Positions 1-64,000 of a stretch of DNA of 64,000 nt are shown piece by piece. The notes under the pieces are model-generated. The model saw only the letters and a program-made list of their open reading frames with translations. It made no database searches and had not been told where the DNA came from. The translations under genes and the position numbers were made by a program. Positions within the stretch are counted from its first letter, which is position 1. Each line of letters starts with the position of its first letter. Origin of the DNA: Dyadobacter luticola (GTDB lineage Bacteria > Bacteroidota > Bacteroidia > Cytophagales > Spirosomataceae); the NCBI RefSeq assembly GCF_005860805.1, contig NZ_VCEJ01000002.1, positions 1,844,375 to 1,908,374 on the forward strand, given 5' to 3'.

Positions 1-876
1 GCCGCCCGCGGCCGTGGTATTGAGCGCGCCCATGAGGTTACCCTCGCGCAGGCAGTCTTCCAGCGGCGCCCCGGACATGTATTTTTGAATAAAACCTGCA
101 TTGAAAGAATCCCCCGCCCCGATCGCATCCACAAAATGCGGCACCTCAAAAGCGGGAACGGATACCTCCTCGTCACCACAAATGCCCAAACTGCCTTTTC
201 TCCCCATTTTGAGCGCCAGCGTATTCATGTAAGGCCGGAGCTTTTCAATGCCGTGGCCGATTGAATCTGTCCTGGTCAGCGCCAGTAATTCTGCTTCATT
301 TGGCATAAAAACATCCACATAAGGCAGGCAGCGCGCATAGTCGAAAGCCCACTGCTCGGTAGGGTCCCACTGCAAATCCAGCGAGGTGGTCATGCCGGCC
401 GCGCGGGCGTTTTTCAGGATCTGCTCAATGTCTTTTAAAAGTCCTTTTTGCAAAAAAAGGCTTGATATATGTAAATGCTGGTAATCCGAAGGTGTTTCAA
501 AGGGAATGTGATTGATTGTCAGCGTATTCATCGCGCCCTGGTAGGTAATGTTGGCACGGTCCTGGGCGTAGTTCATCACCAGCGTGCAGCCTGTTTTCTG
601 GCCTGCTACCCGGGTCACATGCCGGCGGCTGACCGACTTTTTTTCAAGCTCATTTAAAATAAAATCCCCGAAATAATCATCCCCTACCACCCCGCAGAAA
701 GTCGTATCCACGCCCATCGCAGCACTGTTTGCCGCCATAATCGCCGAAGAACTTCCCAGGCACAGATCCATTTCCTCCGCGAGCAGCTCTTTGCCCACCT
801 GCGGAAAAGCCTGGATTTTATTTAAAATCAGATCCACATTCAGCTCGCCTGCTACCAGTAGTTTCGGGGTTATCAT
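1..876 (-). CDS. PfkB-family carbohydrate kinase (partial, C-terminus beyond window)
   Basis: This is a ribokinase/PfkB-type sugar kinase, expected to phosphorylate a sugar or sugar phosphate with ATP in the cytoplasm. Reading down from the ATG at 874-876 gives 292 uninterrupted codons, and the frame runs off the left edge. The N-terminus LLVAGELNVDLI and the C-terminal signature DAIGAGDSFNAGF are visible; Asp256 in GAGD is the expected catalytic base. Family members are usually 300-340 residues, so only the last part is missing. It starts 20 bases after the agaS-like gene on the same strand and is probably its operon partner. With AgaS as neighbour, a tagatose-6-phosphate kinase role is the best guess (inference); a ribokinase or fructokinase role cannot be excluded. 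Confidence 0.9.
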   Translation of the reverse strand, partial: MITPKLLVAGELNVDLILNKIQAFPQVGKELLAEEMDLCLGSSSAIMAANSAAMGVDTTFCGVVGDDYFGDFILNELEKKSVSRRHVTRVAGQKTGCTLVMNYAQDRANITYQGAMNTLTINHIPFETPSDYQHLHISSLFLQKGLLKDIEQILKNARAAGMTTSLDLQWDPTEQWAFDYARCLPYVDVFMPNEAELLALTRTDSIGHGIEKLRPYMNTLALKMGRKGSLGICGDEEVSVPAFEVPHFVDAIGAGDSFNAGFIQKYMSGAPLEDCLREGNLMGALNTTAAGG

Positions 877-896
877 ATATGCTGTTTTTCAAAAAC

Positions 897-2045
897 CTAC
901 TCTTTATAAATATTCACGCCCTCCACAACCCTGCTGATCGACCCGGAACTGGACGGACTGTCGGGATCAATGCCCAGATGCAGCGCGCTGTAATAACCCA
1001 GCAACTGTCCGACCAGCGTGGCCGCGATCATCTGATAAGGATTTTGCGGATCAATGCTTAGGTCGATTTTGCTGCTGTTGGGTAGCGAAATGTCGTCCAC
1101 GCCCCCGATTTGCAAGCAGGTGATTTCCCGGCGGTCCCGCGCAATGTCCTCCGCCAGATCGCGCTCGTAGCGCATGATGTGCGGGTTTCTTGAAAACAGG
1201 TACACTATAAGCGTATTTTCATTTACAAAAGCCCGCGGCCCGTGCCGGAAAGCCAGAAATGAGTCCGACATGCATACCAGTTTTCCGTCGGTCAGTTCGA
1301 GCAATTTCAAGTGACATTCTTTGGCGATCCCGAGATTTTCGCCGGAGCCCAGGAACACTACCCGCTCGAAACCTTTCAGTACCAGCGTTTCCAGCAGGAA
1401 TTTTTGTTTTAAAATCGTATTGCCGTGTTCCGCCAGGCGCTGGATTTTTTCTGCTTCTTTTTCCAGATCATCGATATGCGCCACAAGCAGCACGCTCAGC
1501 AGCATGCAGGTAAAACTGCTCGTCATCGCCAGGCTCTTATCATTGGTTGCCTCGGGCAGTACGATGCGGTAAATTCTTTGCGGCGCGACGGTATCCATTT
1601 GCGCCAATGTGCCCTCACCATTGCAGGTGATAATCAAATGATAAAGCTCGTCGCAATGTGCATCGGCCAGCTTCACCGACTCCGCGCTCTCCGGACTATT
1701 GCCCGAGCGGGCAAAAGATATCAAAAGCGTCGGCACCGGGCGGATAAAAATGGATGCGGGATGTGTGACGATCTCCGTAGTGGGTACCGCCTGCACCGGC
1801 CTGCGCCATATTTTTTGCAATGTTCCCTGGGCCGAATCACCGATGAATCCGGAAGTGCCTGCGCCGGTCAGGATGATCCGCAGGTTTTCGTTCTGTAAAA
1901 TCGGATTCAGAAAACGGCTGATCTCGCTGCTATTTTTCTGGATTAATTGGTATACCTGCTGCCATAAGGCCGGCTGGGACAGGATTTCACGTTGGGTGTG
2001 TGCTTCCCCACCGCTTTTAAGCACACTGATGTCATTTTTTTGCAT
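897..2045 (-). CDS. agaS: AgaS-like SIS-domain sugar-phosphate isomerase/deaminase
   Basis: The 382-residue protein has two SIS (sugar isomerase) domains and closely resembles enterobacterial AgaS, which converts D-galactosamine-6-phosphate to tagatose-6-phosphate plus ammonia. Visible landmarks are ILTGAGTSGFIGD and SFARSGNSPES in the first SIS domain, VVFLGSGENLGIAKE in the second, and FRHGPRAFVNE near the end. Length matches AgaS (about 384 residues). The start ATG at 2043-2045 is first in the frame. It is cytoplasmic and appears to be the first gene of an operon with the PfkB kinase, which would be the next step (tagatose-6-phosphate kinase). An AT-rich inverted repeat lies upstream at 2127-2161. 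The exact substrate (GalN6P, GlcN6P or another amino sugar) is inferred from resemblance only. Confidence 0.88.
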   Translation of the reverse strand: MQKNDISVLKSGGEAHTQREILSQPALWQQVYQLIQKNSSEISRFLNPILQNENLRIILTGAGTSGFIGDSAQGTLQKIWRRPVQAVPTTEIVTHPASIFIRPVPTLLISFARSGNSPESAESVKLADAHCDELYHLIITCNGEGTLAQMDTVAPQRIYRIVLPEATNDKSLAMTSSFTCMLLSVLLVAHIDDLEKEAEKIQRLAEHGNTILKQKFLLETLVLKGFERVVFLGSGENLGIAKECHLKLLELTDGKLVCMSDSFLAFRHGPRAFVNENTLIVYLFSRNPHIMRYERDLAEDIARDRREITCLQIGGVDDISLPNSSKIDLSIDPQNPYQMIAATLVGQLLGYYSALHLGIDPDSPSSSGSISRVVEGVNIYKE

Positions 2046-2126
2046 TATTAAAGCGGTAATTAGAAGACGGTTATATTGATTCTGAAACGTAATGTAATTT
2101 CATTTCAAATTAAACACCATAAAACG

Positions 2127-2162
2127 AAAGTAAAAAGTATTTTAAACCTTTCTTTTACTTTA
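2127..2162. promoter_or_regulatory. Inverted repeat with CTTTC half-sites in the agaS / S9 peptidase divergent gap
   Basis: AAAGTAAAA at 2127-2135 and TTTTACTTT at 2153-2161 form a perfect 9-base inverted repeat with a 17-base spacer. The right arm reads CTTTC-TTTTA-CTTTA (2148-2162), one base off a CTTTC-N5-CTTTC direct repeat. It lies about 80-100 bases upstream of both divergent starts. The AT-rich composition means chance cannot be excluded; an operator for the DeoR-family regulator at 15313 is an inference. Confidence 0.4.
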
Positions 2163-2267
2163 TTTATTGTTACACCTATATTGCAGGAGAATATATCGTA
2201 TTTTAGCACGAAGGCATCTATATAATAAGGTGCATCTGGCAAGACAAACACTCCTAAACCCACTTTT

Positions 2268-4250
2268 ATGATTCCACCGGAGACCAAGGCCCCAGCGCGC
2301 GGACTTGTGACAGATGATTTGCACAAAATCCGAAAGGTAGGCGCGCCGCTGCTTTCTCCTGCGTCCGACGATCTGGTATACCACGTGTCGGTAGCCTATC
2401 TGGACGGAAATGAGTACCATGATGAAATCATACTTTTGCTGGCTGATAGTGCTGAGAAACAGATTTTGGGTCACGGGAATGCGCATGCATGGTCGCCGGA
2501 CGGAACTGAGATACTCTATGAAACCGAAAGTGGGGAACTGCACATTTATGCTTTGCAGGATCAAAAAAGCCGGTTTCTAGCGCAGCGTCACGACTCTACC
2601 TATTTTTTCAATCACCTGGCCGACAAGAATTGCACCTGGTCGCCCGACGGAAAATACATTGCTTACCTAAGCGCCGATATTACTGGCGAAGAAAACTCCG
2701 AAACCGAAGAAGTACGGATTTTTGACGACTTGCTTTATAAAACAAAAGGCGGCCGCGGCAGGCCAATGTATGCCGATCGTGCCTATACGCACATTTACGT
2801 AATTCCTGCGGCGGGCGGTACGCCGGTCACTCTCACGCTAGGTACATTCAACGAACATTCCACCACCTGGTCGCCCGACAGCCGTCACATTGCATTCATC
2901 AGCAACCGCTCATCGCAGCCGGATGATACCCAGCAGAGCGACGTATGGAAAGTGGATATTGAAACCAAAACCATCACCCGCCTGACCGAACATACCGGGT
3001 TAACTTACCAGCCAACCTGGTCGCCGGACGGGAAAAATATTGCATTTCTGGCTGTTTCGTGCACATTTGGTACCAATGACAGTACCGCCGAAGACACGCA
3101 CATTGCGCTCATTTCCGCAGAAGGAGGCCAATTCCACTATATCACCAAAACCTTTGACCGGCGGATCGAGCACCTGCGCTGGCATCCTTTGGGAAAGTAC
3201 ATTTATTTTCTCGCAGGTGATCAGGGTTGCACTTCCATCTATCGAGTAAATGTTGAAAATGAAGCAGTTGAAATCATTCAGGGAGGTTCCGGCTGCATTA
3301 CAGAATTCTGCCTGGATAGCAGCGAAGAGGATTTTGTTTTTGTAAAATCAGATACAAACCATCCGGCAGCGCTTTTTAAAACGATAAATCAAAGCAAAGA
3401 GATCGAGCAGATCACGCACGAAAATGCAGATTGGCTACAAACAAAAAATTTGAGAGAAGCTGAAACATTCTGGTTCCAAAGTTTTGACAGCACGTTTGTG
3501 CAAGGCTGGCTGATGCCGCCGGTTGATTTTGATGAAACGCAACATTCTCCGCTCATTCTGGTAATTCACGGCGGGCCGCATAATATGTTTGGCTATGATT
3601 TTGATGAGCGCATGCATTTGCTTTCGCAGGCCGGTTATGCGGTGGTTTTTATCAATCCAAGAGGAAGCCACGGCTATGGACAGGCATTTTCCAATGGTAC
3701 GCTTGGAAATTGGGGCGGCGGTGATTATCAGGATTTAATGTCGGGTGTGGACTTCGTTTTGGAACAAAATGCATGGCTGGACCGGGATCAACTGGGCGTG
3801 ACCGGCCAGAGCTACGGCGGCTTTATGACCAACTGGATCGTCACCCAAACTTCCCGCTTTAAAGCCGCGGTCGCCGATGGCGGGCTCAGCAACCTGGTCA
3901 GTTTTGCGGGCACTTCTTTATATCATTCTTTGATGGAATCGGAGTTTGGCGGCCGGGCCTACGAGCAGTTTGACCTGTTATGGAAATGGTCGCCGCTGCG
4001 GAATGCCGGCAAAGTAACTACGCCCACATTGCTCCTGCACGGCGAGACCGACAACGAAGTACCATTTTCCCAGGCCGAAGAAATGTACGTCGCCCTTAAA
4101 AAAGCGGGCGTAAAAACAAGACTTATCCAGTACAAAGGTGAAGGCCACGGCTGGCGGCCCGATTTGAAACCCCGCAGCAAAGCCGACCTGCATACACGCA
4201 TGATCGCGTGGTTTGATACTTATGTAAAAGCAACCGTTAATGAGCAGTAA
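2268..4250 (+). CDS. S9 family (prolyl oligopeptidase-type) serine peptidase
   Basis: The 660-residue protein has an N-terminal WD40-like (PD40) beta-propeller, with TWSPD(S/G) repeats recurring roughly every 50-60 residues up to about residue 300. A C-terminal alpha/beta-hydrolase peptidase domain follows. The nucleophile motif GQSYGG places Ser near residue 515; HGETDNEVP and GEGHGW near the C-terminus carry the expected Asp and His of the triad. No signal peptide is evident, so it is probably cytoplasmic and trims short peptides (acylaminoacyl- or dipeptidyl-peptidase type). The start is the ATG at 2268, preceded by a CCTAAACC element. Its last 11 bases overlap the transporter gene, indicating co-transcription. 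Substrate preference cannot be read from the sequence. Confidence 0.93.
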   Translation: MIPPETKAPARGLVTDDLHKIRKVGAPLLSPASDDLVYHVSVAYLDGNEYHDEIILLLADSAEKQILGHGNAHAWSPDGTEILYETESGELHIYALQDQKSRFLAQRHDSTYFFNHLADKNCTWSPDGKYIAYLSADITGEENSETEEVRIFDDLLYKTKGGRGRPMYADRAYTHIYVIPAAGGTPVTLTLGTFNEHSTTWSPDSRHIAFISNRSSQPDDTQQSDVWKVDIETKTITRLTEHTGLTYQPTWSPDGKNIAFLAVSCTFGTNDSTAEDTHIALISAEGGQFHYITKTFDRRIEHLRWHPLGKYIYFLAGDQGCTSIYRVNVENEAVEIIQGGSGCITEFCLDSSEEDFVFVKSDTNHPAALFKTINQSKEIEQITHENADWLQTKNLREAETFWFQSFDSTFVQGWLMPPVDFDETQHSPLILVIHGGPHNMFGYDFDERMHLLSQAGYAVVFINPRGSHGYGQAFSNGTLGNWGGGDYQDLMSGVDFVLEQNAWLDRDQLGVTGQSYGGFMTNWIVTQTSRFKAAVADGGLSNLVSFAGTSLYHSLMESEFGGRAYEQFDLLWKWSPLRNAGKVTTPTLLLHGETDNEVPFSQAEEMYVALKKAGVKTRLIQYKGEGHGWRPDLKPRSKADLHTRMIAWFDTYVKATVNEQ

Positions 4251-5124
4251 AACAAATAGTTGGCTGATTTTTGTCATCATTCACGTCGTCTTCATCGGCG
4301 TCTGGGGCGCGGTCATCGAAATCCCCGAAAAGAACGGTTTTCCTGCCACACTGGGTTATGTTGTTTGGGCATTGACGATGATACCAGCCTCGCTGGCCGC
4401 ATTAAAAATGAAAGGCTGGAAGCTCGATTTCAACAAACGCGCAATGCTGTGGGGCGGAGCTGCGGGACTGCTTGGAGCGGGCGGACAGCTTGTTCTTTTC
4501 TTCACGCTCCGCATTGCCCCGGCTTATCTGGTGTTTCCGCTGCTCTCACTCACACCCGTCGTGACTATCCTGATGGCAGTTTTGCTGCTCCACGAAAAAA
4601 CAGGAAAAATGGGCTGGATCGGTGTGGGTTTGGCACTGGCGTCTATTTTTATGCTCTCCTACCAGCCGGCGGGTGCGACGCAGGTGAGCGGCTATACCTG
4701 GATGCTGCTGGTCGCGATCCCGCTCTTTGCCTGGGGCGCGCAGGGATACATTATGCGGTTTGCGAATGAAATTATGTCGGCCGAGAGCCTGTATTTTTAC
4801 ATGATGGCCACGTCGGTGCTGCTGATCCCTTTTGCATTGTATCTCACCGATTTCAGCCAGCCCATCGAGTGGGGACTAAAAGGGCCTTATTTATCTGCTA
4901 TCATCCAGTCGCTCAACGCATTTGGCGCACTTTGTCTGGTGTATGCATTCCGGTATGGAAAGGCGATCATCATTGCCCCGATCACTACTGCACTTTCACC
5001 GGTACTCACCGTGGCACTCTCGCTTGCGTTGTACCAAACCATTCCCCACCCCGTCATCGTTGCCGGCATTGCGCTGGCGATCGTATCCGCAATTCTCATG
5101 GGTTTTGAAGAAGTAAAAAGTTAA
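4240..5124 (+). CDS. EamA/DMT-family inner-membrane transporter
   Basis: The 294-residue protein is almost entirely hydrophobic, with about ten predicted membrane helices arranged as two EamA repeats (roughly residues 5-140 and 150-290). This is the standard drug/metabolite transporter layout. The second half contains PITTALSPVLTVALSLAL, typical of the last helices. The ATG at 4240 lies inside the end of the S9 peptidase gene (overlap ATGAGCAGTAA), so translation is probably coupled. DMT proteins export or import amino acids, nucleotides or sugars; nothing here fixes the substrate. Pairing with a peptidase would be compatible with export of amino acids or dipeptides, but that is speculation. 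Confidence 0.9.
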   Translation: MSSKTNSWLIFVIIHVVFIGVWGAVIEIPEKNGFPATLGYVVWALTMIPASLAALKMKGWKLDFNKRAMLWGGAAGLLGAGGQLVLFFTLRIAPAYLVFPLLSLTPVVTILMAVLLLHEKTGKMGWIGVGLALASIFMLSYQPAGATQVSGYTWMLLVAIPLFAWGAQGYIMRFANEIMSAESLYFYMMATSVLLIPFALYLTDFSQPIEWGLKGPYLSAIIQSLNAFGALCLVYAFRYGKAIIIAPITTALSPVLTVALSLALYQTIPHPVIVAGIALAIVSAILMGFEEVKS

Positions 5125-5137
5125 ATGAAATAAAAAA

Positions 5138-5152
5138 GAAAGATTTCGAAAG
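5138..5152 (-). promoter_or_regulatory. CTTTC-N5-CTTTC direct repeat upstream of the secreted-protein operon
   Basis: The plus strand reads GAAAG-ATTTC-GAAAG, i.e. CTTTC-GAAAT-CTTTC on the minus strand: two identical pentamers exactly ten bases apart, one helical turn. From memory, the enterobacterial AgaR (DeoR family) operator has CTTTC repeats of this kind. The site lies 108 bases before the operon start at 5261, downstream of the transporter gene. A weak -7-like TATATTAG follows at 5182-5189. Regulatory function is inferred. Confidence 0.45.
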
Positions 5153-5230
5153 TTATTATATGCTGATTATGCTATTTCTTTTATATTAGCATGATTAAAA
5201 TATGGTTTTCCTAAACACTTAATCTTTTCG

Positions 5231-5252
5231 CCTAAACCTCTAACCCTAAACC
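5231..5252 (+). promoter_or_regulatory. Double CCTAAACC leader element
   Basis: CCTAAACC occurs at 5231-5238 and again at 5245-5252, ending eight bases before the TTG start at 5261. A related CCTAAACA is at 5210-5217. The same octamer precedes the starts at 2268, 7700 and 9659. It is not complementary to the 16S anti-Shine-Dalgarno sequence. It may be a leader feature affecting translation or simply lineage-typical leader composition. Confidence 0.35.
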
Positions 5253-5260
5253 CCTGCCCT

Positions 5261-6472
5261 TTGAAAAGTATATGCCGTGTGTGGCTACTCTTGCTGTGTG
5301 CCGTCAGCACTTTCGCCCAGAAACCTGCCATTTCCGAAAAACAAGTAGCCTTTATCGAATACCCAGACTTTCCCGAGGCGCATTCCACCTGGGGTTCGAT
5401 CGGGTATAATGCGGCTGCCAATACGGTGCACATAGGGGTGACGAACCATGCCAATAACATTGGTCTTTATACTTTCAATCCGGTACAAAATGTGATGAAG
5501 CTCAATGGTTTCATCCGGGATATGGCGAACCTGCGCCCCTACCAGTGGCAGGGAAAAATACATTCTAAAATCGTGGCGGCTCCCGATGGTTCCATTTACT
5601 TTTCGACGGACGGCGGCGAGTCGCGGGAGGAATATCTGATGGAGCATCCGCAGGGTTATGCGGGCGGTTTTATCATGAAGTGGGATCCTAAGAATGGTTT
5701 GAAAAATCTGGGGATCGGCATGCAGTATGAGAGCATCAAGGATGTCGATATCGACCCGAAAACAGGAACATTATATGCGATTACTTACCCGCAGGCGCAT
5801 TTTTTAGTTTATAATCCTGAAAAAAATAAAATGCGCGACCTTGGCCGACTGGCCAGCTCGCACGTGCCGCGAGTACTGTTTACAGATTGGTGGGGAAACT
5901 GCTATTATGTGGACTGGCGGCAGCGACTGGTGAAATATGAAAAGGACAGCGAAAGCCTGGTTTTCGCCCGGGAAAGTTTGCCCGCATTTCCCGGCACGCC
6001 TGGCTCCAAAATCATCACCGGCATTACCGCTTTTGCCAAAGACGAGGCCAAAGGTATCATTTACCTGATTACGTACGGCGCAAAAGTAATTGCATTTCAT
6101 CCTCAGAAAGAAGGCATTGGCAAAGTAGAAGACCTGGGCGGTGTGTTTGATACCGGCAAAGAAGACGCTTGGGGACCGTATGTGCCGAACCTGAACATTG
6201 GCAAAAACGGAAAGCTTTATTACATCATTGGCGGCCACGACAATTATGTTTTGAAAGACAAAACGGTCCTGATGGAATTCGATCCGGCAACGAGGAAATC
6301 GGTCATTTTAAAAACCTATCCTTCGACGGAGATCACAGAGGCCACCGGCTATGACATCCGGGACAAAGACGGCAACCTCTACTTCGCGGCCCGCCGCAAC
6401 CCTTCCGGCGTGGGCGATAACACCCGCCCTTTTATGATCCAGTTCAACCCTGAAAAAGAAATCCGGAAATGA
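5261..6472 (+). CDS. Secreted beta-propeller-like protein of unknown function
   Basis: The 403-residue protein has a clear signal peptide (MKSICRVWLLLLCAVSTFAQ) and then repeated short motifs of the kind GxLYxITYPxxxFLVYNP and GKLYYIIGG, typical of a six- or seven-bladed beta-propeller (NHL/SMP-30/kelch-like). I do not recognise a catalytic motif. The start is taken as TTG at 5261: no in-frame ATG lies upstream or near the signal peptide, and the signal peptide begins right at that codon. The stop overlaps the next gene by four bases (ATGA), so it is the first gene of an operon. Its neighbour 6469-7671 shares the LYxISYP pattern and may be a distant tandem paralogue. Periplasmic or surface glycan binding is a possible but unproven role. 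Confidence 0.8.
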   Translation: MKSICRVWLLLLCAVSTFAQKPAISEKQVAFIEYPDFPEAHSTWGSIGYNAAANTVHIGVTNHANNIGLYTFNPVQNVMKLNGFIRDMANLRPYQWQGKIHSKIVAAPDGSIYFSTDGGESREEYLMEHPQGYAGGFIMKWDPKNGLKNLGIGMQYESIKDVDIDPKTGTLYAITYPQAHFLVYNPEKNKMRDLGRLASSHVPRVLFTDWWGNCYYVDWRQRLVKYEKDSESLVFARESLPAFPGTPGSKIITGITAFAKDEAKGIIYLITYGAKVIAFHPQKEGIGKVEDLGGVFDTGKEDAWGPYVPNLNIGKNGKLYYIIGGHDNYVLKDKTVLMEFDPATRKSVILKTYPSTEITEATGYDIRDKDGNLYFAARRNPSGVGDNTRPFMIQFNPEKEIRK

Positions 6473-7671
6473 AAATCTTTACCAAAATAGTATTGCCGGT
6501 CTTACTGCTCGCCTCTGCAAGCCCGCTGCTGGCGCAGTATACCTTTTTCACACCCAAAGAAGCATTTGCGATTGAGGTTTCACTGCCCAATAGCGCCGAA
6601 AAACGCCTGCCCATGTACCGCAATGCGATCACCTCCCTGCACGTGCAAGGCGACCGGGTGATTGGCGGAACGACGGCAGAAGAAGGTTTGTCTCCATATC
6701 TTTTTATCGCATCACTTTCCGACCGGAAACTGGTTACTACCAAGGACTTGCAGGACATTATCCCCGGACAAAAAAGCATTGCAACCGGGTTTTGCAAAGG
6801 TGCAGGAAATGTGCTGTATGCAGGTACCATGCCGCATACGACCAAAAATCCACAAGCCGGACATTTAATACAGGTAAGCCTTGGCAGCGGCGATGTGATA
6901 GAGGTTAAAGACCTGGGCGCGCCTGTCGCCGGGGAAGGTATTTTTACATTACTCAGCAACACGCAAGGCACTGAGCTATATGGCATTAGTTATCCCAGCG
7001 GACGATTTTTTACCTACAACATTGCCAGTAAAAAAACACAGGTTTACGACGACGTAGCACCCAAAGAAAAGGAGTTGAACAACCTGCATGAATATGCAGT
7101 CGGACCGGAAGTTTATTTGTGCAAATCGCTGATTCTGGATAATGCAGGGATTGTTTACGGCAGCACGGCTGGCAACCGGGTTTTCGCTTTTGATCCTAAT
7201 AAAAAAACATTTGAGTTTCTTGAAAACCCGCTGCCTGCCGTTTGGGGACGGGAAGTGCTGGGCCAGGTAGAAGCCTGGGCGAAGGCGCCTGACGGAAGAC
7301 TTTACGGTGGCAATGCGGGTGACGGTCAGTTATTTGTGCTGGATCCAACTACCAAAAAAATTAAAAATCTCGGCAAACCGACGATGATGCCACGCTTACA
7401 GGCGCTGGCTTTCGGGGGTGATGGTAAACTGTACGGCCTGGCGGGCGGCGCACCAGGGTATTCCCATTTGTTTTATTATGATGAAAAAGGCGCTGGTTTT
7501 GTTGATTTGGGCAATCCAGAATTTACAATGGTTGCGCCTGGCATTGAGCAAGGCATTATGTGGCGGGGCTTTCAGCTGAGTACGCTGGCTGCGTCGGCGG
7601 ATGGCAAATACATGGTCATCGGCGAAAATGAGGCATTGAGCCAGCTAATGGTTTTTCCAGTCGAAAAATAA
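6469..7671 (+). CDS. Secreted beta-propeller-like protein, second of a tandem pair
   Basis: The 400-residue protein begins with a signal peptide ending SPLLAQ (about residue 23). The rest shows recurring blade-like segments: GTELYGISYPSGRFFTYN, GIVYGSTAGNRVFAFDP, GRLYGGNAGDGQLFVLDP and GKLYGLAGG. This spacing of about 45-55 residues suggests a propeller. It overlaps the upstream gene by four bases, so translation is probably coupled. The LYGISYP blade matches LYAITYP in the upstream protein, supporting an old duplication. No enzyme signature is visible. It is expected in the periplasm or at the surface, working with the secreted hydrolases encoded next. Confidence 0.8.
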   Translation: MKIFTKIVLPVLLLASASPLLAQYTFFTPKEAFAIEVSLPNSAEKRLPMYRNAITSLHVQGDRVIGGTTAEEGLSPYLFIASLSDRKLVTTKDLQDIIPGQKSIATGFCKGAGNVLYAGTMPHTTKNPQAGHLIQVSLGSGDVIEVKDLGAPVAGEGIFTLLSNTQGTELYGISYPSGRFFTYNIASKKTQVYDDVAPKEKELNNLHEYAVGPEVYLCKSLILDNAGIVYGSTAGNRVFAFDPNKKTFEFLENPLPAVWGREVLGQVEAWAKAPDGRLYGGNAGDGQLFVLDPTTKKIKNLGKPTMMPRLQALAFGGDGKLYGLAGGAPGYSHLFYYDEKGAGFVDLGNPEFTMVAPGIEQGIMWRGFQLSTLAASADGKYMVIGENEALSQLMVFPVEK

Positions 7672-7687
7672 ACATGCGAGATCTATT

Positions 7688-7695
7688 CCTAAACC
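7688..7695 (+). promoter_or_regulatory. CCTAAACC leader element before the GH123-like gene
   Basis: The octamer sits four bases before the ATG at 7700. The surrounding 15 bases TCTATTCCTAAACCT (7682-7696) are repeated exactly at 9630-9644, before the next gene, which is unlikely by chance in two gaps of about 30 bases. Confidence 0.35.
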
Positions 7696-7699
7696 TGCT

Positions 7700-9622
7700 A
7701 TGACCCGATTTGCAAAACTGATCCTTTGTTTTTTAACATTAACCGCATTTACCAGTGCGAATATATCGTTTGCTGCCGATCCCTGGCTGCTGCGCGCATT
7801 GCCATCCTCCGTACGGCTCGACCCGGTGAATAATGAGATTATCGAACACCGGTTCAAAGGCGTGCCGGCCAATGCATTGGGCAAGGGAAATCTGCTGGAT
7901 AAAAACTGGATTTACGACGGCAAGCAGGTGGCATTGCACGGCGCGCGCGGGGAATATGTCTCGTTTCAGCTGGTTTTAACCAATGCGTCGGATGCCGAGC
8001 TGACGGGCATTCAGCTGGAAATGACGCCTTTTAAAAATGGCAGTACAGAACTGAACATTCAACCCGAGCTTTTTCTGGAATGGTCGGTGAATGTGCTGAG
8101 TACCAGCACCGGCTACCCAAGGGCCACCCTCGGCAAAGGCTGGTATCCCGATGCGCTGATCCCATTTAAATTTCTCCAAACTGACTCCGCCAAAGTCCAC
8201 GGCCGCTGGGTGTACCCTTTTAACCTGCCTGACTTTAATAACCGCATTACCAACCAAAAGTCACAGATTGTTTGGGTGGATCAGTTTATTCCGCTCGATG
8301 TGCAGAAGGCAAAACCTGGCACCTATCAGAGCATAATCACGGCCACAATTGGTAATGTTAAAAAGCAAATCCCGATTAGCCTGACAGTCTGGGATTTTGA
8401 GCTGCCAAATGAAAATGCTTTCAAAGCCAGTTTGCAGCATGAAGGGTTTTTGAGCCGGATGGATGAAAAGCAGGAACTGGCAGTCTATCAACTTTTTAAA
8501 AGAAACCGCATTTCGCTCATGGACCCGACTTATGATCCGGAAATCCAGGTCAAAAACGGGAAAGTGGACATTCAGTGGGATAAGTTTGATAAGCGACTAA
8601 AAAAATACCTCACCGGCGCTGCTTTCACCGAGGCGCAGGGCTACAAAGACGGCCCCGGCTACGGCGAGCCGCTGGAAACATTTGCATTGCCTTTTGATGT
8701 GTATGGAAAACATGGTACTGCCGGCTGGCCGGACATTGGCAAGCCCGAAGTAGAGCGCAAGGCGGCCAATCAGGCGATTTACACGAGCGCGATCAAGCAG
8801 GTGCGTCAGCATTTGCTGCCGATGGTGGACCCGAAAAAAACGCTGCTGACGGTTTATCTGAATGGTCTGGACGAATCCTATTTCCCGGAAGCCTGGTCGC
8901 GGATGGTGTTTTACGGGAATTTGTTTAAAAAAGAATATCCCGAGGCCAAGTTCCGCGTGGATGGCGGCTATAATAAAGATGCGATGGATGTCATCGGTAA
9001 ATCCGTCACCGACTGGGCTTCGCATACCATCAACTACAACATTGATACTGTACAAACGTATCAGCAAATGGGCATCAAAGACTGGCTTTACGGTCCGATG
9101 CTCTATGAAGCAAAACTCAACAGCTGGGTCGGCAGCTCGACATTTATCGATTTGCCACTGGTCAACGACCGGGCGATCAGCTGGGCGTGCTGGAAATACA
9201 AAACCTTCTCCTGGATCAGCTGGGGCGTGGGCGCCGGCTGGGAACGCGGCTGGTATGACCCTGAATCCTGGAAAGATTTTTACAAAGAGGCCTCCGAAGC
9301 CGACGCCGAATTCACCTACCGCACATTCAACGGAAACGGCTCGGTGATTTACAAGCCCGGCATGGTGCCGAATGTCTCCGAACCCTGCCCGTCGATCCGG
9401 CTGAAAACTATGCGCGACGGGGTGCAGGAATACGAATACCTACGCCTGCTGGCAAAGATCGACGGCAATTCCAAACGTGCAGATGCGCTTGTAGATCAGC
9501 TCATTAAAGAACCTTTTGGTGAAAAATCCATCGGTAACCTGGATGTATGGAGCTACGATCAGGAGCAGTGGCACAAAGTCCGGATGGAGCTGGGTGCGCT
9601 CATTTCTGCCGGCAAAAAGTAA
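7700..9622 (+). CDS. GH123-like / DUF4091 secreted glycoside hydrolase
   Basis: The 640-residue protein starts with a signal peptide (to about residue 25). An N-terminal beta-sandwich with FQLVLTN (about residue 90) is followed by a C-terminal TIM-barrel-like domain of the DUF4091/GH123 type. The pair Asp391-Glu392 in YLNGLDESYFPEAW fits the DE motif where GH123 places the stabilising Asp and the acid Glu. The C-terminal signature SIRLKTMRDGVQEYEYL is characteristic of the family. Characterised GH123 enzymes are beta-N-acetylgalactosaminidases using substrate-assisted catalysis. That fits the AgaS-like gene nearby, but many DUF4091 proteins are uncharacterised. It lies 28 bases after the propeller gene in the same operon. 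Confidence 0.85.
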   Translation: MTRFAKLILCFLTLTAFTSANISFAADPWLLRALPSSVRLDPVNNEIIEHRFKGVPANALGKGNLLDKNWIYDGKQVALHGARGEYVSFQLVLTNASDAELTGIQLEMTPFKNGSTELNIQPELFLEWSVNVLSTSTGYPRATLGKGWYPDALIPFKFLQTDSAKVHGRWVYPFNLPDFNNRITNQKSQIVWVDQFIPLDVQKAKPGTYQSIITATIGNVKKQIPISLTVWDFELPNENAFKASLQHEGFLSRMDEKQELAVYQLFKRNRISLMDPTYDPEIQVKNGKVDIQWDKFDKRLKKYLTGAAFTEAQGYKDGPGYGEPLETFALPFDVYGKHGTAGWPDIGKPEVERKAANQAIYTSAIKQVRQHLLPMVDPKKTLLTVYLNGLDESYFPEAWSRMVFYGNLFKKEYPEAKFRVDGGYNKDAMDVIGKSVTDWASHTINYNIDTVQTYQQMGIKDWLYGPMLYEAKLNSWVGSSTFIDLPLVNDRAISWACWKYKTFSWISWGVGAGWERGWYDPESWKDFYKEASEADAEFTYRTFNGNGSVIYKPGMVPNVSEPCPSIRLKTMRDGVQEYEYLRLLAKIDGNSKRADALVDQLIKEPFGEKSIGNLDVWSYDQEQWHKVRMELGALISAGKK

Positions 9623-9635
9623 GATCAAGTCTATT

Positions 9636-9643
9636 CCTAAACC
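9636..9643 (+). promoter_or_regulatory. CCTAAACC leader element before the DUF5107 gene
   Basis: Part of the 15-base TCTATTCCTAAACCT (9630-9644), identical to 7682-7696. It ends 15 bases before GTG 9659, and 39 or 60 bases before the alternative ATGs. If the element must be close to the start codon, this favours 9659. Confidence 0.3.
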
Positions 9644-9658
9644 TTTCATACTTTCCGA

Positions 9659-12600
9659 GTGAGTGCCTTTTTTACCTTCTCTATGTTGCCGTCAAATGCC
9701 AGGATGACCCGTTTTGTCCTGGCTTTGATGGTGGTTTCGCCTGCTTTGCACGCGCAAAAAGCCAGCATTTCGGAAAAGGTGCAGGCCATGAAGACGTATC
9801 CTTTTTCGGATCCAAGTCCGCTGCCAGTGATGGGAATTGGAAAAAAGGTCGCGCCGTTTTATCCATATTATGTTTTTGATGGGTATACCAATAATAGCAC
9901 GACGCAAAACTGGAAAATTGTTGAGCTGGAAAATCCATACATCAAAGTGCAGGTACTGCCGGAAGTGGGTGGAAAAGTGATGGGGGCGACTGAAAAATCG
10001 ACGGGTGAGGAATTTGTGTACGCCAATCATGTCATGAAATTCCGCGCCATCGGCATCCGCGGACCGTGGACGAGCGGCGGCATTGAGCACAACTTTGGTC
10101 TGGATCTCGGCCACGCGCCCTGGGCAGCCGCGGCGGTGGATTATGTGCTGCAAAACAATCCGGATGGCAGCGTAACCTGCGTGGTCGGCGGCCTCGATCT
10201 GGGTTCCCGCACGCAGTGGCGCGTCAAAATTGTGCTCCCGAAAGACAAGGCTTATTTTGAAACGCAGAGCCTTTGGTACAACCCCCTGCCCTTGCATGAC
10301 TCCTATCTTTCGTGGGAAAATGCGGCTTTCCGGGCTTCGGACGATATGCAATTCTTTTTCCCGGGCACGCATCATGTGGGGCACGATGGGAATGCGAGAC
10401 CGTGGCCGGTGGATGAAAAGGGCGTGGATTTGTCTTTTTATAAAAACAACAATTCGGGCGGCGACAAGTCCTACCACGTGGTGGGGACGGCAACGAACTG
10501 GTTTGGTGGATATTGGCACGACCGGAAGTTTGGATTCGGCCACTGGTCGCCCTATTCGGATGCGCCGGGCAAGAAATTGTGGATCTGGTCGCGGGCGCGT
10601 GAAGGTGCGATTTGGGAGGATTTGCTGACGGATGCAGATGGACAATACATTGAGGCACAGTCGGGCGTGACATTCAACCAGGCGGCGGAGCGAAGCGGGT
10701 TTCACAGTCCGTATAATCAAAAATCGCTCGGACCATTTTATTCTGAAACTAAAACAGAATACTGGTTTCCGGTAAAAGGCGCGGGCGGAATGGTGGATGC
10801 TTCGCCTTATGGGACGTTGAATGTGGTGGCGGGCAAGGATAGTTTGAAAATCATCATTAACCCGATTTCCATCATTCAGGACACGCTGAAAGTGACGGTC
10901 AGCGGGAAGACGATCCTACAAAACCCGCTGCAATTGAAGCCGATGGAGGTTTTTGTAAAAACAATTCGGCTGTCGGATACTGATCAGAAATCGGTTCGCG
11001 TAAGCATTGGCAATGATCGGCTTGTATATGCGACCCGGCCTGAAAAGATTTTAGACAGACCTATCGTTTCTGCCGATAAACAAGACCCACATTCCGCAGA
11101 GCGGCTTTTTGAGCTGGGCGAAGATGAAAATGCCATGCGCAATTTTGAAGGCGCGCACCTACGTTTCCTCAAAGTTTTGGAAAAAGAGCCCACGCACAGT
11201 GGCGCATTGATCCGGCTGGCGGAGTATCATTATCGTAAAGGTGAATATGCGCAGGGACTTGATTTTGCCAAAAAAGTGTTGGCCGAAAATACCTACCAGG
11301 GCGGCGCAAACTATTTATACGGAGCACTTTACCGGAAGCTTGGCGACCTTACCAAAGCGGAAGAAGCATTGTCCGTAGCGACATGGACGATGGAATATCG
11401 CTCGGGCGCATACGCGCAGCTCGCGGGGATTGCATTGCAAAAGCAGGATTTTGAAAAAGCCGAGCACGATGCTCAGAAAGCGCTGGATTACAACCGAAAT
11501 AACCTGGTGGCCTACCAGCTTCTGGGCACGGCGCTCCGGAAATTAAATAAAATCGAAAAGGCAGCGCAGGTCTGGAAAGATTTGCTGGAAGTCGATCCAC
11601 TCAATCATTACGCACATTTTGAGCAATATCTGCTCGCGCCAACAAAGGAAAACCAAACCCTTTTTCAGCAGGCAATCCGCAATGAGCTGCCGCACGAAAC
11701 GTACCTGGAATTGGCGATGGATTATGTGAACGAGGGCCAAAATCGGGAAGCGAAAAAAGCGCTTGAACTCGCGCCCGCCTACCCTACTATATCTTACTGG
11801 CTGGCCTATCTGACGCGTGACTCGGCTGCTGGTGAGAGCAAAAAGCATTTACAAGATGCCATTCAAATGTCCCCGGAGCGGGTTTTTCCTTTTAGACTGG
11901 AAAGTATTCCTGTTTTGATCTGGGCTGAAAAACAAAATGCGCACTGGAAAAACCGCTACTATCTTGGCCTGATTTACTGGCACATTGGCGATAAGGAGAA
12001 TGCTAAAACGCAATTTGCAGCCTGCAAAAATGAGCCCGACTATGCACCGTTTTACATTGCAAGAGGCATTCTTTTCCAAGACGACGCGGTTTCAAAAGAA
12101 GAGGCGCAGCATGATTTTGAAAAAGCCAACCAGCTAAATCCCAAAGAATGGCGCAGCTGGCATTATCTGACTGAATTTTTCAATGCTAAAAATGCGCAGG
12201 ATAAAGGTCTGGAAAATGCAAAAAAAGCCTACGAGCACTTCACCGATAATCCGGTGATTGGGATTGACTACGCCAAGACGCTTTGGGGTGCAGGTAAGTT
12301 TGACGCCAGCCTGCAAGTTTTGGCAAAAACGCAGATCCTGCCGCAGGAAGGCGCACGTGAGGGGCACAATATATATCTGCTCGCCAACCTGGCGCAAGCA
12401 CTGGATTTAGCAGAAAAGAAAAAATTTAAAGATGCATTCAAATCTCTTGAAAGAGCCCGGCTCTGGCCTGAGAATCTGGGCACCGGCAAACCGCATGAAC
12501 CGGACAACCGGCTGATGGATTACCTGGCGGCCTACTGCGAAACGCAGCTGGGCCATACCCAAAACGCGGCGCAATACGAGCAGGAAATCACGAACTATTC

Positions 12601-12922
12601 GTTGCATGGCAGCAAGGAAAGTAACCGCAATGCGCTCAGTAACTATCTCGGCGTGAAGGTGCTGCAAGATGCAGGCAAAAAAGATGAAGCTTTGAAATAC
12701 CTGAATAACTGGAAAGCAGAGCAGGATTCGCTTGGAAAATGGGACATTACCCAGGGCTCGGATGCGCCGGAGGTGAAGTGGGTATTAGCTAAATCGCAAG
12801 ATGATCAGGCGCAATCGGAGCGGCTTAAACCGGAATTGATCGGGGACGATAAGTATAATCTTACCGCTTTGTTTTTCAGGATACTGGACCTCGCGGATAC
12901 ACGCAAGACTTTGAGCAAATAA
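9659..12922 (+). CDS. Secreted DUF5107 protein with TPR repeats
   Basis: The protein is 1087 residues from a GTG at 9659. In-frame ATGs at 9683 and 9704 are alternatives; the one at 9704 gives the cleanest signal peptide (MTRFVLALMVVSPALHAQ). Residues about 75-400 form a DUF5107 domain, recognisable by QVLPEVGGKVMGATEK, RGPWTSGGIEHNFG and FFPGTHHVGHDG, a fold related to galactose-mutarotase-like sugar-binding proteins. From about residue 480 to the end there are many TPR-like helical pairs (for example GALIRLAEYHYRKGEYAQGL and YLYGALYRKLGDLTKAEEAL). It sits between the GH123-like and esterase genes with gaps of 36 and 3 bases. Its activity is unknown; glycan recognition or processing on a TPR scaffold is plausible. 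Confidence 0.87.
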   Translation: MSAFFTFSMLPSNARMTRFVLALMVVSPALHAQKASISEKVQAMKTYPFSDPSPLPVMGIGKKVAPFYPYYVFDGYTNNSTTQNWKIVELENPYIKVQVLPEVGGKVMGATEKSTGEEFVYANHVMKFRAIGIRGPWTSGGIEHNFGLDLGHAPWAAAAVDYVLQNNPDGSVTCVVGGLDLGSRTQWRVKIVLPKDKAYFETQSLWYNPLPLHDSYLSWENAAFRASDDMQFFFPGTHHVGHDGNARPWPVDEKGVDLSFYKNNNSGGDKSYHVVGTATNWFGGYWHDRKFGFGHWSPYSDAPGKKLWIWSRAREGAIWEDLLTDADGQYIEAQSGVTFNQAAERSGFHSPYNQKSLGPFYSETKTEYWFPVKGAGGMVDASPYGTLNVVAGKDSLKIIINPISIIQDTLKVTVSGKTILQNPLQLKPMEVFVKTIRLSDTDQKSVRVSIGNDRLVYATRPEKILDRPIVSADKQDPHSAERLFELGEDENAMRNFEGAHLRFLKVLEKEPTHSGALIRLAEYHYRKGEYAQGLDFAKKVLAENTYQGGANYLYGALYRKLGDLTKAEEALSVATWTMEYRSGAYAQLAGIALQKQDFEKAEHDAQKALDYNRNNLVAYQLLGTALRKLNKIEKAAQVWKDLLEVDPLNHYAHFEQYLLAPTKENQTLFQQAIRNELPHETYLELAMDYVNEGQNREAKKALELAPAYPTISYWLAYLTRDSAAGESKKHLQDAIQMSPERVFPFRLESIPVLIWAEKQNAHWKNRYYLGLIYWHIGDKENAKTQFAACKNEPDYAPFYIARGILFQDDAVSKEEAQHDFEKANQLNPKEWRSWHYLTEFFNAKNAQDKGLENAKKAYEHFTDNPVIGIDYAKTLWGAGKFDASLQVLAKTQILPQEGAREGHNIYLLANLAQALDLAEKKKFKDAFKSLERARLWPENLGTGKPHEPDNRLMDYLAAYCETQLGHTQNAAQYEQEITNYSLHGSKESNRNALSNYLGVKVLQDAGKKDEALKYLNNWKAEQDSLGKWDITQGSDAPEVKWVLAKSQDDQAQSERLKPELIGDDKYNLTALFFRILDLADTRKTLSK

Positions 12923-12925
12923 TAC

Positions 12926-14953
12926 ATGATGACTTCTTCAAAACCTGCATTTCACTTTTTCAAATACAATGTCCGCCTGGCAACATTACTGACAACATTG
13001 TTAGCTTTTACCTTGGCGCACGTTCAGGCGCAGCAGTTACGGGGAAAAGGCATTATTGAAGATGGAAAACATTATAGCAAAGTATTTAAAGAAGATCGCA
13101 ACTTTCGGCTGATTTTGCCTGCGGATTACCACCAGCATCCCGAGCGGCGGTATCCGGTGATTTACTATTTTCATGGGAATGCCGGGCGGTTTAATGGTCC
13201 CGCGGAGGGGGAAGTTTCCCGCTCGGGCGAGGCGCGATATTATGATGATTTTAATGGAAACTACGAGCGCACTGGTCCGGACTCGGTTGATAATTTTACG
13301 AGCTATGTGGCTGACAATGATGTAATCATCGCAAAGTGGGATGGATATGTGCCTGCACAATATCCCCGTCCGTACGACATTGCGCCGGTGAAAGAAGACC
13401 GGCAGTTTGTTGACTATTTCCCGGAATTTGTGGAGTACATAGATGCACATTACCGCACCAAAGCGTACCGGGAAGCGCGCGCAGTTTCCGGGTTGAGCAT
13501 GGGCGGGTTTATGTCAATGCTTGTGGCTTCCAAATATCCGCATTTGCTTTCGAGCGCCTCGTTTTTCTGTCCGTCCGCTTCTTTTACGGTCGGGCCGAAA
13601 GCTTTGCAGATTTATACGCCCTTTAAAGAAATGGGGCGGAATTTTGTGGGTATGCCGATCCGAATGCACCTCGGCAGCAAGGATTTTTTGCGCCAGCACG
13701 ACCAGGAAATTGACGACGCCTATAAAACTTTGGAGCTGAATTACGAGAGCTGGCATTACGGCATCGGCTATTTCCGCGGTTTTCACAATGCGGTGAATAT
13801 CAAAAGTCAGTTTGATTTTCACATGCATTACTTCCGCATGCCGCTGGCAAAGCCGGATAAATGGCATCATATCGATGTATATCCTAACTTTTCGGTCTGG
13901 AATTATGAAGTAAAAACCGACCGGAAAATCCCAGGCTTTACCGTCCTGGACGATGTGCGGCGGGAAGGTTTTAATTTGCAAACAAAAAAATGGCTCCCCG
14001 ACGGCCCGACCGTGCCGAACCTTTTTGTGCAGATTAAGACTGACAGTATTTACGCCCCAAATGCCAATTTTGAATTAATACAACTTAACGTTGACACTCG
14101 GAAAATCTCCCGCATCAATGTCCGTAGTGACAAAAATGGCCGCATTCAGTGGCAGGGAACCAGTGAACAAACTAACATCGGAATTTACAAAAACGGGGAT
14201 CCCGGACACATTACCCTGGCAACCTATACACTCGACCGGCAGATGCCTGGTGTTGGGGAGATCGTTACATTAAATCCGCTTTTATTCAACAAAGGCGGGG
14301 CGGCGGTCGATTCGGTACGCATGGAGCTGATTGCGCAGGATGAAGATGTCGAGGTGATGGATCCCGCGATTGCGTTTGGAAAGATTTTGCAAGGTACTCT
14401 GTATGATAAGACTGCATTTAGAATTCACTCTCGGAATGCCAATCTGGACCGCGCGAAGCTGAAATTATTACTCACTTATCAAGGCAAAAAAGATCAGTTT
14501 TTGCTGGAAGTACCCTTTTATTCACCAGAAAAAACATTGACAAAATTTGAAATTGCAGATGGTCACAATGTCAATCTCGAAGTCGAAAACCAAACACGGG
14601 TCGGCGAAGGAAATGGGGACGGAACCGTCAATCCGGGCGAGTGGATCAGCATTTTTACAAAATCGGACCTGGATTCGCTGCATGATTTTGGGCTGCAACT
14701 TTTTACCGGAGATCCTTATGTCATGATGGAAAACCGACGCATGCTGTTTTTCGCCCGCGCCGACTGGTCAGGTGCGCAGCGGCTTACTTCGCAGGTGCAG
14801 ATCAAAAAAGATTGCCCGGACGGGCGTGAAATCAAATTTTATGGCATTTATGAATACCCCAAAACCGGGAACACGCGTCGGGACAGTCATGGGGCGCATT
14901 CATTTATCCATGAAACAAAGCGGGTTTCTTTTACTGTGAAAGTCAAAAAATAG
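12926..14953 (+). CDS. Secreted alpha/beta-hydrolase (esterase-D/feruloyl-esterase-like) with C-terminal beta domains
   Basis: The 675-residue protein has an N-terminal signal peptide ending HVQAQ (about residue 36). A serine-hydrolase domain follows at about residues 45-320, with VIYYFHGNAG as oxyanion-hole region and the nucleophile elbow SGLSMGGF (Ser about residue 190). A possible catalytic His is in YFRGFHNAVN. The remaining half is beta-rich and resembles Ig-like modules, with no recognised catalytic site. Such esterases often remove acetyl or feruloyl groups from polysaccharides. It starts three bases after the DUF5107 gene and ends five bases before the ACT-domain gene, so operon membership is firm. 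The true ester substrate is unknown. Confidence 0.83.
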   Translation: MMTSSKPAFHFFKYNVRLATLLTTLLAFTLAHVQAQQLRGKGIIEDGKHYSKVFKEDRNFRLILPADYHQHPERRYPVIYYFHGNAGRFNGPAEGEVSRSGEARYYDDFNGNYERTGPDSVDNFTSYVADNDVIIAKWDGYVPAQYPRPYDIAPVKEDRQFVDYFPEFVEYIDAHYRTKAYREARAVSGLSMGGFMSMLVASKYPHLLSSASFFCPSASFTVGPKALQIYTPFKEMGRNFVGMPIRMHLGSKDFLRQHDQEIDDAYKTLELNYESWHYGIGYFRGFHNAVNIKSQFDFHMHYFRMPLAKPDKWHHIDVYPNFSVWNYEVKTDRKIPGFTVLDDVRREGFNLQTKKWLPDGPTVPNLFVQIKTDSIYAPNANFELIQLNVDTRKISRINVRSDKNGRIQWQGTSEQTNIGIYKNGDPGHITLATYTLDRQMPGVGEIVTLNPLLFNKGGAAVDSVRMELIAQDEDVEVMDPAIAFGKILQGTLYDKTAFRIHSRNANLDRAKLKLLLTYQGKKDQFLLEVPFYSPEKTLTKFEIADGHNVNLEVENQTRVGEGNGDGTVNPGEWISIFTKSDLDSLHDFGLQLFTGDPYVMMENRRMLFFARADWSGAQRLTSQVQIKKDCPDGREIKFYGIYEYPKTGNTRRDSHGAHSFIHETKRVSFTVKVKK

Positions 14954-14958
14954 ATCCG

Positions 14959-15237
14959 ATGGAAAACCAGTTTGCCGGACCGAGCCGGATATCGATCTAT
15001 GCCAGCGACGTAAACAACGTTTTGAGCCGGATTTTGCAGACTTTTGGCAAAAGCCGGTTTGATGTTCATTACATTCAGATTTTCAAAACGGAAGACGAAA
15101 ACCTGAAACTGATCATCGTCGAGGCCACATTCCCGAAGGAGATGATGGCGCTGATCCTCAACCGGATCGAGAAAATCATTGAAGTGCACCGGGCTTTTGC
15201 GCATGCCGATGAAACGGAAAAGCGGCTGAACTCCTGA
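14959..15237 (+). CDS. Stand-alone ACT-domain small protein (IlvH N-terminal-like)
   Basis: This 92-residue cytoplasmic protein has no signal peptide. The stretch from ISIYASDVNNVLSRI to KIIEVHRAFAHAD matches the beta-alpha-beta-beta-alpha-beta pattern of the ACT domain that begins the acetolactate synthase small subunit (compare the generic pattern IS(V/I)YTEN.xxLLNRI ... QIEKxxxVxxV). The C-terminal half of IlvH is absent. ACT domains bind small effectors such as amino acids. It is the only clearly cytoplasmic protein encoded between the secreted hydrolases and the DeoR regulator, starts five bases after the esterase gene, and could be an effector sensor. No ilv genes are nearby. Family assignment is by eye. 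Confidence 0.65.
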   Translation: MENQFAGPSRISIYASDVNNVLSRILQTFGKSRFDVHYIQIFKTEDENLKLIIVEATFPKEMMALILNRIEKIIEVHRAFAHADETEKRLNS

Positions 15238-15312
15238 ACTTGTTCCGGCTGGCTTTTGCACCAGCATTTGCCCGAATGTTGCTACATTTACAACTAAAAT
15301 GAATTTAATTCC

Positions 15313-16071
15313 ATGAAAAAGACTGCGCAGCGTCGTTCGCTAATCTTGCAAAAACTCGATGAACTGGGTGAAGTGAATGTGAATGATTTAAGTGAAATGC
15401 TGGAAGTGAGTGAAGTTACGATCCGCAATGATCTGGACAAGCTGGAAAATAGCAATCTGCTGGTGCGGGCTCATGGCGGGGCGTTCAAAACCAACAACAT
15501 AGCCCTGACCGTTACCGAAAAAAGGAACATTAACCACGACATCAAGCGGCTGATTGGCAAGAAAGCTGTATCGCTGATCAATGAGGAAGACAGCATCATT
15601 CTGGACTCGGGCACGACGACTTTTGAGATTTCCAATAACCTCGAAAAATTTAAAAACCTGACTGTGATCAGTAATGCGCTGGACATTGTAAATAACCTCG
15701 CGCAGTACGAAAATTTGCAGGTGTATATGCCGGGCGGTTACCTGAAAGAATTCTCGATGTCGCTCGTCGGCCCGATGGCGGAGCGCAATTTTAAGCAACT
15801 ATACTGCAACAAACTTTTCCTGGGAATCGACGGTATCAAGGCCAACACGGGCTTTTTCACCCACTACATGGAAGAGGCCTACCTCAACCAGATTATGATC
15901 GACATCGCCGAAGAAGTCATCATCGTCACCGACTCCTCCAAATTCAAAAAATCAGGGCTGGCATTTATTTGTGGCTTTGATAAGATTAATAAGGTGGTGA
16001 CGGATGATAAGATTGAGGAGGCGGATTTGCGGATGCTGAAGCAGCATAATATTGAGGTGATTATTGCGTGA
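15313..16071 (+). CDS. DeoR/GlpR/AgaR-family transcriptional regulator
   Basis: The 252-residue protein has the classical layout: an N-terminal winged helix-turn-helix (about residues 6-60; VNVNDLSEMLEVSEVTIRNDL) followed by HGGAF, then a C-terminal sugar-phosphate sensor domain of ISOCOT fold (SIILDSGTTTFEISNNL at about residues 95-112; IVTDSSKF near residue 205). Family members are usually repressors released by a phosphorylated sugar. It follows the secreted operon after a 75-base gap and is probably its last gene or a close satellite. Since agaS and a sugar kinase are in the same locus, an AgaR-like role is likely. Candidate CTTTC-type operators occur at 2148, 5138 and 21741. Confidence 0.92.
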   Translation: MKKTAQRRSLILQKLDELGEVNVNDLSEMLEVSEVTIRNDLDKLENSNLLVRAHGGAFKTNNIALTVTEKRNINHDIKRLIGKKAVSLINEEDSIILDSGTTTFEISNNLEKFKNLTVISNALDIVNNLAQYENLQVYMPGGYLKEFSMSLVGPMAERNFKQLYCNKLFLGIDGIKANTGFFTHYMEEAYLNQIMIDIAEEVIIVTDSSKFKKSGLAFICGFDKINKVVTDDKIEEADLRMLKQHNIEVIIA

Positions 16072-16131
16072 CGGGAGGTATCGCCAGAACTCACAACTTC
16101 GAAATTTTGTACATTATCAAAAGCTCTTGCT

Positions 16132-16356
16132 ATGACTTATAAAATTGTTTGTCCGGTCCAAAACAATCAGGTAATTGTAACACTTCCGCCTGATTTTCGC
16201 AATAAAAAACAGGTAACGATATATGTTGACGACGAGATTGATATTAGGTCCCAAAAGCTTGATATAATGAAAATAGCGGCCAAAGATCCGTTGTTCCTTG
16301 CCGATATCCGCGAAATTCATGCGGATTTCGATTCTATCGACAATGAGACGTTATGA
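16132..16356 (+). CDS. Probable antitoxin of a MazEF/PemIK-type module
   Basis: This 74-residue protein precedes the toxin and overlaps it by four bases (ATGA), the normal arrangement for type II toxin-antitoxin operons. The first half (VCPVQNNQVIVTLPPDF, followed by QVTIYVDDEID) is beta-rich, compatible with a small DNA-binding antitoxin. The C-terminal half is acidic (ADIREIHADFDSIDNE), as expected for a toxin-neutralising tail. I do not recognise a specific antitoxin family; the call rests on size, order, overlap and partner. Confidence 0.7.
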   Translation: MTYKIVCPVQNNQVIVTLPPDFRNKKQVTIYVDDEIDIRSQKLDIMKIAAKDPLFLADIREIHADFDSIDNETL

Positions 16357-16706
16357 TAAGGAGATGGTCTGTTTACCGTGCAAACCTTGATCCAGTTATT
16401 GGTTCTGAGCAAGGAAAGTCCAGACCTGTGCTGGTGATCAGTGAAGATGCGATCAATGATCTGCTGAACATTGTGAATGTAATTCCAATCACAAGCAGGA
16501 AGCCAGGTAGAAGAATATACCCAAATGAAGTTTTAATTCCTGCAAACAATTTTGGCCTTAATAATGAGTCAATCATTTTGTGTCATCAGATTAGGACGTT
16601 AGATAAACAAAGGCTCTCAACATTATATGGGGTTGTTACAGATCCTGGCAAACGGAACGAAATTTTAGATGCTTTGTGCTTTCAGTTGGGAATAGAAAGA
16701 GGGTGA
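16353..16706 (+). CDS. mazF: MazF/PemK-family mRNA interferase toxin
   Basis: The 117-residue protein carries the family hallmarks: YRANLDPVIGSEQGKSRPVLVIS (N-terminal beta-barrel with the conserved G-x-E-Q-x-x-x-R-P), VIPITS, and ILCHQIRTLDKQRL, which holds the conserved Q-x-R-x-x-D. MazF toxins cleave single-stranded RNA at short specific sequences. The ATG at 16353 overlaps the antitoxin stop, so both are co-translated. The gene lies at the border between the sugar locus and a cluster of other nucleotide-processing accessory genes. Target sequence cannot be inferred. Confidence 0.9.
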   Translation: MIRRWSVYRANLDPVIGSEQGKSRPVLVISEDAINDLLNIVNVIPITSRKPGRRIYPNEVLIPANNFGLNNESIILCHQIRTLDKQRLSTLYGVVTDPGKRNEILDALCFQLGIERG

Positions 16707-16756
16707 CTATTGTATAGAATTAGTAGAACTCAAAGCTTAAAAGATTTCCACACCCT

Positions 16757-17611
16757 ATGAAAACTTCCCTCTCCCACCTCCCCGAAGACAAGCAGGAAGA
16801 ATTAAAAGTCCTCACCAAAATTATTCTTGACAAAATACCCGCCGAAATGATCATTCTTTTTGGCAGCCACGCTCGGGGCGATTGGGTGGAGGACTTCCAG
16901 GAGACTTATGAATACGTGAGTGACTTTGATATCCTAATCGTTACCAAAGACAGGAAAGCTGCAAGAGGACATAAGAAATGGCAGGAATTAGATAAGGCAC
17001 TAGCGGCTAATCAGGACATTACCAAAACTAACATCATTCAACATAGCGTTTGGTTTGTGAATGACAAAATCGAGCGGAACTTCTATTTCTTCGTGGATAT
17101 TTTCAAGGAAGGAATTATGCTTTTTGATTCCGGAAATTTCAGTTTATCCGAGCCGAAAGAATTGAATCCGCAGGAAAGACAAAAGAAAGCGATAAATTCT
17201 TTTGGCCATTGGTTTAAGAGAGGAAATGACTTTCAAAAATATGCCGATTTGGCAATGCAAAATGAAGACAACAATTTTTCGGTATTCAATCTTCATCAAA
17301 CAACAGAAACATATTATGCAGCCATACTTCTTGTTTTCACCGACTACAAACCCCGAACTCACGATATTGAAGAATTAGGAAAGCAAGTTGATAATCTTCA
17401 TTCAGATTTTAAAACTGTTTTCCCTAAAAATACGGCGGAAGAAGCTCGTCTATTTAAACTTCTCAAAAAAGCATATATCGACGCGCGATATGAAGTCAAT
17501 TACAAGATTGAGAAAGAGGAATTGGAATATTTATCCGATCGTGTGAAGTTGCTGAGGGATTTGACGGAGCGGATTTGCAGGGAAAGGATTGAGGAGTTTA
17601 CAAAAGAATAA
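16757..17611 (+). CDS. Nucleotidyltransferase-HEPN fusion protein (MNT-HEPN type)
   Basis: This 284-residue protein joins a minimal nucleotidyltransferase and a HEPN domain. The MNT part has FGSHARGD (Gly36-Ser37) and the metal-binding pair Asp56-x-Asp58 in SDFDILIV. The C-terminal half (about residues 150-270) is alpha-helical, with FNLHQTTETYYAAILL and KPRTHDIEELGKQ, as in HEPN domains. MNT and HEPN are usually separate genes forming toxin-antitoxin pairs in which MNT modifies the HEPN RNase; single-chain versions are known. It lies 50 bases after the MazF gene. Whether it is a toxin-antitoxin element, a defence factor or a metabolic nucleotidyltransferase is open. Confidence 0.82.
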   Translation: MKTSLSHLPEDKQEELKVLTKIILDKIPAEMIILFGSHARGDWVEDFQETYEYVSDFDILIVTKDRKAARGHKKWQELDKALAANQDITKTNIIQHSVWFVNDKIERNFYFFVDIFKEGIMLFDSGNFSLSEPKELNPQERQKKAINSFGHWFKRGNDFQKYADLAMQNEDNNFSVFNLHQTTETYYAAILLVFTDYKPRTHDIEELGKQVDNLHSDFKTVFPKNTAEEARLFKLLKKAYIDARYEVNYKIEKEELEYLSDRVKLLRDLTERICRERIEEFTKE

Positions 17612-17645
17612 GCGAAGAGTAGAAAGCAGCCCTGTCAGTACAAAA

Positions 17646-18523
17646 TTACTCCGCAGCTAAATTCATTCGAATTTCCGCGACATAACTTACAGTTACGTCC
17701 ATGATAGAAGCGATCTGCTCATCCGTGAGGGATGATAGCTTGATCATATTTTTTATAGCATCACGGGTTTTTTCCTGTTTGCCTTCTATGACGCCTTCTC
17801 GTTTGCCTTCCATAATGCCCTCTCTCCGGCCTTTCTCTATAAACATTTCCAGTGTGTTCATAATCGCATTTTTGTTTTGAGTAGGTAGCGGATCAATCAA
17901 TTCCAGGATTTCTTTTTCACTAAGTTCACTGCTTACGAATGTATAAACAACGAGGCTGTTATGCAAGTTCTTGTCCACTTCATAGCCAGCAGGGACGCAG
18001 CCAGAAATTTATTGTGCAGTTCCTGGATTTCTTCATCAGAAATCTGGCCCAGGTTATGGAAAATATATTGGTAATCAGGTACAAACCCCTGCAATGCCGG
18101 TTCCAAGTTTTCAAATAGATCAGCCAGTGTTTTGTATTCCCACCGATCCTTGCCGTGGTAGAGCAATATGGGTATGATTAGCGACGGACTTTCCTTATTG
18201 CCGATCTGTTTCAAAAGTCCGGAAAAGATGTAGCTGCCGATTTGGATCGGTACGTATTTGTCGACGTAGCTTTTGTGTTCGACGAGCAGCGAAATTTTTA
18301 CTTCACCTGTGCCGCCAGCTCTTTTGCAGGTGTACACAATATCAGATATCGATTTTTGCAGTTCCTTGGAAATGTACGTATCAGGAAGTTGCTGAAAGGT
18401 CGAAAAATCTAGCAGGTCCTGAATGTTTTGCGGAATGCAGGATTGGAAATAGTCGAGGGCGATCTGCCGGTTACCCATGATGGCCCTGATAAAGGTGTCA
18501 TGTTTTTGTGTGTGCTTGTCCAT
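17646..18523 (-). pseudogene. Rpn-family PD-(D/E)XK nuclease gene with a frameshift
   Basis: Two overlapping minus-strand frames encode one Rpn-like protein. The N-terminal piece (ATG 18521-18523, MDKHTQKHDTFIRAIMG) has the nuclease core with ISLLVEHKSYVDKYVPIQI and runs to a stop near 17933. The C-terminal piece continues in another frame from about 17978 (VDKNLHNSLVVYTF) to a tail typical of the family (EGIMEGKREGVIEGKQ, then a helical end). Intact family members read straight through at about 290-310 residues. The shift falls near 17975-17985 (after LLAMK) and may include a small deletion. A sequencing error or coupled re-initiation at the GTG at 17976-17978 are alternatives. The family promotes RecA-independent recombination in E. 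coli; the name putative transposase does not imply a mobile element here. Confidence 0.75.
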
Positions 18524-18562
18524 GCGGCAAATATAGAAATTGACGCATGAACAAGACAAACC

Positions 18563-18946
18563 TTAGCGCGTACTAGCCAGCGCCCACCATATTAGAACCG
18601 GTTGAAAAAATAATCTCCCAAAACGTTTTTTATCGGTGTCAAGGCCAAATGCGTCGCGTTTATGGGTGTATTGGGCGATGTTGCCGGGGAAAACGGCGGT
18701 AAAAAATGCAGCAGCAAACTGGCCGACTTTCGCACGTTGCCTCTTGGGTGTAGCGATCAGTGCGGCGCCGAGTGCAATCTCTGCGAACCCGGAATAAACT
18801 ACAGTATCATCCGTTTTGAGTGGTACGAAATCAGGGACTTGCGCTCGAAATTCTTTTCTGGCAAATGTTAAATGACTGATGCCTGCGTAAACCAGGCTAG
18901 CGCCCAGTAATATTCTTCCTGCGGTTTTTAGGTCTTGATTGTCCAT
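18563..18946 (-). CDS. DoxX-like small integral membrane protein
   Basis: Taking the ATG at 18944-18946 (MDNQDLKTAGRILLGASL) gives 127 residues; an open frame extends upstream to 19036 but that part looks non-coding. There are about four hydrophobic helices, with the DoxX-like pattern LVYAGISHLTF in helix 1 and GFAEIALGAALI in helix 2. DoxX/DoxD-like proteins are often annotated as quinone-oxidoreductase subunits, but in most bacteria their role is unknown. It lies immediately upstream of the Rpn remnant on the same strand, with 39 bases between them. Confidence 0.75.
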   Translation of the reverse strand: MDNQDLKTAGRILLGASLVYAGISHLTFARKEFRAQVPDFVPLKTDDTVVYSGFAEIALGAALIATPKRQRAKVGQFAAAFFTAVFPGNIAQYTHKRDAFGLDTDKKRFGRLFFQPVLIWWALASTR

Positions 18947-19223
18947 GTTGTTGAGTCGTTTTTTTCGGAACGCCTCAATAACCGTACCTACATTTTGATA
19001 TTCTAGCTTCTGTATGGCAACAGCTTCGCTATACATTGTATCAACGACTTAATCGTTCCCAAAATCATCCATTGAAAATTGCTGAAAAAGTTTCGTTTCC
19101 TTGTCTTTTTGTTTTTAATTGCACTGAATTGTGCGGGCTGAACTGGTTAAAATCAGGATTACCAGCTGCCTGCGATGCTACCCGAATGCTACTCCCAAAA
19201 CCAACCCTTAAAATTTCCCAGCC

Positions 19224-21548
19224 TTGTACAACATTTCCATCTTCCGAAAACCATTTAAAATCAAAGCAAGCACAGCCCTTCTGCTGACATGTTGCTTTTT
19301 TTCAAAAACATTCCTTGCAATAGCCCAGGTCAAGACATCAAAACCAATTTCTACAAAAAACACCGATCCGGGATCGGCCCTGCTCCCACTTCCCCAGCAG
19401 ATGGAATTGACCAGTAAAATGTTCACCATCAGCAAAAACTGGAAAGTCGCAGCCGATCCGGCGCTTGCCAAAGAACAAGCCAATTTGCAGGAAGGCTTGA
19501 AAGAAGCGGGTCTTACATTGAATAATGTGTCAGGCGCATCGGGCAATGCTCCGGCTATACATTTGATAGTAAAGCCAGGATCGGTCAACATAGGAGCGAG
19601 CGTTGATACCAACCGCGTGGCGCTGGCTCGGCAAGCTTACAAACTAAGTTTGAAGTCGGGAAATGTGACCATTACGGCCAATGCAGCGCAGGGTTTGTAT
19701 TATGGTGTGCAAACTTTCTTGCAGCTGCTGCGGGCACAGGCGCCTAAAATGCAGCTTCCCGAAGGTGAGATTACGGACTGGCCTAATGTGGAAATCCGGA
19801 TGATATACTGGGATGATGCGCATCATTTGGAGAAAATGAGTGCGTTGAAACGGATTATCAAACAGGCTTCCACGTACAAAATCAATGCATTTTCGATCAA
19901 GCTCGAAGGACATTTTCAATACAAATCGGCGCCAGCGATCGTGGAACCCTATGCCTTGACGCCAGCTGAATATCAGGAGCTGGGCAGTTTCGCCAATGCA
20001 CATTATGTGGATCTGGTGCCTTTTCTGGATGCGCCGGCACACGTTTCGTTCATTCTGAAACATCCCGAATACCGCAAATTAAGACTGATTGACGACATCA
20101 ACTACCAGTTTTCGGTGACCAATCCGGAGACGTTTAAACTGCTTGACGCGATGTTCAGCGAGCTTATCAATGCGAGCAAGGGCAGCAAATTCATCATTAT
20201 GTCCAATGATGAAGCCTACTATACTGGAAAAGCGCCGTCAGAAAAAGCGATCGCGGATAGCCTGGGCGGGAACGGTCGGTTACTGGCCTGGTTTATCAAA
20301 AAAATGGCCGATCGGCTGCATGAGCAAGGCCGCACAGTTTTGTTCTGGGGCGAATTTCCTTTACGGAAGGAGGATATTACGGCTCTGCCGACGCATTTGG
20401 TGGACGGGGTTTACAACAAGGAAATCGCGGCTGACTATAAGAAACATGGCATCCGGCAGTTCGTCTATACCGCCACGCAAGGCGGCGAGCCGATATTTCC
20501 AAACTATTATCCGCTGCACACGAAAACCGACATCATGGCCGATGGAAGCGATCGCTCATCCGGGCGGGTGGCGGATATGATGAAGGAAATCAATACCGCT
20601 TTTACCGACAATCTTTCGTCTTTTATGGGTGTGGTCATTGCGGGCTGGGCCGATGCGGGGCTGCACCCGGAGACATTCTGGCTGGGATATACAACCGCTA
20701 CGGCAGCTGGCTGGAACAGTAAAAACATGACGCCCGCAGATGCTTCGGCGCGGTTTATGCATACATTTTACGGTCCTGCGCAGAAGGACATGGACAGCAT
20801 TTACCACGTTTTGAGCCAGCAGGCCGAGTTTCATACCGAAAGCTGGGACTGGATTCCATCCGCCTGGCGACCAATGATCAAAGGAAATTCGGACAGTCTT
20901 TTCCTGCAACCTGAAAGAGACCAAACCTTGCCCCTGCTGCCTGTGCCAGAACCGGGTTCTCTGGCGATCGCCAACAAAGCTTACCCGGTCAATGCGGAGC
21001 GTCTTGCCACCGCAAAAGCGATGCTCCCGCGCAATAAATACGCTTTTGATTTGCTCCGCGAAAACAAATCGCGCGCTAAATCACAGCTTTATAACCTGGA
21101 AGTACTGGAATCGGTGGCGGCGATTTGCGGGCAGAATTTGCGAATGCTGGTTACATTGAACCAGGTGACGGACTTGCTGCAAAAAGCTTCGTCCACTGCT
21201 GCAACGAACTCAGCACAAGCAGTTAAGCAGCTGGATACGGCCATTGATATGATCAGCAAACTGAAACACCAGCGCGACAGCACCTTCGCATTTGTCGAAA
21301 AAATCTGGTACAAGGAATGGCAGCCGGTTGTGGAAGAAGCCAACGGACGCAAGTTTTTGTTTGAAGTGGACGACATTAAAGATCACCAGCCGGTACGTAC
21401 CGTAAATCTTAGCTACCTCATTTACCGCGAGTTGCATTACCCGCTCGACGATTGGTGGAACAAAGTTCAGGAAGTCAGAAATGAGTTTGCGCAGCAACAC
21501 AAGTTGCCGGTCGTGAACAAGACATTGGACTGGCAGAAATATAGATAG
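19224..21548 (+). CDS. GH20-like beta-N-acetylhexosaminidase, secreted
   Basis: The 774-residue protein has a signal peptide (to about residue 35, ending FLAIAQ), a GH20b-type N-terminal domain with QGLYYGVQTFLQLL (about residue 160), and a TIM-barrel catalytic domain. The expected Asp-Glu catalytic pair is in IIMSNDEAYYTGK (about residues 328-329). IRMIYWDDAHH replaces the usual GxMLDxxRH and may signal altered substrate specificity. GH20 enzymes remove terminal GlcNAc or GalNAc. The start is TTG at 19224: nearby ATGs are out of frame and the signal peptide starts here. A strong terminator follows at 21588. It directly precedes the SusC/SusD pair and probably trims the glycan that pair imports. 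Confidence 0.85.
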   Translation: MYNISIFRKPFKIKASTALLLTCCFFSKTFLAIAQVKTSKPISTKNTDPGSALLPLPQQMELTSKMFTISKNWKVAADPALAKEQANLQEGLKEAGLTLNNVSGASGNAPAIHLIVKPGSVNIGASVDTNRVALARQAYKLSLKSGNVTITANAAQGLYYGVQTFLQLLRAQAPKMQLPEGEITDWPNVEIRMIYWDDAHHLEKMSALKRIIKQASTYKINAFSIKLEGHFQYKSAPAIVEPYALTPAEYQELGSFANAHYVDLVPFLDAPAHVSFILKHPEYRKLRLIDDINYQFSVTNPETFKLLDAMFSELINASKGSKFIIMSNDEAYYTGKAPSEKAIADSLGGNGRLLAWFIKKMADRLHEQGRTVLFWGEFPLRKEDITALPTHLVDGVYNKEIAADYKKHGIRQFVYTATQGGEPIFPNYYPLHTKTDIMADGSDRSSGRVADMMKEINTAFTDNLSSFMGVVIAGWADAGLHPETFWLGYTTATAAGWNSKNMTPADASARFMHTFYGPAQKDMDSIYHVLSQQAEFHTESWDWIPSAWRPMIKGNSDSLFLQPERDQTLPLLPVPEPGSLAIANKAYPVNAERLATAKAMLPRNKYAFDLLRENKSRAKSQLYNLEVLESVAAICGQNLRMLVTLNQVTDLLQKASSTAATNSAQAVKQLDTAIDMISKLKHQRDSTFAFVEKIWYKEWQPVVEEANGRKFLFEVDDIKDHQPVRTVNLSYLIYRELHYPLDDWWNKVQEVRNEFAQQHKLPVVNKTLDWQKYR

Positions 21549-21587
21549 CAGCGTTCCCTACCCAACTTACTTTTACAAACTATGATT

Positions 21588-21625
21588 AAATGCTTCCAGG
21601 CTAATCCTTGGAAGCATTTTCTTTT
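21588..21625 (+). terminator. Rho-independent terminator after the GH20 gene
   Basis: AAATGCTTCCA (21588-21598) and TGGAAGCATTT (21609-21619) form a perfect 11-base stem with a 10-base loop, followed by TCTTTTT. It separates the GH20 transcript from the SusC promoter. Confidence 0.85.
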
Positions 21626-21733
21626 TACGCTCATTCACATCCACATTATTCTTCAAAACCTCCGTTATCTTTCTTTTTAAATTGATAATATTATTTTTTT
21701 CTTATGAAAAGATTTTACATTTAATAAAAACAT

Positions 21734-21758
21734 TATATTTGTTTCGATACCTTTCGAT
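21734..21758 (+). promoter_or_regulatory. SusC promoter -7 element with TTTCGAT direct repeats
   Basis: TATATTTG (21734-21741) matches the Bacteroidota -7 consensus TAnnTTTG; no convincing -33 element is seen. Directly downstream, over the expected transcription start, TTTCGAT occurs at 21742-21748 and 21752-21758, exactly ten bases apart, reading as GTTTC-GATAC-CTTTC. This resembles the site at 5138-5152 and would be well placed for repressor binding. Confidence 0.5.
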
Positions 21759-21793
21759 TCTACCATTTCTAGACCACTAACCTTCCATACCTT

Positions 21794-24700
21794 ATGGAGA
21801 AAAAAATGTTTACTAAAAGTTACGACGGTTTCCGCCGCGCCTGCGGAGTGCCTCTGCGGATCGTCTTTGCAGTCTTATTTGCATTTTTATGTTGCACCAC
21901 CGCGCACGCCCAGACTTCCGGTCGCGGTAACCAGGTCACTGTCAGCGGCCAGGTAACAGAAAAAGCGACCGGTCAGCCACTCGTCGGCGTATCTATCCGG
22001 GTAAAAGGCGGCTCGGATGGGGTGGTATCGGATGCAAGCGGCGCCTATAAAATCCAGGTGCCTGCCAACAGCACATTGCTATTTACGTATATAGGTTACA
22101 GTGACCTGGAAGAGCCTATAGGAAACCGATCTACCATTTCGCCCCAACTTGAAACGAGCGACCGCGCATTGAACGAGGTCGTGGTTGTCGGTTACGGTAG
22201 CCAGCAAAAACGCGAACTGACCGGCTCGATTGCCTCGGTTAGCTCCCGGCAGTTGCAGGACCGGGCCGTGGTTTCATTCGGTGAAGCCCTCGCTGGTCAG
22301 ATGGCCGGTGTGCAGGTGCAGCAAACTTCGGCAGCGCCGGGTGGTGGTATTTCACTGAAAATCAGGGGAACTGGTTCTATCACAGCGGGTAACCAGCCTT
22401 TGTATGTGGTAGATGGCGTGCCGCTGGACAATTCGGTGAGCAGTGCAGGGGCACAGGGCGGGGATATTGGGGATCAGTCTCCGGTGAACCCGCTGGCAAG
22501 CATTAACCCCGGTGATATTCAGTCCATTGACGTTTTGAAAGATGCTTCTGCAACTTCTATTTACGGTTCGCGCGGCTCAAATGGGGTGGTTCTCATTACG
22601 ACCAAGCAGGGAGCAGCCGGCAAATCGCAGATCAGCATTAATGCCAGCTACGGTTTTCAGGAAATCGGCAAGAAGGTGGGCATTATGACCAACCAGCAAT
22701 ATGCACAGCGGCAGATCGACCAGCGCAACACCGACTGGGTGCGCGCTGGCGGACAAGCGACAGATCCTAACTCTGTCAGAAGCGGCCCGCAGTTTAAAAT
22801 CCCTGACGAGTTTAAGAATGCAGCTTCCCTCCCATTTACAGATTGGCAGGACCTGCTTTATCGTCGTGCACCGATGCAGAATTACCAGCTCTCAGCTTCG
22901 GGCGGCACTGAAAATGCACGGTATTATTTATCCGGAAATTACCAGAACCAGGAAGGGATCGTGATCAACTCCGGCTTCAAGAAATATGCATTTCGTTTGA
23001 ATGTGGATGCAAAAGCGTCTGAAAAGGTCCGGGTCGGCTTCCGGCTTGCGCCTTCTTACACCAACAACCGCATCGCGACTACCGGCGGGATCCAGGATTA
23101 TGGCGCGGTAGCTACTACCGTGATGTCGGTGCCGGGCTTATATCCTTCGAGAAATGCGGACGGTACTTATGCTACCTCCTACACACTGCATTACGACGAC
23201 GGTACCGCGCAGAACATTACCTACAACAATGCGCTGGCTTTTGGCGAGGGCATCAAGAATACGATGAACCAGTTCAGCACGGTCGGCAGCATGTTTACGA
23301 CGGTGGATATTGTGAAAAACCTGCAATTCAAAACCAGTATCAATGCAGACTTTAACACATTCAGCAACAATAAGTTCTCGCCTTCTTTTATCAGTGTAAA
23401 TCCATCCTTCGGCCGCTCTTATGCAGCGACCAACATCAGCTGGATCAATGAAAACACATTGACCTACGATAATTCTTTCGCCGAGCGCCACCATGTGAAT
23501 GTGCTTGTGGGTTTGACCGAACAAAAATCCTCCTTCAACTCGACGGCGGTCAATGCAAATTCATTCCCGAATGACCTTGTGCCTACATTGAATGCAGGTA
23601 TCGTGACCGGTGGCAGCTCGGTCCGCTCGCAGTGGACCTTGCTCTCGCTGCTCAGTCGAGCAACTTATAATTTTGATGAAAAATACTTTTTGACCGCTAC
23701 ATTCCGCCGCGATGGCTCGTCCCGCTTCGGGTCGGACAACAAGTGGGGTAACTTCCCTTCGGCTTCGGTAGGCTGGCGGATCGGCCAGGAAAAATTCATG
23801 GCGGATGTAGCTGCCGTAAGTGAGTTAAAACTGCGCGCAAGCTACGGTCTGATCGGAAATAACCAGATCCCTGACTATGCATCTGTGGGATTGATTTATG
23901 GCAGCAACTACATTCTGGGCGCGGGCGATGGCTCAATTGCCAGCGGTTTGGCGCAGGGTTCCCTGGGTAATGCCAATCTGGGCTGGGAAAAAGCGAAGGA
24001 AGTTGATTTGGGATTGGATTTAGGTCTTTTTCAAAACCGCATTAATTTGAATGTCGATTACTACAACAAGCTGACTTCCGATTTGCTCCTGAATGTGCCG
24101 GTGCCGCTTTCGACGGGCTATGAAACTGCACTGCGTAACCTGGGCAGCTTGCGTAACAAAGGACTGGAAATCGCCCTCGAAACCAGAAACGTCAAGACGG
24201 CAAAATTCACCTGGACCACGAATGCCAACATTTCCTTCAACAGAAACAAAGTAGAATCACTCGGCGCAGGCGGTACACCGATTATTGTGGCCAACCGTGC
24301 CCAGGAGAACTCTCTGACACACATTACGCAGATCGGCAGCCCGCTGGGAAGCTACTATGGCTACATTTATGACGGTGTTTACAACACCACCGACGAAGTA
24401 AATGCCTCCGCGCATTTACCTAATACCTACGCCGGCGACGCCAAATTCAGGGATCTGAATGGGGACGGGCAGATCAATGATTCTGATAAAACCATCATCG
24501 GAAATAACCTTCCTAAGTTTACTTACGGGATGACCAACAGCTTCAATCTGGGCAACTTTGACTTCGGATTTTCGCTGCAAGGTGTTCAGGATGTGGAGGT
24601 AATGAATTTGACAAAACGCAGCGCATACCGCAACAACGGAACCATTTCGGTGAACTACTGGCGGTCGCCGGAAGAGCCGGGTGATGGTAAAACATTTGGC

Positions 24701-25009
24701 GCTGGCAGCTCGGCCAACAACCGCACGATCTCATCATACCTCGTGGACGATGCCTCTTTCCTGCGCATTCGCAATGTGACAATCGGCTACCGGCTTGGCA
24801 AAGTGCTCAACGGATCGATCCTGAAAAATGCGCGGGTTTATATGAACATTCAAAACCTGCACACATTCACCAAGTACAGCGGCTACAACCCGGAAGTGAA
24901 CACAACCGAAGGCGATCCGTGGATTTCTTCCGCGCTCACGCCGGGCATCGATTACGGTACTTACCCGATGGCGAGAACGATTGTATTTGGACTTAACCTT
25001 GGTTTCTGA
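21794..25009 (+). CDS. susC: SusC/RagA-family TonB-linked outer-membrane transporter
   Basis: The 1071-residue outer-membrane protein has a signal peptide (cleavage near TAHAQ, about residue 39). A carboxypeptidase-D-like domain follows (VTVSGQVTEKATGQPLVGVS), then the RagA signature EVVVVGYGSQQKRELTGSI, a plug domain (about residues 135-250, with PLYVVDGVPLD and DASATSIYGSRGSNGV) and a 22-strand barrel ending GLNLGF. Such proteins import oligosaccharides with a SusD lid, powered by TonB. It is followed after 38 bases by the susD gene. The promoter and a possible operator lie at 21734-21758; the position after a GH20 gene suggests an N-acetylhexosamine-containing ligand (inference). The symbol denotes family, not starch specificity. 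Confidence 0.97.
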   Translation: MEKKMFTKSYDGFRRACGVPLRIVFAVLFAFLCCTTAHAQTSGRGNQVTVSGQVTEKATGQPLVGVSIRVKGGSDGVVSDASGAYKIQVPANSTLLFTYIGYSDLEEPIGNRSTISPQLETSDRALNEVVVVGYGSQQKRELTGSIASVSSRQLQDRAVVSFGEALAGQMAGVQVQQTSAAPGGGISLKIRGTGSITAGNQPLYVVDGVPLDNSVSSAGAQGGDIGDQSPVNPLASINPGDIQSIDVLKDASATSIYGSRGSNGVVLITTKQGAAGKSQISINASYGFQEIGKKVGIMTNQQYAQRQIDQRNTDWVRAGGQATDPNSVRSGPQFKIPDEFKNAASLPFTDWQDLLYRRAPMQNYQLSASGGTENARYYLSGNYQNQEGIVINSGFKKYAFRLNVDAKASEKVRVGFRLAPSYTNNRIATTGGIQDYGAVATTVMSVPGLYPSRNADGTYATSYTLHYDDGTAQNITYNNALAFGEGIKNTMNQFSTVGSMFTTVDIVKNLQFKTSINADFNTFSNNKFSPSFISVNPSFGRSYAATNISWINENTLTYDNSFAERHHVNVLVGLTEQKSSFNSTAVNANSFPNDLVPTLNAGIVTGGSSVRSQWTLLSLLSRATYNFDEKYFLTATFRRDGSSRFGSDNKWGNFPSASVGWRIGQEKFMADVAAVSELKLRASYGLIGNNQIPDYASVGLIYGSNYILGAGDGSIASGLAQGSLGNANLGWEKAKEVDLGLDLGLFQNRINLNVDYYNKLTSDLLLNVPVPLSTGYETALRNLGSLRNKGLEIALETRNVKTAKFTWTTNANISFNRNKVESLGAGGTPIIVANRAQENSLTHITQIGSPLGSYYGYIYDGVYNTTDEVNASAHLPNTYAGDAKFRDLNGDGQINDSDKTIIGNNLPKFTYGMTNSFNLGNFDFGFSLQGVQDVEVMNLTKRSAYRNNGTISVNYWRSPEEPGDGKTFGAGSSANNRTISSYLVDDASFLRIRNVTIGYRLGKVLNGSILKNARVYMNIQNLHTFTKYSGYNPEVNTTEGDPWISSALTPGIDYGTYPMARTIVFGLNLGF

Positions 25010-25047
25010 TCCCACTAAACCCAGATCAACCTTTAACATTGACTGAC

Positions 25048-26523
25048 ATGACGACAAAACATATAAAGACAGCTGTTGCCCTGGTCATCCTGGCATTTGC
25101 AGGGACTTCCTGCGACGATTTCCTGGAATCAAAGCCCATTTCGCAGATCGGTGAAACGGATTTCTTCAAGACTGAATCCGACTTTGGCCAGGCCGTAGTG
25201 GGCGCTTACTCGGCTTTTTCGCAGGTGTACTCGGGAAATGGATATTATCCGCTGCTGGTCGACCTTCGCGCTGATAATACCAGCGAGCTGGTTGCCGGTG
25301 CATCCGGCAATGATGCCAAAAGAAACATTGACGAGTTCCGCGAAACGACCGACAATGAGCACCTTACAGCATTCTGGCAAAACAGCTACACGCTGATCGC
25401 CCGTGCAAACAGTATCCTTTCCCGCATCGACGGCTCGACCGTGGGGGATGAATTGAAAAAACAATACACCGGCGAATCGCTCACATTGAGGGCATTGGCT
25501 TACTTCAACCTGGTGCGCTTATACGGCGGTGTTCCGCTGGTGACCGAGCCGGTGACGGACATTGATGCCAGCTACAAAGTGGGCCGGGCGAGTGTTCAGG
25601 AAGTTTACGCGCAAATTGAATCCGATTTAACCAAGGCAGAAGGATTGGTACCTGTTTCTTATGGTGAAACCGGCGTGGGACGGGCCACAAAAGGAGTCGC
25701 GCAGAGCTTGCTTGGACAGGTTTATTTAACCCAAAAAAAATACGCAGAAGCTGCTGCTGAGTTCAAAAAAGTAGTGACTTCGGGGACTTACAGTCTGCTG
25801 CCGGTGTATGCCGACATTTTCAAAGCCGGACAGCAGGGAAACCCGGAGGCAATCTGGCAGTCGCAATACAAAGGTTCGTCCAATGGTTTGGGATCCAATT
25901 TGCCAAATCACTTTGCCCCTACCGGCTCGGAAGGCATTACCATCCCGACCGGCGGCGCTTACGGATTTAACCAGCCGACCGATGACATTGCGGCGGCTTA
26001 TTCCAAAGGTGACGTTCGCCGCAACAACATTGCCGACGGGTATACCCAGGACGGTGCATTTGTTGCTGCCAAGTATGTCCGCGGGTATGTGGACCGTGAA
26101 ACCGGCAGCGGCTATGCCGACTCGGGCGCGGACTGGTATGTGATCCGGTATGCCGATATCCTGCTGTATTATGCGGAGGCATTGAATGAAGTAAACAAAG
26201 GTCCGGTTGCCGACGCTTACGCGGCGATCAACCAGGTGCGGAAGCGCGCCGGCCTTGCTGATCTGGCGGGTCTGACTTACGACACATTCAAGGCGGCGGT
26301 GTACAATGAAGAGCGACTGGAATCGCCTTTCGAGGGCCACCGCTGGTTTGACCTGCTGCGTACCGGCCGTGCGATGGAAGTGATGAATGCGAAAGTTTCA
26401 GGCCCTGGTAAAAGTACCGTAGGCATTTCCACACCGATCAAGGAGTACCAGCTGCTTTACCCGATCCCTGCGATTGCGGTGATCACGAGCTCTCCGGCGA
26501 TTGTGCAGAATACAGGTTATTGA
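25048..26523 (+). CDS. susD: SusD/RagB-family glycan-binding lipoprotein
   Basis: The 491-residue surface lipoprotein starts at ATG 25048; a TTG three codons upstream is less likely. The signal peptide ends at Cys22 (FAGTSC-DDFLE), the lipid anchor. The early region has the typical DFLESKPI, and helices with TPR-like character follow (ESLTLRALAYFNLVRLYGG, RYADILLYYAEALNEV). It ends in the family-typical LLYPIPAIAV. SusD proteins form the lid of the SusC transporter and bind the incoming glycan. It ends just before a terminator at 26544, so the transcript is susC-susD only. Confidence 0.96.
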   Translation: MTTKHIKTAVALVILAFAGTSCDDFLESKPISQIGETDFFKTESDFGQAVVGAYSAFSQVYSGNGYYPLLVDLRADNTSELVAGASGNDAKRNIDEFRETTDNEHLTAFWQNSYTLIARANSILSRIDGSTVGDELKKQYTGESLTLRALAYFNLVRLYGGVPLVTEPVTDIDASYKVGRASVQEVYAQIESDLTKAEGLVPVSYGETGVGRATKGVAQSLLGQVYLTQKKYAEAAAEFKKVVTSGTYSLLPVYADIFKAGQQGNPEAIWQSQYKGSSNGLGSNLPNHFAPTGSEGITIPTGGAYGFNQPTDDIAAAYSKGDVRRNNIADGYTQDGAFVAAKYVRGYVDRETGSGYADSGADWYVIRYADILLYYAEALNEVNKGPVADAYAAINQVRKRAGLADLAGLTYDTFKAAVYNEERLESPFEGHRWFDLLRTGRAMEVMNAKVSGPGKSTVGISTPIKEYQLLYPIPAIAVITSSPAIVQNTGY

Positions 26524-26543
26524 TTATTCAAAATCCATAAAAG

Positions 26544-26575
26544 GCTGGCGGTATCTTGCATACTGCCAGCTTTTT
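26544..26575 (+). terminator. Rho-independent terminator after susD
   Basis: GCTGGCGGTAT (26544-26554) pairs with ATACTGCCAGC (26560-26570) with one G-T pair and a five-base loop, followed by TTTTT. It closes the susC-susD unit. Confidence 0.85.
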
Positions 26576-26622
26576 GTATTAATATGAGAATGTGGTTTGG
26601 CTATTTCAAAACCATCAAACCG

Positions 26623-27966
26623 CTACATTACTTTAAGCCGCAACCCGAGCTGCGCAGAAACATTACTCGCCAGATATGGATTGCCCATCACCCACCCGCT
26701 CGTTTTTGCATGGACGGAAACATAGGCCGACAATGGCCTGCTGAATTCATGAAAAAGCTTTGCATGGATTGCTCCACCGGAAATATGGTCATTTTTCAGG
26801 AATGCCTCCGGTTGCTGCCAGGCTTGCAGGGAGACATCGGCGAGCCACTTTTCACTGATACGGTGATCGGCCATACCCAGTTCGAAACCGTAGTAACGCT
26901 GGTCGCGGTTGTCGTACCGGTGCACGCCAAAGAGTAAATTACGCTCACGCAGCTGGACAGGCACGATCAGGGAGATGTCACTACCGAAATGCGTTGGCGC
27001 GTATTGTGTAAAAAAGTTGAATGCAAAACTGCGGCCCAGCCTGATCCGGTTCACGAAAAATATTGCCGGGTTGAGGTAGTTGAGTAGGGACAATTTCTTC
27101 TGCCGGATCAAATAATCCTGCGCCTCTTTGCTGAGATCCGAAAACCCGACGCGCCGGTTCACCCCATCGCCACCCTTGAATTTGGTCCGCTCCGCAAATG
27201 CACGCTCCGGATTGAACATATCGTAAGCCCACGCAGTAAGATCCGCGCCTGCAAAGTCGCGCTCGGTTTGCAGCGGGCTCTCGAATGTCGGTGCCCAAAC
27301 CTTGGCCGAATCACTTCCGGGACTGGTCGAAAACCGGAAATAATGATGGACATACCAGGCATTATAAAGCAGCAATGCACCTTTGGGCAATGTGCGTTTG
27401 TGATAAAAATCATCGACTGAAATACGCTTGTTCAGTAACACTTCGGACTGAACACCAGCCGTATAAGCATAAAGCAGACTGGCAGGATGGTTTTTCTTCA
27501 AATCGGAAAGCTGCCCGTCGGTGACGCCGTAAACCGTTCCGTCCCAGCGGTTCGGCAGCCAGTTTCCATTTTTAGAGGCAATTCCATTTACACCCAGCAC
27601 TGTGCGGTGGAATTCTTCGTGCGCCCATTCTCCGAGCGGGATCGGGAGCTCACTCGCAAAACGGGAGAACCCGAGCGTCATCCCATATTTGAGGATACCA
27701 TTCCAAATCTTTCCAGGCTTCGACTTGGGCCGCACGAGCGCATTTCCCAGCGCATCGATTCCCCAAAACGAAAGCTCATACATGCCCCGGGCCGATTCGA
27801 GCGCCTGGTCCATCGAGACATACCGCTGCGGCAGATCGGTTATTTGGGGATAGTCGACAAGCGGCGCCGTGATCCTGAGCTTGTACTGTAATGTGTCCTG
27901 CGCCTGCACAGGCAAATGCGTGGCCAGCAGCGTCAGCGACGCCGCGGCTAAAACTTTGATTTTCAT
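26623..27966 (-). CDS. Secreted HExxH protein with predicted outer-membrane barrel tail, unknown function
   Basis: The 447-residue protein starts with a signal peptide (ending LPVQAQ, about residue 23). A short helical region contains His116-Glu-Glu-Phe-His120 inside GEWAHEEFHRTV, the zincin HExxH motif. The last 150-200 residues have alternating strands with aromatic ends (for example RYYGFELGMADHRISEKWLADVSLQAWQ) and end QLGLRLKVM, as in outer-membrane barrels. I do not recognise the family. A zinc protease or a metal-binding site linked to a barrel is possible; the motif could also be fortuitous. It lies 28 bases after the S41 peptidase gene on the same strand, so the two are probably an operon. 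Confidence 0.7.
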   Translation of the reverse strand: MKIKVLAAASLTLLATHLPVQAQDTLQYKLRITAPLVDYPQITDLPQRYVSMDQALESARGMYELSFWGIDALGNALVRPKSKPGKIWNGILKYGMTLGFSRFASELPIPLGEWAHEEFHRTVLGVNGIASKNGNWLPNRWDGTVYGVTDGQLSDLKKNHPASLLYAYTAGVQSEVLLNKRISVDDFYHKRTLPKGALLLYNAWYVHHYFRFSTSPGSDSAKVWAPTFESPLQTERDFAGADLTAWAYDMFNPERAFAERTKFKGGDGVNRRVGFSDLSKEAQDYLIRQKKLSLLNYLNPAIFFVNRIRLGRSFAFNFFTQYAPTHFGSDISLIVPVQLRERNLLFGVHRYDNRDQRYYGFELGMADHRISEKWLADVSLQAWQQPEAFLKNDHISGGAIHAKLFHEFSRPLSAYVSVHAKTSGWVMGNPYLASNVSAQLGLRLKVM

Positions 27967-27994
27967 GGCTATTGATTGATTATTGGATAAAAAT

Positions 27995-29437
27995 TCAGTG
28001 AGTGAGCAGCTGCCCGGCAGGGTCTTTTCCCGAAAGCAGATCCTCCCGCGACGGCCTGATCACGACATCCGGCATAATGCCGCGGTGCACGCCTGTTTCG
28101 GATTTGGCGGCCATGTAGTAGCCGGCCAGCGGAATGCCAAGATCGAGCCCGGTAGCGGGTAATTTATAGATCGCGAAAGTCCCGCTGTTATCGCCCTGGT
28201 AGGCTCCGCCCGACTCTTCACCTGCGAACAGTCCGCGGTTTTCGCTCCGCGCCACGGCCAGGAATTCGGACGTGACGGAATAGCTCAGCCCGTCCATCAG
28301 AAAGACTACATTTCTGGTGTAAGCTTTTTGGTGCGGATGGTGGAGGCCCAGGTTTTGGTGTTTTTTAAAAAGTAGCTGGTTGTTTTCTTTTTTGATAAAC
28401 AGCCGGGCCAGTCCGATGAAGCGTGGCAGGTAGGCGAGCCCCTTGGCCGGGACGTCTTTTTTGCGCTTTACTTTTACTTCAATCCTGTCATAATACCTGA
28501 AATCCTGCCGGGCAATGTGTGCAAACAAATCTTTTCCCAGCGCATCATTCCCGCCTTCATTTCCCCGGACGTCGATAATCAGCCGACGGGTAGGATGCTG
28601 CGCGATCTGTGCAAAAGCAGAATCCAGGAACCGCCGGAAATGCTTGTTACCCTCGGCCGGATAAAATGTTGCAATACGAAGACGCGCTACCGAATCAGCG
28701 GGGAAGCTAAGCTGGTTATTTGAACTCAGAAAAGTATTGTTGCGATTGAGCGCCTGCCAAGCTTCTGCTTGGATACCCGGCATTTCAATAATTGTAGTCT
28801 GACCTTTATCGTTTGCCAGCGTGATGGCAAAAGGACTGCGGTCGGTCTGGATAAAGTCGGCGTACCAGGCGCTAAAATATTGCTGAATCTGGGCGTCTGC
28901 CGAGGATTGCACGTGCGCATCCGAAAACAACTGCGGACGTAATGCATGAAGTACCGAATCGATGGATTGACCATTGATCGCCCGCACATATTGCCCGACG
29001 GCTTCCCGGTTGGCGGCATGTGTGACGAGCAGCTGACCGGTATTGTCAAAGCGGACGATGATGGGTATTAAATGATTTGTAAAAAAATAAAAAGGGAAGC
29101 CCTCCATCGGCGGAAAAAACTTGGTATGCCCGCAGCGAAGCCTGGTCAGCACCGGATTCACCATCCTGAAAAACGCCACGAAAAAAGTAGAATCACGGCT
29201 GGCAATCTCCACCCTGACCGAATCGAGCGCATTCAGAAACTCTTCCGGTGGCCCAAAGCGGCCAAGACCCGGATGGAGCCGCACGACCGTGGAGCGGATC
29301 ATGTCCAGGTCGGAAAGTAATGCGGCCGATGGAATTTTTTTGTTGGGTAAAGATTGTGCACCGCTTGCTAAGTATATAGCCAATTGGAGCAGGGCGGTAA
29401 GCAGTATTCGATGGCTCATTTTAGAAATTTTCCGCAA
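27995..29437 (-). CDS. S41-family (C-terminal processing-like) serine peptidase, exported
   Basis: The 480-residue protein has a signal peptide (ending LASGAQ) and a C-terminal tail-specific protease domain. The motif LIIDVRGNEGGND is the conserved strand before the active site, and FLMDGLSYSVTSEFLAVAR holds the probable nucleophile Ser of the S41 fold; EESGGAYQGDNSG follows as in family members. No PDZ domain is obvious. The start is ATG 29435-29437 or, equally well, ATG 29417-29419 (MSHRILL). The periplasmic enzyme probably degrades or processes cell-envelope proteins. It overlaps at its 5' end with the divergent AraC-type gene and is followed by the HExxH gene. Confidence 0.87.
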   Translation of the reverse strand: MRKISKMSHRILLTALLQLAIYLASGAQSLPNKKIPSAALLSDLDMIRSTVVRLHPGLGRFGPPEEFLNALDSVRVEIASRDSTFFVAFFRMVNPVLTRLRCGHTKFFPPMEGFPFYFFTNHLIPIIVRFDNTGQLLVTHAANREAVGQYVRAINGQSIDSVLHALRPQLFSDAHVQSSADAQIQQYFSAWYADFIQTDRSPFAITLANDKGQTTIIEMPGIQAEAWQALNRNNTFLSSNNQLSFPADSVARLRIATFYPAEGNKHFRRFLDSAFAQIAQHPTRRLIIDVRGNEGGNDALGKDLFAHIARQDFRYYDRIEVKVKRKKDVPAKGLAYLPRFIGLARLFIKKENNQLLFKKHQNLGLHHPHQKAYTRNVVFLMDGLSYSVTSEFLAVARSENRGLFAGEESGGAYQGDNSGTFAIYKLPATGLDLGIPLAGYYMAAKSETGVHRGIMPDVVIRPSREDLLSGKDPAGQLLTH

Positions 29438-30679
29438 TTTTGTTTCAAAAAAAGGCCTCTGTCGTCTTTCCCGACGAGTTCATACCTTTTTAACATCCTT
29501 GTACAGCAAATTTCCCGGCAAGTTTTGATCACAGCACTCCTCATTTCCGGCATTATCCAGGGCGGCTTCTTGGCCTTTTTGCTACTGCGAAAATCATCCA
29601 ATCAGGTACCCAACCGCATTTTGGCCACATTGATTTTTGTTGTCATGTGTCACCTTTCCCTAATCTGCCTCGACGTCCGCAACCTTTTCCTGGTGTACCC
29701 GCATTTGAGCAGGTTATCCTGGCTGCTGCCGCTTTTATACGGCCCGCTGATTTTACTGCTGACGCAAAGCATCTCTGATCCGCTATTTAAAATGCGGCCC
29801 GGCCAGCTGCTTTTACTGCTGCCTTTTGCCGCCTATTTTGTCCTTTTGATACCTTACTTTTCCCTCTCTGCTGCCGCGAAAATTACCATTTTGGCAAATA
29901 CCCAGCTTGTTACCCTGGCGGATTTTGGATGGATGAATACCTTGACGAACTATTTACATCTCGGGTTCACTGCCTGCGCATTGGTACTATTTTATCAAAA
30001 CCTTGGAAAAAGATCTCAGTACTTTTCGAGCAGTGAACTGATCAATGTGCATTGGCTGAAAGAATTTTTGTGGCTGGTGTTTGCGATCATGGCTTTATCG
30101 GTAGCAACATTCTACGCGCGCAAATATGGCATCCGGTACGTCAGCGGCATTTATCCGGCGCATTTTTTACTGGTTGTCCTGCTGGTATACTGGATCGCCT
30201 TCAAGCTGCTGAATGTAAAAGCCACTTTAACCCCAATAACCGAAAATCCCACCGGGCCGCGAGCCGACCCGGTGGAACCTACTGCCAAATATGCAAAGAG
30301 CAGCCTTACCGACGAACTCACCGAAAACATTGCCGCGCGCCTCTCCGCGCTGATGCATTCAGAAAAGCCCTATCTGGAAAATGATCTGACAATCATTGAA
30401 TTAGCAGCTCGACTGCATGTTTCCCGGCACCAGCTATCGCAGGTGATAAATACAAGTTTTGGTGTCAATTTTTTTGAGTTTGTCAACAAATACCGGATTG
30501 CAGAATTTAAAATTCAATCCCTAAACCCGTCCAACGAGCATTTATCGCTGCTGGGAATTGCCCTGGAATGTGGCTTCAATTCGAAAGCCACATTCAACCA
30601 GGCATTTAAAAAACTGGAAGGCACTACCCCTTCGGATTTCATCAGAAAAAGCCGGGGAAAGGTGTTGGAGAAAGCTTAA
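29411..30679 (+). CDS. AraC-family regulator with N-terminal membrane domain
   Basis: The N-terminal half has about six to seven hydrophobic helices (ALLISGIIQGGFLAFLLL onward). The C-terminal about 100 residues form an AraC-type DNA-binding domain (LTIIELAARLHVSRHQLSQVIN and LGIALECGFNSKATFNQAFKK). Such proteins are membrane-bound sensors that act directly as transcription factors. The start is unsure: ATG 29411 gives 422 residues but overlaps the divergent S41 start. TTG at 29525 (just before ITALLISG) would place the first helix at the N-terminus, as in relatives, and leave room for a promoter. It probably controls itself or the divergent S41 unit. Confidence 0.85.
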   Translation: MAHFRNFPQFCFKKRPLSSFPTSSYLFNILVQQISRQVLITALLISGIIQGGFLAFLLLRKSSNQVPNRILATLIFVVMCHLSLICLDVRNLFLVYPHLSRLSWLLPLLYGPLILLLTQSISDPLFKMRPGQLLLLLPFAAYFVLLIPYFSLSAAAKITILANTQLVTLADFGWMNTLTNYLHLGFTACALVLFYQNLGKRSQYFSSSELINVHWLKEFLWLVFAIMALSVATFYARKYGIRYVSGIYPAHFLLVVLLVYWIAFKLLNVKATLTPITENPTGPRADPVEPTAKYAKSSLTDELTENIAARLSALMHSEKPYLENDLTIIELAARLHVSRHQLSQVINTSFGVNFFEFVNKYRIAEFKIQSLNPSNEHLSLLGIALECGFNSKATFNQAFKKLEGTTPSDFIRKSRGKVLEKA

Positions 30680-30692
30680 TAGGAGTTAAGCT
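30673..30692. terminator. Weak hairpin between convergent genes
   Basis: AGCTTAA (30673-30679) and TTAAGCT (30686-30692) form a seven-base stem including the stop codon of the AraC-type gene. There is no good T-run on the plus strand and only TTTCTCC on the minus strand, so function is doubtful. Confidence 0.3.
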
Positions 30693-30703
30693 CCGAACAT
30701 CCA

Positions 30704-33700
30704 CTACTCTTTCACAACCTTAATCGCATTGCTTCCTTTTGCTTTCAGGAGGATTAATCCCGCTGGCAGCTCCGAAATATTTACTTTTTGTGAAGCGGCT
30801 GTTTTTTGGACCGTCTTCCATTTTTTTCCATTTACATCAACAAACTCTACGAAAGTTGCGCTGCTTTTTTTCCAGTCAATCCAAAGCTCGTTTTTCGCCG
30901 GGATTGGATAGGCGATCACCCGGTTCGTTTCAGGCAACTTGATGGAAATGATCTTGCTGAATGCGCTGCTGCCATCGGCTTCAAAGATTTTCAGACGGTA
31001 ATAAGCCACATCCCCTTCATGTGCAAGCGAGTCGGTAAAGTTATAGGCGGTCGTGCTCAATGTATTGGCAGCCACCGCACCGATTTTGTTGAACGATTTA
31101 CCATTTTCGCTGTACTCAACCTGGTACACAGCGATTTTTTCCTGCTCGGTCACTTTCCAGTTAAGTCCCACTTTTCCGTCATCCTGATGTTTGCCTTCAA
31201 AGCTGATCAGACGTACCGGCAAAGGATTCTGGCCCGCTGTCCCTGCAAAAAATCCGCTGAAACGCATGACAGGAAAGGTAACTTCCCAGCGGCTGAGCGC
31301 CGCATTCCACACAATATTATCATCGTCCGGATTGATAAGCCCGCGGTCGTCTCCATAAGAGTCAGGTTCGCCGCTTCCGTCGAAACTGTCACCGTGAAAC
31401 TGGTAGATCCGGAAATTGGCTTTACGGGCAGCTTCTCCGCTGGCATTTCCGGTTGGCAGATAGTCTGTCGAGGTAACCCGTGCATTGAACGCATCAAATT
31501 CGGCCTGGGTAAAATAGAGCGTGATCTGTGCGCCCGCATCTTTGACTTCGTTTACCGGTATAATATCATAATGCCGCTGAACATAATAGGCGCCATTGAA
31601 GGAATTAACAACCTGATCTGTCCAGACTTTTGCGATCACTTCGCCGGTAAGTTTTCCCGGTGCCATGGTGAGCAGGTCCGCACTGCACACGCCAACTTCG
31701 GCAGTAAATGTATGCGCCGAATTATCCATAAATTCAAAAGCGCTCTTTTTGCCACTTGCTGCCAGACGCGACCCGCCGGACGATTGTAATTGCTGCGACT
31801 CGTAAGCGCCTATATCCAGTGTTTCATTAAAGAACCGGGGATTGCCTGCAACATCCTGCTGGGGAAAAAATTCCGGTGGAAACGGAATGTATCCTGCATC
31901 AATGGCCCTGCTGCATGGGGTAAGCGAAAAATCATCGTTTTCAGGATCGGTAAATGACGGATCTTCGTCCAGGTTTCCGCCAGCATCCTGGATACCGTAT
32001 GCCGACAACTGCCAGTTACTGCTACCGCCACTTCCACCAACAATGCTGGTTCCCAAAATGCCACCCGACCCCTCCGCGTAAAAATCTGCCTTGTATGGAT
32101 TTCCCTCCTCGTCCAGATCATTATCCAGCAAAATGTTATCATAACTAATGACATTAAACCCTGTTAAACCAGATCCGGAAAGAAAGATACCGGCGCCAAG
32201 CTGAACAGACACATTTTGAGATACGGTTGTATTAAATAATGTCGTGGTTTGTGTCTCGAGAGTAAAAACCCCGCTGCCTCCAAGGATCGTGGCATTGTGA
32301 TACACCGCTGAATTGACCAGCGATACGGCCCCTGCCAGCGAAGCAAGGCCGCCACCCACCAGGCCAACATTATTCCTAATTACCGTGTTTACGAACGAGA
32401 CATTCGCATTAAAAGTCAGGACCCCGGACCCAAAGCCGCCCGGCACCTGCACCTCATTGATCCTTAAAATCTCATTAACTTCCCGGTCAAAGTCATTTCC
32501 GCCTTCAATCGTAAATCCATCCACTGCGGCGCCCGTGAAACCTATGGATACCGCCGACACCACTACAAACGCATTTTCGGTTTCCAAATCAGGCCCTTCA
32601 TTGATAAAATCATTGATATCGAAATCGTCGTCCTGGTTGAAGTCTCCGCTCAGGATACTGGCATTTTCCAACCTGCTTCTATCACGCTCTGCAAGAGTAC
32701 CTTCTGTGCCCGCAAAACCACCGTAAAGGGTGGTACCTTCTACCAGGGAAAAGGAGTTGAGCGGGCTTTTCGGATCATCACCAGACAGGTTATCCGGCCG
32801 GTAGAGCGGAAAATAGGTCCCGCCGGCAACCCAGATCTCTTTTACGGTTTCCAGTTGCGCGGCGACAAGTGCATCGGCTACTTCACCAGCGGCATCGGCC
32901 CAGCTGCTGCCGTTTCCTGTGTTACCTTTTTTAACAAATAATACACCATCACTATTGGGCGTAAGTGTGGTGGTGACAATACCATACAGACTTTCTAACG
33001 CACCCATATCAACCGTCCCTGCGGAAATGCGGTCCACACCCCGGGAGTCGAGGGCTATCCCTGACAAATCGGGCGTCTGGCCTGCATCGTAGATGGCGTT
33101 GGTACCTGCATTGATGGCCGGGCTTCCCGGACGTAATGTGTAATCCAGATAATTTATATTTCTGAACCGTGGGTCGGTATCAATGTTCCCGCCGGCATCC
33201 TGCCCAAAACTGGTATCCCATACAGAACTGCCGCCGCTGCCTTCTACCAATGAATTCAGAAACGTGACGGATGCGGCTGGGTCGCGGTATACATTGTTCG
33301 TAGAAATATTCTGGCGATTTCCCCATATTATGGTATTCCTGATACGGGCGGATGTTGCTGCCCCGTCAAAGAAAATCCCGGCGCCTGGCTGTTTTGACAA
33401 GTTGTTGGTGATGGTCGCATTGGTGATCACCGGAGACGAATTACTGATATATACCGAACCTGTTTGTTCCGAAAAGTTGCCATCGATGGTGGCATTGGTC
33501 ATCACAAAATCCGAATTGAATGCTGCAATTGCACCACCTATGTTGGCCTTGTTATCGGACAAAAGCAGGTTTTGAAGGATTGGAGACGAACCATAGAGCA
33601 CAATTCCGCCGCCCGCCATTCTGGAAACTTCCTGACCTTGTATCGTAATCGGCTCCTCATTGTCAGCATTTCCATAGGCAATGACAACGCCATCCAAAAG

Positions 33701-34492
33701 TGCGGACCCTACGTTGCCCACTGAGGTTACCACGTGATGAACACCTACGATAACGGTTGCTCCTTCCTCTTCAACTTCCATGTCGCCATGGAGAATGGTA
33801 GCCACATCGTAACCGTTATCAACGAACCCAGAACCGCTTTTGATCATCAGCTGACGTTCGTTCAGCGAGTTTTCGGTGCCGTAAAAGCCGCCGTAGATCT
33901 TCACATCGCGCAGCAGCATAAATGTTTTGTTGCGCGGATCAAAACCATCGCCGTCACTCTTGTATTCGTGATCATAAAGCGGATAGTATTCACCAAAGGC
34001 TACCCAGATTTCCTCGACGCCGGTTACGCCGCTGGCATATTTCAGCGCGTCGGCGAGTTCGTTAAAAGCATTATCCCAGTTCGAACCATCCCCCGCGCCG
34101 ACAGCGTCCTTCCTGACATACAGGATTGCAGGTACATCGGAAGTTCCGCTTTTCCTGGCTGCGGAAGGTTTCGGCCTGGAAGTTGCCGTGCTTTTTTTAT
34201 GGACAAACAGCCGAGGGTTTGTCCAGGTTTTAGATGTAGTGTTGTGGTAATTTTTTGTTAATGACTTGAAATCGAATGGTTTGTCAGGGCGGGCAGCGGG
34301 TTTCGCATGGCCCTGCTTCTTGGCGGCATCCATGATTTGTTGCAATTGACCTTTGCTGATGCCAATGTTCTGGTCAAATTTTTGTTTGTAGGCCGACTTG
34401 TTGATCTTCCATTTTTCCTGGGCCTGGGAATGTGCCTTGTTGAACATAGACAGAACCAGCGCCAGAAGGAGCAGGGTAGAGATTTTTTTCAT
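30704..34492 (-). CDS. Large secreted beta-helix protein with T9SS C-terminal sorting domain
   Basis: The 1262-residue protein has a signal peptide (ending FNKAHSQ), an N-terminal region rich in Lys and Gln, then two similar right-handed beta-helix modules of about 350-400 residues. The module starts share a frame, GDGSNWDNAFNELADAL versus GNGSSWADAAGEVADAL, each followed by EIWVA-G-YxPLY and repeated VTNATI/FVNTVI-type coils. Both end in choice-of-anchor signatures (INAGT..., DMGALES; IDAGY..., DIGAYES). The C-terminus (YPIPAKNELWIDW ... LPAGLILLKAKG) is a type A T9SS sorting domain, so it should reach the cell surface or medium. No catalytic residues are evident; adhesion or polysaccharide binding is likely. 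Confidence 0.88.
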   Translation of the reverse strand: MKKISTLLLLALVLSMFNKAHSQAQEKWKINKSAYKQKFDQNIGISKGQLQQIMDAAKKQGHAKPAARPDKPFDFKSLTKNYHNTTSKTWTNPRLFVHKKSTATSRPKPSAARKSGTSDVPAILYVRKDAVGAGDGSNWDNAFNELADALKYASGVTGVEEIWVAFGEYYPLYDHEYKSDGDGFDPRNKTFMLLRDVKIYGGFYGTENSLNERQLMIKSGSGFVDNGYDVATILHGDMEVEEEGATVIVGVHHVVTSVGNVGSALLDGVVIAYGNADNEEPITIQGQEVSRMAGGGIVLYGSSPILQNLLLSDNKANIGGAIAAFNSDFVMTNATIDGNFSEQTGSVYISNSSPVITNATITNNLSKQPGAGIFFDGAATSARIRNTIIWGNRQNISTNNVYRDPAASVTFLNSLVEGSGGSSVWDTSFGQDAGGNIDTDPRFRNINYLDYTLRPGSPAINAGTNAIYDAGQTPDLSGIALDSRGVDRISAGTVDMGALESLYGIVTTTLTPNSDGVLFVKKGNTGNGSSWADAAGEVADALVAAQLETVKEIWVAGGTYFPLYRPDNLSGDDPKSPLNSFSLVEGTTLYGGFAGTEGTLAERDRSRLENASILSGDFNQDDDFDINDFINEGPDLETENAFVVVSAVSIGFTGAAVDGFTIEGGNDFDREVNEILRINEVQVPGGFGSGVLTFNANVSFVNTVIRNNVGLVGGGLASLAGAVSLVNSAVYHNATILGGSGVFTLETQTTTLFNTTVSQNVSVQLGAGIFLSGSGLTGFNVISYDNILLDNDLDEEGNPYKADFYAEGSGGILGTSIVGGSGGSSNWQLSAYGIQDAGGNLDEDPSFTDPENDDFSLTPCSRAIDAGYIPFPPEFFPQQDVAGNPRFFNETLDIGAYESQQLQSSGGSRLAASGKKSAFEFMDNSAHTFTAEVGVCSADLLTMAPGKLTGEVIAKVWTDQVVNSFNGAYYVQRHYDIIPVNEVKDAGAQITLYFTQAEFDAFNARVTSTDYLPTGNASGEAARKANFRIYQFHGDSFDGSGEPDSYGDDRGLINPDDDNIVWNAALSRWEVTFPVMRFSGFFAGTAGQNPLPVRLISFEGKHQDDGKVGLNWKVTEQEKIAVYQVEYSENGKSFNKIGAVAANTLSTTAYNFTDSLAHEGDVAYYRLKIFEADGSSAFSKIISIKLPETNRVIAYPIPAKNELWIDWKKSSATFVEFVDVNGKKWKTVQKTAASQKVNISELPAGLILLKAKGSNAIKVVKE

Positions 34493-34632
34493 GAAAACGT
34501 TGATTGATTTTTGGGGGAAGAAAAAATTGAAGTATTGGAGAAGTTAGACTACAAAGCTGGTATAAAGTATCTTATACTCAGTAAAATATCGGGCTTCCAA
34601 AGTATTTAAGGATTAAGCTATTTTATTTGTCT

Positions 34633-35145
34633 ATGAAACCGATCGTCGCTACCCTGGAAATGTCAGATGCTGCGCAGACATATTTCAATGAGCTGCGCCG
34701 GCGACATTTTCCGCCCGGGCGCAATTATCTGAATGCGCATCTTACGCTATTTCACGCCTTGCCCGACGAGCCCTGGATTTTTGAGGAGCTTGCGGAAATC
34801 GTGAAAGATCAAATGTCTTTTGAAGTCACAGCGCAACACATTGTGTCCCTGGGGAATGGTACCGCATTTAAAATCATTTCCCCAGAACTTCCTGCACTCC
34901 ACCAGACGCTTCGAAACCGCTGGTTTGACCATTTAACCCCGCAGGACAGGCAGAAAAGAAATTTCCACATCACAATCCAGAATAAAGTAGAAAGCCAGGA
35001 AGCCAAAAAGTTACAAGCTGAACTATCCCCATCCTTCGAACCTTTCAGCTTCCAGCTCACCGGCATCCAACTCTGGCGCTACCACGGCGGCCCGTGGGAA
35101 TATCTGAGGACACTTTCGTTTGGGTCGGCACACAGATCTTTTTGA
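34633..35145 (+). CDS. 2'-5' RNA ligase / 2H phosphoesterase family protein
   Basis: The 170-residue cytoplasmic protein has the two HxTx motifs that define the 2H phosphoesterase superfamily: His36-Leu-Thr38-Leu and His112-Ile-Thr114-Ile, about 75 residues apart. The ATG at 34633 is chosen over the TTG two codons upstream. Family members hydrolyse cyclic phosphodiesters (ThpR-like RNA ends or ADP-ribose cyclic phosphate). It is monocistronic and convergent with the FMN reductase gene across a bidirectional terminator at 35175-35225. The real substrate is unknown. Confidence 0.88.
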   Translation: MKPIVATLEMSDAAQTYFNELRRRHFPPGRNYLNAHLTLFHALPDEPWIFEELAEIVKDQMSFEVTAQHIVSLGNGTAFKIISPELPALHQTLRNRWFDHLTPQDRQKRNFHITIQNKVESQEAKKLQAELSPSFEPFSFQLTGIQLWRYHGGPWEYLRTLSFGSAHRSF

Positions 35146-35174
35146 TGGGATGAAAAATCTGGTAAAATAAAAAA

Positions 35175-35234
35175 TGCGCCTGCTTCGCTGCGTGGATATT
35201 TATCCGGGTTGGCGAAACAGGCGCAAAAGCCTTT
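35175..35234. terminator. Bidirectional terminator between convergent genes
   Basis: TGCGCCTGCTTCGC (35175-35188) and GCGAAACAGGCGCA (35212-35225) form a 14-base stem with a single G-T pair. TTTTTTATTTT follows on the minus strand (for the FMN reductase unit) and a short TTTT on the plus strand (for the 2H protein). Confidence 0.85.
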
Positions 35235-35255
35235 TATATAATATACTTCCCTTAC

Positions 35256-35816
35256 CTAATTCCGAATGGAATGTAAAGCAACGCCCCATTTTTTCAGTTC
35301 TGCAAACATCGCCAGGGCGGCATTTGTGTGAGATTCGTCGCCTGTGAAGACACCCTCAGCATCAATATGTTTTGTAAAAAATGGCAGCACAATTCCCTGA
35401 TTGAGCGGCATCATATTTAATGTGGTCAATACTTGTTTCAGCATTTGGGTTGAACGCAATCCGCCCGAAACCCCGCCATAACTGGCAATGCCGACCGGCT
35501 TATAAGCCCATTCATGAAATAAATAATCAATCGCATTTTTAATGGGGGCAGGGATTGCATAATTATACTCGCCCAAAACAATGATAAATGCGTCGGCTTC
35601 TTTAATTTTTGCACTCCAATCTTTGGTATGCTGGTGCTCGTACTGGCCCAGTCTCGGATGATTGGGCTCATCCAGTAAAGGCAAATTGATTTTCGCCAGG
35701 TCGAGCAGTTCAACATGCAAATCCTCCTGCGCAGCGGCAAGCGAATAAATCCATTCTGCGATAGCAATACCTTTACTTCCGGGCCGGGTAGTAGATGTGA
35801 TGATTTTTAAGTTCAT
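35256..35816 (-). CDS. NADPH-dependent FMN reductase-like flavoprotein
   Basis: The 186-residue cytoplasmic protein has the flavodoxin-like fold of the FMN_red family: an N-terminal TSTTRPGSKG phosphate-binding loop, FIIVLGEYNYAIPAPIKNAIDYL (about residues 78-100), and SYGGVSGGLRSTQMLK. Relatives reduce FMN or quinones and chromate with NADPH. It is 43 bases downstream of the RidA gene on the same strand, so the two are probably co-transcribed and end at the terminator at 35175. No redox partner is encoded nearby. Confidence 0.9.
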   Translation of the reverse strand: MNLKIITSTTRPGSKGIAIAEWIYSLAAAQEDLHVELLDLAKINLPLLDEPNHPRLGQYEHQHTKDWSAKIKEADAFIIVLGEYNYAIPAPIKNAIDYLFHEWAYKPVGIASYGGVSGGLRSTQMLKQVLTTLNMMPLNQGIVLPFFTKHIDAEGVFTGDESHTNAALAMFAELKKWGVALHSIRN

Positions 35817-35859
35817 GCAATTTGATTGTAAATGATTTTGAAAAATAACTGCACAAAAC

Positions 35860-36231
35860 TTAAATGTGCTTCAATTCGGCGATGGTGGTCAATTCGACGC
35901 GCGCCTGTTTGGGCAAACCTGCTACTGCCAGACAAGTGCGGGTGGGGAAACGGTCGGTGAAATAGGTTTGATAAACTTCATTCAGCTGATCAAAATACCG
36001 CATGTCGGTCAGATATACATTTACGCTCACAATGTGGCCAAAAGTCAGTTGATGCTCGTCCAGTATCGTTTTAATGTTTGCAAAAACCTGCTTCACTTCA
36101 TCTTCGAAAGAGCTGGTCACCAGCTGCCCGCCCGCAGAACCGATCTGGCCCGAGATGAATAGGAAACCATTGGAAACCAAAGCTTTGGAAATCGGCACCG
36201 CCGGCGCTGCTGTTTTTTCAATTGTACTCAT
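35860..36231 (-). CDS. RidA/YjgF-family enamine/imine deaminase
   Basis: The 123-residue protein matches RidA: FLFISGQIG near the N-terminus, the central VKQVFANIKTILDEH, and FPTRTCLAVAGLP, which holds the conserved active-site Arg, followed by VELTTIAEL. RidA proteins hydrolyse reactive 2-aminoacrylate made by PLP enzymes. ATG 36229-36231 (MSTIEK) is preferred over an upstream GTG. It is the first gene of a two-gene unit with the FMN reductase. A second, more divergent RidA is at 48935. Confidence 0.9.
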   Translation of the reverse strand: MSTIEKTAAPAVPISKALVSNGFLFISGQIGSAGGQLVTSSFEDEVKQVFANIKTILDEHQLTFGHIVSVNVYLTDMRYFDQLNEVYQTYFTDRFPTRTCLAVAGLPKQARVELTTIAELKHI

Positions 36232-36510
36232 GATCACAAAATGTTGTTAAAATGTTTTGTTTACTACTTTAAAACCGACCTCCTCTCCTACTTACCGTCC
36301 CTTGCCGCTGCCCATTAAACCGCACAAATTACCCATAATGTTCCTCAAAGCCCGCTGATCGGCGTCACAAGCGGTTTATTCCGGGCTGGGGCAGGCGTTA
36401 TTTGGTTTAACGTGGTGTTGATCGTAACTTGGAAAAGTTACCCGAAATCTGATTGGCTTGCTGAATCAATGACGGCCAAATCTAAAAAAGTCAATCACTC
36501 CTCTACATAA

Positions 36511-37311
36511 ATGACTGATATCTTCAAAAGGAATAATGTAAACATATTTGGCACCGGCTCAAAGACCATGTTATTTGCGCATGGATTTGGCTGTGGCCAG
36601 CAAATGTGGCGGAATATCTGGCCGGCATTTCAGGACGAATACCGGATCGTACTCTTTGATTACGTGGGCAGCGGAAACTCCGATGCGAATGCCTATAACC
36701 CGGAGCGGTACCGCAACCTGAACGGTTATGCCGAAGATGTGCTTGAAATATGCGAAGCGCTGAATTTGAAGGATGCCATATTTGTCGGCCACTCGGTCAG
36801 CAGCATTGTTGGTATGCTTGCCAGCATTAAGGAGCCGGCTTATTTCGACAAGCTTGTGCTGGTAGGTCCTTCGCCAAGGTATATCAATAATCCTGAGTAT
36901 GTTGGTGGATTTGAGCGTGCCGACATTGAAGAGCTTCTGGACACAATGGATAAAAATTATATCGGCTGGGCCAACTTTCTGGCACCCGCTATCATGCAAA
37001 ATCCTGATCAGCCGGAGCTGGCCGCCGAACTGACCGAAAGCTTCTGCTCGACTGATCCCGTCATTGCCAGACAATTTGCAGAAGCTACTTTTTTGTCCGA
37101 TAACCGGCAGGATCTGGCTTATGTGAATCATCCCTGTTTGATTTTGCAATGTTCAGATGATATGATCGCGCCGCTGCCGGTGGGTGAATATTTGCATAGT
37201 AACCTCACCAACAGTTCGTTGGTGGTAATGCAGGCCACAGGTCACTGCCCGCACCTGAGCGCTCCGCAGGAAACGGTAGCGTATATCCGACAGTTTCTTG
37301 CCCAAGATTGA
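36511..37311 (+). CDS. RsbQ-like alpha/beta hydrolase
   Basis: The 266-residue cytoplasmic protein resembles Bacillus RsbQ and the plant D14/KAI2 receptors. Visible features are MLFAHGFGCGQQMWRNIWPAF, the nucleophile motif VGHSVSSIVG (Ser95), SDDMIAP with the probable Asp, and GHCPHLSAP with the catalytic His. RsbQ activates the PAS-domain phosphatase RsbP by supplying or binding a small hydrophobic ligand. Here the next gene overlaps by 14 bases and encodes a PAS histidine kinase, giving the same two-part logic. The 5' gap 36232-36510 (279 bases) divides it from the divergent RidA gene and should hold promoters; none was clear. Confidence 0.9.
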   Translation: MTDIFKRNNVNIFGTGSKTMLFAHGFGCGQQMWRNIWPAFQDEYRIVLFDYVGSGNSDANAYNPERYRNLNGYAEDVLEICEALNLKDAIFVGHSVSSIVGMLASIKEPAYFDKLVLVGPSPRYINNPEYVGGFERADIEELLDTMDKNYIGWANFLAPAIMQNPDQPELAAELTESFCSTDPVIARQFAEATFLSDNRQDLAYVNHPCLILQCSDDMIAPLPVGEYLHSNLTNSSLVVMQATGHCPHLSAPQETVAYIRQFLAQD

Positions 37312-38533
37312 CCGCCATTTGGAACAGGCCGAACAACTACTCGATAATTTGCCCTGCGGATATATCATTTTTAATGACCGCGGTGAGATCAACTACATCA
37401 ATCAAACGCTTCTTCACATTGTTGGCTACGCAAGTGATGAGTTGTTAGGCCAAAAAGTCGAAAAGCTGTTGACCGTTTCCAGCCGGATATTTTATCAGAC
37501 CCACCTCTTCCCGCTTTTAACATTAAAAAGTGAGGTAACCGAAATTTTTCTGACTTTAAAAGCCAAAAATGGCACGCACGTTCCGGTAATGCTCAACGGT
37601 AAGCGCACGCTTGCCGGGACTGAACAGGCTTATACCTGCGTGATCTCGACCGTATGGGAACGCCAGAAATATGAGCAGCAACTGATTGAGGCACGGCAGG
37701 GTTACCAGCAGGCGCTGGAAGATAATCAGTCGCTTAAAGACTTATCCGACCGGTTGCAGCAAGAGCAGCATAAGCTCGACCAAAAGTTGGTGGAGGTTGC
37801 CCGCACAAAACAGGAATATGTGCAACTCGGTAAAGTGCTGATGCACGATTTACAGGAACCGGTGCGGAAAATCAGCTTTTATTTTGAGCGAGCGCTTTCG
37901 AAGAAGCTGGTACCCACCAGCGCCGAAAATGCCGAATTGCTAGCCAAAATCGGCAAATCGGTATCCCGGCTCCGGCTGGTGGCCGATTCGGTACAACGTT
38001 TCGTAGCGATCGAGGATGAGAAGGAGCCAGTTACAGAGCTGTGGAGCGACCAGCTGGTGACGGCGGCAGCGAACGATTTCATGACGGCTACCGGTACGCA
38101 GGACGTTCAGTTGCATGTTGGCGGATCCATCGCCTTTCAAGGTCGGGCGGCGGTTTTCAAAACACTTTTTTATGAATTGATTGCCAATGCGGTACGTTTC
38201 AGAAAACAGGGAATCCCTTTGATTATGAATGTCAGGTCGATCACTGTACAGGAAAATGTATTCCAGAGCACCGTCGACAAATATCTCTATTCCGACCATG
38301 TTCAGATAGAATTTACTGATAATGGCATCGGGTTCGACCAGCGATTTGCTTCCTATGTTTCTGGTTTATTTAACAAAATGAAAAACGACGAAGAGGGCGT
38401 GGGCCTGGGACTTGCACTTTGTGAACAGATTGTGGTCCGGCATTATGGGAAGATTTCAGCGCGCTCTGCCGAGGGAGTGGGTACAACAATTAAAATTGTC
38501 CTGCCGGTTGTTCAGCCAAAGCCTTTTTTCTGA
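37298..38533 (+). CDS. PAS-domain sensor histidine kinase paired with RsbQ-like hydrolase
   Basis: The 411-residue cytoplasmic kinase has an N-terminal PAS domain (about residues 10-125, LPCGYIIFNDRGEINYINQ), a coiled coil (about 125-175), and a HisKA domain with His183 in LMHDLQEPVRKISFY. An HATPase_c domain follows (NAVRFRK..., DNGIGFDQRF, GVGLGLALCEQIV). There are no membrane helices, so the PAS domain must sense an internal signal. The start is TTG 37298 inside the RsbQ-like gene; no in-frame ATG fits. The coupling strongly suggests that the hydrolase feeds the PAS domain. The response regulators at 38546 and 39044 are possible targets. Confidence 0.88.
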   Translation: MPKIDRHLEQAEQLLDNLPCGYIIFNDRGEINYINQTLLHIVGYASDELLGQKVEKLLTVSSRIFYQTHLFPLLTLKSEVTEIFLTLKAKNGTHVPVMLNGKRTLAGTEQAYTCVISTVWERQKYEQQLIEARQGYQQALEDNQSLKDLSDRLQQEQHKLDQKLVEVARTKQEYVQLGKVLMHDLQEPVRKISFYFERALSKKLVPTSAENAELLAKIGKSVSRLRLVADSVQRFVAIEDEKEPVTELWSDQLVTAAANDFMTATGTQDVQLHVGGSIAFQGRAAVFKTLFYELIANAVRFRKQGIPLIMNVRSITVQENVFQSTVDKYLYSDHVQIEFTDNGIGFDQRFASYVSGLFNKMKNDEEGVGLGLALCEQIVVRHYGKISARSAEGVGTTIKIVLPVVQPKPFF

Positions 38534-38545
38534 GGTCCGCCGATC

Positions 38546-38956
38546 TTATTGAAAGTGTTTTTCGAAGCAGTTCTGGATCGTATCGGCAACCAAGGTAAAG
38601 CCAGCCGTCGTGTCTGGTTTTTTAAGATAAGCTTCAATTCCAAGGTCCTGGCATTCACTTACCATTCTCTGGTTGATGGAAGTCGATATCAGGATAACCG
38701 GAATGTTCCTCGCCTCGGGACTGCGGCGGATCTCGCGAAGCAACTCCAAACCGCTCATCTTTGGCATATTCATATCCAGCAAAATCATGGAACTGCCATT
38801 ATCTGAAAAAATATCCGGCATCTCAAGATAAAAATTGTAGGCGTATTCAAACTCACGAATATCAATTCCCTGAATAACCTCTCCGATAGCCTGACTAAGC
38901 AGCATTCTGTCGTCCTCGTCATCATCGATGACATATATCCTTTTCGCTAACCCCAT
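38546..38956 (-). CDS. Single-domain response regulator (Rcp1/CheY-like)
   Basis: From ATG 38954-38956 the protein has 136 residues, only a receiver domain. The acidic pocket is in YVIDDDEDD, the phospho-acceptor Asp in MILLDMNMPKMSG, the conserved Ser/Thr in ILIST, and the Lys in LKKPD. Without an output domain it probably acts in a phosphorelay or by protein contact, as for Rcp1-type partners of bacteriophytochromes. It is convergent with the PAS kinase gene, 12 bases apart, and near another receiver at 39044. ATG 38978-38980 would add eight unlikely residues. Confidence 0.88.
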   Translation of the reverse strand: MGLAKRIYVIDDDEDDRMLLSQAIGEVIQGIDIREFEYAYNFYLEMPDIFSDNGSSMILLDMNMPKMSGLELLREIRRSPEARNIPVILISTSINQRMVSECQDLGIEAYLKKPDTTAGFTLVADTIQNCFEKHFQ

Positions 38957-39043
38957 TTTATATGGAAGAATGTTGAACAAGGTAAAAAATACTCACGACT
39001 CTATCGCAAGTATAAACGAACATTATCTGACATTCCGACACAA

Positions 39044-39436
39044 CTAAGTGATTATTTTCTTGTCCAGCATGGCAATCAAAGTGCCTAAATCCAGAGGTTT
39101 TGTCAAATGCTCATCGAACCCCGCGCGCTTGCTTTTTTCCACTTCGATGGCCCCGCTATAACCCGAAAGTGCGATGATCAACATGGATTGTCCCCACTCC
39201 TGCTCCCGCAGCTTGCCGCAAAGTGTGTAGCCGTCCATTCCGGGCATTGCCAGGTCCAGCACAGCCGCAGCCGGGTGCAGGCGATCTGCCAACTCAAACG
39301 CCGCCTGGCCAGAGTGGCAGGCATTTGCAGAAAAGCCCTTGATTTCCAGCAGTCTGCCCAAGATGGTCACTGCGTCTTCATTATCGTCTACGATCAGAAC
39401 TACTTTATCCTTCCTGCTGCTTCCTGTCTGATCCAT
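39044..39436 (-). CDS. Single-domain response regulator
   Basis: The 130-residue receiver has VVLIVDDNED (acidic pocket), AAVLDLAMPGMDGYTL (phospho-acceptor Asp), IALSGYSG and LTKPLDL (Lys). It lies 11 bases downstream of the CheB-CheR-histidine kinase gene on the same strand, so it is almost certainly co-transcribed and the direct phosphorylation target of that hybrid kinase. It has no output domain. Confidence 0.9.
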   Translation of the reverse strand: MDQTGSSRKDKVVLIVDDNEDAVTILGRLLEIKGFSANACHSGQAAFELADRLHPAAAVLDLAMPGMDGYTLCGKLREQEWGQSMLIIALSGYSGAIEVEKSKRAGFDEHLTKPLDLGTLIAMLDKKIIT

Positions 39437-39447
39437 ATCTGATAAGT

Positions 39448-42400
39448 TTAATTTTTCGGTATAAGGGGCAGGTATACGCTGAACGTACTACCATGACCTA
39501 AACCCTCACTGGTAACTGTGACCTTGCCGCCGTGAAGCGAAATAATTTCCCGCACGAGGGCCAGCCCCAACCCAAGACCTCCGTGCACGCGGCCATGACT
39601 TTCGTCGACCTGTGCAAACTGGGTAAATATCCGCGACTGCTCTTCGTACGCAAGGCCAATTCCATTGTCCTCTACCTGTATGCAGGCTTCGCGCCCCTCC
39701 TGGGTGAGCATCACTTTGACCGTCCCGTTGTCGTTTGAGAATTTGATCGCATTGCTTATCAAATTGCGTGCCACCTGCGTCAGCCGCACGCTGTCGCCTT
39801 TCACAAAAAGTAGTTGGTCCGGCAAAGTCATCACATAATGTATGTTGGCTGCTTCCACCAGCGGCCGGACGGCCTCTTCTACCTGCTTCATCACATTATT
39901 CAAATCCACAATGTCAAAGTACAGAGACATTTTGCCGAGATTGATCCGGCTGATATCCATGAGGTCATCCACGAGTCGCTTTAAATATTTGGTTTCGCGG
40001 TTCATCATGGACATAATGGTTTCGAGGGGCAACTTAGGGTCAGTTCCGCCGGTGGCCTGCAGCAATTCCAGTGCGTTAAACAAGGTCGCCATGGGATTGC
40101 GCAGCTCATGCGCCAGCAAAGCCATGAATTCATCTTTGCGCCGGTCCGACATACGCAGTGTCTCTTCGGCATTCTTACGGTCACTCACATCACTGGCGGC
40201 GCCAAACCATTCCGTAATGTTTCCTGCCTCGTTCAATAATGGGATTGCCCGCAAGAACGTCCAGCCAATGCTTCCGTCTGCGCGTATCGTTTTATGTTCA
40301 AATTCTACCGGTATTTTGGACTTGATTGCCGAGTCGATCAGCGGCTGAATGTGCTCGCGGTCGTCAGGAAGAAGCGCCTGTTCCAGCCAGTTGTTCACGG
40401 TTTGCCCACCGACGGGAAACAGTCTGGTCTCCGGCGATTGGTACATGGTGGTCCAATCGGGGCTCATTTTAAACAAAGAATCCGAAGTAGCGGTGACAAA
40501 CAACCTGAGCTGCTCTTCACTCATGCGAAGGCCCTCCTCTGCTTCCTTTCGAAGCGTAATATCTACCAGCGTAATCACCACACCATTTATCCGGTCGTCG
40601 GCGGTGCGGTAAGGCAGCAGGCGGAGGAGAAAAGTCCGGCCGTCATTAGTACCTACTTCCCGCTCAATGGGCTGCAGCCGGGTCAGTACCGCCTCTGCAT
40701 CATTGGAAAGTTCGGTATAGGCAAGCCGGTGGGTAATGTCTGTCAAAGGCCGCCCGTAATCCGAAGAAATCAAATTGAAAATATCCCTGGTAACAGGCGT
40801 AAAAAGCTTCACCCGTAACCCGCGATCCAGGAATAAGGTGGCGATATGTGTGGAATTGATCAGGTTCCGAAGGTTGTCGCTTGATAGCGAAACCTCTTCC
40901 ACTTTTACTTTAAGCTCCTGATTAACCGTGGTCAGCTCTTCATTGATGGACTGCAATTCTTCCTTGCTGGTTTCCAGCTCTTCGGCTGCGGAACGAAGCT
41001 CTTCATTCATCGCCTGCAATTCTTCGTTCGAGGCCTTCAACACTTCTGCCTGGCGGTCGTGGCGCTCATTGGTTGCCCGCAGCTGGCTTTTAACACGGAT
41101 CAGCTCGGCTTCCAGCTTCTGGGCAAGCGGCTCCACCGAGTTCAGCACGTTTTTAGCATCCTCGGGTATCTCACCGTTGACCTGAAACAATACCAGAAAA
41201 TAACCCCGTGCAGGGTCACTTTCGCCCAAAACCGGCCGCACGTGCAGGTTTACCGCTTCCGTCCGATCCTCAAATTGCACTGCCAGATTTGACACTTCTA
41301 CATTCATTTGCCGCTCAGCGGCCTGATAAAATGCTGTCCTGAGTTCGAGCCGGAGCTCGGGACGGATGAGTTTGAGCAGGTTGCGCGAAAGTTCACCACC
41401 TGGAAAATGCAGGTATCTTCCTGCCCGATCGGTAAAATGCAGTATCTCATAATCTTCATTGACAATGATCGACGGCGGCGCATATTGTTCCAGCAAACGC
41501 TGGTGCAGGTCGCCGTAGTTCATTCTTGCCTCGGCTTGTACCTCCACTTCCGGCCGCGTCGACACGGTGGACCTCCGCCCTGTCGCCATCGGCACCGTTT
41601 CGGGGACGGGGTAGCGCCTGCCGGCCACCAGGCGGGTCTGGTACAAATGGTTTTCCCGACTGACCGGCGCGTACAGATCTTTGGAGCTGTCTGCCGTCTC
41701 GGACATGCCGAGCATAAGGTAACCGCCCGGATTAATGGCGAAATGGAAAGTTTCCAGTACGCGTTCCTGGGCCGTCTGATTGAAGTAAATCATCAGATTC
41801 CGGCAGCTGACCAGGTCGAGCCTGGAAAAGGGCGGGTCTTTGAGCACATTATGGTGGGCAAAAAGGACCATTTCGCGAATTTCACGGCTGATGATATATC
41901 GTTCGTCTTCCAGTGTAAAAAACCGGCGCAGCCTTTCCGGCGGCACATCCGCGGCATCATTCAATGTATAAACACCATCACGCGCGAAGTTGATGGCATC
42001 TTCATCAATATCGGTTGCGAAAATCTGGATCCGGGGCGAGTCGATTACGCCCAGGGTATGTTCAGCGCAAAGCATCGCCAGCGAATATGCCTCCTCGCCC
42101 GTCGCGCAGCCAGCCACCCAAATCCTGACTTCGTCTTCCGATCTTTTTTCGGAAAGAATTTTGGGCAAAACCTGCTGCCTGATTATCTCAAAAACCGCCT
42201 GATCACGGAAGAAATTGGTCACCGAGATCAGCAAATCCTTCAAAAGCGCCTCTGCTTCCTGGTGGTTTTCGGTTAAAAAAGTCGCGTATGCGGGCAGGCT
42301 TGGCAATCCATGGACGTGAATGCGCCGCTCGATCCTTCTCAGTAAAGTGGGCCGCTTATAATTGGAAAAATCATGACCGGTACGAAGCCGGAGCTGCATA

Positions 42401-43083
42401 AAAATTTCGCGGAGTGCCTGCTGCTGCTGCTGTGGCCGCTGGTTGGCTTCCGCCGGAATACTTACTGCGCCGAAATTGGCATGGTAAGCAATCAGTTTGG
42501 AAGGGATATCGGCAACATTCAGCACTTCGTCCACCAGCTCAGTGGAAATAGCCTGGCGCGGCATCTCCGAAAACGCAGCCTGATGCGGATTTTGAACAAA
42601 AACAGCCCCGCCGCGCTCCTTGACGCGTTTGAGTCCCATGGAACCGTTGGCACCCGTACCCGAAAGCACGACGCCTACTGCCAGGGGACCGTAAGATTCG
42701 GCCAGGGTACGGAAGAAAATATCGACCGGCGCCCTCCGTTCCTCGATCGTGAGGTTGGGATGGACGGCCAGGAGCCCGTCTTCCATGATCAGATGGGTGC
42801 TCGGAGAAATGACATATACCTGGTTTCCGGTCACTTTAACCGGCTCGGTGACCCGCTGCACGGGAATCAATGTTACATTTTGCAGGATCTCTGTAAGCCG
42901 GCTGTCAAATTCCGGGGACAGATGTAAAATGACTACATAAGCAAAGTTGGAATCCTCAGGTACCTGCTCAAAAAACGACATGAGCGCCTCTACCCCGCCC
43001 GCTGAAGCGCCAATCCCCACCACCAGAAGCGGATCCTGCCCGTTTGGTTCAACTACCTGTTTTATTGATTTCTTCCTGCTCAT
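39448..43083 (-). CDS. CheB-CheR-PAS-histidine kinase fusion protein
   Basis: The 1211-residue cytoplasmic signalling protein has, in order: a CheB methylesterase domain (about 18-200; Ser27 in GIGASAGG, His54 in VILHLS), a CheR methyltransferase domain (about 215-480; WVAGCATGEEAYSLA, FSRLDLVSCRNLMIYF), a PAS-like region, a long coiled coil (about 660-750, repeated EEL), two PAS domains (about 750-960), HisKA with His992 in ALLAHELRNP, and HATPase_c (EDNGIGLAYEEQSRI, GGLGLGLALVREII). The third CheB residue is changed: Asn146 in SGTGANGSMG stands where the catalytic Asp is expected. It is followed by a receiver gene (39044). No chemotaxis receptors are nearby, so it probably regulates another process. 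Confidence 0.93.
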   Translation of the reverse strand: MSRKKSIKQVVEPNGQDPLLVVGIGASAGGVEALMSFFEQVPEDSNFAYVVILHLSPEFDSRLTEILQNVTLIPVQRVTEPVKVTGNQVYVISPSTHLIMEDGLLAVHPNLTIEERRAPVDIFFRTLAESYGPLAVGVVLSGTGANGSMGLKRVKERGGAVFVQNPHQAAFSEMPRQAISTELVDEVLNVADIPSKLIAYHANFGAVSIPAEANQRPQQQQQALREIFMQLRLRTGHDFSNYKRPTLLRRIERRIHVHGLPSLPAYATFLTENHQEAEALLKDLLISVTNFFRDQAVFEIIRQQVLPKILSEKRSEDEVRIWVAGCATGEEAYSLAMLCAEHTLGVIDSPRIQIFATDIDEDAINFARDGVYTLNDAADVPPERLRRFFTLEDERYIISREIREMVLFAHHNVLKDPPFSRLDLVSCRNLMIYFNQTAQERVLETFHFAINPGGYLMLGMSETADSSKDLYAPVSRENHLYQTRLVAGRRYPVPETVPMATGRRSTVSTRPEVEVQAEARMNYGDLHQRLLEQYAPPSIIVNEDYEILHFTDRAGRYLHFPGGELSRNLLKLIRPELRLELRTAFYQAAERQMNVEVSNLAVQFEDRTEAVNLHVRPVLGESDPARGYFLVLFQVNGEIPEDAKNVLNSVEPLAQKLEAELIRVKSQLRATNERHDRQAEVLKASNEELQAMNEELRSAAEELETSKEELQSINEELTTVNQELKVKVEEVSLSSDNLRNLINSTHIATLFLDRGLRVKLFTPVTRDIFNLISSDYGRPLTDITHRLAYTELSNDAEAVLTRLQPIEREVGTNDGRTFLLRLLPYRTADDRINGVVITLVDITLRKEAEEGLRMSEEQLRLFVTATSDSLFKMSPDWTTMYQSPETRLFPVGGQTVNNWLEQALLPDDREHIQPLIDSAIKSKIPVEFEHKTIRADGSIGWTFLRAIPLLNEAGNITEWFGAASDVSDRKNAEETLRMSDRRKDEFMALLAHELRNPMATLFNALELLQATGGTDPKLPLETIMSMMNRETKYLKRLVDDLMDISRINLGKMSLYFDIVDLNNVMKQVEEAVRPLVEAANIHYVMTLPDQLLFVKGDSVRLTQVARNLISNAIKFSNDNGTVKVMLTQEGREACIQVEDNGIGLAYEEQSRIFTQFAQVDESHGRVHGGLGLGLALVREIISLHGGKVTVTSEGLGHGSTFSVYLPLIPKN

Positions 43084-43216
43084 GAGTCCAAGATGCGCTG
43101 TCGCGAATGATTATCGCTTTAAAAATACATCATCTTCCAAATGCTACCCTTTTACGTTTGGAGGAATTTTGTTGGTAACCCGATATTGGATTGAAAACCA
43201 GGCAGAATCCTTTGTT

Positions 43217-43264
43217 TACCTTTTGTACACCTCAAAATCTCCGGCAGGCTACCTTTTGTATACC
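43217..43264. repeat. 15-base direct repeat in the divergent gap before the metalloprotease gene
   Basis: TACCTTTTGTACACC (43217-43231) and TACCTTTTGTATACC (43250-43264) differ by one base and are 33 bases apart (about three helical turns). They lie between the divergent CheB-CheR kinase gene (start 43083) and the metalloprotease frame (from 43327). They may be binding sites for a regulator; each also resembles a -7 box TAnnTTTG with one extra T. Confidence 0.5.
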
Positions 43265-43326
43265 CTGCGCCCGCCCCTGCCCAGCAGGTCGCGAATGATA
43301 CAGAGCTGCAAACTTTACGCAGCTTT

Positions 43327-44688
43327 TTGGCAGGACTCACCGGTGCATCGCCTGACAAAGTCGTTTATGATCAGAGCGACAAAACATTTATCATTGATGG
43401 CGACATCAGGATCACCCGAAGCAGCGCACTGGGCTACCTCAATGCTGATAAAACTTCACGGGTGAACCAGCGGCAGTTAATGTGGTTGCTGAAAGACGAT
43501 GTTGTAAAAAATATCAAGGTGCACATTGCATCGAGCATTTATCCCGACTGGTACGAACCCGTATACCAGGCATTGAAAGCATGGAGCACGATGTCGAATA
43601 CAAAAGTGTATTTCGTGCAGACAACCAAGCTTGAAGAGGCCGACATCCGCATCACGGCGCAATATCAGTTACCCAATCCCGACGGCTCCCCGAACTGGGT
43701 AGCACGTCAGAGTTTACCGAATGCGGACGGAACGATCGGCGGTGGTATGGAAGTCAACATTTACTATAACTCCGATAGCAAAATGTCCTTTTCCAAAAAA
43801 CGATATGCCATCGTCCACGAACTGGGCCACGCGATCGGACTTACCCACACGGATAAACCAGCGGCAGGCCTCTTTGATTTTCAGGTTTGCGACACGCCTG
43901 TAATGGATAAGGCTTCGGTCATGAATTCTATGGTACAAGACTGGACCGGTTTCAGCAAATACGATGTCACTGCCGTGGAGACTATGTACCCCAAACATGC
44001 CTGGAAGTATTTGCCGGCTTTCGCTTCGGACGTGGCAGCTTCTACCGGGCCAGGTAAGTCGTTATGGATGGTTAGTAAATTGCCTGTCAACGGCGGATAT
44101 TCGATTTTCCGGTATGACTACGCAGGGAACAAAGTGCAGGTGGTGCCGGGCGGCGCGGTAAGGATAGCCGCAGGGCCTGACGGCCTGCCCTGGATCGTGA
44201 ATAGTCAGGGGCAGATTTATAAGTTGAACAGCAATTCCCAGTGGCAGCATTTGTCAGGCAGCGCGCTCGACATTGCCGTAGGAGCTAACGGTGCCGCTTT
44301 TATCATCAGCACAACACCTGCCCCTGGCGGTTTCGCGATCAAAATGTGGAAAGACAACCAGTGGAAACAAATGCCGGGATTGGGCGCGGTACGCATTGCG
44401 GTATCTTCAACCGGTGTTGCCTGGGCGATTGACAATACCAACAAAATCCTGAAATCGAACGGATCATTTATGGTGGATACCGGAGGCGCCGGCCGGGACA
44501 TTGCGGCCGGAAAAGACGGTGCCATGTACGTGATTGGCCAAACGCCGGTTCCCGGAGGTTATTCGGTCAAGAAAAATGAAAAGGGCTGCTGGGTGCAGTT
44601 GGACGGCGGCGGGGTGGCTATCACCGCGCAGGGAAACGGCGGTGGCCCTGTGGTGATCAATAACCTGGGAATGGTACTGGAATACTAA
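43327..44688 (+). CDS. Zinc metalloprotease (M10/M57-like) with tectonin-type beta-propeller; 5' end uncertain
   Basis: The 453-residue frame contains a zincin domain with HELGHAIGLTHTD (HExxHxxGxxH, three zinc-binding His) and a Met-turn-like SVMNSMVQ. The N-terminal strand pattern KTFIIDGDIRI is typical of M57 peptidases. The C-terminal 200 residues form tectonin-like repeats, each about 40 residues (GGAVRIAAGPDGLPWIV, GSALDIAVGANGAAFII, GAVRIAVSSTGVAWAI, GRDIAAGKDGAMYVI), which bind glycans or lipids in other proteins. The start is a problem: TTG 43327 gives no signal peptide, yet such proteins are exported. The frame stays open upstream to 43195 without ATG, GTG or TTG. The 5' part may be decayed or frameshifted. 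A terminator follows at 44719. Confidence 0.78.
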   Translation: MAGLTGASPDKVVYDQSDKTFIIDGDIRITRSSALGYLNADKTSRVNQRQLMWLLKDDVVKNIKVHIASSIYPDWYEPVYQALKAWSTMSNTKVYFVQTTKLEEADIRITAQYQLPNPDGSPNWVARQSLPNADGTIGGGMEVNIYYNSDSKMSFSKKRYAIVHELGHAIGLTHTDKPAAGLFDFQVCDTPVMDKASVMNSMVQDWTGFSKYDVTAVETMYPKHAWKYLPAFASDVAASTGPGKSLWMVSKLPVNGGYSIFRYDYAGNKVQVVPGGAVRIAAGPDGLPWIVNSQGQIYKLNSNSQWQHLSGSALDIAVGANGAAFIISTTPAPGGFAIKMWKDNQWKQMPGLGAVRIAVSSTGVAWAIDNTNKILKSNGSFMVDTGGAGRDIAAGKDGAMYVIGQTPVPGGYSVKKNEKGCWVQLDGGGVAITAQGNGGGPVVINNLGMVLEY

Positions 44689-44718
44689 GATTTTTTTCTT
44701 CAATTAAAATTTCTTCAA

Positions 44719-44767
44719 TCAAAACTCCCGCTCACCAAATTCACTGGTCGGGAGTTTTGATTTTTTA
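44719..44767 (+). terminator. Strong terminator overlapping the end of the convergent receptor gene
   Basis: TCAAAACTCCCG (44719-44730) and CGGGAGTTTTGA (44749-44760) form a perfect 12-base stem with an 18-base loop, followed by TTTTTTATT on the plus strand. It should end the metalloprotease transcript. The last codons and stop of the minus-strand receptor gene lie inside the stem. Confidence 0.85.
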
Positions 44768-47178
44768 TTGAGCTGATTGAGATTTAATGTCAGGTTCAGC
44801 AGGAAAATGTCTGTTTCCTGGATGTAATTGGTTGTTGTAAAAAAGTCTTTCCCGAATGTGGTGATGCGCTGTTTGTTACTGCCAAGCAGGCCGGCGTTGA
44901 TGTTTTGCCATTGCAGTGACAACGCGAGCTTTCCTGCCCAGAATGTCTTCCTCGCCGTGAGTGCCGGGATCAGGAAACGGGAATCTTCGCCCTGGGCAGT
45001 GACACGTTTGGACAAATAATTCACAGAGCCCTGAATTTGCAGCGTAGGTGAAAACCGGAAAGTGGAATTGGCATTCACATTGTAAACCACTGACGATGAA
45101 TTGACCGGCACATTCCCTTTGAAAAGCGCGCCCTTGATGCTGTAATGATACACATTGCCACCCGCGTATAGCTGCCACCGGCGGGTAAGGTTTACATTAC
45201 CGCCAACTTCCAGGCCCCACGAAACTGCCAGACCCGCATTGGTGTAAATGCGGTTGATGATCGTATCATTATATACACTGTTCACCCGGTTCACCACGTG
45301 CTTGATCCGCTGATTGTAGAAAGTGGCAAATACACTGCCGGATTTGAACTCTCTGACAACCCCAACTTCCGACAAATCCACAAATTCAGGCAATATATCC
45401 GGGTCGCCGGATTCGAGTGTTTCCGAATGCTCTCGCTCTGGGAAGGGGTTCAGTTCACTGTTTGTCGAGCGTTGCACGCGTTTGTTGTACCCCGCTTTTA
45501 CCCGCCACACATCGGTCAGCTTATAGTTCAGGCTGAGTGAAGGAAAAAGGTTCGACAAATTCAGCTCCCTGGTGTCGGCAGCAGCGGCTACAAATACGCG
45601 CCGGGCATATTCATACCGCAAGCCGCCTGCGTATTCGAGCTTCCCTGATTTTCCTGCGTACTGGGTGTAGACGGAATGTATGCGGTTGGTCACCCGCGTC
45701 GTGCTGCTGAATTCGGGAACGCGCTCGAAAATGTTGGTTTCGAAATTCAGGTTTAGATATTCAAAATCACCTTTTTGAAGCTGATCGCGGTACTGATACC
45801 CGGCTTCTAATTTTCCCGGACCGATCGTCACGCTGTAATCGGCACGCCCACGAAATGCGGTGAGCGGGTTGGCGGATGGATTTCTCGTGCTTTGCAAAAG
45901 TGTTTGCCGCCCTGGCTCGGCGAGGTTCAGATTGGTGGTAAGTCCGTCCAGATCTGCCTTTTCGTAAAGAAAGGAAAATGTCAGCGCGGATTTGTTGTCA
46001 AAAGTGTGTGTATAATCGAAGTTCGCCAGCTGTATATCACTGCTCTTACGGGCAATGTTAGAATTGAAATAGGTAACCCTACCCACATTCTGCCCGGTTT
46101 CTGTATTGACTTTAGTATTTTGATAAACAATATCCGCCCTCCGCGACTGGCTGCGAAAACCTTTATAAAAACCAATTGAAAATGCATTCTGCGCATCCGG
46201 CTCGAATGTCAGCGCTGCCCGGCCGGTGTAGTTGTAGCGGATGTAACTTCTCTCGCCGTCGGATGGAAAAGCTGTGAACACATTTCCGATGGTCGTGCTG
46301 GCATTACCTACCCTTCTTCCGGCAATGTCATTGCGCAGATACGAGCCGCCCAGACTCAAATTCCACTTTCCACGCTGCACATTGTAAGTGAGGTCGCCAC
46401 CAAAACGGAGCGGCTGATGCAGGTTTCCGTAATCCCGGACCGATGGAAGCCCACCCTGAATACTGGCCGTAAATGCACTTCCCTGCACCGCCTTCCGGGT
46501 GGTAATGTTGATGATCCCACCCTTGCCATCCGGATCAAAACGTGCTGAGGGGGACGTGATAATTTCGATGTTTTCAATGCTGTTGGCCGGTATTTGCTGC
46601 AACAATTCGGAAGCGCTTGTCTGCACAGGTTTCCCGTTCAGGAGTACCATCAGCCCGTTGGAGCCGCGCATCGTAATGTCGCCTTCTGCATTTACGGTCA
46701 CCGAGGGCGTGTTTTTAACAACATCCAGTGCCGTGCCGCCGCGCGCATTCAGAAATTGATCGGCGCGGTATACCTGCCTGTCGGCCTTATTTTCTAAAAT
46801 CGTTTTTTCGTCCCGCACCACCACTTCGTTCAACCTCCCGGCAGCTGCATTCAGTGAAATGTTCACAAGGCTATCTCCGGCAATCTGGGCCTGGCTCAGG
46901 CTGACCGACTTTTTTTGGTAACCTACGTACCGGGCCAGCAGGTAAAACGGACCATTTACAGATTTTTCAAACTGAAAAGTGCCATCGTCCCTGGTAAGCA
47001 CGCCATCGACAACCGACGAGTCCTGCACATTACACAAAGCAACCGAGCCATAAGCCAGCCCTGCCCCGGAAGCCGCGTCGATGAGCTTACCGTGCAGGAA
47101 ATGTGCATTTTGGGCAAAAGCAGTAAAAGCCAGAAAAAGGCCGCAGACAAGCAGTAGGAAGTATCTTTTCAGGAACAT
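44719..47178 (-). CDS. TonB-dependent receptor with carboxypeptidase-like N-terminus (outer-membrane barrel family 3)
   Basis: From ATG 47176-47178 (MFLKRYFLLL) the protein has 819 residues; an upstream ATG adds eight. The signal peptide ends AFTAFAQ. A carboxypeptidase-regulatory-like domain (FLHGKLIDAASGAGLAYGS) is followed by a plug (about 130-240; LLNGKPVQTSASELLQQIPANSIENIEI, shown here in part) and a barrel with many aromatic-ended strands. It ends SEFGEREF, without a classical final aromatic strand. Such proteins import siderophores, metals or peptides, unlike SusC they lack a SusD partner. An AraC regulator gene lies directly upstream and may control it. The coding end lies within a terminator stem. 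Confidence 0.9.
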   Translation of the reverse strand: MFLKRYFLLLVCGLFLAFTAFAQNAHFLHGKLIDAASGAGLAYGSVALCNVQDSSVVDGVLTRDDGTFQFEKSVNGPFYLLARYVGYQKKSVSLSQAQIAGDSLVNISLNAAAGRLNEVVVRDEKTILENKADRQVYRADQFLNARGGTALDVVKNTPSVTVNAEGDITMRGSNGLMVLLNGKPVQTSASELLQQIPANSIENIEIITSPSARFDPDGKGGIINITTRKAVQGSAFTASIQGGLPSVRDYGNLHQPLRFGGDLTYNVQRGKWNLSLGGSYLRNDIAGRRVGNASTTIGNVFTAFPSDGERSYIRYNYTGRAALTFEPDAQNAFSIGFYKGFRSQSRRADIVYQNTKVNTETGQNVGRVTYFNSNIARKSSDIQLANFDYTHTFDNKSALTFSFLYEKADLDGLTTNLNLAEPGRQTLLQSTRNPSANPLTAFRGRADYSVTIGPGKLEAGYQYRDQLQKGDFEYLNLNFETNIFERVPEFSSTTRVTNRIHSVYTQYAGKSGKLEYAGGLRYEYARRVFVAAAADTRELNLSNLFPSLSLNYKLTDVWRVKAGYNKRVQRSTNSELNPFPEREHSETLESGDPDILPEFVDLSEVGVVREFKSGSVFATFYNQRIKHVVNRVNSVYNDTIINRIYTNAGLAVSWGLEVGGNVNLTRRWQLYAGGNVYHYSIKGALFKGNVPVNSSSVVYNVNANSTFRFSPTLQIQGSVNYLSKRVTAQGEDSRFLIPALTARKTFWAGKLALSLQWQNINAGLLGSNKQRITTFGKDFFTTTNYIQETDIFLLNLTLNLNQLNKKSKLPTSEFGEREF

Positions 47179-47258
47179 TGCACGCTGATTCAACAGCCGC
47201 AAAGTTATAACCTACTATTTTTATAGACTTTGTATATTTGGTCCGATTACTGGTACAT

Positions 47259-48074
47259 TCAGGAAATTCCTTTCCGATATTCACCCGGCAGCACGCCGGT
47301 TTGCTTCTTGAAAAACTTATTAAAATGCGACCCGTCCGCAAAACCCAGCCTGTCGGCGATTTCCGAAAGGCTGTCAAAAGAATACAGTAATTCGAGCTTG
47401 GCCTGCGCAATTAGCTTTTCCTCAATCACGGTTCCGGCCGTTTTACCGACATACTTTTTGCATGCCGTATTCAACGTTTTTGGCGTAACACCCAAGGTTG
47501 CGGCGTACCAGGCTACCTCCCGGTTGGTTTTGAAATGCTGGTCGAGCAGTTGGAAAAAGTTGGTTAAAATGGGCGGACTAGTCTGGAAATCCTGATTTCC
47601 GGTTTCACGTTTCAGCAGGCTGAAAAGCAGCAGCAGGTAAGTCTGGATAACCGTCTGATGGTGAGCCTGCTGCTTTTCATATTCACTTTCAATGTGCTTG
47701 AAAATATCCGTAATCCTCTCCCGCACATGGTCCAGCCGGAACTGGTTGGGAAAGGGCAAAGGGAATGTCTGAAAAAGCTGGTGATAGAGCGGATGGTCGA
47801 GCAGGAAGTCCTTCTGGACCATCATCACAAACCCTTTCGGAATAGCCGTCAGCTCCCAGTGATGAATGTTGCCGGGCATGATCAGGTACAGACTAAATGG
47901 CTGAACATCAAAGCGGTGGTGATCTATCTGATGCGTCCCGGCGCCTTCGTGCAGGTAAATGATTTCAAGGTATTCTTTGTGACCGTGCGGCTGGGTAGTT
48001 TTGATCACCTCCTTCATCGGCCGTATCCGGAAAAGCTCCTTTTCGGAGAGCTTGTTTTTTACTGGTACCTGCAT
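47259..48074 (-). CDS. AraC-family transcriptional regulator with cupin-type sensor
   Basis: The 271-residue protein has an N-terminal cupin-like domain (HKEYLEIIYLHEGAGTHQID ... YLIMPGNIHHW), typical of sugar-sensing AraC proteins. A C-terminal AraC DNA-binding domain follows (VAWYAATLGVTPKTLNTACKK and SEIADRLGFADGSHFNKFFKK). It is 80 bases upstream of the TonB-dependent receptor gene on the same strand and is a natural candidate for its control. The effector is unknown. Confidence 0.92.
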   Translation of the reverse strand: MQVPVKNKLSEKELFRIRPMKEVIKTTQPHGHKEYLEIIYLHEGAGTHQIDHHRFDVQPFSLYLIMPGNIHHWELTAIPKGFVMMVQKDFLLDHPLYHQLFQTFPLPFPNQFRLDHVRERITDIFKHIESEYEKQQAHHQTVIQTYLLLLFSLLKRETGNQDFQTSPPILTNFFQLLDQHFKTNREVAWYAATLGVTPKTLNTACKKYVGKTAGTVIEEKLIAQAKLELLYSFDSLSEIADRLGFADGSHFNKFFKKQTGVLPGEYRKGIS

Positions 48075-48140
48075 GGAATATTCATTATCGAACCGTGAAT
48101 TTACAGGTACTGAACCGTATTTGCTGCAAAAGAAACATGG

Positions 48141-48791
48141 TTAATAAACCACAATACCCCTATCCCAGGATGCGCCGTCGGGATATCTGTAGACAACGTA
48201 CATGGGTTTCATTACAATGGTGTAGTCTTCGAAAATCCAGGTCATACTTTGGTCTGCGCCGGTTTTGGCGGCTTCGAAGTCGTATTTGTAGTGATAACGA
48301 CTGGTGTCGAGATAGGCCGTTTTGCCGGGAGGAACGAGGCGAAATGCTTCATCAACGCCGGAAGAATTGACGACAACCGTTTTCCTGGTATCGTCCCATT
48401 GAAATGTCATGCTGGTCGATCTCGAAAATTTCATATTTAGGTAGAAAGCGCGGGCGGGAGGCGTGACTGGAATGGTTGGACTATCCCACTCTTTTCCGAC
48501 ATAGAACTGCACATAACCTATCCCATCCGAGCCGTTGTCATCCCGGAATGTTACGTAGACAGCATCACGGTAAAATCTCATAATTGAATCCGCCAGTACA
48601 TTGACGGTGTCTTTGCCAACAACCCGGTAAGCCTGCGATATGTAAAACGGCACATTATTAAGCTGTCCGTAAAACTTGTTTTTATCAAACTCCTCGACGG
48701 CAACATCCTGTTTATCAACCGTTTTATGGGCACAGGAAATGGCAAAAAAGACGGAGGCTAAAATCAGCGTCGAGAATAACAGTCTCTTCAT
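48141..48791 (-). CDS. Hypothetical lipoprotein
   Basis: The 216-residue protein has a lipoprotein signal peptide with the anchor Cys20 (FFAISCAHK). The rest is beta-rich with no recognised motif (YVTFRDDNGSDGIGYVQFYVG, SMTFQWDDTRKTVVVN) and could be a small lipocalin-like or beta-sandwich domain. It should be anchored in the periplasmic face or the surface of the outer membrane. Neighbours on the same strand are an AraC gene (67 bases downstream) and a RidA gene upstream; they give no functional hint. Confidence 0.75.
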   Translation of the reverse strand: MKRLLFSTLILASVFFAISCAHKTVDKQDVAVEEFDKNKFYGQLNNVPFYISQAYRVVGKDTVNVLADSIMRFYRDAVYVTFRDDNGSDGIGYVQFYVGKEWDSPTIPVTPPARAFYLNMKFSRSTSMTFQWDDTRKTVVVNSSGVDEAFRLVPPGKTAYLDTSRYHYKYDFEAAKTGADQSMTWIFEDYTIVMKPMYVVYRYPDGASWDRGIVVY

Positions 48792-48934
48792 AGGACAATT
48801 CGTTTAGAAAGTTTGGCTTTGTTGTTTCAAGTACGGACAAAAAAACCTGAATGCAACGTTGCATTTTTTTGCAAACTTTTAAAAGAAATGCTAATCCGCT
48901 CACCTGTCACCCAGCTGGCGTCAGATGGGGCCGG

Positions 48935-49318
48935 TTAACGCAATGCAATGCATTCAACGGAAATCAAGATTCCACCGGGGAATGGCATTACCTGTGGCGT
49001 ACTGCGTGCAGGCGCATCTGTTGGGAAGAATTCCATGTATACTTTATTAACAATTCCGAAGTCATTACCGGCGACCATAAATATGGTCGTTTTCACAACC
49101 CGGTCCATGCTGCTCCCGGCTTCTTCCAGCACAATTTTGATATTTGAGAATGCCTGTCTTGTTTGGTCTTCAAATGAACTGCTCACTACCTGACCCGATA
49201 CAAGGTCTAGGCCTGGCATACCAGACAGAAAAATCAAGTCATCGGTAAGTACCGCTTGCGGGAACGCCGTATTCATTCGCGGCGACTTCTCTGTATTGAA
49301 ATTTCTTCTTTCACCCAT
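48935..49318 (-). CDS. RidA-family protein, divergent
   Basis: The 127-residue protein keeps the RidA layout: LIFLSGMPG near the N-terminus, QAFSNIKIVLEEAG in the middle and APARSTPQV with the conserved Arg. It differs clearly from the RidA at 35860, with an extended N-terminus (MGERRNFNTEK). Divergent RidA subfamilies often lack imine deaminase activity and act on other substrates, so its role is not certain. It may form a loose unit with the lipoprotein gene downstream. Confidence 0.88.
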   Translation of the reverse strand: MGERRNFNTEKSPRMNTAFPQAVLTDDLIFLSGMPGLDLVSGQVVSSSFEDQTRQAFSNIKIVLEEAGSSMDRVVKTTIFMVAGNDFGIVNKVYMEFFPTDAPARSTPQVMPFPGGILISVECIALR

Positions 49319-49489
49319 GACACAACTTGTTTAATGGTTGGCTTCAATCGATTGGTTAACACACGATAATTTTCGCAATTCAATTTTAGAAGAAGCCTGT
49401 GGAAGAATATACTTATGACAGCATTTGACGAAATGGAAAACGTGACGATCCGCTAGCGCAGGAAGCCATTTCGTTTTAAAAACCATTAC

Positions 49490-50407
49490 TTAGTTAAAGA
49501 GCTCTCTAAATTCCAGGGGAGAAAAGTTTGTCTTTGATTTGAATAACTTACTAAAAGACTGCGGATGCTCAAAACCGAGCTGGTAGGCGATCTCCCCTAC
49601 TGTCATGTCACTGAAGGTCAACACTTCCTTCGCTTTTTCGATCAGCTTATTGTGAATGTGCTGCTGGGTATTCTGGCCGGTCAATGCCCGAAGCATGTCG
49701 CCCAGGTAGCGGGGCGAAACATTCAGTTCGTTGGAAAGATACTGGACGCTCGGCAGCCCTTTCAGCAGCGCGGTTTTGTCGTCGAAATAATTATTCAGCA
49801 GTTGATCCAGCTTTTCCAGCAATGCATTGTTGATCGTTTTGCGGGTAATAAACTGGCGTTTGTAAAAGCGCTGACTGTAATTCAGCAGCAGTTCCAACTG
49901 CGAAATCAGCACATCCTGGCTCAGGTCGTCAATGGCCGTTTCGAGCTCGTCGCCGATATTCGCGCCAATGCCTTCGATGATCACCCTTTCTTTGTCCGAC
50001 AGATGCAACGACTCGTTCACCGAATAGGAGAAAAAGCCATAATGCCGCATTTTGGCGTCCAGTGGATAGTTTCTGAGGAAATCAGGATGGACCAGCAAGG
50101 TAAATCCCAGACTCTGCTCGGCCATCTGAATGCCTGTCAGCGGCTGTCCCGGCGAGGAGAAAAACATGCCGCCCACCTGAAAATCGTACGTCGTTTGCCC
50201 ATACCGCATCCGGCAGCCCGCCGCTTCATTATAGGTAATGTTGTAAAAATCCATGGCAAAGGTTTCTGCCAGCATTTCAGCCGTGATCTGCACTTTATTG
50301 TAGTCGAGGAAGCTGATCAGCGGGTGCAAAGGTTGCGGCAGGCCGAATGCGCGCTGCATTTCGGAAATCGAATGGTACACGCGCGGTTTGAGATGTTCCC
50401 TTTTCAT
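49490..50407 (-). CDS. AraC-family transcriptional regulator
   Basis: From ATG 50405-50407 the protein has 305 residues. A long N-terminal half resembles the cupin-like sensor of AraC proteins linked to short-chain dehydrogenases (DFYNITYNEAAGCRMRYGQ). The C-terminal HTH_18 domain has VQYLSNELNVSPRYLGDML and VGEIAYQLGFEHPQSFSKLFK. It starts 60 bases after the SDR gene on the same strand; an AraC-SDR neighbourhood is common in Bacteroidota and suggests that it controls that gene in response to a stress or metabolite. Confidence 0.92.
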   Translation of the reverse strand: MKREHLKPRVYHSISEMQRAFGLPQPLHPLISFLDYNKVQITAEMLAETFAMDFYNITYNEAAGCRMRYGQTTYDFQVGGMFFSSPGQPLTGIQMAEQSLGFTLLVHPDFLRNYPLDAKMRHYGFFSYSVNESLHLSDKERVIIEGIGANIGDELETAIDDLSQDVLISQLELLLNYSQRFYKRQFITRKTINNALLEKLDQLLNNYFDDKTALLKGLPSVQYLSNELNVSPRYLGDMLRALTGQNTQQHIHNKLIEKAKEVLTFSDMTVGEIAYQLGFEHPQSFSKLFKSKTNFSPLEFRELFN

Positions 50408-50467
50408 AATCACATAATGGGCTGCCGGCGCAAATCGTTCCGCCTGCGCCGGCAGCCCCTTTTGATT

Positions 50468-51268
50468 TTAAATAGCTGCTAACATTTGTTTGATCGCGTC
50501 GCGGAAAGCTTCGTCGCCCTCAGCCAGGCGCTTCGCGTACCATTCTTTGGCGTCGTCGCCGCAAACGTATCTTAATGTGTCGGTTCCATCAGTTGTCGCG
50601 CCGTACACCACTTCGGCAATTTGTTCGGAAGTCGTCGGGGCATTACCCGTCGCCAGCATCGTTGTAAATTTGCCTATGATGGCTTCATAAGCCGGGTGCG
50701 CGGCAAACACCGATTTAGCACCGATTTCAGTCGCCACCAATCCTGGTTCAATGGTTTTAATTCCAATTCCAAACTCATTGAGCTCATAAGACAAGCTTTC
50801 CGCCCAGCCTTCGAGCGCAAATTTGCTGGCATCGTACATCGAGCTTACGGGGAACGCCATCAGCCCCGCCGATGAACCGGTGGTGATGAAAAGTCCTGCT
50901 TTCCGCTCGCGGAAATACGGAATAAAAGCCTGCGTCACGCGCACGACACCAAAGAAATTGGTATCCATTTGCTGCACCAGCTGCTCGTCCGTCATCGCTT
51001 CCAATGCACCAAACAATCCATATCCCGCATTGTTAAATACCACATCAATATCGCCCAAAGCCAGTGCCTGCTGCGTGGTTTCGCGGATTTGCGCCGGGTT
51101 GGTCACGTCGAGGGGCAGCACGGTTACGTTGTCCAGCGCGTGGAGTTCTTTTTCATTTTCAGGCTTGCGCATGGTGGCGATCACCTTCCAGCCTTTGGCG
51201 GCAAACAATTTGGCCGTAGCCCGTCCGATACCTGTTGAAGCACCGGTAATAAAAATCGTCTTTGTCAT
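50468..51268 (-). CDS. Short-chain dehydrogenase/reductase (SDR)
   Basis: The 266-residue protein from ATG 51266-51268 is a classical SDR. The Rossmann motif TGASTGIG (about residues 8-15), NNAG (about 85), Ser of the triad in TTGSSAG, and Tyr-x-x-x-Lys in YDASK are all present, so it should be active. The substrate is probably a small ketone or alcohol; basic residues after the second strand (TMRKPEN) suggest NADP use. It is followed by an AraC-type regulator gene. Confidence 0.92.
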   Translation of the reverse strand: MTKTIFITGASTGIGRATAKLFAAKGWKVIATMRKPENEKELHALDNVTVLPLDVTNPAQIRETTQQALALGDIDVVFNNAGYGLFGALEAMTDEQLVQQMDTNFFGVVRVTQAFIPYFRERKAGLFITTGSSAGLMAFPVSSMYDASKFALEGWAESLSYELNEFGIGIKTIEPGLVATEIGAKSVFAAHPAYEAIIGKFTTMLATGNAPTTSEQIAEVVYGATTDGTDTLRYVCGDDAKEWYAKRLAEGDEAFRDAIKQMLAAI

Positions 51269-51400
51269 TTGTCTCACTTGTTATTTTCGAAAGACAAATT
51301 TCTAAGACACGCGGCTGGCGTTTGGAGTGGATTTGGGAAATGTTGTAGCCGAAATGGTCATGCGCTCCCATTTTTTCTAATGTAGCATCTTACCAAAAAT

Positions 51401-52111
51401 CTATTGCAGGAACCGCAAAACCTCGCGCTGATAGGACTTGCCGATGGGTATCTCGCTGCCGCTGGTATGGATGCTGCTGGCGGAGAAAGATTGGATTTTG
51501 GAAGCTGCAACAATAAATGAGCGGTGCACGCGGATAAAATCGGAGGCGGGGAGCATCGCTTCTAATGCGGTGATGGAATATTTGGTGACCACCTGGCCGG
51601 CTTCCGTCATGATCTTCACGTAATCTTTCAGACTTTCGATCAATACGATATCCTTCAACATGACTTTCACCATCTTCCGGTCGGCGCGAAAATAGAGGAA
51701 CGCATCGTTTGCCGCGGGAGTTTCGGCAGGCAGCTGTGCCGGAAGCGACATCAGTGGCAAAGCTTTGTTGATGGCCTTAATAAATCGCTCGAATTTGATC
51801 GGTTTTAAAAGATAATCGACTGCGTCGAGTTCGTAACTCTGCACGGCAAACTCGGCGAAAGCGGTGGTAAAGATGATTTTCGGAGGATTGGGTAATGCGG
51901 CTACAAGCTCTAATCCTGACAACTGGGGCATTTGGATATCCAGAAGCAGCAGGTCGACGGGTTGCTGGTGCAACAGGGTAATTACCTGCACCGCATTGGA
52001 ACATTCACCGGCCAGTTCGAGCAAGGGCAATTTTTCGATGTAGCGCCGGAGCACCTGCCGGGCGGGCGGTTCATCATCAACGATCAGGCATCTGTATTTC
52101 TGGGTATTCAT
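51401..52111 (-). CDS. LytTR-family response regulator
   Basis: The 236-residue protein has a receiver domain (CLIVDDEPPAR, phospho-acceptor Asp in LLLLDIQMPQLSG, Lys in DYLLKPI) and a C-terminal LytTR DNA-binding domain (about 130-236; VLIESLKDYVKIMTEAG, HRSFIVAASKI). It lies 18 bases downstream of a LytS-type histidine kinase gene and forms a two-component pair with it. Targets are unknown. Confidence 0.95.
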   Translation of the reverse strand: MNTQKYRCLIVDDEPPARQVLRRYIEKLPLLELAGECSNAVQVITLLHQQPVDLLLLDIQMPQLSGLELVAALPNPPKIIFTTAFAEFAVQSYELDAVDYLLKPIKFERFIKAINKALPLMSLPAQLPAETPAANDAFLYFRADRKMVKVMLKDIVLIESLKDYVKIMTEAGQVVTKYSITALEAMLPASDFIRVHRSFIVAASKIQSFSASSIHTSGSEIPIGKSYQREVLRFLQ

Positions 52112-52129
52112 AAAGGTTTATTGCTATGC

Positions 52130-53227
52130 CTACTGCGGCTCCGGACGAGCAGCCAGCTTGATTTCCAAATTAACAATGTACAGTTCATCCTCTTCCATTA
52201 TCGTCAATTTGTGTTTTTCAGGATAAATCAATGTCAGCCTCCTGCGCACATTCTCAATCCCGATTCCGCCCTCTTGCGCATGCATTTTGTCAGCTTTTCC
52301 ATTCACAAGTTTTAACTGCATTTCCTGATCCTTCAAGGCAATGTTTAGGTTGATCCACGGATTTTCGAGGACCGAACTCGTCCCATGTTTGAAACAATTT
52401 TCGACAAAAGGAAGCATAATCAGCGGCGCTATCATCAGATTTTCTGTATTGCCTGGCAACTGGATAGATAGTTCCAATTCTTCGCCGTACCGCTTTTTTT
52501 CCAGGTTAATGTATGCCTGAATCATTTTGATCTCGTCCGCCAGCGGTACCAGTGGCGCGTTGCCGGTATACAACATATACCGCAGCAACCCCGAAAGTCC
52601 CAGCAGCATATCGGCGGCGATGGGGGCCGTTTCCTGGGCGTGGGAGTAAATGTTGTTTAAAGTATTGAACAAAAAATGGGGATGCAGCTGCGATTTCAAT
52701 GTTTGCAGCTCGGCCAGCATATTCTGCTTTTCCAGCTGCGAAGCCAGCTGCTGCTTTTCATAATAATGCTTCATGAGTTTAATGGCCGCCGCCAGCCCGC
52801 CGATCGTAATCCCGCCCCGAAGCCCCGCGATCATTGACATAAAGAGCTGGACATAAACCGGTTTGGGATAATATCCTCTTCGTAAATACTCGATGACCGT
52901 GAGCGATAAAAAAGCGGAAAGCGCCGCCGTGGCCAATAATACCAGAATCACCGTTCCTGCTGCCAGCACGTACCGGCCGGGGATGATCAGGCGTGGGATA
53001 ACCCAGTACATCAGGCTGTATGCGAGGAAGATATGTACCGACAAGTAGCAGAGACTTTCCGGCGCAACCATGATCATACGGGTCAGAAAAGGCAGTGCCA
53101 GCAGTTTCGGCTCGGGCGCAAAGGCGTAGAGCATTACCTGGAAAACATACCAGAGAAACCAGAAACTAATGTGTCTCGCCAGTCGCCAGCCAGGCTGGTT
53201 GGAGAAAACAAAGGGCAAACTGACCAT
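52130..53227 (-). CDS. LytS-type membrane sensor histidine kinase
   Basis: From ATG 53225-53227 (MVSLPFVFSNQPGWRLARH) the kinase has 365 residues. Four membrane helices lie in the N-terminal half, followed by a coiled coil and the HisKA_7TM/His_kinase domain with LKSQLHPHFLFNTLNNIYSH (phospho-acceptor His) and a short HATPase domain ending GIGIENVRRRLTLIYPEK. It is the upstream gene of the LytTR pair. An upstream ATG at 53294-53296 gives an unlikely basic leader, so the internal start is preferred. Confidence 0.92.
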   Translation of the reverse strand: MVSLPFVFSNQPGWRLARHISFWFLWYVFQVMLYAFAPEPKLLALPFLTRMIMVAPESLCYLSVHIFLAYSLMYWVIPRLIIPGRYVLAAGTVILVLLATAALSAFLSLTVIEYLRRGYYPKPVYVQLFMSMIAGLRGGITIGGLAAAIKLMKHYYEKQQLASQLEKQNMLAELQTLKSQLHPHFLFNTLNNIYSHAQETAPIAADMLLGLSGLLRYMLYTGNAPLVPLADEIKMIQAYINLEKKRYGEELELSIQLPGNTENLMIAPLIMLPFVENCFKHGTSSVLENPWINLNIALKDQEMQLKLVNGKADKMHAQEGGIGIENVRRRLTLIYPEKHKLTIMEEDELYIVNLEIKLAARPEPQ

Positions 53228-53452
53228 AAACCGACTTTTCACTAAAATTACAAATCTGTAATTAAAAGCTCCTCTCCTGCACCTGTTTGGCGACATTCAA
53301 GGATTTTAAGCCTTTGAAACATTTTCGTCGTCGACCAATGTAAATATTTCTTCCCAACCGATTGTATAACCCCAAAAACCGCACGCCGGGCTACTTTGCC
53401 GGTTTGCGCCCCAAAAATCTGATAGCTTCGTCCGTATCCATCACAAGCTATT

Positions 53453-54103
53453 ATGCATCAGCCAGTCACAACCGTACATCTTGTTCACCCCTATCCCTTG
53501 GAACGCGAAGCTATTGCGTATTGGCTATCGAAACAGGCTTTTTTAGGCCTCAAAAGAAAGGGAAATAGGCTGCCGGAAGTATCGAATCCATGCAGTTTGA
53601 ATGACATTGAAATGCTCATTGCCTTCACTTATCATGCCGCGGATACCGCTCAGCAGATCGTGCATTTGAGAAAAATAAAGCCGTCACTGAAAATCTTGAT
53701 CGCCGTCGACATTGAAAATACGGATACCATCTCCGAAGTTGTGCACTGCAGCGTCCACGGAATTATCGACGTCCATGCACAAGTAGAAGAATGGGAATGG
53801 GCGATCAAATCCGTTTCGCAAGGCAAGGTGTATTACGCGCAACAAGTGATGAAGCTGCTCGCCGGGCCGATCATCCACAATGCTGAAAATCAATCGATTC
53901 CCGCATCGAAACATTTTTTGAGCAAAAGAGAAATAGAGGTACTGATGCTGGTCGCCAGCGAATACTCCACCAATCGCATTGCAGACAAGCTGTTTATCAG
54001 TAGCAAAACCGTAGAATCGCACCGGCGAAACCTCTTCCAAAAATTGGGCGTAAAAAATTCCGTCGGCCTGACGAAAGTAGCGGTCCGGCTTGGTGTCATT
54101 TAA
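53453..54103 (+). CDS. LuxR/NarL-type regulator with degenerate receiver domain
   Basis: The 216-residue protein has a C-terminal LuxR HTH (LSKREIEVLMLVASEYSTNRIADKLFISSKTVESHRRN, shown in parts, about residues 150-210). The N-terminal part folds like a receiver (VHLVHPYPLEREAIAYWL; LKILIAVDIENT) but lacks the expected residues. The acidic pair at the start is HPYP, and the place of the phospho-acceptor Asp is MLIAFTYHA. So it may not be phosphorylated and could act through dimerisation or another ligand. It is divergent from the LytS kinase with a 225-base gap and 18 bases before the next gene. Confidence 0.85.
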   Translation: MHQPVTTVHLVHPYPLEREAIAYWLSKQAFLGLKRKGNRLPEVSNPCSLNDIEMLIAFTYHAADTAQQIVHLRKIKPSLKILIAVDIENTDTISEVVHCSVHGIIDVHAQVEEWEWAIKSVSQGKVYYAQQVMKLLAGPIIHNAENQSIPASKHFLSKREIEVLMLVASEYSTNRIADKLFISSKTVESHRRNLFQKLGVKNSVGLTKVAVRLGVI

Positions 54104-54121
54104 AATCAAAAAAACAATCTT

Positions 54122-54589
54122 ATGAAAAAGGTAATGCTTCTGTTGCTGATCTTATCAGCAGGTTATCAGGCTCTGGCCCAAGTGGATACGACGAGCTATC
54201 CCAAAGAAAGGCAGGAAATAAGAAACCTGCTCCATCAAAGAAAACCAAATGCCGGGATTGATTGCAACGACTTCATCGCAGTCGGCCCAAAAGGCGACAT
54301 ATCATTTTCGCATCAGCAATGGCAAAGTGCGCAGGCCAAAGAAAAGGTTGTTTTCAAATCGGTACAAGCGGTACCCGGTCACGAATTCATCCGGATTTAT
54401 GAAGGCAATGTGGCCGTAGTCAATTTTCTGGCCAATGTCCACCTGACAGTCGACGCCAAAGAGGTGCATTTAAAAGTCCGGCGGCTGGAAGTTTATCATA
54501 AAACTGCCTCCGGCTGGTGCCGCGTGGCAGGTCAAGGGACGGAGGTGGCTGAAGGGCTGTTTCCGGTGACGTCAACAATAAATAAGTGA
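54122..54589 (+). CDS. Secreted NTF2-like (DUF4440-type) protein
   Basis: The 155-residue protein has a signal peptide (ending YQALAQ). The rest fits the cone-shaped NTF2-like fold: an N-terminal helix with RQEIRNLLHQRKP, then curved strands (EFIRIYEGNVAVVNFLANVHLTV, KVRRLEVYHKTASGWCRVAGQGT) as in DUF4440 proteins. These are often small-ligand binding or isomerase-like proteins; no catalytic residue is clear. The gene follows the LuxR-type regulator by 18 bases and ends before a bidirectional terminator. Confidence 0.78.
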   Translation: MKKVMLLLLILSAGYQALAQVDTTSYPKERQEIRNLLHQRKPNAGIDCNDFIAVGPKGDISFSHQQWQSAQAKEKVVFKSVQAVPGHEFIRIYEGNVAVVNFLANVHLTVDAKEVHLKVRRLEVYHKTASGWCRVAGQGTEVAEGLFPVTSTINK

Positions 54590-54668
54590 AAACCACATGC
54601 TTCAAAATCCCAGTTACGATGAAAGTGGCAGGCGAATTATTAGGATTATGTATCGAGGCAAAAAAAAA

Positions 54669-54698
54669 CCTGCAAACCAATAATTTGCAGGATTTTTA
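54669..54698. terminator. Bidirectional terminator between NTF2-like gene and tRNA-Arg
   Basis: CCTGCAAA (54669-54676) and TTTGCAGG (54684-54691) form an eight-base stem with a seven-base loop. TTTTT follows on the plus strand and TTTTTTTT on the minus strand, so it can end both the NTF2-like transcript and the tRNA transcript. Confidence 0.8.
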
Positions 54699-54720
54699 TC
54701 AATTTCAGTAACTTATTCTG

Positions 54721-54792
54721 TGCGCCCGAAGGGATTCGAACCCCTATCGGTGGTACCGGAAACCACAATTCTATCCATTGAACTACGGGCGC
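54721..54792 (-). tRNA. tRNA-Arg (anticodon CCG)
   Basis: The minus strand reads a complete 72-base cloverleaf: acceptor stem GCGCCCG with CGGGCGC and discriminator A, anticodon stem GTGGT/ACCAC around the loop TTCCGGT with anticodon CCG, and a T-arm with GGTTCGAATCC. The 3' CCA is not encoded (CAG follows the discriminator base). It reads the CGG codon. It stands alone between two protein genes with a terminator immediately downstream. No integrase or attachment-site duplication was seen beside it. Confidence 0.97.
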
Positions 54793-54885
54793 TTCTTTCG
54801 GTAACGGGGTGCAAATATAGGCCCTATTTTAATTTTTGACCAGAAAGGACGGGAAATTAACGGGAAAATTTTGCGGCCCCAGCGT

Positions 54886-55560
54886 TTACAATTGTTTCAG
54901 CAGCTCCCAATCGCCGACGTCTTTGAGATACATATAATTCTGCAGCACGGCATTTACATTGGTAATCAGCTTGTGACCTTCTGCAAATGGGACAACGTAG
55001 GTATTAATGTACTCGTGCTCAGAAATCACCCCCTGCGTTTGGTTGTGGTAACTATTTATTTCCTCGCTGGTAAGTTCCAACTCGCAGTAGAAGAGGTACA
55101 TCGCCTCGTCGCTGGTTCCGGTGGACGGGTAAAATGGCTTTTTATTGAGTTGTTTCAGCTGCGAAAGTTCTACCTGGATGCTCGTTTCTTCAAATACTTC
55201 ACGGGCAGCCACCGCAGCGGCGTCGCTTTCGCTGTCCAGCATTCCGGCCGGATGCTCAAAAGTCATGGAGCCGTCGCAAATCCTTCTTTGCTGCACCAGC
55301 AGGAGATATTTTTCTTTCGAAACAGAATCAATAAAACATACCAGGACGCTCACCACTTCGCCTTTTAAAAAACACAGCGGCGGAATTTTGTTTCCTTCCG
55401 GCGTGGTGGCGTCGGTAAACAGCAGCGAAAAAAGCACTTCTCCGTGACCGTTCCGGCGGGTGTAAAGTTCATCGACATTGTGAACGTCCATCCCATTTTT
55501 TTCCAGCCTGCTTTTCCACAAATTGTATTTGTGCGAGTCAACCAGTTTTTGAACTTCCAT
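54886..55560 (-). CDS. NUDIX hydrolase
   Basis: The 224-residue protein carries a Nudix box at about residues 105-127, AGMLDSESDAAAVAAREVF plus EETSI. The core RE-V-x-EE is intact; one early Glu and the final Gly of the standard pattern G-x5-E-x7-RE-U-x-EE-x-G are changed to Ser. The large N-terminal region (about 60 residues) resembles nucleoside-diphosphate-sugar hydrolases. The likely activity is on ADP-ribose or a nucleotide sugar. It is followed by the outer-membrane protein gene upstream on the same strand, 10 bases away. Confidence 0.88.
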   Translation of the reverse strand: MEVQKLVDSHKYNLWKSRLEKNGMDVHNVDELYTRRNGHGEVLFSLLFTDATTPEGNKIPPLCFLKGEVVSVLVCFIDSVSKEKYLLLVQQRRICDGSMTFEHPAGMLDSESDAAAVAAREVFEETSIQVELSQLKQLNKKPFYPSTGTSDEAMYLFYCELELTSEEINSYHNQTQGVISEHEYINTYVVPFAEGHKLITNVNAVLQNYMYLKDVGDWELLKQL

Positions 55561-55570
55561 TTTTGCTTAA

Positions 55571-56254
55571 CTAATTATAGAGCGGGAAACTGATGGACGC
55601 GGAAGGCACGCCGTATGTCTTGGAAAAGCGTCTTTGACCATTGTCCAGCTTTTCAGAGGTCGAATAAGTAATCCTGCCGTGCACGTAAGCCAGTTTCAGG
55701 CCGATGCGGTCGGTGATCCAGTACCGGATGTATACTTCTGATTGACCATTTTGCTTGTCGATCACGAGGGGCAGCACGTTGAATGCACTTGGATTGCTCG
55801 GCACATAAGAATTGTAATACGGAGCGCCCTCACCTTCGAAAAGTTTGGATTTATCATACAAGCCATGTCTTTTTACACCGAATGCAAAACCGACAATATC
55901 GGTGTTTGCGCCAATATCAAACTTCCAGAGACGGAAATTAGCCCCAAACAAAAAGCTGGCACCATTTGCACTTAGCCGGCCATATTTGAGTGTATCATCT
56001 GAAAAGGCTGAACTTTTGGGCACCAGATTGGTGCGGCCGGCATAATATCCCCACGCTCTTACCCCCCAGCCCACGCGGAAGTACGGAAAATTGGTAAGGC
56101 TCAGCTCCTGATGATACACAGCAGAAGGAACCCAGGTTTTGTCCTGATATCCGAGACCGACGTCGATGCCGGAAGTGACGCGGGAAAGACTTTGAGAGAA
56201 TGTTGTGGCTGTGCTGAATAAAACAAAAAGTACTGCTATTTGAATGCGCATCAT
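55571..56254 (-). CDS. Probable outer-membrane beta-barrel protein, unknown function
   Basis: The 227-residue protein has a signal peptide ending ATTFSQ, then repeated amphipathic strands with aromatic ends (FPYFRVGWGVRAWGYYAG, ASFLFGANFRLWKFDIGANTDIVGFAFG, IRYWITDRIGLKLAYVHGRITY), ending ASISFPLYN. That pattern suggests an eight- to ten-strand barrel in the outer membrane. No family was recognised. It precedes the NUDIX gene by 10 bases; the pair may be co-transcribed although the roles seem unrelated. Confidence 0.72.
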   Translation of the reverse strand: MMRIQIAVLFVLFSTATTFSQSLSRVTSGIDVGLGYQDKTWVPSAVYHQELSLTNFPYFRVGWGVRAWGYYAGRTNLVPKSSAFSDDTLKYGRLSANGASFLFGANFRLWKFDIGANTDIVGFAFGVKRHGLYDKSKLFEGEGAPYYNSYVPSNPSAFNVLPLVIDKQNGQSEVYIRYWITDRIGLKLAYVHGRITYSTSEKLDNGQRRFSKTYGVPSASISFPLYN

Positions 56255-56303
56255 TGGATCCTCATAATGTGATTTCGGGCAAAGGTAAAAAAATGTGCAA
56301 ATG

Positions 56304-58334
56304 CTACTTCACTTTTTTCAGGACAATGGCACCCATCGGCGGCAGATCTACGGTCAGCGAGTTGGCGCGGCCATGCCACTGATGACCTTCGGCCGTGATC
56401 GGATCATAATTAATGATACCGCTTCCGCCAAATCGCTCCTGGTCTGAATTGAATATTTCCTGCCAGCTTCCCTCCGAAAGTACGCCTACGCGGTAACCTT
56501 TCCGGGGAATCGAAGTCAGGTTCAATGCGATGACAATATTCTGACTCGGATCAAACGCTTTGCGGGCGTATACCAGCACCGAATTTTCTCTGTCCTGGGT
56601 ATCAATCCACTCAAAACCTTCGTGCGAAAATGAAAAATCATACATGGCTGGCTCCGATTTGTACAGCTCGTTCAGTTCCTTTACACATTGTTTCATACCA
56701 ATGTGCGGTGCAAAATTGAGCAGGTGCCAGTCGAGGCTTTGTTGAAAATTCCACTCGGAAGTCTGACCAAATTCGCAACCCATGAACATCAGCTTTGTAC
56801 CCGGATGCGTGAACATATAACTGAACATCAGCCTCAGATTGGCAAATTTCTGCCACTCGTCACCCGGCATTTTATTGATCAGCGATTTCTTGCCATACAC
56901 TACTTCGTCATGCGAAAACGGCAGCATAAAGTTTTCTGAAAATGCATATACCAGGCTGAATGTCAGCTGGTCCTGATGCCACTTACGAAATGCCGAATCC
57001 TTCTCGAAATATTTCAGGGTATCATTCATCCAGCCCATCATCCACTTCATACCAAAACCGAGACCACCCACAAAAACGGGGCGGGATACGCCTGGAAATG
57101 CCGTAGATTCCTCGGCAATAGTTTGAATGTCAGGGAATTCCGTATAAGCAGCAATGTTCATTTCCCTCAGTAAAGAAATCGCTTCCAGGTTTTCACGACC
57201 ACCAAATTCATTAGGGATCCACTCGCCATGTTTTCTTGAATAATCAAGATAAAGCATCGATGCCACGGCATCCACGCGAAGACCGTCGGTATGATACCGG
57301 TCGAGCCAGAAAATCGCGTTACTGATCAGGAAAGACCGGACTTCATTTCTTCCATAATTAAAAATATAGCTCTTCCAGTCGGGGTGATAGCCTTTTCTGG
57401 GGTCTTCGTGCTCATATAATGATGTGCCGTCGAACCGGAACAAACCGTGCGCATCACCTGGAAAGTGAGAAGGCACCCAGTCCATATATACCCCGATGCC
57501 CGCCTGGTGCAGCTGGTCGATCAGATACATTAATTCCTGCGGCGTACCCATTCTCGACGCCACCGAAAAATATCCGGTGATCTGATAACCCCACGATGGC
57601 GGATAGGGATGCTCCATGATCGGCATCAGCTCCACATGCGTAAAACCCATTTCCTGCACATACGGTACCAGACTTACGGCTATCTCCTTGAAAGTCAGGA
57701 ATCTTTCGGGATCACTCGGGTCGCGCTGCCAGGAGCCCAAATGTACTTCATACACCGAAGTAGGTGCATTGAGCTTGTTTTTTTCCTTACGGGTTTTCAT
57801 CCAGCTCGCATCCTCCCACTCGTACCAGGTATCCCAAACGATGGATGCTGTACGGGGTGCAACTTCGCACCATAATGCAAAAGGATCGGACTTTTCGAGG
57901 TGCTGACCGTTGTTGGAAACAATGTAGTATTTGTAAACCTCCCCTACTCCGATGTTCGGGATCCAACCTTCCCAGATACCCGAACTATCCCAGCGCGAAG
58001 CGAGCGGATGACTTCCATGGTTCCAGCCATTGAAATTTCCGGTAACCGAAATATAAGACGCATTGGGCGCCCAAACTGCAAAATATGTACCCGTAACTCC
58101 CTGATATTCCATCACATGGGAACCCAGCTTTTCATAAAGCTTGTAATGTTTCCCCTGACGGAAAAGGTGAATATCGAATTCTGTTAAACGGCTTATAGTT
58201 TCCACCGCGTTGAGTGCTGGTGCAGCGCTTTGCTCAGGATTGTTCCCAGCCAGGCTTTGAGCCGAGCTTTCGTTCAGACTTTCAGCTGGTTCCTGCGCTG
58301 ACTTTGATTGTACTTTTCCAGTTGACTTAGCCAT
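56304..58334 (-). CDS. glgB: 1,4-alpha-glucan (glycogen) branching enzyme
   Basis: The 676-residue GH13 protein has an N-terminal extension of about 45 residues rich in Ser, Ala and Gln. A CBM48 domain follows (about 75-170; YFAVWAPNASYISVTGNFNGWN), then the GH13 barrel. Catalytic motifs are visible: DWVPSHFPGDAHGL, DGLRVDAVASML (nucleophile Asp), IAEESTAFPG (acid/base Glu), and PFSHDEVVYGK (third Asp). It makes alpha-1,6 branches in glycogen. No other glg genes are in the window, so it is not part of a glycogen operon here. The N-terminal extension is not needed for catalysis in relatives. Confidence 0.97.
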   Translation of the reverse strand: MAKSTGKVQSKSAQEPAESLNESSAQSLAGNNPEQSAAPALNAVETISRLTEFDIHLFRQGKHYKLYEKLGSHVMEYQGVTGTYFAVWAPNASYISVTGNFNGWNHGSHPLASRWDSSGIWEGWIPNIGVGEVYKYYIVSNNGQHLEKSDPFALWCEVAPRTASIVWDTWYEWEDASWMKTRKEKNKLNAPTSVYEVHLGSWQRDPSDPERFLTFKEIAVSLVPYVQEMGFTHVELMPIMEHPYPPSWGYQITGYFSVASRMGTPQELMYLIDQLHQAGIGVYMDWVPSHFPGDAHGLFRFDGTSLYEHEDPRKGYHPDWKSYIFNYGRNEVRSFLISNAIFWLDRYHTDGLRVDAVASMLYLDYSRKHGEWIPNEFGGRENLEAISLLREMNIAAYTEFPDIQTIAEESTAFPGVSRPVFVGGLGFGMKWMMGWMNDTLKYFEKDSAFRKWHQDQLTFSLVYAFSENFMLPFSHDEVVYGKKSLINKMPGDEWQKFANLRLMFSYMFTHPGTKLMFMGCEFGQTSEWNFQQSLDWHLLNFAPHIGMKQCVKELNELYKSEPAMYDFSFSHEGFEWIDTQDRENSVLVYARKAFDPSQNIVIALNLTSIPRKGYRVGVLSEGSWQEIFNSDQERFGGSGIINYDPITAEGHQWHGRANSLTVDLPPMGAIVLKKVK

Positions 58335-58460
58335 TATAAATATTTCAATGAATGATATTCTGTAAGAGCATGTAAGATTTGCAATTTTATTAAACTATTT
58401 CCCAAAATGTATATATTTTTTTACCGCGTTTCTTCCTCTGTACAGCCGTTTTAATCAAGT

Positions 58461-59669
58461 TCACATTTCCTTCGCGACCTTCTCCACCTGGTCGAGCACA
58501 CGCATAATGTTGCCTCCCCAGATCTTCTCAATGTCCTTCGCCGAATAGCCTCTCTTGACCAATTCTTCGGTAATTCCACCGATCTGGCTCACGTCCTGTA
58601 ACCCGATCACCTCGCCGCCGCCGTCCAGGTCCATACCTATTCCAACATGGTCCACGCTGGTCAGCTTGATGACGTGTTCGATGTGATCCACAGCATCTTG
58701 CAGGGTTGGCATGTCGGATATATATTTCTTGTCGATCGCCCTCATTTCGTCACGCAGCGCTTTTTTATCAGCGTCCGAAAGATCGGTTTGGCGCAGTTTC
58801 AGGCGCAGGGCTTTCAACGACATTTCGTGTGGCTGCGACGGCGCTTTCACAAAATTCGGGACAAAGTTGATCTGTATCACGCCGCCGTTTTTCGCCAGTG
58901 TTTTGATCATATCGTCTGTCATATTTCGCGGCACATTGCAAAGCGCGCGGCAGGAAGAATGCGACGCGATGACCGGCGCTTTTGTCATTTTGATCACATC
59001 ATAGAACGTTGAATCCGACACGTGGGAAATATCTACCATCATTCCGAGCCGGTTCATTTCCTGTACCACCTGCTCACCAAAAGCGCTCAAACCATTGTAT
59101 TCCGGGCCGTCTCCGTCGGTCGACGAATCACAGATATCATTGTTGAGGGAATGTGAAAGCGTCACATATCTCAGCCCCAGATCATAGTACATTTTAAGAT
59201 TGGACAAATCCTTCCCGATCGGCCAGCCATTTTCCATACCGATAAACATGGCGCGTTTTCCCTCCTTTTGGAGCCGATACGCATCTTTTGAAGTCGTGGC
59301 AATACCTGCCAGCTCAGGGTGTGATCTGGCTGTTTCACGAATTTTGTCAAAAATGGCAAGTGCCTGCTTTTTCGCCTCCGCATTTCCTTCGGGCGTCCGT
59401 TTTCCCTGTCCGAGATACACCGCAAAAAACATTCCGTCCATGCCGCCTTTTATCATTCTCGGGAAATCGATCTGGGACTGGTCTTTCTCGTAATTGTGCT
59501 CGACCGTCATGTCAAAGCCAAGTTCCATCATTTTGATCGGCGCATCGGCATGCGTGTCGATCGTCAGCGCTTTTTCATGGATCTTCGCAGCTTCGGGGGA
59601 CATTTTGACCGGGACAGTTTGTCCTGCTGCCAGTACCGGCAGGGTTAAAAGGATCAGGAGTTTTTTCAT
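58461..59669 (-). CDS. M19-family membrane dipeptidase, exported
   Basis: From ATG 59667-59669 (MKKLLILLTLPVLAAGQ) the protein has 402 residues with a signal peptide; the open frame extends 27 codons upstream. The M19 renal-dipeptidase fold is shown by ALTIDTHADAP (metal-binding His and Asp), VTLSHSLNNDICDS, VDISHVSDSTFYDV, and PVIASHSSCRALCNVPRN with further metal ligands, and IGMDLDGGG near the end. It probably cleaves dipeptides, including D-amino-acid or cysteinyl-glycine types, in the periplasm. It is divergent from the acetolactate decarboxylase gene. Confidence 0.93.
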   Translation of the reverse strand: MKKLLILLTLPVLAAGQTVPVKMSPEAAKIHEKALTIDTHADAPIKMMELGFDMTVEHNYEKDQSQIDFPRMIKGGMDGMFFAVYLGQGKRTPEGNAEAKKQALAIFDKIRETARSHPELAGIATTSKDAYRLQKEGKRAMFIGMENGWPIGKDLSNLKMYYDLGLRYVTLSHSLNNDICDSSTDGDGPEYNGLSAFGEQVVQEMNRLGMMVDISHVSDSTFYDVIKMTKAPVIASHSSCRALCNVPRNMTDDMIKTLAKNGGVIQINFVPNFVKAPSQPHEMSLKALRLKLRQTDLSDADKKALRDEMRAIDKKYISDMPTLQDAVDHIEHVIKLTSVDHVGIGMDLDGGGEVIGLQDVSQIGGITEELVKRGYSAKDIEKIWGGNIMRVLDQVEKVAKEM

Positions 59670-59867
59670 CGGAAAATAGGTGGTTGTCAGAAATTCATCG
59701 GTTTTTAAATTCAAGTTTTTTTTCTGTAAAACCAATTTAAAGGCCCGCATTCATTCTTTTATTCCTAAATGTCCACGTCAGCATGCCATTCCCAAGTCTC
59801 GACCAGTAATTTTAGCTTATCATTTTCTCTTGTTGTTTTGATTCAAATTCATCTACACCCTCAACGT

Positions 59868-60692
59868 ATGCCGACCTCTGCTTTTAAAATTCTGCCCCGG
59901 TGCTTCATGGCTTTCCTGCTGCTTTCGGCGGCATGCATGTTTCAAAGCTGTAAATCGGCCTATCCCAAAACTGGCAGAGCAAGTCTTGAAAAGGATTTCA
60001 TGTATCAATATTCGATCATTGATGCTTTAATGGCTGGCGTATTTGATGGCGACCTCACGATTGGCCAGCTAAAAAACAAAGGTGATTTCGGCATAGGAAC
60101 ATTCAACCGGGTGGATGGGGAACTGATGATGAACGCAGGACTTGTATACCGGACAAAGTTCGATGGCTCGGTGGAAGAGGTATCCGACGAAGACAGCACG
60201 TCGGCCGCTTTCATCAAATTTTTCAGCGCAGACACAGTAATCATATTGAACGACAAGAACCTGACCTACGAAAAAATACAGCAATACCTGAGTGAGAAAC
60301 TGAACCCGAACGAGATTTATGCCTTGCGGATCAAAGGAAGGTTTACCACGATGACTACGCGGGCAGAAAAGCCCGCAAAACCGCCTTATACCAGTTTGCC
60401 GGAGCATTTGAAAACAAATCAGACGGTTTTCGACCTCAAAAATTCAGAAGGTATCTGCAACGGATTTTTGCTTCCGCCATACCTCGCGAGGACCAATGTT
60501 CCGGGTTTTCACATGCATTATCTTGCCAATGATCACAAAGCTGGCGGCCACATTTTCAGCTTCACAACCGACTCCGTCACCATTGAAATTGACAAGGCGA
60601 AAGGTTTTACGATCGAAAACAATACCAACGCAGAATTCAAAAAAGTAAATTTGAAACCCGACCGCGGCGCGGAACTTAAGAAAATCGAGTGA
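59868..60692 (+). CDS. Alpha-acetolactate decarboxylase, exported
   Basis: From ATG 59868 (MPTSAFKILPRCF) the protein has 274 residues with a hydrophobic signal ending in Cys residues (SAACMFQSC), so it is probably a lipoprotein or periplasmic. The enzyme signature is clear: GFHMHYLANDHKAGGH with His215, His217 and His228 as zinc ligands in the H-x-H-x10-H spacing of the family. MAGVFDGDLTIGQLKNKGDFGIGTFN and the Asp/Glu-rich middle are also typical. It converts acetolactate to acetoin. The longer frame from ATG 59769 is unlikely, although CCTAAATG is there. It is placed next to a lysophospholipase-like gene, 58 bases away. Confidence 0.92.
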   Translation: MPTSAFKILPRCFMAFLLLSAACMFQSCKSAYPKTGRASLEKDFMYQYSIIDALMAGVFDGDLTIGQLKNKGDFGIGTFNRVDGELMMNAGLVYRTKFDGSVEEVSDEDSTSAAFIKFFSADTVIILNDKNLTYEKIQQYLSEKLNPNEIYALRIKGRFTTMTTRAEKPAKPPYTSLPEHLKTNQTVFDLKNSEGICNGFLLPPYLARTNVPGFHMHYLANDHKAGGHIFSFTTDSVTIEIDKAKGFTIENNTNAEFKKVNLKPDRGAELKKIE

Positions 60693-60750
60693 GGTAGCCA
60701 ATCAAGACTTTCCTTATTATATTTATACTTCCGTTTATGTTATTATCAAA

Positions 60751-61761
60751 ATGAAAGTTGCCCTCCGCTGTGTTATCTTAATGCTGATTACCTTTTTCCC
60801 GGCTTTCGGGCAGGTAACATATTTCGCTGATATACTCGGGAAGGGTTTTAAGCAGGCCACGATCGTCCAGACGCCGGATTATGAAGGCAGCGTTACATGC
60901 ACCATCATTAAAAAACCAACCCCTGAAAAAAGTACAAAAGCAGTGTTGTATGTCCACGGCTTCAACGACTATTTTTTTCAGGAAGAAATGGCCGAGAAAT
61001 TTATCAAAGAAGGCTACAACTTTTACGCCGTAGATCTTCGAAAGTATGGCCGCTCGTGGTTGCCAAATCAGAAATTCAATAACGTCCGCGACCTTTCAGA
61101 ATACTATGCCGACCTGGACACGACGCTGGCAATCATGAAAAGTGAAGGTTGCGAAAAGATCCTCCTGAGCGGGCACTCACTCGGCGGGCTGGTGGTATCA
61201 TTATATGCAGATGCAAGAAATGGGCAGGAGCGCTTTGACGCGGTTTTGCTCAACAGTCCGATGTTTGATATGCCGGTAAAATCCGGTCTCAAAAAAACGG
61301 CCCTTCCGCTGATCGTAAAGCGTGCGGAAAAACATCCTGAAACTTCGATAGACGCCGGTTTAAGTCCACTTTACGGCGAAAGTTTGCATAAGGACTCGCA
61401 TGGAGAATGGTCGTATAGTCTGGGATTCAAGCCGCTGATAGCGCCGCCGGTCAATTTCGGCTGGATGCGCGCGGTACATTTGGGGCAGGAAAAAGTCACT
61501 CAGGGATTGCAGATCAACAAGCCGGTCCTCGTCTTACATTCCGCCAAATCCATCGACGAAAAAAAATGGAGCGACGTCATGTTCACCGGCGACGCCGTAC
61601 TGGACATTGCCCAGGTCGATCTTCAAGCCAGAAATATCATCGGCCAATACAGCATCCAGGCAGTCCCCGGCGGCATGCATGATCTGATCCTCTCTAAGCA
61701 ACCGGTTCGAGACGAGGTTTATTCGACGATACTGAACTGGGCAAAACGGGTGATTAAGTAA
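60751..61761 (+). CDS. Alpha/beta-hydrolase (lysophospholipase-like), exported
   Basis: The 336-residue protein has a signal peptide (ending FPAFGQ) and a classical alpha/beta-hydrolase: AVLYVHGFNDYF (oxyanion region), nucleophile elbow LLSGHSLGGLVVS (Ser about residue 139), and a C-terminal GGMHDLILS with the catalytic His. It resembles the lysophospholipase/monoglyceride lipase family. The ATG at 60751 follows the acetolactate decarboxylase gene by 58 bases and may be co-transcribed. Substrate unknown; a periplasmic lipid or ester is likely. Confidence 0.88.
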   Translation: MKVALRCVILMLITFFPAFGQVTYFADILGKGFKQATIVQTPDYEGSVTCTIIKKPTPEKSTKAVLYVHGFNDYFFQEEMAEKFIKEGYNFYAVDLRKYGRSWLPNQKFNNVRDLSEYYADLDTTLAIMKSEGCEKILLSGHSLGGLVVSLYADARNGQERFDAVLLNSPMFDMPVKSGLKKTALPLIVKRAEKHPETSIDAGLSPLYGESLHKDSHGEWSYSLGFKPLIAPPVNFGWMRAVHLGQEKVTQGLQINKPVLVLHSAKSIDEKKWSDVMFTGDAVLDIAQVDLQARNIIGQYSIQAVPGGMHDLILSKQPVRDEVYSTILNWAKRVIK

Positions 61762-61787
61762 TCCGGTCCGAACGTCTACGTTCGAAC

Positions 61788-63836
61788 CTACTTCACGACA
61801 GGAAATGCGACAATCCTCACCTTTGTAAACCCATAAGGCACCAGCGTAATCTTCTCAACAGTCGGGCTTACTTCACCTTTGTAAATCCCTTCCCGATCCG
61901 AAACCGGCTGCCGAGCCAGGCCATCGACAATTTTCCAGTTTGGAATCTTTTTCGCCGAAGCTGTGATTTCAATCGGTGCATGCGCCAGGTTCCATACAAA
62001 ATTCTGGCCCACAGGCTTCACTACGTTCACAGTTAGATTGTTAACCGGATCTTTCACAGTCTGCAAGACCAACCCATAATTCCAATCCGATTTTGGAAAA
62101 ACATTGAAATAATCACCCTCCTCTTTCTGCGTTTCCTTCTCCCATCTTTCCTCCAATTTCAATGCATATACCAGCGGCCCACGCTCAACCGTACGCGAAT
62201 TCTTGCCCCAATTTGAAGTAGAAACCTGCATCGGCAGCTGCAATGTCAGCTTGTCACTATTTTTCCAAGTACGATTGATTGTAATCACTTGCCCGCCTTT
62301 ATGTTTCCTTAACTCCTTGCCATTCAAGGCAATTACTCCCTCTTTACACCAGGAAGGAATTCTCAGCCGCAAAGGAAATGCGACATCCTTCGCCATCGAA
62401 AATGAAAAATTTACGGCGTCCTCAAAAGGATAATTGGTCGCTTCATCAATAGTCACCTCCGTGCCCGAAGCACCCACTTTCGTCTTGATTTCATTCGGAC
62501 TAAATGCCAAGGCCGCCAGCCCTTTATCCGCCGTAGCGTACCACAAATGACTCGCGAACTTCGTCCAGCTCTGGTGCATGTTGGCGAGGCAGCAAGTGTA
62601 GCCGCTACGCATGCCCAGCACATTGTTCATTTCCCGGTCGAAAGGCAGCGAAAAGTCGAAAACACCGCGACTGATCTGTACCTGATTGGCGATCTGAAAG
62701 TATTGTTTCGCATTGTAATCATCCGTAGTCTGCGTCGGTAACGCATTGAAAGTCATCCTTTCCAGCGCATCCATATATTGTATGTCGCCCGTGATGGCAA
62801 TAATTTCTTCCAGTGAGTACATCGCTTCCGCAATCGCGCAAAGCTCAACTCCCTGCGTCGGCGCATTTCCGTGTAGATCTTCATCACCCGAAAAAACGCC
62901 CATCGGCAAACCGTGCAGGTTCATAATATCCGTAAAACCCGTTTTAAGGTCGTTGAGATACTTTTCGTTTTTGGTTCGCTGATAATTAATGGCGGGAGAT
63001 TTCAGGGCCATGCCGACATTTACGGCATGCCGCTGCATCCATTTTTCGTTGTTTTGCTGGGCTGCCGCATTCATCACCCAGTCGCGGCTGCCGAGCAAAT
63101 TACTCCACGGAAAAGCCTGTGCTTCAATTCGTTCCGCCAGTTCCAGAAGTGATTTATCTTTGGTAATGTTGTAAAGCCACTGCGCCATCATCACATTATC
63201 CGCCCCGCGCGATTCTGCCCACTCGGTCCATTTTCCAAGAGGACAACTTTTCAGCGCCTGCGACTGATACTTAAAATACTTGGTCATAAAGGGGATTACG
63301 CGCGCATCATTCGTAGCCTGGTAATATTGCCGTATTACTTTCAGCATCACCATTTTAGGCCACCAATCTTCACCCGCCGCACAATTATCCGGCGTGATCT
63401 GCTTTTTCTTCTCCCGCTCCTCCTTCGTAATCGGCCCGAAATATCCCGAAGGCCGCTGATTCTCAATCGTCCAGTTAATGTATTTGGTCACTTTTCCCTT
63501 CATTGCCGGATCGTCCAGCAAATAAGCCAGCGGCACCGCGCCATCGAGCCAGTAAGGCGTCTCCTCCCAGCCATCCCCGTGGCCTCCCAGCCACCCATTA
63601 TCATTTTTCACCTTCGCATACACCTCATCCAAATGCCCAGTCGTCCCATTTTTCATAATCACCAACTGATCACGCAGCCAACCTTTCGGCTTGATTGAAC
63701 CTAACGGTATCTCCGTATACGGTTGTACCGGCTTGGGTTGGGCCTGAGTAATCGTATTCTGAGAAAGTAAAAGGAATAAAACGAGAATACTGATTTTTAG
63801 AAGCGAGAAATGAAGGTAGTAGGAATATTGGCGCAT
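61788..63836 (-). CDS. GH127-like beta-L-arabinofuranosidase family protein (DUF1680)
   Basis: From ATG 63834-63836 the protein has 682 residues (a TTG at 63885-63887 would add 17) with a signal peptide ending TITQAQ. An (alpha/alpha)6 barrel is expected (repeated WWPKMVMLKVIRQYY-type helices) followed by beta domains. The zinc-ligand set of characterised GH127 enzymes, Glu-x-Cys plus adjacent Cys-Cys with the first Cys as nucleophile, is visible as Glu331, Cys333, Cys415 and Cys416. So it may be active on L-arabinofuranosides or a related sugar. It is convergent with the hydrolase gene, with a short hairpin (61765-61788) and no T-run between them. Confidence 0.9.
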   Translation of the reverse strand: MRQYSYYLHFSLLKISILVLFLLLSQNTITQAQPKPVQPYTEIPLGSIKPKGWLRDQLVIMKNGTTGHLDEVYAKVKNDNGWLGGHGDGWEETPYWLDGAVPLAYLLDDPAMKGKVTKYINWTIENQRPSGYFGPITKEEREKKKQITPDNCAAGEDWWPKMVMLKVIRQYYQATNDARVIPFMTKYFKYQSQALKSCPLGKWTEWAESRGADNVMMAQWLYNITKDKSLLELAERIEAQAFPWSNLLGSRDWVMNAAAQQNNEKWMQRHAVNVGMALKSPAINYQRTKNEKYLNDLKTGFTDIMNLHGLPMGVFSGDEDLHGNAPTQGVELCAIAEAMYSLEEIIAITGDIQYMDALERMTFNALPTQTTDDYNAKQYFQIANQVQISRGVFDFSLPFDREMNNVLGMRSGYTCCLANMHQSWTKFASHLWYATADKGLAALAFSPNEIKTKVGASGTEVTIDEATNYPFEDAVNFSFSMAKDVAFPLRLRIPSWCKEGVIALNGKELRKHKGGQVITINRTWKNSDKLTLQLPMQVSTSNWGKNSRTVERGPLVYALKLEERWEKETQKEEGDYFNVFPKSDWNYGLVLQTVKDPVNNLTVNVVKPVGQNFVWNLAHAPIEITASAKKIPNWKIVDGLARQPVSDREGIYKGEVSPTVEKITLVPYGFTKVRIVAFPVVK

Positions 63837-63883
63837 CAGTTTCAAAGATTTAGGCTGGCAGATATGATATCTAATGTTGCAAA

Positions 63884-64000
63884 TCAAAGAGTTTCCACCA
63901 AATCCGCAATCGTTTTCATCGGCAATATCATTTTTGCGGAATCAGAAAGCGGCACAAAACCATAACCGGCGTAAAACTTTTTTGCCCGCTCGTCAATAGG
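63884..64000 (-). CDS. GNAT-family acetyltransferase, C-terminal fragment at window edge
   Basis: The last 38 codons of a minus-strand gene are visible: PIDERAKKFYAGYGFVPLSD followed by MILPMKTIADLVETL and a stop at 63884-63886. The motif A-x-x-FYxxxGFxPL and the MILPMKTI tail are typical of the GNAT C-terminus, and the tail resembles the AtaT/TacT toxin-type acetyltransferases. The rest is outside the window, so neither the start nor a partner antitoxin can be judged. The stop lies 48 bases before the GH127-like start. Confidence 0.8.
   Translation of the reverse strand, partial: PIDERAKKFYAGYGFVPLSDSAKMILPMKTIADLVETL

Follow-up and report, generated by a model that had tools for sequence, protein, structure and literature searches.

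A predicted PUL with a galactosamine module, probably directed at a beta-GalNAc-containing glycan, in Dyadobacter luticola

The closest described systems to the locus reported here are the enterobacterial aga/gam pathway, the GalNAc pathway of Shewanella and the PULs of Bacteroidota. The enterobacterial pathway includes AgaS, AgaR, KbaY/KbaZ, AgaA and a PTS. In E. coli the use of GalNAc and galactosamine (GalN) needs agaS, and nagA can stand in for agaA, according to the available text of PMC3668189. The Shewanella pathway (AgaOMP, AgaP, AgaK) uses PTS-free uptake via an outer-membrane transporter and a permease, as outlined in part of a 2025 review on the use of amino sugars in the gut (PMC12118421). 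The main text of this review, in its available form, contains no word starting with 'Bacteroid', and in the accessible portion of a survey of 397 gut genomes (PMC5583593) the pathway for GalNAc catabolism is limited to Actinobacteria, Firmicutes and Proteobacteria.

The window analysed here is the whole of a 64,000-nucleotide stretch of the Dyadobacter luticola genome. At its left end an AgaS-family SIS protein (897..2045, minus strand) and a ribokinase-type PfkB sugar kinase (1..876, minus strand, PF00294 153.9 bits), whose 317 aa run 78 bases past the left end of the window, are divergent from a tight plus-strand operon with intergenic spacing from an 11-base overlap up to 136 bases. Open reading frames and domains confirm this layout, including the AgaR gene at the end of the operon, as described in the initial annotation. 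The genes listed there are also present, but two between AgaS and Prop1 had been left out, an S9 prolyl-oligopeptidase-family peptidase (2268..4250, PF00326 171 bits), in which no signal peptide was seen by eye, and an EamA-family transporter (4240..5124, PF00892 85.6 bits). They are followed on the plus strand by Prop1 (5261..6472), Prop2 (6469..7671), a GH123-like (DUF4091-type) enzyme (7700..9622), a DUF5107-TPR protein (9659..12922, PF17128 545 bits), an esterase-fold protein (12926..14953, PF00756 55.8 bits), a 92 aa ACT-domain protein (14959..15237, PF13710 48.4 bits) and AgaR, a DeoR-type repressor (15313..16071). Prop1, Prop2, the DUF5107-TPR protein and the esterase-fold protein are predicted by eye to be secreted. 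Further along the same strand lie a GH20 beta-N-acetylhexosaminidase-family protein (19224..21548, PF02838 and PF00728 over cut-off), a SusC-like TonB-dependent importer (21794..25009, PF07715 and PF13715 over cut-off) and a SusD-like surface glycan-binding protein (25039..26523, PF07980 118 bits).

The locus shares an AgaS-family isomerase, AgaR and an FBA/GatY-type class II aldolase with the enterobacterial aga/gam pathway. Unlike that pathway, AgaS here has no AgaA or NagA nearby, the cluster is without GatZ/KbaZ, no PTS gene was found among the genes read, and the module is joined to SusC/SusD, secreted enzymes and a ribokinase-type PfkB. The mode of uptake would be common to the Shewanella pathway as far as PMC12118421 describes it, but SusC/SusD and EamA are the proteins present and a ROK-type kinase is absent near AgaS. 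As in Bacteroidota PULs, a SusC/SusD pair is linked to glycosidase-family and esterase-family proteins; unlike them, the locus encloses a sugar-phosphate module and an AgaR of the DeoR type, and has two unannotated secreted families.

The SusC/SusD pair and the GH20 protein have orthologues within the DNA read in seven of eight other genomes (7/8), where those near the locus are 80-93% identical for SusC and 74-81% for GH20. In the eighth linked genome a non-orthologous SusC/SusD pair lies between EamA and Prop1. Among the eight linked loci the S9 peptidase is present in all (8/8), the esterase and the ACT protein each in 6/8 and the DUF5107-TPR protein in 5/8. Two Larkinella genomes and Segetibacter koreensis (L049) have a compact arrangement, GH20-AgaR (opposite)-SusC-SusD-Prop1-Prop2-GH123L-S9-EamA-AgaS-PfkB-aldolase. 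AgaS-PfkB-aldolase-SusC adjoins Prop1-Prop2 in Chitinophaga alhagiae and in a Bacteroidales MAG, whose locus also includes a GatZ/KbaZ-like protein (PF08013 111 bits). The initial annotation considered the system to be without its own SusC/D. This does not hold, because the orthologues are compact with the operon in Larkinella and Segetibacter; SusC/SusD therefore belong to the locus, which would make it a PUL that has a galactosamine module dedicated to it. As in a PUL, adjacent SusC and SusD homologues (21794-26523) are linked to carbohydrate-active enzymes (GH20, GH123-like).

AgaS is a predicted galactosamine-6-phosphate deaminase/isomerase, judging by its sequence relatives. TIGR02815 is by far its best NCBIfam match (365 bits, under the cut-off of 529). 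It matches three solved chains at E 1.9e-76 to 2.4e-66, all with the label putative tagatose-6-phosphate ketose/aldose isomerase, and the next match is at 1.5e-13, the value of the best glucosamine-6-phosphate deaminase. The PfkB protein is near AgaS in 39/40 loci and scores 115 bits with ribokinase, 113 with IolC, 65 with fructoselysine-6-kinase and 19.5 with LacC, all under cut-off. It is a candidate tagatose-6-P kinase or, on a bolder reading, a candidate GalN(Ac) kinase. EamA, a candidate inner-membrane sugar importer, is near AgaS in 26/40 loci, including loci free of the GH123-like gene.

The initial annotation had pointed to the left flank as the place to look for an aldolase and a deacetylase. 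A class II aldolase does lie beyond the kinase, just outside the window (L002:13066-13935, minus strand, PF01116 284 bits); PF01116 and TIGR00167 (ketose-bisphosphate aldolase) are over cut-off, and the GatY and KbaY models match under cut-off. The deacetylase was not found there: no NagA relative lies within 12 kb of AgaS in 40 loci, several of these stretches being shorter at one end. In this genome nagA is elsewhere, outside the aga cluster. Since nagA is present in 48/48 Dyadobacter genomes, with or without AgaS (2-3 matches per genome), it is not specific to AgaS carriers. AgaK of Shewanella is a ROK-type kinase; no ROK kinase was found within 12 kb of AgaS in the same 40 loci, with the same shorter ends.

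AgaS-PfkB-aldolase clusters recur in Bacteroidota, often with SusC/D beside them. In 19 other Bacteroidota AgaS loci, PfkB is present in 18, AgaR in 17, an aldolase of the FBA or LacD type likewise in 17, GH109-like proteins in 13 and SusC in 12. One of the LacD-type proteins is over the cut-off of the tagatose-diphosphate-aldolase model. The AgaS cluster of D. luticola contains no GatZ/KbaZ. LacC-like and GatZ-like proteins never occur together in one Bacteroidota AgaS locus and PfkB is nearly always there, which is why PfkB is a candidate for the GalN(Ac) kinase. With the same layout, the substrate of AgaS and PfkB might instead be a different amino-sugar phosphate or an Amadori-type one, such as glucosamine or fructosamine phosphate, and the glycan would then not be GalNAc-based. 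This is unlikely: the AgaS score under the TIGR02815 cut-off, the ribokinase/IolC scoring of PfkB (with fructoselysine-6-kinase at 65 vs 19.5 bits for LacC, all under cut-off) and the ability of GH20 enzymes to release GlcNAc would suit it, but AgaR is over its cut-off, the three solved chains closest to AgaS carry the tagatose-6-phosphate ketose/aldose isomerase label with glucosamine-6-phosphate deaminase only at 1.5e-13, and GatZ-, LacC-, LacD- and GH109-like proteins accompany AgaS elsewhere.

The GH123-like protein scores 21.5 bits with the Pfam family GH123_cat (DUF4091), slightly under the cut-off of 23.1. Its strongest match is PDB 8k2f, an oligosaccharide-releasing beta-N-acetylgalactosaminidase (profile E 3.6e-25), and its only solved relatives at E<=0.01 are two beta-N-acetylgalactosaminidases and one beta-N-acetylhexosaminidase. 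We took 8k2f as the Group 1 enzyme NgaCa from its title; the data section of PMC11087588 names 8K2F without an enzyme. Asp391 and Glu392 are identical in 22/22 aligned proteins and align over a DE of 8k2j; an Asp-Glu motif is described as catalytic in GH123-type enzymes in the available text of that study. The protein appears most similar to the oligosaccharide-releasing enzymes. Its likeness to the GH123 Groups 1-4 set out there is detectable but low, so it may form a further subgroup. The GalNAc-type substrate of the initial annotation is thus favoured by the solved relatives, which fall short of proof. The natural substrates of enzymes such as NgaCa are stated as unidentified in the same text (PMC11087588), whose authors put forward long-chain glycoconjugates, e.g. 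exopolysaccharides, as possible substrates for degradation by oligosaccharide-releasing enzymes. This would agree with a locus that serves to recycle or remodel exopolysaccharide, made by the cell itself or by a neighbour, and not to feed on a glycan from outside, but SusC/SusD, GH20 and a module with an aldolase as its last step point to catabolism, and the patchy presence in the genus (18/48) fits an accessory feeding locus; we consider such a role very unlikely.

Of 111 genomes of the family, the same nine have AgaS and the GH123-like gene. Among 48 Dyadobacter genomes both are present in 18, AgaS alone in two, the GH123-like gene alone in none and neither in 28; the two genes are 5.6-6.1 kb apart in 17 of the 18 and 10.6 kb apart in one. 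Their linkage is beyond chance, given that they share the same genomes in family and genus and lie close together. As the initial annotation anticipated, AgaS, the kinase and AgaR are linked with the secreted operon in relatives, and AgaS is beside the GH123-like gene in 18/18 Dyadobacter genomes that have the latter.

Prop1 has no match in Pfam, NCBIfam or PDB sequence searches, and is predicted to fold as a beta-propeller (AlphaFold2 pLDDT 87, pTM 0.88). Prop2, which matches no Pfam or NCBIfam family, is distantly similar to Prop1 (hhalign probability 93%) and is its same-strand neighbour in 37 of the 38 Prop1 loci among named genomes. Some Prop1-Prop2 pairs stand outside any PUL. Within the DNA read, the 27 Prop1 loci outside Dyadobacter include the GH123-like gene in 15 and AgaS in six, the other 21 having no visible AgaS on contigs that are in some cases short; the secreted genes are therefore not strictly tied to AgaS. 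That a galactosamine operon merely neighbours an unrelated secreted operon is barely plausible: Prop1-Prop2-GH123L loci without visible AgaS and AgaS clusters without Prop1 both occur, but linkage is 18/18 in Dyadobacter and the association recurs, in varied gene orders, in Larkinella, Segetibacter, Chitinophaga and the Bacteroidales MAG.

AgaR passes the NF040755 cut-off of 260 narrowly (262 bits), and is 95-98% identical in six Dyadobacter relatives and 48-50% in two Larkinella. The divergent promoter region between AgaS and the S9 gene (2046..2267) contains CATAAAACGAAAGT, a 14-base run invariant over 13 upstream regions from Dyadobacter, against at most 9 bases when the columns are shuffled. 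Before SusC, the 26-base run TATATTTGTTTCGATACCTTTCGATT is invariant in 9/9 genomes of two genera (shuffled-column maximum 8) and includes a candidate AgaR operator (21742..21755, plus strand); block and operator pattern are both missing in three more distant loci (L047, L049, L054). A TTTCG-N4-CTTTC repeat upstream of Prop1 (5138..5151, minus strand) is a weak candidate operator, a pattern picked after being seen, and occurs in 7/20 Prop1 upstream regions, in Dyadobacter only. The longest invariant run upstream of Prop1 is 9, no more than in shuffles (12). The operator pattern is not enriched genome-wide in G000 (47 matches vs 42 for the reversed control) and shows no excess within the window at one mismatch; Larkinella G043 has 70 matches vs 34.

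We consider it probable, at roughly 0.7, that the locus is a PUL directed at a glycan containing beta-GalNAc, and that it has both a cytoplasmic galactosamine pathway of its own and an AgaR repressor. Starting from the observed gene content, conserved linkage and conserved upstream blocks, the protein families suggest the enzymatic steps, localisation, substrate and regulation as follows. SusC/SusD would bind and import pieces of the glycan. Its breakdown to GalNAc would take place outside the cytoplasm, through Prop1, Prop2, the GH123-like enzyme, GH20 and the esterase, together with the DUF5107-TPR protein. The amino sugar may then be carried inwards by EamA, and a kinase and a NagA-type deacetylase would produce GalN-6-P. 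AgaS would convert this to tagatose-6-P, which would be phosphorylated and then cleaved to triose phosphates by the class II aldolase. AgaR would repress both arms until amino-sugar phosphate is present.

A bolder proposal, which we make only tentatively, is that Bacteroidota have a GalNAc economy of their own, in which phosphorylation of GalN(Ac) falls to a ribokinase-type PfkB instead of a ROK kinase, within an AgaR-AgaS-PfkB-aldolase module plugged into SusC/D loci. Where they are present, LacC-like or GatZ-like proteins might supply the tagatose-6-P step. Prop1 and Prop2 would be two new carbohydrate-cleaving propeller families, partners of the oligosaccharide-releasing GH123-like enzyme on an unnamed GalNAc polymer.

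In Bacteroidota the predicted galactosamine module is found repeatedly, often next to SusC/D. The locus yields two conserved unannotated secreted families and a testable kinase hypothesis. It also supplies a relative of NgaCa with a predicted transporter, partners and regulated pathway, which offers a route to finding the substrate. With a predicted importer, secreted enzymes and internal breakdown pathway in one conserved neighbourhood, the identity of the glycan is now testable.

All genes that the initial annotation placed around AgaS (897-2045, minus strand) and the PfkB kinase (1-876, minus strand) are present in the window, as judged by open reading frames and domain searches, in a genome of 6.4 Mb. 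The named members of the facing plus-strand operon stand, but its head was incomplete: an S9 peptidase (2268-4250, plus strand) is the first gene and an EamA transporter (4240-5124, plus strand) the second, both overlooked before. They precede the predicted propeller-type pair Prop1 (5261-6472, plus strand) and Prop2 (6469-7671, plus strand). A tagatose-bisphosphate aldolase was to be looked for on the left flank, where a class II aldolase is the next gene after the kinase. The parts of the locus are of known kinds, Prop1 and Prop2 excepted. The combination, of which no example had been known, was not met in the open-licence literature searched, where DUF5107 led nowhere (the one paper listed concerns stramenopile genomes) and Dyadobacter with PUL and GalNAc gave no paper. 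Among the matches listed for PULs with AgaS or GH123, no title or abstract opening describes the locus, and the matches listed for GH109, galactosamine, SusC and tagatose, a review among them, led nowhere.

The aldolase is followed by an ACT-domain protein in Segetibacter and Larkinella stretches (L049:20607-21134, L023:8238-8603 and L021:7001-7351), of the acetolactate-synthase-small-subunit type by Pfam in L049 and assigned by eye in the other two. The Dyadobacter ACT protein, of 92 amino acids, lies within the operon. This protein is perhaps a conserved regulatory partner.

The GH123-like protein is present in nine of 111 genomes of the family, and AgaS occurs in the same nine. We read 40 kb around the locus in the eight other genomes (29 kb in one). 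The aldolase, PfkB, AgaS, S9 peptidase, EamA transporter, Prop1, Prop2, GH123-like protein and AgaR are linked in all eight; GH20 and orthologous SusC/SusD are linked in seven, the esterase and the ACT protein in six and the DUF5107 protein in five. Among 48 Dyadobacter genomes, 18 have both AgaS and the GH123-like protein, two AgaS only, none the GH123-like protein only and 28 neither. Where both are present, the distance between them is 5.6-6.1 kb in 17 genomes and 10.6 kb in one. The AgaS of the two AgaS-only genomes is divergent (44% identical), and there AgaR, AgaS, PfkB and the aldolase are accompanied instead by EamA, GH20-type, GH109-like and amidohydrolase genes. The Fisher value for co-occurrence (2.6e-11, 48 genomes) treats related genomes as independent and so overstates the case; better support for the linkage comes from its recurrence in other families.

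The locus had been described as lacking its own SusC/D. It has them (21794-26523, plus strand, with GH20 at 19224-21548), as their placements in Larkinella and Dyadobacter relatives indicate. Both Larkinella genomes carry one compact cluster of 19-20 kb in the order GH20, AgaR (on the opposite strand), SusC, SusD, Prop1, Prop2, GH123-like, S9, EamA, AgaS, PfkB, aldolase, with a DUF4832 gene in between in one of them (G058). SusC/D lie left of the aldolase in two Dyadobacter genomes and with GH20 to the right of AgaR in five, the window's genome among them, while one genome (G104) has a different SusC/D pair between EamA and Prop1. In the window the GH20-SusC-SusD block starts 3.2 kb after AgaR (15313-16071, plus strand), beyond a patch of PemK-type toxin, nucleotidyltransferase-HEPN and YhgA-like transposase pieces identified by Pfam (16353-18559). 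This patch looks like an insertion hotspot, since relatives carry differing small genes at the same place. The YhgA/Rpn-like gene (17646-18559, minus strand) reads as two overlapping frames, of which PF04754 matches the larger only, and is likewise in two pieces in two other genomes (G130 and G096).

The window's genome has a further SusC/SusD pair left of the aldolase, in convergent orientation and accompanied by sigma and anti-sigma genes (L002:5816-13044, in the left-flank stretch). This pair was rejected as the cognate importer: the eight relatives have no close orthologue there, the best being 25-36% identical, and one of them (G051) has at this site another SusC/D with a protein that is GH32-like by eye. 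Near the right window end, beyond this locus, is a GH127-family protein (beta-L-arabinofuranosidase family; 61788-63887, minus strand; PF07944 and PF20736 over cut-off).

AgaS clusters are also found elsewhere in Bacteroidota. All 19 further AgaS loci of a 395-genome phylum sample were read, and near AgaS they contain PfkB (18), AgaR (17), an FBA-type or LacD-type aldolase (17), a PF04909-amidohydrolase-like protein (16), GH109-like proteins (13) and SusC (12). The GH109-like proteins were assigned by similarity to two proteins, and all four that were run are over the cut-off of the Pfam GH109 C-terminal model. Three of these loci (L102, L103, L104) have LacD-like class I aldolase matches, with no class II aldolase found there; the L104 protein, the sole one of the three run, is over the cut-off of a tagatose 1,6-diphosphate aldolase model. 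DUF4832-type proteins lie within or beside AgaS loci at L054:11260-12621 (by similarity), L055:14373-15725 (by Pfam, a weak Glyco_hydro_42 match) and L088:11069-13801 (by Pfam); these are possibly uncharacterised glycosidases.

A LacC-like kinase is present in seven of the 19 loci, a GatZ-like protein in seven, both in none and neither in five, one of which (L098) is cut off by a contig end. The lack of sharing has a probability of 0.016 under independence, though the loci share common ancestry. Trees covered 33 of 40 loci, leaving out six near-copies and L098, which is without PfkB. One review names LacC as the tagatose-6-P kinase and notes a proposal that AgaZ is one too (PMC12118421). PfkB accompanies LacC-type and GatZ-type loci alike, which suggests a role for it at a step other than theirs, most simply phosphorylation of GalN(Ac). 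The window's locus lacks both LacC and GatZ, so PfkB may still be the tagatose-6-P kinase there.

A deacetylase had also been looked for beside AgaS. NagA and ROK relatives are near AgaS in none of the 19 other loci and none of the 40 compared overall. A second NagA does not serve as a locus-specific deacetylase candidate either: all 48 genus genomes have two or three nagA matches, with AgaS present or absent. The PF04909-type amidohydrolase could be the missing deacetylase or act elsewhere in the pathway. Besides the 16 loci in the phylum set (L086-L104), it is near AgaS in L077 and L078, and similar genes adjoin two GH123-like loci, L053 (by Pfam) and L059 (by eye).

The best solved relative of the GH123-like protein (7700-9622, plus strand) is 8k2f, an oligosaccharide-releasing enzyme, followed by 8k2j and 8k2h. 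Going by its structure title, 8k2f is presumed to represent NgaCa, a Group 1 enzyme; the window's protein may belong to Group 1 or to a further group. All 22 GH123-like family members share D391 and E392. In its published study, NgaCa was active among synthetic substrates on Gal-beta1-3-GalNAc-beta-pNP only and inactive on GA1 and Gb5 oligosaccharides, and the authors did not identify its natural substrate (PMC11087588).

The Prop1-Prop2 pair extends further. A scan of the genome collection with a Prop1 alignment, in which a pair of short peptide patterns served as seeds, yielded 38 loci, 11 in Dyadobacter and 27 in Larkinella, Segetibacter, Chitinophaga, Arenibacter, Daejeonella and MAGs (one labelled Phycisphaeraceae); eight are the family relatives also read. 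Prop2 follows Prop1 on the same strand in 37. Within the stretches read, GH123-like proteins are found at 26 of the 38 loci, AgaS at 17 and SusC of any type at 21, and outside Dyadobacter at 15, 6 and 16 of the 27. In Daejeonella-type contigs (L040, L041, L043) the pair stands outside PULs, and it is therefore not strictly a galactosamine gene set. A PDB profile search with Prop1 and Prop2 gave no relative at E up to 0.1. In the 395-genome sample AgaS occurs in 20 genomes, and Prop1 and the GH123-like protein in the window's own only, so that the locus is rare among the Bacteroidota sampled, although these counts may be low, since scoring in most genomes was confined to three or four first-look candidates.

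Nine of nine genomes of two genera share an identical 26-base run upstream of SusC (maximum in shuffled columns, 8). This run contains TTTCGATACCTTTCGATT, a ten-base-spaced repeat; three more distant loci (L047, L049, L054) lack the run. Its first eight bases are similar to the Bacteroidota -7 promoter element, TAnnTTTG, and the upstream repeats to the E. coli AgaR consensus. The longest invariant run is 14 against 9 in shuffled columns between AgaS and S9 and 11 against 4 before GH20; before Prop1 it is 9 against 12, with no excess. GAAAG-type and TTTCGTTTCC blocks occur between AgaS and S9 in 12 of 18 loci and before GH20 in 4 of 10, and the reversed TTTCG-N4-CTTTC repeat precedes Prop1 in 7 of 20. 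As conserved sequences, such blocks are candidates for AgaR operators, through which the arms of the locus would be linked. The pattern counts weaken this idea. Exact TTTCG-N4-CTTTC occurs three times in the window against 0.31 expected, two of these matches preceding Prop1 and SusC, from which sites the pattern was derived; with one mismatch there are 7 against 7.6, no excess. The whole genome has 47 matches against 42 for the reversed control and is not enriched; a Larkinella genome (G043) has 70 against 34. Pneumococcal AgaR is described as a GntR-type regulator with a different operator (PMC5018945).

The substrate, the kinase assignment and the regulation of the locus are hypotheses. The neighbourhood itself is real, conserved and functionally coherent: it is a PUL into which a predicted galactosamine module is built.
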